A stretch of 25,195 nt of DNA from an uncultured Clostridia bacterium. Lineage in GTDB: Bacteria > Bacillota > Clostridia > Peptostreptococcales > Anaerovoracaceae. Below, one piece after another: positions 1-25,195 of the stretch. The position numbers and the translations under genes are program-made. Positions within the stretch are counted from its first letter, which is position 1. Each line of letters opens with the position of its first letter. A model generated the notes under the pieces. That model had not been told where the DNA came from, searched no databases, and saw only the letters and a list, made by a program, of their open reading frames with translations. The stretch covers positions 1-25,195 of the forward strand of contig CAKQNZ010000011.1 in the NCBI GenBank assembly GCA_934255435.1, written 5' to 3'.

Positions 1-118
1 TTAGAATCCATTATTATTTCATTGTAATCTTTTTGGAAAGAATAATCAAGGGCGGAGAAGTATATATGATGCAGATGAAAAAGTATGTTCGATTTATGAA
101 AAATGTGTTATTTTGGTG

Positions 119-148
119 TTGACAAACAACAGTATAAGGGAGTATTAT
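119..148 (+). promoter_or_regulatory. Sigma-A type promoter upstream of the cobalamin riboswitch
   Basis: A perfect -35 box TTGACA (119-124) is followed after 18 bp by a -10-like TATTAT (143-148). Transcription would begin near 155, just before the riboswitch aptamer. This is the only convincing promoter before the first gene cluster. The 118 bp upstream are AT-rich and hold nothing I can support as a gene. Confidence 0.75.
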
Positions 149-164
149 ATTCTCGAAATCTGAA

Positions 165-350
165 TAATTGGTCAGAGGCGATTAGGAAGCCGGTCAGAAT
201 CCGGCACTGTGTCTCAGCAACCGTGTGATCTACTGAAGGACAGGCATGAAGCTGCAGCATGATATGGCAGCTGTGCAGCCACTGAAGTTTTCGAAGCTTT
301 GGGAAGGTGTTCCGGAGGGCATGATGATCAAGTCGGTATACGGCGTTATC
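165..350 (+). ncRNA. Cobalamin riboswitch aptamer
   Basis: Conserved cobalamin-aptamer blocks appear in the right order. These are a GGTCAGAATCCGGCACTG segment (192-209) followed by CAGCAACCGTG, a GCCACTG box (278-284), a GGGAAGG box (301-307) and an AGTCGGTATACGGCG 3' block (331-345), which matches the family's AGTCnGnAnAC signature. A peripheral stem AGCTGC/GCAGCT (250-255 with 267-272) lies between the two halves, as in forms with large peripheral arms. Riboswitches of this class normally switch genes off when coenzyme B12 is plentiful. The aptamer therefore marks the downstream genes as B12-related. The exact ligand form (adenosyl- or aqua-cobalamin) cannot be decided by eye. Confidence 0.9.
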
Positions 351-446
351 TGGCATGAAGTTAGCTTTCTGGGGTGAAGCAGACGTTTTTTGTTTACATT
401 TTTTCAAATACATCAATGAAGGAAATGTATATTTGAGGTAGAGAAA

Positions 447-554
447 ATGTATTCAGGAAGTGCAGTTACAGGTACAGGTATCGTAACGACAGACATCTCG
501 GAAACGGGGTGTCTTATTTTTTTAAAGAAGCCTTTTCATCCGCAGGGCGGATAG
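447..554 (+). CDS. Possible 35-aa leader peptide ORF
   Basis: An ATG at 447 follows a purine-rich GAGGTAGAGA and opens a 35-codon frame ending with TAG at 552-554. The peptide starts MYSGSAVTGTGIVTTDIS. Its codons run straight through the terminator-like hairpin at 491-514, so ribosomes on it could affect folding. I do not recognise the peptide. It may equally be a chance frame in an untranslated leader. Confidence 0.25.
   Translation: MYSGSAVTGTGIVTTDISETGCLIFLKKPFHPQGG
491..523 (+). terminator. Terminator-like hairpin in the leader, likely riboswitch expression platform
   Basis: AGACATCTCG (491-500) pairs with CGGGGTGTCT (505-514) across a GAAA tetraloop. Two pairs are G-U wobbles. A T-rich run ATTTTTTT follows directly. 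This is the best intrinsic terminator between the aptamer (ends about 350) and the first gene (792). It is the natural candidate for B12-dependent premature termination, although it lies about 140 nt beyond the aptamer core. I could not identify a clear antiterminator by eye. Confidence 0.6.
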
Positions 555-587
555 AAAGTATCAGATACATGATATCTGCCCTGTTTT
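543..587 (+). other. Second leader hairpin followed by a short T-run
   Basis: CAGGGC (543-548) can pair with GCCCTG (578-583). This encloses a perfect AGATA/TATCT hairpin (563-567 with 573-577), and TTTT follows. A competing small stem ATCCGC/GCGGAT (538-543 with 547-552) shares bases with it. It may be a weak second terminator or an alternative fold of the leader. Confidence 0.35.
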
Positions 588-670
588 CCTTATGTATGGG
601 ACTTCCGTGATCCAGCGGGACCGGTACAGATACAGTGAAAACGGTATTATTCAGAGCACAGGACATGGAT

Positions 671-738
671 ATTATCCGCACTGCCGTGAAGCAGGCGGAA
701 TAATAGGTGTACAAATGGCTGCGGCAGGGCAGGCCGCA
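671..738 (+). other. Stable hairpins just upstream of the first large gene
   Basis: ATTATCCGC-a-CTGC (671-684) pairs with GCAG-GCGG-a-ATAAT (691-704) around a CGTGAA loop. That gives a 13-bp stem with two single-base bulges. A second stem TGCGGC/GCCGCA (720-725 with 733-738) follows. Neither is followed by a U-run, so they are not terminators. They sit 55-120 nt before the start codon and could influence mRNA stability or translation. The rest of the 555-791 interval shows no gene. Confidence 0.4.
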
Positions 739-791
739 TGGATCTGCCTCGCAGCGTAATTCTCGGTCAGAACGAGGAAGGAGTGAGAGAT

Positions 792-3700
792 TTGAAGAAC
801 AAGTTATTGACGTGGGTAACGACGCTGGTCGTGACCACAGTGATGGTGTTTGGAGGCAGCGCATCGGTATTTGCCGATACGACTCAGGTATCCGTCAAAG
901 TGAGCCCGAAAGTCCTGGAACTGGAAAAGGGCGAAACAGAGACGATCACCGCAACGGTGAAACCGGCTGACAGCGGTGAGAAAGTCTCATGGGATTCTTC
1001 CAATGAAAAAGTAGCCAAAGTAGACGGCGGTAAAGTAACAGCCGTTGGCAAAGGTATGGCTGCAGTTACAGCTACATGCGGTGACGCCGAGGCAACATGC
1101 GTTGTCACAGTAGAAGAGAACGCAGCACCGGAAAAGATCACAGTGAAGGCTGCAGACGACAGCAAAGTGGTGATGGCAAAGGGATATTCATCGGATATGC
1201 CGGTATTTGCCACAGATGGCAGTGAAGATACCTTCTATCTTGAGGTAAGCAGCGTGACACCGGAAACTGCGAGCAAAAAAGTAAAATGGAGCAGCAGTGA
1301 CAGCAGTGTAAGCATCAGCAGAAGTGGCAAGGTCACAGTCCCTGCAGGTATAAAGAGCAGCAAGTACGTCAGATTCACAGCTACATCTGCTGTAAACAGT
1401 TCAGTCAAGGCTGAATTCGCAGTATACATACTGCCGGTTCTGAGCATTAACGTGCGTTATGCAGAGTATGGTAAGACGTACATCCAGATCCCTGAAAACG
1501 GTGTCGTAAACAGAACAGGCAACTATGTCATACCGGATCCGTCACAGTACAGGGATTACAATATGTCTGAGGCTGTTTCAGAAGATGGATCCATAGTGAA
1601 GATAGTGGGCAATATGTATATGCATCCTGTCAAAGCCGGCAGCTGCAGGGTGACCATACAGGACAAGTACAACTCATGGAACAAGGCTTCTGCGGATATC
1701 ACTGTAAAAGGTTTCTTCATAAGAGATGCAGAAGGCACCCCGGAGGAGACATATGTGAATGAAGGTTCCACAGTACAGCTCAAGGCTGACACGGATGCAG
1801 AGGTGACTTCCTGGACAAGTTCGGACGATAAAGTTGCGAAGATCGACGACAAGGGTCTTGTGACTGCAGTCAAGGCAGGTCTGGCAAAGATCACAGCTGA
1901 AACTGCGGACGGCAAGGCAACATACAAAGTGAATGTCACAGAAAAAGGCAAAGTGTATTCTGAGAAAATGTATCTTGCGACAAGCCCTGCTGTATATACA
2001 GACGAGGACTGCAAGACTGCTGTTAAAACAGAATCAAACTATCTCAACAGCACAACGACGACCAGCACTACTGCACATTACATGGGAGTGACAGACACTG
2101 CTGACCGCCAGTTCTACCTCAAAGAAAGCACAAGTTCACAGAAGATAGGCGTTGGTATCGTATATGACAAGAAAAAAGTCAAGGCTGAGATACTGAAAGA
2201 CGGCGAAAAAGCTCAGACTATGGAATCCGAAAAAACGACGAACGTAGCACTGCAGCCGGGAGACAACACATTTACACTGAGAGTGACATCCCTGGAGGAT
2301 GAAAAGAACTATACAGATTATGTATACAAAGTAAGAGCAGGCTATTCCAGCAACGAGAAGATATCTTCAGTCGTGCTGAAGACATCTGAAAGAGCGATGG
2401 ATTCCATGAAAAAATACAAGCCTGCAGGAGTAACAAGCTCAAATGCAGAGGGAGCTTTATACAGAGTGAACTCCGACGGTACTGTGGATACGAAGACAAG
2501 ACCAGGATTCAATGCGACATGGTACGACTACAAGGCGTACCTGTATGATGATGCGGAAGATGTGATCCTCACTGCAAAGACCACTGACACAGTATCAGGT
2601 CATATCGCATATTCCACAGACGAAGGAAAGACATGGACTGAGGGCAGCAAGTCGGTGACTACCGATGCGCTCAAGCTCAGTGCAGACAAGAGCACTAAGA
2701 TACAGCTCAAATGCGTATCTGACAAGGCCTACAGAGCGGCAAAGGCAGACGGCAAAGATCCGTTCGCAAACGAAGCAGTAAAAGCATACACCATAGATGT
2801 AGAAAAACTTTCATCAGATGTTTCAGATAAGACAGTGATCAAATCCGTATCATTTGATAAGAACTGCAAAGAGTGCACGCCTAACTACAGAAAAGGCGCC
2901 AAGGCAATGGCAGCACTGGTGGCACATGAGGCAGATACAGCAACTGTGACCATCACAGCAGACAAGGATGCTACACTTTACAGTAACAGGTCAGCAAGTG
3001 ACGCATATAAGATGACTAAAGTAAAGGATGACGAAAACGGCGACGCTGTATACGAACTGACTGTAAAAACGCCGCTCGCTGATCAGGGCAACCAGATAAC
3101 ACAGTACCTTCTTGCGACATATACTGATAAGGCCGGTAATACGACAGAAGACAACTACACTTTATATCTGTTCAAAAAAGGTACAAAGAATGGAGTCCTC
3201 AAGGGAACGCCTGACAAGATCACAGATTACCTTTGCATAGGCAGTCAGTACACCAATGGCGGCAACACAGGCTGGGGTATCTACGGTCTCTTCCCTGAAA
3301 AGATATTCATGGACGCAGGAAACTGGTATACATGTGTATCGCTGGGCAACTTTGGCGGATACATGACGCTCTATTATGACGATCCGATAACAGACGATCC
3401 GGACAATGTCTACGGTGTGGATTTCACCGTATTTGGCAACTCCAACGGTGGACAGAGCTTCTCGGAGCCGGGCAACGTACTGGTATCAGAGGATGGCAAG
3501 ACATGGTATTCCCTGGCAGGATCGGAGCACTATGATGCTACAAGCAGATGGAACTACGAAGTAACATACAAAAAATCAGACAGCGATATAGCTGACTACT
3601 CGGACAACGACGGCAACGGCGGAAGCCTTGGTACAGGATGGGCTCCTTATCAGCTGCCTAGGAAGAACCTCTATCCTCTTTACAACTGGGCTACTGAGGA

Positions 3701-5216
3701 TCAGATAACAGTGAAAGGTACACGTCTGTATACTAATGCCAACAGTAAGGGAGCCGGTATAGAATCAGGCAGTGCACTGTTACCGGCCTTCGGATACTTC
3801 GACGTACAGAAGAACTCGGCAACAGTTGCAGGTACAGGTGAAGATGTCAACCTCCTCACTACTCCTGTAGGAAATCCGTACATGAAAGATTATGATGGTT
3901 ACGGAGACGGCTTCGACCTGAAGTGGGCAGTAGATGAAAATGGCGATCCTGTAGATGTAAAGGATAAGAAATTCCACTATGTGAAGGTGCAGACAGCTTC
4001 CTTCATCAATGCAGGTGCTATCGGAGAAAAATCAGCTGAGATAAGCTCCATGGTAAGGACTACTCCTGAAAAGGAATCCATCGGAACTACGGCAGCTCCT
4101 GAGAAACTGACTGTTGCAGGCACAGACATAAAACTTTCGAAAGATAAGGACGTATACTATGTACAGGTTCCTGAAAAGGATGAATACAAAGTCAGCGTCA
4201 AGGCAGCAAATGATGATACCAACATCTACCTCAACAATGAGAGAACATCAGAGAGATCTTTTGAAGGTCTTCCTGACAAGGGCATCATCCGTGTGATCGT
4301 TCAGGAAGGAAAATCCAACCCTGTGATCTACTACATCCATACTTCAAAAGCAGGAGACAATGCAGCCGCAGATGTAGCAGCTATGATCGAATCAGCTGAA
4401 AGCGAAAGCGATCTGCTGGCAGCGAAGAAAGCATATGACGCACTGTCAGATGCCGACAAGGAAAATGTCTTCAATGCAGACAAGCTGAACAGCGAGATCA
4501 GCAAGATGGATGTGAAGGCTGCCATTGAAGCTATAGATGCCATCGGCACTGTGGATGCATCAAGCAAAGACAAGCTGGATGCTGCAAGAAAGGCATACGA
4601 CAAGCTTTCCGACAGAGAAAAGGAACAGGTTAGCAACTACCAGAAGCTGGTGAACGCTGAAATGAAGTATGAAAACATGAATCTCAAAGATGAGCTGGCA
4701 AAGACTAAGTTCGATGCGGTGAAGATAACACTTTCGTACAGCAAGGCAGCATACAGCGGCAAAGCAAAGAAGCCTGAAGTGAAAGCTGCATACTACGGAA
4801 AGACTCTCAAAAAGGGTACAGACTACACTGTAGCATATTCAGCAAACAAGAATATAGGCACTGCAAAGGTGGCTGTAACAGGAAAAGGCGAATATGCAGG
4901 AACGAAAGTAAAGTCTTTCAGGATCGTACCTGAGGATACGACGATATCCAAAGTCACAAAGGGCAAAAAACAGTTCACAGTAAAGTGGAAGAAACAGAGC
5001 TCTAAAACATCCGGATATCAGATCAGGTATGCGACAAGCATCAAGATGAGCAAGGCAAAGACAGTGACAGTCAAAAAGAATACTGCAACGTCCAAAACTG
5101 TGAAGAAGCTCAAGGCAAACAAAAAATACTATGTTCAGGTGAGAACATATGCGAAAGCCGGAAACGGTACATACTATTCAGACTGGTCAAAAGCAAAGTC
5201 AGTAAAGACCAAGTAA
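792..5216 (+). CDS. Large secreted Ig-like surface protein with central corrinoid-locus-type domain
   Basis: Encodes a 1474-aa secreted protein. I chose the TTG at 792 because GGAAGGAG lies 8 nt upstream and it opens a clean signal peptide (MKNKLLTWVTTLVVTTVMVF, cleavage near SVFA-DTT at about residue 29). The upstream in-frame ATG at 738 sits in a hairpin and adds a hydrophilic stretch. Domains in order: bacterial Ig-like Big_2 (about 30-110), a second Ig-like domain (about 112-212), another Big_2 (about 320-385), beta-rich linkers, an all-beta domain (about 805-1090) with VDFTVFGNS and SEPGNVLVSEDGKTWYSLAG, a helical repeat pair with AYDALSD/AYDKLSD (about 1193-1291), an MBG/YDG-like domain (about 1311-1378) and one lysine-rich FN3 domain at the end. 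The central domain resembles one I recall from Bacteroidetes surface proteins in B12 loci. No sortase motif or S-layer domain is seen. It is the first gene after the riboswitch, so a corrinoid role is likely but unproven. Confidence 0.88.
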   Translation: MKNKLLTWVTTLVVTTVMVFGGSASVFADTTQVSVKVSPKVLELEKGETETITATVKPADSGEKVSWDSSNEKVAKVDGGKVTAVGKGMAAVTATCGDAEATCVVTVEENAAPEKITVKAADDSKVVMAKGYSSDMPVFATDGSEDTFYLEVSSVTPETASKKVKWSSSDSSVSISRSGKVTVPAGIKSSKYVRFTATSAVNSSVKAEFAVYILPVLSINVRYAEYGKTYIQIPENGVVNRTGNYVIPDPSQYRDYNMSEAVSEDGSIVKIVGNMYMHPVKAGSCRVTIQDKYNSWNKASADITVKGFFIRDAEGTPEETYVNEGSTVQLKADTDAEVTSWTSSDDKVAKIDDKGLVTAVKAGLAKITAETADGKATYKVNVTEKGKVYSEKMYLATSPAVYTDEDCKTAVKTESNYLNSTTTTSTTAHYMGVTDTADRQFYLKESTSSQKIGVGIVYDKKKVKAEILKDGEKAQTMESEKTTNVALQPGDNTFTLRVTSLEDEKNYTDYVYKVRAGYSSNEKISSVVLKTSERAMDSMKKYKPAGVTSSNAEGALYRVNSDGTVDTKTRPGFNATWYDYKAYLYDDAEDVILTAKTTDTVSGHIAYSTDEGKTWTEGSKSVTTDALKLSADKSTKIQLKCVSDKAYRAAKADGKDPFANEAVKAYTIDVEKLSSDVSDKTVIKSVSFDKNCKECTPNYRKGAKAMAALVAHEADTATVTITADKDATLYSNRSASDAYKMTKVKDDENGDAVYELTVKTPLADQGNQITQYLLATYTDKAGNTTEDNYTLYLFKKGTKNGVLKGTPDKITDYLCIGSQYTNGGNTGWGIYGLFPEKIFMDAGNWYTCVSLGNFGGYMTLYYDDPITDDPDNVYGVDFTVFGNSNGGQSFSEPGNVLVSEDGKTWYSLAGSEHYDATSRWNYEVTYKKSDSDIADYSDNDGNGGSLGTGWAPYQLPRKNLYPLYNWATEDQITVKGTRLYTNANSKGAGIESGSALLPAFGYFDVQKNSATVAGTGEDVNLLTTPVGNPYMKDYDGYGDGFDLKWAVDENGDPVDVKDKKFHYVKVQTASFINAGAIGEKSAEISSMVRTTPEKESIGTTAAPEKLTVAGTDIKLSKDKDVYYVQVPEKDEYKVSVKAANDDTNIYLNNERTSERSFEGLPDKGIIRVIVQEGKSNPVIYYIHTSKAGDNAAADVAAMIESAESESDLLAAKKAYDALSDADKENVFNADKLNSEISKMDVKAAIEAIDAIGTVDASSKDKLDAARKAYDKLSDREKEQVSNYQKLVNAEMKYENMNLKDELAKTKFDAVKITLSYSKAAYSGKAKKPEVKAAYYGKTLKKGTDYTVAYSANKNIGTAKVAVTGKGEYAGTKVKSFRIVPEDTTISKVTKGKKQFTVKWKKQSSKTSGYQIRYATSIKMSKAKTVTVKKNTATSKTVKKLKANKKYYVQVRTYAKAGNGTYYSDWSKAKSVKTK

Positions 5217-5248
5217 GAAAAAAGTAAAACATCAGGTTATGTTTATAT

Positions 5249-5279
5249 ACCCGTGGGAATTAGTCACATTCCCACGGGT
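5249..5279 (+). other. Perfect 12-bp hairpin between the first and second genes
   Basis: ACCCGTGGGAAT (5249-5260) and ATTCCCACGGGT (5268-5279) form a perfect 12-bp stem with a 7-nt loop. The + strand continues TTAAAAAAATG, so the usual U-run is missing. It may be a partial terminator, or a stabilising or processing hairpin that sets different mRNA levels for the first gene and the rest. A smaller dyad TTATCA/TGATAA (5314-5319 with 5327-5332) lies before the next gene, and I see no good promoter there. Confidence 0.55.
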
Positions 5280-5360
5280 TAAAAAAATGACAGGCAGAAA
5301 AGGGAGAAATCGGTTATCATATCAAGTGATAAGAGGGACAGGTCACACAAAAGGAAAAGG

Positions 5361-6347
5361 ATGAAAAAAAGGATGAAAGGGAATAATGCAATGAAACAGG
5401 AATTTCAAAAAAGAGGTTTTCCGGCTGTTCTTGCGGTGGTGCTGATACTGCTGATGATAATGATAATGAGTTCATGCGGCAGCAGCAAGAATGATCCCGG
5501 ATCGATGCGGGATGCGGCTGCAAAGGCACTTTACAGCCAGTCAAAGGAAGCAAAGACTGGAGCCGTGGGAGGCGACTGGACGGTGATCGCACTGTCAAAG
5601 AGCGGCATCGAAACTGAAAAAGACTATTACGACAGATACTATGACAGCGTATGCGAATACGTGAAAAAAATGAAAGGCGATCTGTCTTCAACAAAATATA
5701 CAGAATATGCAAGGCTCAGCATAGCAGTGAGCTGCATAGGAAAGGATCCGACAGATGTAGCAGGGTATGATCTGATGAAAGCTGCGAAGGATCTTGATTT
5801 CATAAAAAAACAGGGTATAAACGGACCTGTGTTCGCACTCATAGCGGCGAACATGGCAGGGTATGAGCCAGTGCTGGACAACTCAGACAAGTATATCGAC
5901 TATATACTGAGCCAGGAGATAAATGGCGGCGGATTCGCTCTTGAAGGTCCGAAGGGCAGCCCGTATATAGATATAACAGCGATGACAGTGCAGGCACTGT
6001 CATATTACAGAGATGATGCAAAGGTGAAAAAAGTCATCGACAGAGCTGTAGATGTCATGGCGGATCTGCAGCAGGAAGGCGGAGGATATGACAGCTCGGA
6101 AAGCATATCACAGACTATAATAGCGCTGACAGCTGCCGGTATCGATCCGCTGACAGACCAGCGCTTCATCACAGACGGCAGGACGCTGGTGGATGATCTT
6201 GCCGGATATATGACGGATGATGATATGTTCGTTCATGAGGAAGGTTCGGACAGCGATACGATGGCAACAGAGCAGGCGCTTTGTGCGCTGGATGCTGTTT
6301 CACTGGCAGATGAAGGACATATGCTTTATGAAGCTGCGGGGAACTAA
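5361..6347 (+). CDS. Putative lipoprotein with alpha/alpha-toroid (transcobalamin alpha-domain/prenyltransferase-like) fold
   Basis: A 328-aa exported protein. Residues 19-38 are strongly hydrophobic and end in MSSC, with Cys39 as a plausible lipidation site; Met at the -3 position makes the lipobox imperfect. After the membrane anchor come helical pairs with glycine-rich turns, for example EINGGGFALEG (about 186-196) and QEGGGYDSSES (about 238-248), each followed by an ITAMTVQAL- or ISQTIIALTAAGIDP-type helix. This pattern is typical of prenyltransferase/squalene-cyclase-type toroids, the same fold as the N-terminal alpha domain of eukaryotic transcobalamin and intrinsic factor. The next gene supplies a transcobalamin C-terminal-like domain and overlaps this one by 20 nt, so the two products may work as a pair. 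Starts at 5361, 5373 and 5391 are all possible; 5391 gives the most compact signal peptide. Corrinoid binding is inferred from fold and locus. Confidence 0.85.
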   Translation: MKKRMKGNNAMKQEFQKRGFPAVLAVVLILLMIMIMSSCGSSKNDPGSMRDAAAKALYSQSKEAKTGAVGGDWTVIALSKSGIETEKDYYDRYYDSVCEYVKKMKGDLSSTKYTEYARLSIAVSCIGKDPTDVAGYDLMKAAKDLDFIKKQGINGPVFALIAANMAGYEPVLDNSDKYIDYILSQEINGGGFALEGPKGSPYIDITAMTVQALSYYRDDAKVKKVIDRAVDVMADLQQEGGGYDSSESISQTIIALTAAGIDPLTDQRFITDGRTLVDDLAGYMTDDDMFVHEEGSDSDTMATEQALCALDAVSLADEGHMLYEAAGN

Positions 6348-8250
6348 GCGTCATCTTGTTTTCACACTTGTTATCCTGCTGGTACTGTCAGGTATAAGCT
6401 GGGCGGCTTTTTCACAGCAGCGCACGGAGCCTGAGAACAGGACAGCTCAGAAAGCAGACAGTTCTCTGATGCTGACAGCGGAAGGAAACAGTCTCAAGGT
6501 TTCCGGCAAAGTCAAAGACAGTACGAAGAAGGAAAACAAGACCAGAAAAGACGACAAAAAAGAAGATAAAAAAAATAAAAGCAGCAAAAAACAGGGGAAA
6601 AACGACAGCAGCAAGTCGAATGGCAAAGGCCGGAAAAACAAAGGAAAGACTGACACTGTATATTTCACTACCACGATAAAAGACGGTGAAACAGTAACGA
6701 GCAGGGACTATGATTTTTCCATAAAGCACAAGATCCCATCGCTGACTCCGAAAAAGACCATGATATTCGTGGACGGCAGGATGACTGACAGTATAAATGA
6801 CGCCAGGACCGATTTCACGATACATCTCAGCGAAGGCGAGAATGCTGTCAGAGTCCAGGTGCTTTACGAGAGCAGCAGCGGTCAGGAGATATCCCCTTAC
6901 AAGAACTATACGATAAATGTAGACACACGCCATCTCGTCATAAGGACGTCGCTGAAAGACGGCATGAAAGTCGATTCGGCATATCTCGGATTCACAGCAT
7001 CGGCAGCCTTCGGAGAAGATGATGTTGATGTGATCGTGGAATATGACGGCAGGGAGCTTTCCAGGACAGACGGTTCATATGAGACAGAACTGGAAAAAGG
7101 CGAGTATGTTTTCACGATATCGGCAGAGTATGACTCGAAACACAAGCTGAAGGAAAACTACAAGGTATATTACCAGCCTCCTAAGGGACTGCATATCGAG
7201 ACTGACCTGAAAGACCAGACCGTAAAGGCAGTGAAGCCGGACTTCACGTTCAGAGCTGAGGCAGTGGGCGGCGGTACGAAGACAGAGTTCACTGTGACCC
7301 TGAACAATAAGCAGGTAAAAGGCGAAAACGGTGCATACAATGTACAGCTCGTCCCTCAGGGAGAGAAGGCTTACAATACCATAAGGCTGAAAGCCAGTGA
7401 CGGCAGGGAAGAGGATTCTGCTACATACAAGATAAAATATATACCTGTCGCCACGCCGGAGACAGAGCCGTTACTGACGCATATCAATATCAGCGATGGT
7501 CAGACTGTAAAAAAGAAGAATCCTTATACGCTGGAGCTTGCGGCGAAGGACTACAAAGGAAAGAAGATATACTATGACGGCATGGAGGTATACCTCAACG
7601 GTAAACACCAGATCGTCAGAGACACGGACCCGTATGTGACATACAAGCTGAATTTCAGCGAAGGGAAAAACACGATCCGTATCATCATAACAGACGATGA
7701 CGGCAGAGTGAAGGAGTTCACATATACTGTGAATTATGTCAGGCCTGACGACAGTGAAAAGATCGGCACAGTCACAGTGAGCATGGACGCCAATGTCATC
7801 GGACTGGGAAACCTGATATCAGGAGCCACTACAGATCTTCTGGCAGGAGACAATGCTGCAAAAGTCATTGTGAGAGTCCTGGAATCCAGAGGATTCGGAT
7901 GTATCAGCTCAGGCAGCACAGACCAGGGATTCTATCTCAGTGGCATAAGCAGGAGCGGTATAGGAAAGAAAGCAAACATACCGGAGGCCCTCAAAGATGA
8001 GATAGATGACCATGGCATAACCTGGCAGGGCAGCCGTGACGATCCGCAGAGATCCATGAACAGTCTGGGTGAAAAGGACTACACTCAGGGCTCAGGATGG
8101 ATAATCCTCGTGGACGGCAAGTTCATATCGGAGAGTGCGTCAGCTGTGGATCTTCACGACGGATCCATAGTCAAGGTGAGATACACTCTGGCATATGGGA
8201 TGGATATAGGAGGCTCATATCAGGGCAGCACTTTCAAAAAGACATACTGA
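6328..8250 (+). CDS. Membrane-anchored Ig-repeat protein with C-terminal DUF4430 (transcobalamin-like) domain
   Basis: A 640-aa protein. The start is ATG 6328, preceded by GAAGGA. It lies 20 nt inside the previous gene, suggesting translational coupling. Earlier in-frame Mets back to 6217 would add a non-hydrophobic tail and are less likely. Residues 10-28 form an uncleaved or weakly cleaved signal anchor. Residues about 63-110 are an extremely lysine-rich disordered linker, suited to cross or bind the anionic wall. Four Ig-like beta repeats of about 95 aa follow; each opens with a T-x-LKDG-type strand and closes with an EGENxxR-type strand. The last part (about 479-640) looks like DUF4430, with the characteristic GSGWIILVDGKF and LHDGSIVKVRY strings. 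DUF4430 is the bacterial relative of the transcobalamin beta domain that caps the corrinoid. Probable role: surface corrinoid binding together with the upstream toroid lipoprotein. Confidence 0.88.
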   Translation: MKLRGTKRHLVFTLVILLVLSGISWAAFSQQRTEPENRTAQKADSSLMLTAEGNSLKVSGKVKDSTKKENKTRKDDKKEDKKNKSSKKQGKNDSSKSNGKGRKNKGKTDTVYFTTTIKDGETVTSRDYDFSIKHKIPSLTPKKTMIFVDGRMTDSINDARTDFTIHLSEGENAVRVQVLYESSSGQEISPYKNYTINVDTRHLVIRTSLKDGMKVDSAYLGFTASAAFGEDDVDVIVEYDGRELSRTDGSYETELEKGEYVFTISAEYDSKHKLKENYKVYYQPPKGLHIETDLKDQTVKAVKPDFTFRAEAVGGGTKTEFTVTLNNKQVKGENGAYNVQLVPQGEKAYNTIRLKASDGREEDSATYKIKYIPVATPETEPLLTHINISDGQTVKKKNPYTLELAAKDYKGKKIYYDGMEVYLNGKHQIVRDTDPYVTYKLNFSEGKNTIRIIITDDDGRVKEFTYTVNYVRPDDSEKIGTVTVSMDANVIGLGNLISGATTDLLAGDNAAKVIVRVLESRGFGCISSGSTDQGFYLSGISRSGIGKKANIPEALKDEIDDHGITWQGSRDDPQRSMNSLGEKDYTQGSGWIILVDGKFISESASAVDLHDGSIVKVRYTLAYGMDIGGSYQGSTFKKTY

Positions 8251-8278
8251 TGTGAGGATGAAAAGGAGATATATACTG

Positions 8279-9247
8279 ATGCATAAAGAAGTAATGCAGG
8301 TACTGAACGAGGTCAGGAAAGTCATCATAGGCAAGGATCTCATCATAGCCAAGGTGTTCATGGCAGTGCTGTCAAAGGGCCATGTGCTGCTGGAAGACGT
8401 ACCGGGTGTGGGCAAGACCACACTGGCGCTGGCGTTCAGCAAGGCCCTGGGACTGGAGCACAGGAGAGTACAGTTCACAGCAGACAGCGTACCGTCGGAT
8501 ATCACTGGCTTTTCAGTATATGAGAAACATACAGGACAATTCGTATATAAGCCAGGAGCAGCTATGACGAACCTGCTTCTGGCAGACGAGATCAACAGGA
8601 CCTCCAGCAAGACCCAGTCGGCGCTGCTGGAGGTGATGGAGGAGCGTCAGACTACCGTGGACGGCGTGACGAGAAAGCTTCCGGAGCCTTTCATCGTGCT
8701 GGCGACCCAGAACCCGACAGGCTCTGCAGGTACGCAGATGCTGCCGGATTCACAGCTGGACAGATTCATGGTAAAGCTGGCTATGGGCTATCCCGATCTC
8801 AAAAGTCAGATAAACATACTCAAGGACAGACATCGCAGGGATCCCCTCAGCGAGATAAACCAGGTGACTGACAAGGAACGACTTATAAAGATGCAGGAAG
8901 AGACAGATGCGGTATATATCGCAGATCCTGTCTATGAATATATAGCAAGGCTGGCAGACGCCACGAGAAGGAATGAATTGATACAGCTGGGCGTGAGTCC
9001 CAGAGGAACGATAGCCCTGTGCAGGATGACAAAGGCCTACGCTTTCGTCACAGGCAGGGATTTCGTGATACCGGAAGACGTCAGCGCTGTATTCAGCGAT
9101 GTCTGTGGCCACAGGATAATAGTGAGCCCGAAGGCGAGGATAGCAGAGCGCAGAGCTGAAGACATACTGGCTGAGATCCTGAAAACGGAGACGGTGCCGC
9201 AGATAAGACAGGGGCATACAGCTGCAGATACAGGTAAGAAACGATGA
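8279..9247 (+). CDS. MoxR-family AAA+ ATPase
   Basis: A 322-aa cytoplasmic AAA+ ATPase. The start at ATG 8279 is chosen because AAAGGAGA lies 9 nt upstream; a GTG at 8252 and an ATG at 8258 are in frame but poorly placed. Visible motifs are Walker A PGVGKTT (42-48), Walker B LLLADEINR with Asp103-Glu104, sensor 1 ATQNP (142-146) and sensor 2 SPRG (240-243), all in normal positions. Length is typical for the MoxR family. MoxR ATPases act as chaperones that mature or assemble extracytoplasmic or metal-containing complexes, usually with a DUF58 partner. Here the DUF58 gene overlaps this stop codon (ATGA), followed by a transglutaminase-like gene, which is the classic trio. The likely client is the surrounding surface apparatus, by context only. 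Confidence 0.95.
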   Translation: MHKEVMQVLNEVRKVIIGKDLIIAKVFMAVLSKGHVLLEDVPGVGKTTLALAFSKALGLEHRRVQFTADSVPSDITGFSVYEKHTGQFVYKPGAAMTNLLLADEINRTSSKTQSALLEVMEERQTTVDGVTRKLPEPFIVLATQNPTGSAGTQMLPDSQLDRFMVKLAMGYPDLKSQINILKDRHRRDPLSEINQVTDKERLIKMQEETDAVYIADPVYEYIARLADATRRNELIQLGVSPRGTIALCRMTKAYAFVTGRDFVIPEDVSAVFSDVCGHRIIVSPKARIAERRAEDILAEILKTETVPQIRQGHTAADTGKKR

Positions 9248-10416
9248 GGAGCAGCAGGATAGTATGGGCTGCGAGCCTGATACTGCTTCTTGTAAACTAC
9301 ATATTTTCGGATATATACAGCGGTCTGTGGCTCCTTGGAGCGGCTTTACTGATACCGCTGGCATCAGTGATATATACAGCGGTATCGTGCAGGAGCATAG
9401 ATGCGAAGATAACGATGCCGCACACATGTCGCAAGGGAGAAGCTGCAGAGGGCGTGCTGACAGTGCAGGGCAGAAACAGGTTTCCGGTGTTCCGTGCAGA
9501 TATCTGTGTGACTGTCAGAAATGTCCTGACAGGTCAGGAGCAGGATATGACTTTCACTGCTTCACTGACAGGCAGAGCCGGAAGGCAGATACACTTTTCG
9601 CTGACCGACACATTGTGCGGATCGGTAAGGATGACTTTCCGGAATGTCAGGATATACGATATGTTCGGCATATTCAGGAAAGACATAAAGACTGACATGG
9701 AATACAGGCTCAGGATACTGCCTGATGTTTTTCCGGTCGACCTTCGGATAATGCCCGGGCTGAGATCAGACAGCGAAAGTATCGAGTATTCGGCATACAG
9801 GCCTGGAAACGACATAAGCGAAGTCTTCGGTATACGTGAATATCGTGAAGGAGACAGCATCAGGAACATACACTGGAAGCTGACAGGCAAGTGCGACGAC
9901 ATAATGGTAAAACTCCCATCGCTGCCCGTGGAAAATTCAGTGATGCTGATGCTGGAGACAGGTACCGGAAAAGGTGAAGAACACTCTCCTGAAGTGTACA
10001 GCGCCCTGGCTGAAATATACATCACTCTCAGCGAGAACCTTGCAGACAGTGGGATATCCCACTGTATCGCATGGTACGACAGGCAGGAGGAACGTATTTT
10101 CAGCTTCGACATATCATCAGAAGATGACATAAACAGCGTCATGGACAGGATATTGTCAGCAGGATGCAGCTATGATGATATATCGGCAGTGGAACACTAC
10201 ATCACCGAAAAGGGAATGATAGACAAGGCACATCTTGTATATGTGACGCCTCACCAGCCGAGGATACCGGCCGGGGAGCTGGCAGGTATATATGCGACGG
10301 CTATCGTATGCAGCGATGAAAGGAACGCAGTTTCAGGCATTACCGGCGACGGCATGCGTATAACAGCATGTACTCCGGATGACTGCAGAAGCATGCTCCA
10401 TGATATAAGTATATGA
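9244..10416 (+). CDS. DUF58 domain protein, MoxR partner
   Basis: A 390-aa protein whose ATG overlaps the stop of the MoxR gene by 4 nt. Two hydrophobic segments (about 7-22 and 28-47) anchor it in the membrane. A beta-rich stretch follows, then the DUF58 hallmark (about 188-217), where YRPGND, FGIREYREGD and RNIHWKLTGK are visible. The rest resembles a VWA-like alpha/beta fold, but no intact MIDAS DxSxS motif is evident: the equivalent strand reads VMLMLETGTG. DUF58 proteins are thought to link MoxR activity to membrane or secreted targets. Tight spacing to both neighbours supports one functional trio. The molecular function of the family is not settled. Confidence 0.92.
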   Translation: MRSSRIVWAASLILLLVNYIFSDIYSGLWLLGAALLIPLASVIYTAVSCRSIDAKITMPHTCRKGEAAEGVLTVQGRNRFPVFRADICVTVRNVLTGQEQDMTFTASLTGRAGRQIHFSLTDTLCGSVRMTFRNVRIYDMFGIFRKDIKTDMEYRLRILPDVFPVDLRIMPGLRSDSESIEYSAYRPGNDISEVFGIREYREGDSIRNIHWKLTGKCDDIMVKLPSLPVENSVMLMLETGTGKGEEHSPEVYSALAEIYITLSENLADSGISHCIAWYDRQEERIFSFDISSEDDINSVMDRILSAGCSYDDISAVEHYITEKGMIDKAHLVYVTPHQPRIPAGELAGIYATAIVCSDERNAVSGITGDGMRITACTPDDCRSMLHDISI

Positions 10417-10429
10417 TGAGGTAGCATTT

Positions 10430-12844
10430 ATGATAGATAAAGGGAAAAGCACTATTGCTTTTTCGTTGGAAAAAATCGAAAATACAGGCAGCAGATACAG
10501 TGCAGCAGAGATATTCGCATATATGCTGATATCAGCAGCATATGCGGCTTCTTTTACAGGAAGTATATGCACGCTGACAGAAACAGACGTCGGATGGCTG
10601 ATGATAACAGCAACGGCTCCAGCAGCTGCTGCTGTGCTGAACATAGTCTGGAGTCTCAGCGACAGGAAAGGTGTGTTCGCAAGATGCGGATATGTGGCAG
10701 CGGTGATCATACTGGCGGCAGTTAGAGGCTCTTATGTCAGGAATGGGGCTGCACTGATAGCAAATGGAGCTATTCATCAGGCAGGTATCCTGAGACGGAA
10801 GATCTTCATGGATATCGCTGTATCATGCACAGGCAGCCAGAAAGGCATATGCATAGCATGGGCAGCAGCTGTGATAACGGCAGCAGCAGTATTCATGACA
10901 GTGTTCATAGTAAGAGAAGGCAACAGGATAGCTGCAGCAGTGCTGTTTGTCATAACAACAGCAGCGAATACCATATGCGGCAGCACCTCCTCAGGAGTAT
11001 GGCTGACAATTATGGGGGCCTGCACCATCGCAGTTTTTGCTGGAGCTTTCATGAACGGCAAGAGGACAGCTGGCAGTACACTGATTTATGCAGTCCTTCT
11101 TATCGCACTTCTGTCTGCAGCAGGCACGGCGGCATTCAGCAGGACAGGATTCACTGAAAACTACAGCAGAGCGGACCTTGCCAGTGATGCGGCAGATGCT
11201 GTTTCACAGCGTATCTATAAAGCAAGATACGGTGATGATATGATGAGGTCCATGCCGGAAGGAGATTTCTCGGATCTTGGTAATCTCCAGTTCACAGGAG
11301 AGCCGATGCTGGAAATAAAAGCTGAAAAGTACGAGTCGCTTTATCTCAGGGGCTTTACAGGATGCGACTACAGCAGCAGTGGCTGGAAAGAGACCGACGG
11401 AAAGAAGCTTTACAGCAACGCAGATGATTTCTACTGGCTGCATGATGCAGGAGCATTCGGACAGAACCAGCTGTCATATGCAGCTGTAAATATAGATAAA
11501 AAGGTATCGGAAGATACACTGACTATGAAAATAAAGAATGTCGGGGCAGACAGACGTTATTACTACACGCCATATGAACTTACAGACCTTGAAACAGGTA
11601 ATAAAGACAGTAAAAGCGTATCGGTGATGGACGATTCAGTGCTGGACGACGGCAGCTTCACAGCTTCCGGGTACAGTGGGGAACATTCATATACCATCAC
11701 CACACTTAAGAATCAGGTGAAGCGGTATCCGGCGCTTGCAGCGATGCTTTCCAGGAAACTGGACAAAGGGCAGCTTGCTTCATATGCAGCAAAGGAGAGC
11801 AGATACAATAAATGGGTATATGATACATACACCAGCATACCGGCAAAGACACGGAGGCTGCTTGAAAACCATGCCGGCAGGGTACCGTCAAAGCCTGAAG
11901 GGGCTGAACACGTCAGCTACAGGACAGCGAAAGAAAAGATACTGAACTTTCTCGGCAAAGAGCTGAAATACGATACAGACATTGCAGCACGCAGCGAGGA
12001 TACGGATTTCATGCAGGATCTTTTCGAGATAAGCAGGTCGGGATATTCCGTGCATTACGCCACAGCAGCCACGCTGATGTTCAGATACTACGGCATACCT
12101 GCAAGGTATGTGGAAGGGTATCTGATAACTCCGGATACAGCGAAGAAAGCCAATAAAGAAGGGAAGCTGACCATAACGGACAACGATTCCCATGCATGGG
12201 TGGAATACTATCAGGACGGCATAGGCTGGATACCATTCGAAGTCACACCTCCGTACCTGGATGTGATGGAGCAGCCTCAGCAGCTTTCTGCATCAGAAGG
12301 GGCCGGCAGCAGCGGCAGCAGCGGCAGTGCAGGTCAGTCTCTGGAAATGGAGAAGGACAACTATGAGCCGAAAGAACCTGAAAAGAAAAAAGACGACAGC
12401 GGGATGCCACTGAAAAAGATCCTGATACCTGTGGCAGGCGTACTGATGCTGCTGCTGGCTGCACTGCTGATATGGCATCTGTCGGCGAGGTATCGCAGGT
12501 TGAAAAGACTAAGAGCGTCTTTTGAAGACGAGGATCTGAAAAAGGCAGTCACAGAGCTGTTTGCATATATACTGGATCTCCAGCAGGCACTTGGCCTAGC
12601 CCGGAGGAACTGTTCGCTGTATGACTACTGCAGCGATATAGAGGATATAGCAGGAAAAGAATACAGTCAGGACTACAGGAAAGCGGCGGGTATATACCAG
12701 AAAGCTGTATACAGTACCAGAGACATATCAGAAAAGGAACGGGATCATATCAGAAATCACAAGGATGATATGCTGGAGCTGCTTAAAAAACAGAGCAGCC
12801 CGCTGAAACGGTTCAGACTCAAATGGATAAAAGGACTTTACTGA
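10430..12844 (+). CDS. Multi-pass transglutaminase-like protein lacking the catalytic cysteine
   Basis: An 804-aa membrane protein starting 13 nt after the DUF58 gene. Roughly seven hydrophobic segments occupy residues 25-245. A large extracellular region follows with a transglutaminase-like core (about 500-610), one transmembrane helix (about 662-683) and a cytoplasmic tail (about 684-804). This TM-TGase-TM-tail layout matches the TgpA/DUF3488-type partner of MoxR-DUF58. The core keeps the YYGIPARYVEGYL signature, the catalytic His588 in DSHAWVEYY and an acidic residue, Glu604, in WIPFEVTPP. The position normally holding catalytic Cys in the GYC motif reads GYSVHYATAAT, with Ser540 encoded by TCC at 12047-12049. 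It is therefore probably not a normal thiol transglutaminase or protease. It may be a binding or scaffold version, or an unusual serine form. Residues about 615-655 are a Ser/Gly- and Lys/Glu-rich linker. Confidence 0.92.
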   Translation: MIDKGKSTIAFSLEKIENTGSRYSAAEIFAYMLISAAYAASFTGSICTLTETDVGWLMITATAPAAAAVLNIVWSLSDRKGVFARCGYVAAVIILAAVRGSYVRNGAALIANGAIHQAGILRRKIFMDIAVSCTGSQKGICIAWAAAVITAAAVFMTVFIVREGNRIAAAVLFVITTAANTICGSTSSGVWLTIMGACTIAVFAGAFMNGKRTAGSTLIYAVLLIALLSAAGTAAFSRTGFTENYSRADLASDAADAVSQRIYKARYGDDMMRSMPEGDFSDLGNLQFTGEPMLEIKAEKYESLYLRGFTGCDYSSSGWKETDGKKLYSNADDFYWLHDAGAFGQNQLSYAAVNIDKKVSEDTLTMKIKNVGADRRYYYTPYELTDLETGNKDSKSVSVMDDSVLDDGSFTASGYSGEHSYTITTLKNQVKRYPALAAMLSRKLDKGQLASYAAKESRYNKWVYDTYTSIPAKTRRLLENHAGRVPSKPEGAEHVSYRTAKEKILNFLGKELKYDTDIAARSEDTDFMQDLFEISRSGYSVHYATAATLMFRYYGIPARYVEGYLITPDTAKKANKEGKLTITDNDSHAWVEYYQDGIGWIPFEVTPPYLDVMEQPQQLSASEGAGSSGSSGSAGQSLEMEKDNYEPKEPEKKKDDSGMPLKKILIPVAGVLMLLLAALLIWHLSARYRRLKRLRASFEDEDLKKAVTELFAYILDLQQALGLARRNCSLYDYCSDIEDIAGKEYSQDYRKAAGIYQKAVYSTRDISEKERDHIRNHKDDMLELLKKQSSPLKRFRLKWIKGLY

Positions 12845-12873
12845 GAAGAAAGAAGAAAAAGGAGGACACCGGA

Positions 12874-15800
12874 ATGACAGAAGGACGCAGACGTATACTG
12901 GCGTGGATAACTGCAGTGATGATGTGTATGACGCTCATCGGCAGCATGCCCCTGAAAGCCAGCGCCCAGCCTGACAGCAGCACCTCGGTAAGCCGTCAGA
13001 AAGTACAGAACGGCACTGAAGTGACGGCAAAGAAAAAGCAGGCTGCCATAAAGACCATGGAAAACTCAGGCAGCTCAAAAGCAGCAGACACCACAGGTTC
13101 AGGCAGCTCCAGCGTCACAGTTTATTTCACCCTCAGCGATGACGGCAAGTTCGTCACCGGCAGGGATGATAATGAGACACTGATGTGTCATGTACCTGTG
13201 ACTGTGGACTATTTTGACCTCAAGGATTACGGCCTTGAAGACTTCTACAGATACAAAAGCAAACCCGCAGAGGAAGGCGGCGGATATGACGGTACAGAAG
13301 TCATAAAGCAGCCTACGCTGCTGCATCTTTACATAAAGATGATAGAAACGTATTATCTGGGCGGAGAGAAACTGGATCTTAGCAAGAAATCCGACGGATA
13401 TTACGACGGCGGAGATGCGCTGACAATAACAGGCAGCGCCACTTCCATGTACATGAAGAAGTTCTGGGGACACGACGAGAACCTGATGTACTACGTGAAC
13501 CACAGTTACCCGCTGCAGGCGGAAGGATGGGGCGCAACTGCCGATTACATACTGCTGGAAGACAACATGGAGATCGACGTGGCGATGTTCACCGACTGGT
13601 CTTTCTATACATCGGGAGCTTTCGCAAGCTTTTCACCGACCATGAAAACGGTGAAAACAGGAGAAAACTTCACGCTGAAGATGACTGGCTCCAGTACCAA
13701 TATGGATTCTGCCGGCGAGCCTGCCGTTATGAAAAACGAAGATATCGTATATGCGCAGAAAGACGACACATACGGAGGCAACAGCAACGACAACTGGGAC
13801 AACTGGGATAAGAAGACCGACAGCTCAGGAAATGTGACACTGTCCTTCGATGATCCCGGTACATATTACGTGTCATCGACGCCGCTGTATGAGACATTCA
13901 AAAGTCAGAGCGAGGACCCTTGCGTGGCACCTCCTGTGGCGGTGATCGAAGTCACAGGCGACGGGACAGAGGACGATACAGGTACCGAAAACCTGACAGT
14001 ACTGTCGGAGCTCTCCTTCAGAGACAGTGCGTCTTCGTCAGCTGTGAAATACAGGATGTCGCCTGATTTCAAGGCGGATACGAAAGCATATACTGTCTAT
14101 GTACCTGACAGCAGCGACAGCATATCCGTATGGGCAAAGAAGACAAGCGAAGCAGGAGCTGTAAATGCAAAGAGCAGACTGAAGCTGGAATATACAGACA
14201 GAAACGGGAAACAGCAGCAGTCCACGAAAGTGATATCGGAATCATCAGGACAGGCGATACGTGGACTGATATCGTCGGGAGACAGCGACGCATCATGCAA
14301 AGTGACGGCCACATGCGGCAAATCGTCCCAGGAGTATGATATCAGTATCAAAAGAGTACCGACTCTTTCATCGCTGAGCGTGAAAGATGATGACGGCAAT
14401 GTTTTCAAACTGACGCCATCCTTCAGCAGCAGCGTCACGGATTACAGCGTCAGCATACCGGCGGACACGAAGACGCTTACGGCATCAGCTGCAGCATCCT
14501 CCGACAAATATGACATAACAGCAGACGGAGCCTCAGCCTTATCCAGCGGCAGGTTCAGTATACCTGTGGAGGAAGGCTGCCGGAAAGTGACTTTCACTGT
14601 CACCGGACAGAACGGTGAAAAGACAGCCTATGTGCTGGACATCGTGAAAAAGGCGAAGCCGGGATGCATCTTCAGCGGTCTTCTCAAAGACACTGTAGTG
14701 TGTGTGACAGATGATGAAGGCGGCGATGTACTGAAAGAAAAAGCATCAGCAGACGGAGCATCATTGAAAGCAGAAGGTCTGCTCGAAGGCAGTGAATACA
14801 GATACAGCATAACGAAAAAAGGTTATGTCAGCAAAAGCGGCACAATAACAGCAGGCAGCAAAGATATAACTATAGATGGAAAGCTCACAGCAGCCGAAGA
14901 AAATAAAGACATAAACAAGTCCATAAGCTCATCATGGCCTGATTTCAGAGGAAATGCTGCCAACAACGGGATCACAACAGCGAAGTCGCCGGTCAGGGCA
15001 GCAGATGCACAGCTACTGTGGGCTGTGAAGAATGGCGAAGGCTGGTCGGGAGCACCAAGCTCACCGATCATCGTAGACGATGACATAGTATTTTCCACAA
15101 GCAACGAGATCGTCAGAGTGGACCGTGTCACAGGCGAAGTGAAAAAACGTGGAAAGATGGCGTACAAGTCAACATTCAGCCTTACTCCGCCGACATATGC
15201 AGACGGCATGATATTCATAGCGCTGGCAGACGGCATGGTACAGGCTTTCAATGCTGACACTCTTGAGTCTCTGTGGGTATACAGGGACCCTTACAAGGGA
15301 CAGCCGAACTCGCCGATAACATACAAGGACGGATACATATATACAGGCTTCTGGAATTCAGACATAAGGAACGCCAGCTATGTATGCCTGTCTGTGACGG
15401 ATGAAGATCCTGGCAAAACCGATGAAGCGAAGGCTGCTGTATGGACATATTCCCACAAGGGAGGATTCTACTGGGCAGGAGCCTGCGCCACAGATAATGC
15501 TGTAGTAGTCGGCTCCGATGACGGATCGGACACATCAGCATCAGGAACGCTTTTTGCTTTCGATCCTCAGACCGGCAGCGTCAAAGACAAAATAGACGAT
15601 ATCAGCGGTGATATAAGATCCACTGTGACATATGACAGCAGTACGCAGAGATACTGCTTCACCAGCAAAGGCGGCGTATTCTACACTGTGAAGATGAAGT
15701 CTGACGGGACTTTCGACAAGTCCAGCCTGACAAAGCTTCAGCTGCATCCTGTAGACAGCAGCGGCAGTATAGACAGCTCGGCAGCAGGTCAGAGCAGCTC

Positions 15801-17556
15801 TACGCCGGTGATAAAAAACGGCAGAGCCTATGCAGGCGTAACAGGAGGAAAGAACCTCACTGCATATGCCGGTCACAATATAACTGTCATAGATATCGAT
15901 GCAAACAAGGTGGCATACTGCGTACCGACCAGAGGTTATCCTCAGACCAGCGGCCTTCTGACTTCGGCATACGAGAGCGATGACGGATACAGCTATGTAT
16001 ATTTCATAGAAAACTATACGCCTGGGATCCTCCGTGTCATAAAGGACAAGCCGGGTCAGACGAAAGCCGAGACCGACCGTGTGAACAACGGCGGTATCAT
16101 CGGTGAAGACAAGGAAGATGTGAACTACGCAGATACGCTTTTCACTCCGAGAGGCGAGCAGGCAGAGTATGCTATATGCAGTCCGATAGTGGATGAATAC
16201 GGCACGATATATTTCAAGAACGATTCGTCATATATGATGGCTCTCGGCAGCAAAGTCGAAAAGATAAAGATAACGAAGCAGCCGGACAAGACGAGATACG
16301 ATTCCGGCGAGACTTTCGATCCGACAGGTATGGAAGTCACTGCATACCTTGCAAACGGCATGACAAGAGATGTCACTAAGTATGTTTCGTACTCGAAGGA
16401 ACCTGTAACGGATACGACTCTTGAGATAGAAGTATCCTTCGAACATGTGATGTACAGCGATAAGGAAAAGAGATCAGATCCGCCTGCCGACTACATCACC
16501 ATAAGCAGCGCCAGCCAGGCTGAGCGTGAAGCTGTCAGGGAAACTTCGAAACTGATAGACGATATAGCATATGCAGAAAGTTTCGACGAGAAAAAGGTCG
16601 CAGCAGAAAAAGCCAGAGCCTCATACGAGGAACTGGGCAGCAAACTGCAGGCATATGTGCAGAATAAAGACGCCCTGACGAAGGCGGAGAATGAGATCGC
16701 CGATACTGAGCTTCGGACAGGCACGCAGGAACCTGTCATAAAGGTATCCCAGTCAGCCTGCAATGAGCATAAGCTCAGCTGGAACATCAACAGCAAGGCA
16801 GATGGTTACGAGATATACCGTTCGCAGAAAGAGGGCGAAAGAGGCAGCATCATCAAGACCGTGAAAGACAGGAACACGCTGACCATGACAGCAGGTACGA
16901 CGCCGGGAACAACATATTACTATACAGTGCGGCCGTATATCCTTGCAGGAGGTACGCCGGCAGGAGCGCTGTATTCGGAACAGGTTTCCGGAAAGACCAT
17001 GCTCCAGACGCCGGTACTGAAAGCAGCGTCTGCATCATACAGCAGTGTGAAACTGACATGGAGCAAAGTATCAGGCGCCCAGGGATACAAGGTATACAGG
17101 TATTCCTCGAAAACAAAGAAGTATGAACTGGTAAAGACCATAACAAGGGGAGACACCGTGACATATACAAACAGCGGACTTGCTACAGGCACGAAGTATT
17201 CCTACAGGATGACGTCCGTAAGAGGAAAATCAGAAAGCAGCCAGTCAAAGACTGTTTCAGCGACGCCGACACTTTCCACGCCGACATCATTCAAGGTGAA
17301 GGCAGGAAAGAAGTCAGCTGCAGTATCCTGGAAGAAGGTTTCCGGTGCAAACGGATATGTGGTGTACCGTTCGACTAAGTCAAAGAGCGGATTCAAGGCT
17401 GTGAAGACCATAACGAAGGGCTCCACAGTGAAATATACCAACAAATCGCTTAAAAAAGGTAAAACTTATTATTATAAAGTGCGGGCGTACAGGACAGTGA
17501 ACAAGAAAAAAGTCTACAGTTCCTATACGAAGGTACTGAAAGTTAAAGCTAAATAA
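12874..17556 (+). CDS. Giant secreted beta-propeller protein with DUF4430-like, cadherin-like, Big_3 and FN3 domains
   Basis: A 1560-aa protein. ATG 12874 is chosen because a perfect AAGGAGG lies 8 nt upstream and it opens a clean signal peptide (cleavage near KASA-QPD, about residue 33); an ATG at 12823 is in frame but overlaps the previous gene. Domains in order: a DUF4430-like region (about 79-235) with ENLMYYVNHSYPL and YILLEDNMEIDVAM; a beta-rich extension to about 370; two cadherin-like sandwich domains (about 376-495 and 496-592); a PEGA-like domain (about 594-672); a PQQ-like/quinoprotein-type beta-propeller (about 682-1125) with repeated DGYIYTGF- and ADGMIFIALADG-type blades; a Big_3 Ig-like domain (about 1127-1210); a helical spacer; and three FN3 domains to the C-terminus. 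No sortase or S-layer anchor is visible. The propeller is highly similar to that of the next gene. Proposed role: surface corrinoid capture. Confidence 0.88.
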   Translation: MTEGRRRILAWITAVMMCMTLIGSMPLKASAQPDSSTSVSRQKVQNGTEVTAKKKQAAIKTMENSGSSKAADTTGSGSSSVTVYFTLSDDGKFVTGRDDNETLMCHVPVTVDYFDLKDYGLEDFYRYKSKPAEEGGGYDGTEVIKQPTLLHLYIKMIETYYLGGEKLDLSKKSDGYYDGGDALTITGSATSMYMKKFWGHDENLMYYVNHSYPLQAEGWGATADYILLEDNMEIDVAMFTDWSFYTSGAFASFSPTMKTVKTGENFTLKMTGSSTNMDSAGEPAVMKNEDIVYAQKDDTYGGNSNDNWDNWDKKTDSSGNVTLSFDDPGTYYVSSTPLYETFKSQSEDPCVAPPVAVIEVTGDGTEDDTGTENLTVLSELSFRDSASSSAVKYRMSPDFKADTKAYTVYVPDSSDSISVWAKKTSEAGAVNAKSRLKLEYTDRNGKQQQSTKVISESSGQAIRGLISSGDSDASCKVTATCGKSSQEYDISIKRVPTLSSLSVKDDDGNVFKLTPSFSSSVTDYSVSIPADTKTLTASAAASSDKYDITADGASALSSGRFSIPVEEGCRKVTFTVTGQNGEKTAYVLDIVKKAKPGCIFSGLLKDTVVCVTDDEGGDVLKEKASADGASLKAEGLLEGSEYRYSITKKGYVSKSGTITAGSKDITIDGKLTAAEENKDINKSISSSWPDFRGNAANNGITTAKSPVRAADAQLLWAVKNGEGWSGAPSSPIIVDDDIVFSTSNEIVRVDRVTGEVKKRGKMAYKSTFSLTPPTYADGMIFIALADGMVQAFNADTLESLWVYRDPYKGQPNSPITYKDGYIYTGFWNSDIRNASYVCLSVTDEDPGKTDEAKAAVWTYSHKGGFYWAGACATDNAVVVGSDDGSDTSASGTLFAFDPQTGSVKDKIDDISGDIRSTVTYDSSTQRYCFTSKGGVFYTVKMKSDGTFDKSSLTKLQLHPVDSSGSIDSSAAGQSSSTPVIKNGRAYAGVTGGKNLTAYAGHNITVIDIDANKVAYCVPTRGYPQTSGLLTSAYESDDGYSYVYFIENYTPGILRVIKDKPGQTKAETDRVNNGGIIGEDKEDVNYADTLFTPRGEQAEYAICSPIVDEYGTIYFKNDSSYMMALGSKVEKIKITKQPDKTRYDSGETFDPTGMEVTAYLANGMTRDVTKYVSYSKEPVTDTTLEIEVSFEHVMYSDKEKRSDPPADYITISSASQAEREAVRETSKLIDDIAYAESFDEKKVAAEKARASYEELGSKLQAYVQNKDALTKAENEIADTELRTGTQEPVIKVSQSACNEHKLSWNINSKADGYEIYRSQKEGERGSIIKTVKDRNTLTMTAGTTPGTTYYYTVRPYILAGGTPAGALYSEQVSGKTMLQTPVLKAASASYSSVKLTWSKVSGAQGYKVYRYSSKTKKYELVKTITRGDTVTYTNSGLATGTKYSYRMTSVRGKSESSQSKTVSATPTLSTPTSFKVKAGKKSAAVSWKKVSGANGYVVYRSTKSKSGFKAVKTITKGSTVKYTNKSLKKGKTYYYKVRAYRTVNKKKVYSSYTKVLKVKAK

Positions 17557-17572
17557 GCGGAAGGAGAGAAGA

Positions 17573-20500
17573 ATGAAAAAAAGAAACGCCGTTGCGCTGA
17601 TAATGTCTCTGATGATGGTCCTTTCCATCTTCGGCGGCAGCACATCAGCGGTGTTTGCAGCAGGAGGTGACAGCGACAGTGCTGTCACACAGGCAGATAC
17701 AGTCAAACTGACCTTGAGGGCGGATCCTTCAGATTCCATCGTAAGGGTAGAAAATGCTTCCAGCGAAAAAGTCGAAGCAGATGCCGATGGAACATATGCT
17801 CTTTCATCGGGAGAGACTTATACATACACTGTTACAAAGACAGGCTATGCAGGTCAGAGCGGCGAGCTCAGCCTCGACAAGGACACAGTCAAGGAAGTGA
17901 AGCTTGAAAAGGCTGCAGAAAACAGCAAGATAGACAAGAACATCAAGTCGGAATGGAAGAACTTCCGTAACAGCGATGTGAACATGGCTATCACAAATGC
18001 GAAGACGCCGATAACATCAAAGTCAACTAACCTCAGATGGGCGAAGAAGTACGGCACAGGCTGGTCGGCAGCACCTTGTATCCAGATCATCGTAAAAGGA
18101 AAGGTCATCACTATAGTTGGCAGCAAGATATATCAGCTGGATCCGAAAACAGGTGAAGTAGAAAAGGAAGGTCAGCTTGTAGGCTCCACTAACTGGGGAT
18201 ACACACCTATGACATATGCAGACGGCATGATCTTCTGCCCGCTGGCAAACGGCACTATCCAGGCAGTCAACGCCGACACTCTTGAATCAGTGTGGGTATA
18301 CAAGGATCCTCTCGGCGGACAGTCGCTGTCACCGATAACTTACAGCGACGGATACATTTACACAGGTTTCTGGAACAAGGAGACTACAGACGCCAACTAT
18401 GTGTGTCTGTCAGTTACAGATGAAGACCCATCAAAGACTGATGAATCGAAGCTTGCTACATGGAGATTCACCCACAAGGGAGGATTCTACTGGGCAGGTT
18501 CAGTAGCCATCGGCGATTCACTGGTATTCGGTACAGATGATGGAGAGAACGGATACCAGGGATCATCGAAACTCTATTCATTGAACAAGTACACTGGTAA
18601 AGTGATAAGTGACTGCAATCTCACAGGAGACCAGAGATCCACTATCGCATACGACAAGGAATCAGGCAGAGTATACGGTACTACAAAGGGTGGTCATCTG
18701 TTCTCAGCTGCCATAGACGAAAAGACAGGAAAGCTGTCAGGTCTCAAGGATGAAGATTACAAGGCACAGTCCACAAGTACGCCTGTAGTCTACAAAGGCA
18801 AGGTATACTTCGCAACAGGTTCAGGGATCTCCACAACAGGCTCCAGCGGCAACCTGGTAGTGGCAGAAGCCGATACACTGAAAATGGACTATGCTGTAGG
18901 CCTCAAAGGCTATCCGCAGTCATCGGTACTGCTGTCAACAGCATATGAGGAGTCGACAGGATATATCTACCTCTACTCAACATACAACATGACTCCGGGC
19001 GGAGTTTCCATGGTGAAGACAAAGCCTGACAACACTAAGGCAGAAGGCGCAGAGCTGACAGAGATATACGATGCAGACGGATATTCACAGTACTGCATCA
19101 CGAGCCTTATCTGCGGTGAAGACGGCACTATATATTACAAGAACGACTCATGCAATATATTCGCTCTTGAAAACAACAGTGCATATCTCGAAAGCATGGA
19201 GATCACAGGCGGGGACGCTGAGCTGAACAAGGCATTCAAAACAGGAACGACATCATACGAAGCAGTAGTAGATTCCGGAACAAAGTCAGTAGACATCAAG
19301 CTTGCAGCAGTAGAAGGTGCAAGCGTAACAGTGAACGATGAAAAGCTGACATCAGACACAGCTAAAGTCGAGCTCAAAGATGGCAAGGCAGAAGCCGTGA
19401 TCAAAGTGACGAATGGCGAGCACAGCAGGACATACACTGTGAATATCAGCTCAAAATCCGATGATGCTGCTCTCAGTTCACTTCAGGTCAATGAATATAA
19501 CGGATACAGTAGCTTCAAGACGCTGAGCCCGACATTCACGCCTGACAATACTGTATATACTATGTACAATGCAGGCTCTTCAAGGACTTTCGAAAACCTC
19601 TGGCCTGATGCAAGACACAAGAGCGCCAGCGTAAAGGTATATGCATTATACGGCATAGACGACAACCGTGTCAGCGATAAGAACACAAAAGAGATCAAAG
19701 TCACAGCCAGCAATTCAGGACATAACAGATACGCTATTTACTTTGGCACAGGCAAGGACACTACAGTAGTAAGAGTGGAAGTGACTGCAGAAGACGGCAA
19801 GACTAAGAAGAACTATTACGTTACATACACTAAGCAGAGCGATGATACGAACCTCATCGAAGTGAAAAGGGCAATAGCTTCAGACCAGCTGGGAAGGATG
19901 ATATCAGATTCAGATTATGATCAGGACGAGCTGGATCAGGCGAAACTCATCATCAAGGATGCTCAGCGTCAGATGAAATCGGCAGAGGATACAGATGACA
20001 TCGACACTATAATCGCAAAAGCCAAGCAGGACATCAGCAAGATCGAAACAAAGGCTGACAAAGAAAAAGCTGCACAGGAAAAGGCCGACAAGGACAAGGC
20101 AGATGCAGACAAACAGGCTGAACTGGACAAGCTGAAGGAACAGCAGGAAAAAGACAAGGCAGAGAAGGAAGCTGCAAAAGCTCTGGAAACTGCAAAGAAC
20201 AGCGCTCTTAAAGAACTGAAGGGCACTATAGCAGATACATCTGCATACAGACTTGCCGAGCAGCTGAAGATCATGTCCATCATAGTGAACGGACAGGCAG
20301 ATATAATAGCAGCTGAAGATGCAGACAGCGTTGCGAAGGTCCTGGAAGCTGCTAAGAAAGAACTGGCAGCAGTGAAGACAGATGCAGAGCTCAAGGCAGA
20401 AGAGTTTGCAGCAGCAGCGACAGCAGCGACAGTGAAAGCATCGGACTACAAGACAGCGAAGATCACATGGAAGGCTGTAGCGAACGCAGACGGCTATGAA

Positions 20501-20983
20501 GTATACAGATCGACTTCAAAGAACAGCGGTTTCAGGAAGACAGCATCAGTGACGAAGACATCAGCAGCCGACAGCAGCCTGAAGACAGGAAATACTTACT
20601 ACTACAAGGTGAGAGCATATGCCAGCATCAACGGAAAAGATGTATACAGCAAGTATTCAGCTGTAAGATCAGTGAAGACTTCCCTGGGCAAAACAGGAAA
20701 ACTCTGCCTGAAGACAGGCAAAGCAAAAGTAACTGTGACATACGGCAAGGTGAAAGGTGCGAACGGATACCAGATATACCGTTCTACTAAGAAGTCAGGC
20801 GGATTCAAGTGCGTCAAGACTATCAAGAGCGGAAACACAGTGAAATTCGTGAACAAGAACCTCAAAAAGGGACAGAACTACTACTACAAAGTAAGAGCTT
20901 ACAGGACTGTAGATGGAAAGAAAGTATACGGTGCATACAGCTCTGTGAAAAAAGTAAGAGTATATACAACGTACAATTATTGA
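17573..20983 (+). CDS. Secreted beta-propeller protein, paralogue of the upstream gene
   Basis: A 1136-aa protein starting 16 nt after the previous gene behind AAGGAGAG. The signal peptide is residues 1-29 (cleavage near AVFA-AGG). Domains: a PEGA-like domain (about 42-110), a PQQ-like propeller (about 115-535), two cadherin-like domains (about 540-620 and 629-755), a long Lys/Glu/Ala-rich helical spacer that looks like a coiled coil (about 760-946), then two FN3 domains ending in a basic tail. Shared strings with the previous protein include YVCLSVTDEDP and HKGGFYWAG, so the propellers arose by tandem duplication. This copy lacks the N-terminal DUF4430-like part and the Big_3 domain. The FN3 repeats contain YYYKVRAY strings also found in the neighbour. 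It is the last gene before a strong terminator. The ligand is unknown; a corrinoid is suggested by the locus. Confidence 0.87.
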   Translation: MKKRNAVALIMSLMMVLSIFGGSTSAVFAAGGDSDSAVTQADTVKLTLRADPSDSIVRVENASSEKVEADADGTYALSSGETYTYTVTKTGYAGQSGELSLDKDTVKEVKLEKAAENSKIDKNIKSEWKNFRNSDVNMAITNAKTPITSKSTNLRWAKKYGTGWSAAPCIQIIVKGKVITIVGSKIYQLDPKTGEVEKEGQLVGSTNWGYTPMTYADGMIFCPLANGTIQAVNADTLESVWVYKDPLGGQSLSPITYSDGYIYTGFWNKETTDANYVCLSVTDEDPSKTDESKLATWRFTHKGGFYWAGSVAIGDSLVFGTDDGENGYQGSSKLYSLNKYTGKVISDCNLTGDQRSTIAYDKESGRVYGTTKGGHLFSAAIDEKTGKLSGLKDEDYKAQSTSTPVVYKGKVYFATGSGISTTGSSGNLVVAEADTLKMDYAVGLKGYPQSSVLLSTAYEESTGYIYLYSTYNMTPGGVSMVKTKPDNTKAEGAELTEIYDADGYSQYCITSLICGEDGTIYYKNDSCNIFALENNSAYLESMEITGGDAELNKAFKTGTTSYEAVVDSGTKSVDIKLAAVEGASVTVNDEKLTSDTAKVELKDGKAEAVIKVTNGEHSRTYTVNISSKSDDAALSSLQVNEYNGYSSFKTLSPTFTPDNTVYTMYNAGSSRTFENLWPDARHKSASVKVYALYGIDDNRVSDKNTKEIKVTASNSGHNRYAIYFGTGKDTTVVRVEVTAEDGKTKKNYYVTYTKQSDDTNLIEVKRAIASDQLGRMISDSDYDQDELDQAKLIIKDAQRQMKSAEDTDDIDTIIAKAKQDISKIETKADKEKAAQEKADKDKADADKQAELDKLKEQQEKDKAEKEAAKALETAKNSALKELKGTIADTSAYRLAEQLKIMSIIVNGQADIIAAEDADSVAKVLEAAKKELAAVKTDAELKAEEFAAAATAATVKASDYKTAKITWKAVANADGYEVYRSTSKNSGFRKTASVTKTSAADSSLKTGNTYYYKVRAYASINGKDVYSKYSAVRSVKTSLGKTGKLCLKTGKAKVTVTYGKVKGANGYQIYRSTKKSGGFKCVKTIKSGNTVKFVNKNLKKGQNYYYKVRAYRTVDGKKVYGAYSSVKKVRVYTTYNY

Positions 20984-21016
20984 TGCCGGCAGGTAAGATA
21001 CCAGCCCGCATCTGAT

Positions 21017-21075
21017 ATGCCGGTCAGGGAAGGCAGGATATCAATATCCTGCTTTTCACTGAACCGGCATTTTTT
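21017..21075 (+). terminator. Strong intrinsic terminator closing the surface-apparatus operon
   Basis: ATGCCGGTCAG (21017-21027) pairs with CTGaACCGGCAT (21059-21070, one bulged A). This encloses an inner perfect hairpin GCAGGATA/TATCCTGC (21033-21040 with 21045-21052). A run of six T follows at 21070-21075. The inner hairpin alone is also followed by TTTT. A second copy of ATGCCGG at 20983-20989, overlapping the stop codon, could compete for the same 3' arm. Confidence 0.85.
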
Positions 21076-21121
21076 GACCGGGATATCATGAATGTGTAAA
21101 GTGTGACACATGCACGGGTCA
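21075..21121 (+). promoter_or_regulatory. Imperfect dyad just upstream of the second promoter
   Basis: ATGTGT (21092-21097) and ACACAT (21106-21111) form an inverted repeat with an 8-bp spacer. Outer arms TGACC (21075-21079) and GGTCA (21117-21121) extend the symmetry. It ends 4 bp before the -35 box, a position suited to a regulator binding site. No regulator gene is seen in the window. Confidence 0.35.
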
Positions 21122-21125
21122 GAAC

Positions 21126-21155
21126 TTGACACATACAGATACAGGATAGTAATAT
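21126..21155 (+). promoter_or_regulatory. Sigma-A type promoter for the ECF transporter unit
   Basis: A perfect TTGACA (21126-21131) and TAATAT (21150-21155) are separated by 18 bp. The start site would be near 21162, leaving a leader of only about 50 nt before ATG 21211. That is too short for a cobalamin riboswitch, so this unit is not under a riboswitch of its own in the visible sequence. Confidence 0.75.
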
Positions 21156-21210
21156 TAACAGGACTACAGGAGATCTGTGCTTCGATTTACTGTGAAACAG
21201 GAGAAGATAT

Positions 21211-22380
21211 ATGCGTGCAAAATCTAAAAAAAGGATAATGAATGTTGTGATGATAGCTGTCATAGCAGTTATCGCCGCCGCAGCAGCAGCAGGAACAGGA
21301 TATCTCAAAGGCTGGTTCGGAGGCGGCAGCGCCGTAATGGATCAGACATCGGGAATAGTCAGCATAGAGCGCAGCGGTGTGGCATTCACACCAAAAGAGG
21401 ATACGAAGCTCAGAAACGGAGATATCCTTGATACAGGTTCGGGAGCGGAGGCTCAGGTACTGGCGGGCAGCAACAGATACATACTTGCAGAAGATACACA
21501 GCTTTCATTTAATGAAGCAGAGGGAAGCAGAGTATTGCTGAGCCAGAAAGATGGAGAAGTATTTCTGATACTGGATAAAAAAAGCAGTTTCAGAAAGCTT
21601 GCTGCAGGCGGCTATACGCTTGAGTGCGACAGTGGAGTGTTTGCATCAGATGTGCAGAAAGGCTCCATGAGCATCAGGGTATTCAGCGGCAGCGCCAGCA
21701 TCAGCAAAGGAAAGAAAACAAAGACAGCAGACGCCGGTCATGAGATAAATATCGCAGACGGAAAGATGTCCGTCAGCAGGATGAGTGCATCAGCGCTAAG
21801 CGATTTCGATATAGGCAGGCTGGAAACAGCAGGCAAAGATCACAAGCTGTGTTTCAGCAGCAGCGAGCTTGAAAAGACATCATCTGCAAGAAAAGCTGAG
21901 ATCATGAGCGCACAGAAAGAACTGGCGCACAGCAGCAAAGTAATAAGAGCAGGCAAAAGCGGCGATGAGAAACTGAAGACATGCATCATATCTCTGAGAT
22001 GCGAGACGATACTTGATAACATGAAAAAACTGACGAAAAGCAAGGTCCGGTATGTTCCGTCAGACGGCGTGATACTGCCGGCAACGACAGTTGAATTCAA
22101 AGATGGAGAGAGTGTCTTCGATGTACTGAAAAGAGTCTGCGATGCTGAAAATATACAGCTGGAGTATTCATATTCGCCGGGATACAGCAACAACTATATC
22201 GAAGGCATAAACAACCTTTATGAATTTGACTGCGGTCCGCTGTCAGGATGGACGTACAAGGTCAACGGGTGGTTCCCGAACTACGGCTGCAGTGGTTACA
22301 AACTCAAAGGCTCGGAAACTATAGTATGGGAATACACCTGTACAGGATACGGCAGCGATACAGGAGGCGGAACGAAATGA
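21211..22380 (+). CDS. Membrane-anchored FecR-like plus DUF4430 protein of the ECF operon
   Basis: A 389-aa protein with CAGGAGAAG upstream. Residues 9-31 are a signal anchor. Residues about 45-185 look like a FecR-type beta domain: an opening ERSGVAFTPKEDTKLRNGD strand, a LNGDxLxTG-like turn, then VFSGSASISKG. A helical linker leads to a clear DUF4430 domain (about 290-380), with ESVFDVLKRVCDAENI, LSGWTYKVNGWFPN and ETIVWEYTC, the best DUF4430 match in the window. DUF4430 is related to the transcobalamin C-terminal domain. The gene overlaps the T-component gene by 4 nt (ATGA), so the product is probably an accessory surface receptor that passes ligand to the ECF transporter. The FecR-like part is probably a structural module, since no sigma factor or TonB system is present. 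Confidence 0.88.
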   Translation: MRAKSKKRIMNVVMIAVIAVIAAAAAAGTGYLKGWFGGGSAVMDQTSGIVSIERSGVAFTPKEDTKLRNGDILDTGSGAEAQVLAGSNRYILAEDTQLSFNEAEGSRVLLSQKDGEVFLILDKKSSFRKLAAGGYTLECDSGVFASDVQKGSMSIRVFSGSASISKGKKTKTADAGHEINIADGKMSVSRMSASALSDFDIGRLETAGKDHKLCFSSSELEKTSSARKAEIMSAQKELAHSSKVIRAGKSGDEKLKTCIISLRCETILDNMKKLTKSKVRYVPSDGVILPATTVEFKDGESVFDVLKRVCDAENIQLEYSYSPGYSNNYIEGINNLYEFDCGPLSGWTYKVNGWFPNYGCSGYKLKGSETIVWEYTCTGYGSDTGGGTK

Positions 22381-23309
22381 CAGGCAGCAGAGATACATTT
22401 TCATCGTATGATCCTGTGATAAATTTCATTTTTTTCGCAGGAGCTGTGGTGTTCAGTATGTTTTTCATACACCCTTTATTCCTGATATGCACTTTTTTCC
22501 TGTCGTCCGTATACTATCTGACAGTGAAGGGGCGCAGCGGCATCAGGCTCATAATCGGGATGATACCGCTTTTTATCTTTATGTCTGCAGTGAATCCACT
22601 GCTCAACAGCGCCGGAGACACAGTGATGTTCACATATTTCGGAGGCAGGCCGTATACTTTCGAGGCGCTCTGCTACGGCATGGCGCTGAGCTGTATGTTC
22701 ATCAGCGTGATAATATGGTTCGCATCATACAGCATCGTGATGACAAGTGACAAATTCATGTATATATTCGGCAGGACGGCGCCGTCACTGTCGCTGGTAT
22801 TCACGATGATACTGAGGTTCCTGCCGCTGTACCGCAAAAAAGCCGCACAGATATCATCGGCGAGAAGCTGCATAGGAAGATCAGGCTCCCAGGGTACAAG
22901 AGGAGAGAAGATACGAAGCGGCATGACGATACTTTCCGCTCTGACATCCTGGGCGCTGGAGGGCGGCATAGTCACGGCAGACAGCATGCGGAGCCGGGGA
23001 TACGGCAGCGGCAGCAGGACAGCTTTTTCGATATACAGGTTCGGTCTGCGGGATATGCTTCTTATGGCAGTGATGGTGGCACTTGCCATCATCGTGATAC
23101 TGTGTGGAGCCACGGGATCAGCAGGAGCCAGCTATACGCCGGAAATGAACATATCGCCTGCAAGCGATATCCATACAGCAGCGGGAGCGGCAGCATATTT
23201 CGTTTTCCTGTCATTACCGTCAGTCATAAATATTACGGAGGAGATAAAATGGAACATTTTGAGATCTGACCTTTGCATATCCGGGAGCAGAGGACAGACC
23301 AGTTCTTGA
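22377..23309 (+). CDS. ecfT: ECF transporter T component (EcfT/CbiQ family), 3' end altered by frameshift
   Basis: Encodes the transmembrane coupling subunit of an ECF transporter, 310 aa as read here. The ATG at 22377 overlaps the previous stop (ATGA). There are about five hydrophobic helices. A T-component coupling signature is visible: SARSCIGR and then ALEGGIVTADSMRSRGYG (about 193-210), whose charged small-residue helices contact the ATPases. The last 15 or so residues (after EEIKWNILRS) read through into the start of the ATPase gene. Adding one GATC after 23266 would end the protein at EEIKWNILRSI, a normal-looking C-terminus, so the tail seen here is probably an artefact of a 4-bp loss. 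Substrate choice is set by the S component, not by this protein. Confidence 0.9.
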   Translation: MTGSRDTFSSYDPVINFIFFAGAVVFSMFFIHPLFLICTFFLSSVYYLTVKGRSGIRLIIGMIPLFIFMSAVNPLLNSAGDTVMFTYFGGRPYTFEALCYGMALSCMFISVIIWFASYSIVMTSDKFMYIFGRTAPSLSLVFTMILRFLPLYRKKAAQISSARSCIGRSGSQGTRGEKIRSGMTILSALTSWALEGGIVTADSMRSRGYGSGSRTAFSIYRFGLRDMLLMAVMVALAIIVILCGATGSAGASYTPEMNISPASDIHTAAGAAAYFVFLSLPSVINITEEIKWNILRSDLCISGSRGQTSS

Positions 23310-24906
23310 GAATATAGATCTGAAGATAGAAAAAGGAGAATATATCACGTTGTGCGGCAGGAGCGGCAGCGGCAAGACGACGCTGCTGAGACACCTTAAA
23401 AGTGTCCTGAGACCTCACGGCGTACTTACAGGAGAAGTGCTGCTTGACGGAAGGCCTCTTGATGATGCAGACCTGCGCAGGCAGTCATCTGCCATAGGCT
23501 ATGTGATGCAGGATCCGGACAGCCAGATAGTCACCGATAAAGTATGGCACGAGCTTGCTTTCGGACTGGAAAGTCTTGGGACAGATCAGAAGACCATAAG
23601 GCTGAGAGTCGCAGAGATGGCCAGCTACTTCGGGATACAGGGGTGGTTCCATCGTGATGTCGCAGACCTTTCAGGAGGACAGAAACAGCTTCTGAATCTG
23701 GCGTCGATAATGGCGATGCAGCCTGAGGTGCTGATACTTGACGAGCCCACAAGCCAGCTGGATCCTATAGCGGCTTCGGATTTTCTGAATACGGTCCGTA
23801 AAATAAATCTTGAACTGGGGACTACGGTGATAATAACAGAGCACAGGCTTGAAGACATTTTCCATGCCTCGGACAGAGTCATAGTCATGGAAAAAGGCAG
23901 GATCATCTCCGATGACACGCCGTCAAGGACAGGTGAGCTGCTGAAGGCAGGCGGCAATGAGATGTTTGCTGCTATGCCGTCACCTGTGCAGATATTCCAT
24001 GCCGTGACAGAGGGGCAGGGATGCCCGCTCACAGTCAGAGAAGGCAGGAACTGGCTTTCGGAGCTGTTCAAAGACAGAAAGCCGGAGCATACACACATAG
24101 AGGAACAGGACTATGACGAGGATGTACAGGCAGCCGTGGAGCTGAAGGAAGTCTGGTTCAGATACGATAAAAACGCTCCCGATGTGCTGAAAGGTGTGTC
24201 ATTCAGTGTCCCGGAAAACAGTCTCTTTGCGATAGTGGGCGGCAACGGCACAGGAAAGTCCACAACGCTGAAGGCGATATGCGACATATGCAGGCCATAC
24301 AGAGGCAAAGTGCTGATAGGCGGCAAAAAAGCAGAAAAATACAAGGCAGGAGAGCTTTTCAGGAGGAACCTTGCGATGCTGCCGCAGGATCCCCGGAGCC
24401 TTTTCGTGAAAAAAACGGTCAGAGAAGACATGGAGGAAATGCTCGACTGTAGCATCAGCGAGGCGCAGAAGCGTGTGGAGGAGGTATCGTCTGTATGCGA
24501 TATAGCGCATCTTCTGGACAGGCATCCCTATGATCTGTCAGGCGGCGAACAGCAGAAGGCAGCCCTTGCAAAGGTCCTGCTGACAGAGCCGAAGATACTG
24601 CTTCTCGACGAGCCCACCAAGGGAATAGACAGCTTCTTCAAGCTGGAGTTTGCAAAGATACTGGGAAGGCTCAGGGAGCGTGGCGTGACGATAATAATGG
24701 TATCTCACGATATCGAGTTCTGTGCGAGATATGCAGATACAGTCAGCATGTTCTTCGACGGCGATATAATAACGACGGACACGCCGCACCGGTTCTTTTC
24801 GAAGAACAGCTTTTACACTACAGCGGCAAACAGGATGAGCCGCCATATATTCGATAATGCAGTGACAAGTGAGGATGTGATAAAACTATGCCAGAAAAAT
24901 CTTTAA
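23249..24906 (+). CDS. ECF transporter ATPase with two fused ABC domains; 5' end frameshifted
   Basis: Two complete ABC ATPase domains in one chain energise the ECF transporter. Numbered from the TTG at 23350: first domain Walker A GRSGSGKTT (3-11), Q-loop MQDPDSQ, signature LSGGQKQ (about 105), Walker B LILDEPTS (about 128), switch His in TEHRLED. Second domain: Walker A GGNGTGKST (about 297), LPQDPRS, LSGGEQQ (about 396), LLLDEPTKG (about 416), VSHD. The natural start appears to be ATG 23249, which has GGAGGAG 5 nt upstream, but that frame stops after six codons (TGA 23267-23269). The ATPase frame (DLTFAYPG onward, from 23263) is blocked upstream by TGA 23260-23262. Only the TTG at 23350 could start it in frame, and that would delete the first beta strand and the A-loop aromatic residue. 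The gene is either mutated or carries a sequence error. The stop overlaps the S-component gene. Confidence 0.85.
23260..23270 (+). other. Frameshift point at the T-component/ATPase junction
   Basis: The sequence reads TGAGATCTGAC. Insertion of a second GATC after 23266 restores two things at once: the T component would end IKWNILRSI-stop, and the ATPase would start MEHFEIDLTFAYPG from ATG 23249. Loss of one copy of a tandem GATCGATC is therefore the simplest explanation. Confidence 0.7.
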
Positions 24907-25195
24907 AATCAAAAGGCGTGCTGATAAGTGCTGTATTTGCTGTGATACTGGTACCGGCAGTGCTGCTGCTTTCCGCTCATATGGGAAACAGGAACTACTA
25001 TATCGCAGGAGTCCTCATAATGGTGATCGCCATGATACCGTTCTTTGCAGGATTCGAGAGCAGAAAGCCTGAAGCAAGAGAACTTGTCACCATCGCTGTG
25101 ATGTGTGCCATCGCAGTGATATCGAGGATAGTTTTCCTGCCGCTTCAGGGATTCAAGCCGATACTGGGCATAGTCATGATAACGGGGCTTTCCTT
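24888..25195 (+). CDS. ECF transporter S component, partial (cut by window end)
   Basis: An ATG at 24888, 19 nt inside the ATPase gene, opens a frame that runs off the window after about 102 codons. The visible part has a first transmembrane helix (GVLISAVFAVILVPAVLLLS, about 10-29) and a second (GVLIMVIAMIPFFAGF). A cytoplasmic-looking ESRKPEARELV segment follows, then further helices with RIVFLPLQGFKPILGIVMIT. This pattern fits a family of Bacillota S components commonly annotated only as ECF transporter S component. The gene follows T and A genes in the usual dedicated-operon manner. The substrate is not shown by the sequence; cobalamin is inferred from the riboswitch and DUF4430 context, making a CbrT-like role possible. 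Confidence 0.85.
   Translation, partial: MPEKSLKSKGVLISAVFAVILVPAVLLLSAHMGNRNYYIAGVLIMVIAMIPFFAGFESRKPEARELVTIAVMCAIAVISRIVFLPLQGFKPILGIVMITGLS

What the first reader, a model, noticed from the sequence alone, without database searches (positions are those of the whole stretch)
119..25195. A 25-kb Gram-positive corrinoid capture-and-import locus
A cobalamin riboswitch leads a cluster of giant surface proteins, three DUF4430-type domains in three different proteins, two beta-propellers, an assembly-type MoxR trio and an ECF transporter. The combination suggests a relay from wall to membrane, serving the role that BtuG/BtuB surface complexes serve in Bacteroidetes but with different parts. This is the strongest candidate for an undescribed system in the window.
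Basis: partly seen in the sequence, partly recalled or inferred. Interest (0 to 1): 0.85.

Follow-up and report, generated by a model that had tools for sequence, protein, structure and literature searches.

The report
Gram-positive vitamin B12 capture-and-import locus
This stretch of a gut-type Gram-positive bacterium's DNA most likely encodes a surface apparatus that catches vitamin B12 and relatives and passes them to a membrane pump; its core was predicted in 2007, but it also carries a B12-binding domain so far known mainly from Bacteroides.

Summary
A cobalamin riboswitch (185-341) leads surface-protein genes, a toroid lipoprotein, DUF4430 proteins, two PQQ-propeller proteins, MoxR-DUF58-transglutaminase-like genes and an ECF transporter. 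Relatives' S components match the proven B12 transporter CbrT (1.7e-16; next RibU 4e-4). Of 63 S-family genes in 199 genomes, 53 lie within 10 kb of DUF4430 and 46 within 10 kb of a cobalamin riboswitch. So one part is shared with Bacteroides. Corrections: the third DUF4430 is only suggestive; the ECF genes sit behind a strong terminator with a promoter-like site of their own; the ECF ATPase frame is interrupted at its start; S is cut by the window end. Burroughs et al. 2007 already predicted B12 scavenging by transcobalamin-like, toroid and propeller proteins with CbiO/CbiQ-like genes in low-GC Gram-positives. Roles of propellers and trio, and the relay order, are inferred.

The parts
119..148 (+). 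promoter-like site TTGACA-18-TATTAT
   Evidence: 11 of 12 consensus matches, best of 12 hits in 1-6500, where shuffles give a mean of 9.5 hits; consensus match only
185..341 (+). cobalamin riboswitch aptamer (partial match, with B12 box GCCACTG)
   Evidence: RF00174, 35 bits, gathering 31.5
491..524 (+). intrinsic-terminator-like hairpin between aptamer and first gene; candidate expression platform
   Evidence: RNA fold -14.7 kcal/mol, z -5.6
738..5216 (+). gene 1: 1492-aa surface protein with Big_2 Ig-like domains, BtuH-family domain, C-terminal fn3
   Evidence: ORF, Pfam; start codon not settled
3333..4049 (+). BtuH-family (vitamin B12-binding) domain inside gene 1
   Evidence: phmmer to BtuG1 (8BLW_B) 6.2e-15 over two stretches; profile of 12 copies hits only 8BLW_B 9.6e-39 and BtuH2 7BIZ_A 1.2e-30 in the PDB at E<=10
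5361..6347 (+). toroid lipoprotein (lipobox-like SSCGS), 328 aa
   Evidence: Pfam hits under cut-off, 22-member alignment, AlphaFold model pLDDT 89, alpha/alpha toroid fold
6328..8250 (+). Ig-like protein with N-terminal membrane-anchor-like segment and C-terminal DUF4430 (listed ORF starts at 6217; ATG at 6328 overlaps the toroid stop)
   Evidence: iterated DUF4430 profile 1.4e-23 at aa 514-669 of the 677-aa ORF
8252..9247 (+). MoxR-type AAA ATPase
   Evidence: AAA_3 181.5 bits
9244..10416 (+). DUF58 protein
   Evidence: PF01882 23.0 bits against cut-off 23.4; co-located homologs
10430..12844 (+). membrane transglutaminase-like protein without Cys at the expected catalytic position
   Evidence: PF01841 66.6 bits; motif
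12823..17556 (+). 1577-aa surface protein: N-terminal region of unsettled fold, cadherin-like, PQQ propeller, fn3
   Evidence: N-terminal region
17573..20983 (+). 1136-aa surface protein: PQQ propeller, cadherin-like, C-terminal fn3-like
   Evidence: fn3 under cut-off
21017..21075 (+). strong intrinsic terminator
   Evidence: hairpin followed by six T; -36.8 kcal/mol, z -7.3
21126..21155 (+). promoter-like site TTGACA-18-TAATAT before the ECF unit
   Evidence: 10 of 12 matches; consensus match only
21211..22380 (+). 389-aa membrane-anchored DUF4430 protein (FecR family PF04773 also marked in many relatives)
   Evidence: PF14478 67.9 bits at aa 299-376; 5729 relatives at E<=0.001 among 7997 scored
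22377..23309 (+). ECF T component (from the inner ATG of ORF 22248-23309)
   Evidence: relatives in 61 of 77 loci, usually between the DUF4430 and ECF-A genes; no Pfam or NCBIfam name
23350..24906 (+). ECF double ATPase; its reading frame is interrupted just upstream of this ORF
   Evidence: TIGR04520 325.9 bits summed over two ATPase domains, cut-off 315; frames
24888..25195 (+). ECF S component, CbrT-like in relatives, cut by the window end
   Evidence: A4 alignment; profile to CbrT 6FNP 1.7e-16; the 102-aa piece alone finds nothing at E<=10

Best explanation
The locus is a Gram-positive corrinoid (vitamin B12 and relatives) scavenging system. Under corrinoid shortage the cobalamin riboswitch lets transcription pass into the surface-protein genes. 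Large secreted proteins catch the corrinoid: gene 1 with a BtuH-family domain, and the toroid lipoprotein and transcobalamin-like DUF4430 domains, which together resemble the two halves of intrinsic factor. The ligand is passed inward to a membrane-anchored DUF4430 protein encoded beside the transporter and taken up by an ATP-driven ECF transporter whose S component is CbrT-like. Shown by computation: the domains, the riboswitch, the conserved co-location. Inferred: binding, order of hand-off, a capture or scaffold role of the PQQ propellers, and an assembly or surface-maturation role of the MoxR-DUF58-TGase-like trio.
For: Riboswitch 35 bits. S profile hits CbrT 6FNP at 63.5 bits, next RibU 22.9 bits; 6FNP is the ECF-CbrT complex that transports cobalamin and cobinamide (PMC5997447, passages). 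BtuH-family domain: the profile hits only 8BLW_B and 7BIZ_A; that BtuG1 carries a BtuH domain and that BtuH2 binds B12 is from PMC10404256 and PMC8941943 (passages), and both halves of that fusion were found to bind cobalamin alone (PMC12751083, passage). Co-location from an independent start: relatives of the S component (E<=1e-10) in 60 of 199 genomes; 53 of 63 such genes have DUF4430 and 46 of 63 a cobalamin riboswitch within 10 kb; 106 of 132 DUF4430 matches lie within 12 kb of a riboswitch. Rough comparison: TGase genes of 9 genomes, 2 of 62, both in loci of this type. In 41 genomes chosen by the toroid, 58 of 150 listed riboswitches lie within 12 kb of a toroid gene, 1.7 expected. Fusions: BtuH with DUF4430 in 8 ORFs, one also with a toroid; DUF4430, cadherin-like, PQQ, toroid and SLH in L067.
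Confidence: 0.8

Rival explanations
1. Only riboswitch, gene 1, toroid, DUF4430 and ECF genes serve corrinoids; the MoxR-DUF58-TGase-like trio and the PQQ surface proteins are a general surface-assembly module that shares the neighbourhood.
For: The trio is found in only 11-12 of 77 loci; TGase-like copies elsewhere in the same genomes often lack the same Cys (6 of 7 that the motif pattern reached); no direct link of the propellers to B12, no BtuG match for the 1136-aa protein at E<=1.
Against: In all 11 loci with MoxR the trio is contiguous, in the same order, and next to toroid and PQQ genes, in two different arrangements; L067 carries PQQ, DUF4430 and toroid in one polypeptide, L043 PQQ and toroid; a Collinsella protein named DUF4430 domain-containing matches the propeller part of the 1136-aa protein.
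Confidence: 0.4
2. The ligand is not a complete cobamide but cobalt, cobinamide or another precursor, or a different compound such as a flavin.
For: CbiO/CbiQ-type genes were first tied to cobalt, and Burroughs 2007 left room for precursors; CbrT also moves cobinamide; Pfam's S family is named for riboflavin.
Against: S component nearest to CbrT among S components in the PDB, RibU 40 bits behind; BtuH-family domain; cobalamin riboswitches.
Confidence: 0.15
3. Capture proteins are B12-regulated but hand the ligand to another transporter; the ECF unit here is separately regulated or inactive.
For: Terminator and promoter-like site before the ECF unit, no riboswitch there, interrupted ATPase start.
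Against: Toroid, DUF4430 and ECF genes are adjacent in most of the 77 loci; in L020 a riboswitch precedes the ECF genes; a frame break in one assembly may be a sequence error.
Confidence: 0.12
4. The toroid protein is an enzyme such as a class II terpene cyclase.
Against: At the aligned DxDD position the last D is I, L, M, V or A in 22 of 22 sequences (one, P0124, has a DxDD elsewhere); lipoprotein-like start; neighbours.
Confidence: 0.02

Closest known systems
Transcobalamin-like (SLBB, DUF4430) scavenging operons of low-GC Gram-positives, Burroughs et al. 2007 (PMC1796856)
   Same: DUF4430, alpha/alpha toroid, beta-propeller and Ig fusions, second SLBB paralogue, CbiO/CbiQ-like genes; predicted B12 scavenging
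   Different: That text holds no riboswitch, MoxR, transglutaminase or BtuG (word search) and no BtuH or ECF-CbrT (occurrence counts); here these are tied in
BtuH / BtuG1 H-domain of Bacteroides thetaiotaomicron
   Same: homologous B12-binding domain behind Ig-like domains, in a cobalamin-riboswitch locus
   Different: Gram-positive surface protein, no Cys in the first 50 residues of the ORF, no BtuB; in relatives fused to DUF4430 and toroid
ECF-CbrT of Lactobacillus delbrueckii
   Same: S component of the same family in relatives (profile 1.7e-16)
   Different: dedicated T and double ATPase genes beside it, with surface capture proteins; longer N-terminus in some relatives
Animal intrinsic factor, transcobalamin, haptocorrin
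   Different: the two halves are separate proteins in the window; about 12% identity
BtuB-BtuG complexes of Bacteroidetes
   Same: surface capture before transport, one shared domain type
   Different: no BtuB relative among the window's genes as named here; propellers are PQQ-like, with no BtuG match for the 1136-aa protein

Membership tests
Transcobalamin-like SLBB scavenging operon (Burroughs 2007) | secreted or anchored DUF4430 (SLBB) proteins | tested here: met
   389-aa protein 67.9 bits; second by iterated profile 1.4e-23
Transcobalamin-like SLBB scavenging operon (Burroughs 2007) | alpha/alpha toroid in the same protein or operon | tested here: met
   toroid lipoprotein 5361-6347, model and fold
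Transcobalamin-like SLBB scavenging operon (Burroughs 2007) | CbiO/CbiQ-like transporter genes beside it | tested here: met
   ECF T and A genes; ATPase frame interrupted at its start
Transcobalamin-like SLBB scavenging operon (Burroughs 2007) | binds B12 | not testable with these tools
   needs protein
BtuH-family domain | homology over the whole B12-binding globular domain | tested here: met
   7BIZ_A residues 268-486, 1.2e-30; 8BLW_B, 9.6e-39; no other PDB hit at E<=10; the window sequence alone finds 8BLW_B but not 7BIZ
BtuH-family domain | conserved B12-contact residues | not tested
   residue numbering of BtuH2 was not mapped
BtuH-family domain | Ig-like domains before the globular domain | tested here: met
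   Big_2 in gene 1, 61.9 bits
ECF-CbrT | S component homologous to CbrT more than to other S components in the PDB | tested here: met
   63.5 bits against 22.9 for RibU and 21.7 for 4hzu chain S, on 12 relatives plus the window piece; Pfam's own name is riboflavin S component
ECF-CbrT | full-length S component in this genome | tested here: inconclusive
   cut at the window end after 102 aa
Intrinsic factor / transcobalamin | toroid with this fold | tested here: inconclusive
Class II terpene cyclase | DxDD catalytic motif at the aligned place | tested here: not met
   absent there in 22 of 22 (the motif is from recall)
BtuG propeller | sequence similarity to BtuG | tested here: inconclusive
   1136-aa protein has no BtuG match at E<=1; the 1577-aa protein was not tested

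The most novel reading that the evidence does not exclude
Gram-positive gut bacteria run a wall-spanning corrinoid relay built from two unrelated kinds of B12 binder that occur in one polypeptide in relatives: a BtuH-family domain shared with Bacteroides and an intrinsic-factor-like toroid plus DUF4430 pair, with PQQ propellers and a MoxR-DUF58-TGase-like assembly trio, ending at a CbrT-like ECF pump.
Probability: 0.45. Interest if true: 0.78.

Novelty: new variant of a known kind. Interest (0 to 1): 0.62.

Why it matters
How Firmicutes obtain cobamides is stated to be less known (PMC8941943, passage), and the B12 transport systems of many gut genomes to be an open problem (PMC6593275, passage). 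In a sample of 199 genomes of a Blautia's phylum, 60 carry relatives of this S component, and 53 of the 63 genes lie beside DUF4430 and 46 beside a cobalamin riboswitch, which gives concrete genes to test. A BtuH-family domain fused to transcobalamin-like domains links Bacteroides, Gram-positive and animal B12 capture in one set of testable proteins.

Tried and rejected
Tried without result: own-genome search (none is held). PDB sequence search with the toroid, the 389-aa protein and the S fragment alone gave no useful match; the toroid profile found terpene cyclases. The 1577-aa N-terminal region as a third DUF4430 was not shown: profile iterations miss it, hhalign 59%, model pLDDT 56, and Foldseek gave only weak hits, E 0.18 and up, among them beta-grasp proteins and haptocorrin or transcobalamin but also unrelated chains. 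A riboswitch count by coordinates alone was dropped because contig identity was uncertain; it was replaced by contig-matched places. A missing TGase Cys as a hallmark of the locus was rejected: of the 30 TGase stretches fetched from 9 genomes, 9 are the locus copies, 7 others were reached by the motif pattern and 6 of these 7 lack it too (L116 has a Cys), 14 were not reached. A defence role of the MoxR trio: no PADLOC hit at E<=0.001. No Pfam or NCBIfam name for the T protein.

Limits of the counts: one search lists 150 of 155 riboswitch matches. Of the 77 loci, 34 were not given to the whole-genome searches (L012, L021, L024, L027, L031, L032, L034, L036, L038, L041-L046, L048, L049, L053-L061, L064, L066, L068-L070, L073, L075, L076) and L029 was given but is not held, so 42 loci in 41 genomes were searched. 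Matches above E 1e-5 were not counted. Genome samples are from the phylum of G019, the Blautia genome behind L020; the phylum name is not shown. The S hits fall into 11 genes of 288 bits or more (8 of 11 with DUF4430 within 10 kb) and 52 of 55-202 bits (45 of 52), whose nearness to CbrT was not tested one by one. The expected 1.7 uses rounded genome sizes, and related genomes are not independent. The TGase comparison uses 9 other genomes (G019 shared), chosen for the trio. Literature: only open-licence PubMed Central papers were searched; subscription papers are not covered.
Full report
What is in the window. The main genes lie on the + strand. A promoter-like site at 119-148, a cobalamin riboswitch at 185-341 (35 bits, gathering 31.5) and a terminator-like hairpin at 491-514 precede gene 1. 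Then follow a 1492-aa surface protein, a 328-aa toroid lipoprotein, an Ig/DUF4430 protein that overlaps it, MoxR, DUF58, a transglutaminase-like membrane protein, a 1577-aa and a 1136-aa PQQ surface protein, a membrane-anchored 389-aa DUF4430 protein and ECF T, double ATPase and S genes. S is cut off after 102 aa. No whole genome is held for the window; names given to relatives of the 389-aa protein include Anaerovoracaceae, Clostridiales, Eubacteriaceae and Lachnospiraceae.

The ECF unit. A strong terminator lies at 21017-21075 (-36.8 kcal/mol against a shuffle mean of -14.4, z -7.3), followed by a promoter-like site. A permissive Rfam search finds no second riboswitch. So the riboswitch most likely controls the genes from 738 to 20983, and the ECF genes form their own unit here. 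The ATPase gene starts in one frame (MEHFEI) and continues in another (DLTFAYPG onward), so its reading frame is interrupted in the first codons; this may be an error of the sequence or a real break.

Transport. Pfam files the S components of three relatives under the riboflavin S family PF07155 (34.8-47.1 bits, cut-off 26.7) and the general PF12822 (30.0-51.0, cut-off 30.7); NCBIfam folate and riboflavin models stay under their cut-offs. Against the PDB sequences the L020 S component hits only 6FNP chain A (4.8e-16, nothing else at E<=10); a profile of 12 relatives plus the window piece gives 6FNP 63.5 bits, RibU 22.9 and 4hzu chain S 21.7. 6FNP is ECF-CbrT, shown to transport cobalamin and cobinamide (PMC5997447, passages).

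The BtuH-family domain. Gene 1 residues 865-1006 matched BtuG1 of Bacteroides thetaiotaomicron (8BLW_B, 2.5e-12), and the cut-out domain matched it in two stretches (6.2e-15). The matched part of BtuG1 is its BtuH extension (PMC10404256, passages). A profile of the window copy and 11 relatives hits exactly two PDB sequences at E<=10: 8BLW_B (9.6e-39) and 7BIZ_A (1.2e-30); 7BIZ is BtuH2 with B12. In 398 genomes of the phylum of a Blautia the domain occurs in 7. I fetched 14 stretches around its matches: 13 of 14 hold DUF4430, toroid or both (L105 is the exception), and 10 of 14 hold a cobalamin or AdoCbl riboswitch at the gathering score (none in L094, L098, L103, L105). In 8 ORFs from 5 genomes the BtuH-family domain and DUF4430 are in one polypeptide, in L101 also with a toroid. 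That DUF4430 comes from my own iterated profile; the Pfam model itself lists a match over its cut-off inside 6 of the 8 ORFs (one, L098, only with its neighbours in the frame), one under the cut-off (L102) and none for L100; a later Pfam scan confirms L101 (32.6 bits) and lists none for L098 at E<=0.01. Putnam et al. [quoted passage not shown]

Neighbourhood in relatives. Of 77 loci found with the toroid profile, 71 hold a relative of the 389-aa protein, 61 T, 64 A, 59 S, 16 PQQ, 11 MoxR, 11 DUF58 and 12 TGase relatives at E<=1e-5. In all 11 with MoxR the order MoxR-DUF58-TGase is kept; the toroid gene precedes MoxR in 4 (L004, L008, L009, L020) and follows the PQQ gene in 7 (L003, L012, L016, L031, L033, L039, L040). 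In 41 genomes behind 42 of these loci, 58 of 150 listed cobalamin riboswitches lie within 12 kb of a toroid gene on the same contig, 49 of them upstream on the same strand; 1.7 are expected. 36 of 62 toroid clusters have one, in 29 of 41 genomes. Against this: of the 9 searched clusters with the MoxR trio only G004 (28.5 bits, under the cut-off) and G019 (32.3 bits) have one listed within 12 kb; in G026 three lie on the same strand about 24 kb upstream.

A start from the S component gives the same picture: 60 of 199 genomes have a relative at E<=1e-10 (63 genes); 53 of 63 have DUF4430 and 46 of 63 a cobalamin riboswitch within 10 kb; 106 of 132 DUF4430 matches lie within 12 kb of a riboswitch. 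TGase genes of 9 genomes as a rough comparison: 2 of 62, both in loci of this type.

How it probably works. Shortage of corrinoid opens the riboswitch; secreted BtuH-family, toroid and DUF4430 proteins catch corrinoid in the wall; the membrane-anchored DUF4430 protein next to the ECF genes hands it to the CbrT-like S component. The catch and hand-off steps are inferred from domains and fusions. PQQ propellers may be scaffolds or further binders: a DUF4430, cadherin-like, PQQ, toroid and SLH fusion exists in L067 (Pfam, where the toroid model is under its cut-off; toroid profile 8.3e-93). The trio may help fold or place these large proteins; its TGase-like member lacks the expected Cys in the window and 12 of 12 loci (the expected motif is from recall), as do 6 of 7 other copies that could be read.

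Novelty. The core (transcobalamin-like domain, toroid, propeller, CbiO/CbiQ-like genes, B12 scavenging in low-GC Gram-positives) was predicted in 2007. That text has no riboswitch, MoxR, transglutaminase or BtuG and no BtuH or ECF-CbrT. In the listings of searches (open-licence papers only) I saw no paper that joins BtuH, DUF4430 and CbrT. I call it a new variant of a known kind.

Noticed in passing
window 23240-23350: The start of the ECF ATPase gene is split over two reading frames (MEHFEI in one, DLTFAYPG onward in another).
   Followed up: partly
window 10430-12844 and L003-L056: The transglutaminase-like protein has Ser, Thr, Asp or another residue where the catalytic Cys is expected, in the window and 12 of 12 loci; 6 of 7 other readable copies in the same genomes lack it too.
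   Followed up: partly
L101:6562-12669 (-): One ORF of about 2035 aa joins a BtuH-family domain, DUF4430 and a toroid.
   Followed up: partly
L067:7760-11434: One ORF joins DUF4430, cadherin-like, PQQ propeller, toroid and SLH repeats, behind a riboswitch at 7397-7605; L043:282-3944 looks like a relative with PQQ and toroid.
   Followed up: partly
[quoted passage not shown] in L094 and L095 it is a separate protein next to the BtuH-domain gene. Its fold is not settled.
   Followed up: partly
window 17573-20983: Its propeller part matches a Collinsella aerofaciens protein annotated as DUF4430 domain-containing (25.6% identity) and a dockerin protein of Vescimonas (39%), the only 2 records hit among 72,556 plasmid records.
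   Followed up: no
window 5250-5280: A hairpin (CCCGTGGGAAT...ATTCCCACGGG) without a T run lies between gene 1 and the toroid gene.
   Followed up: no
control genomes: DUF4430 also occurs in Lactococcus lactis and Methanosarcina acetivorans among 14 control genomes.
   Followed up: no
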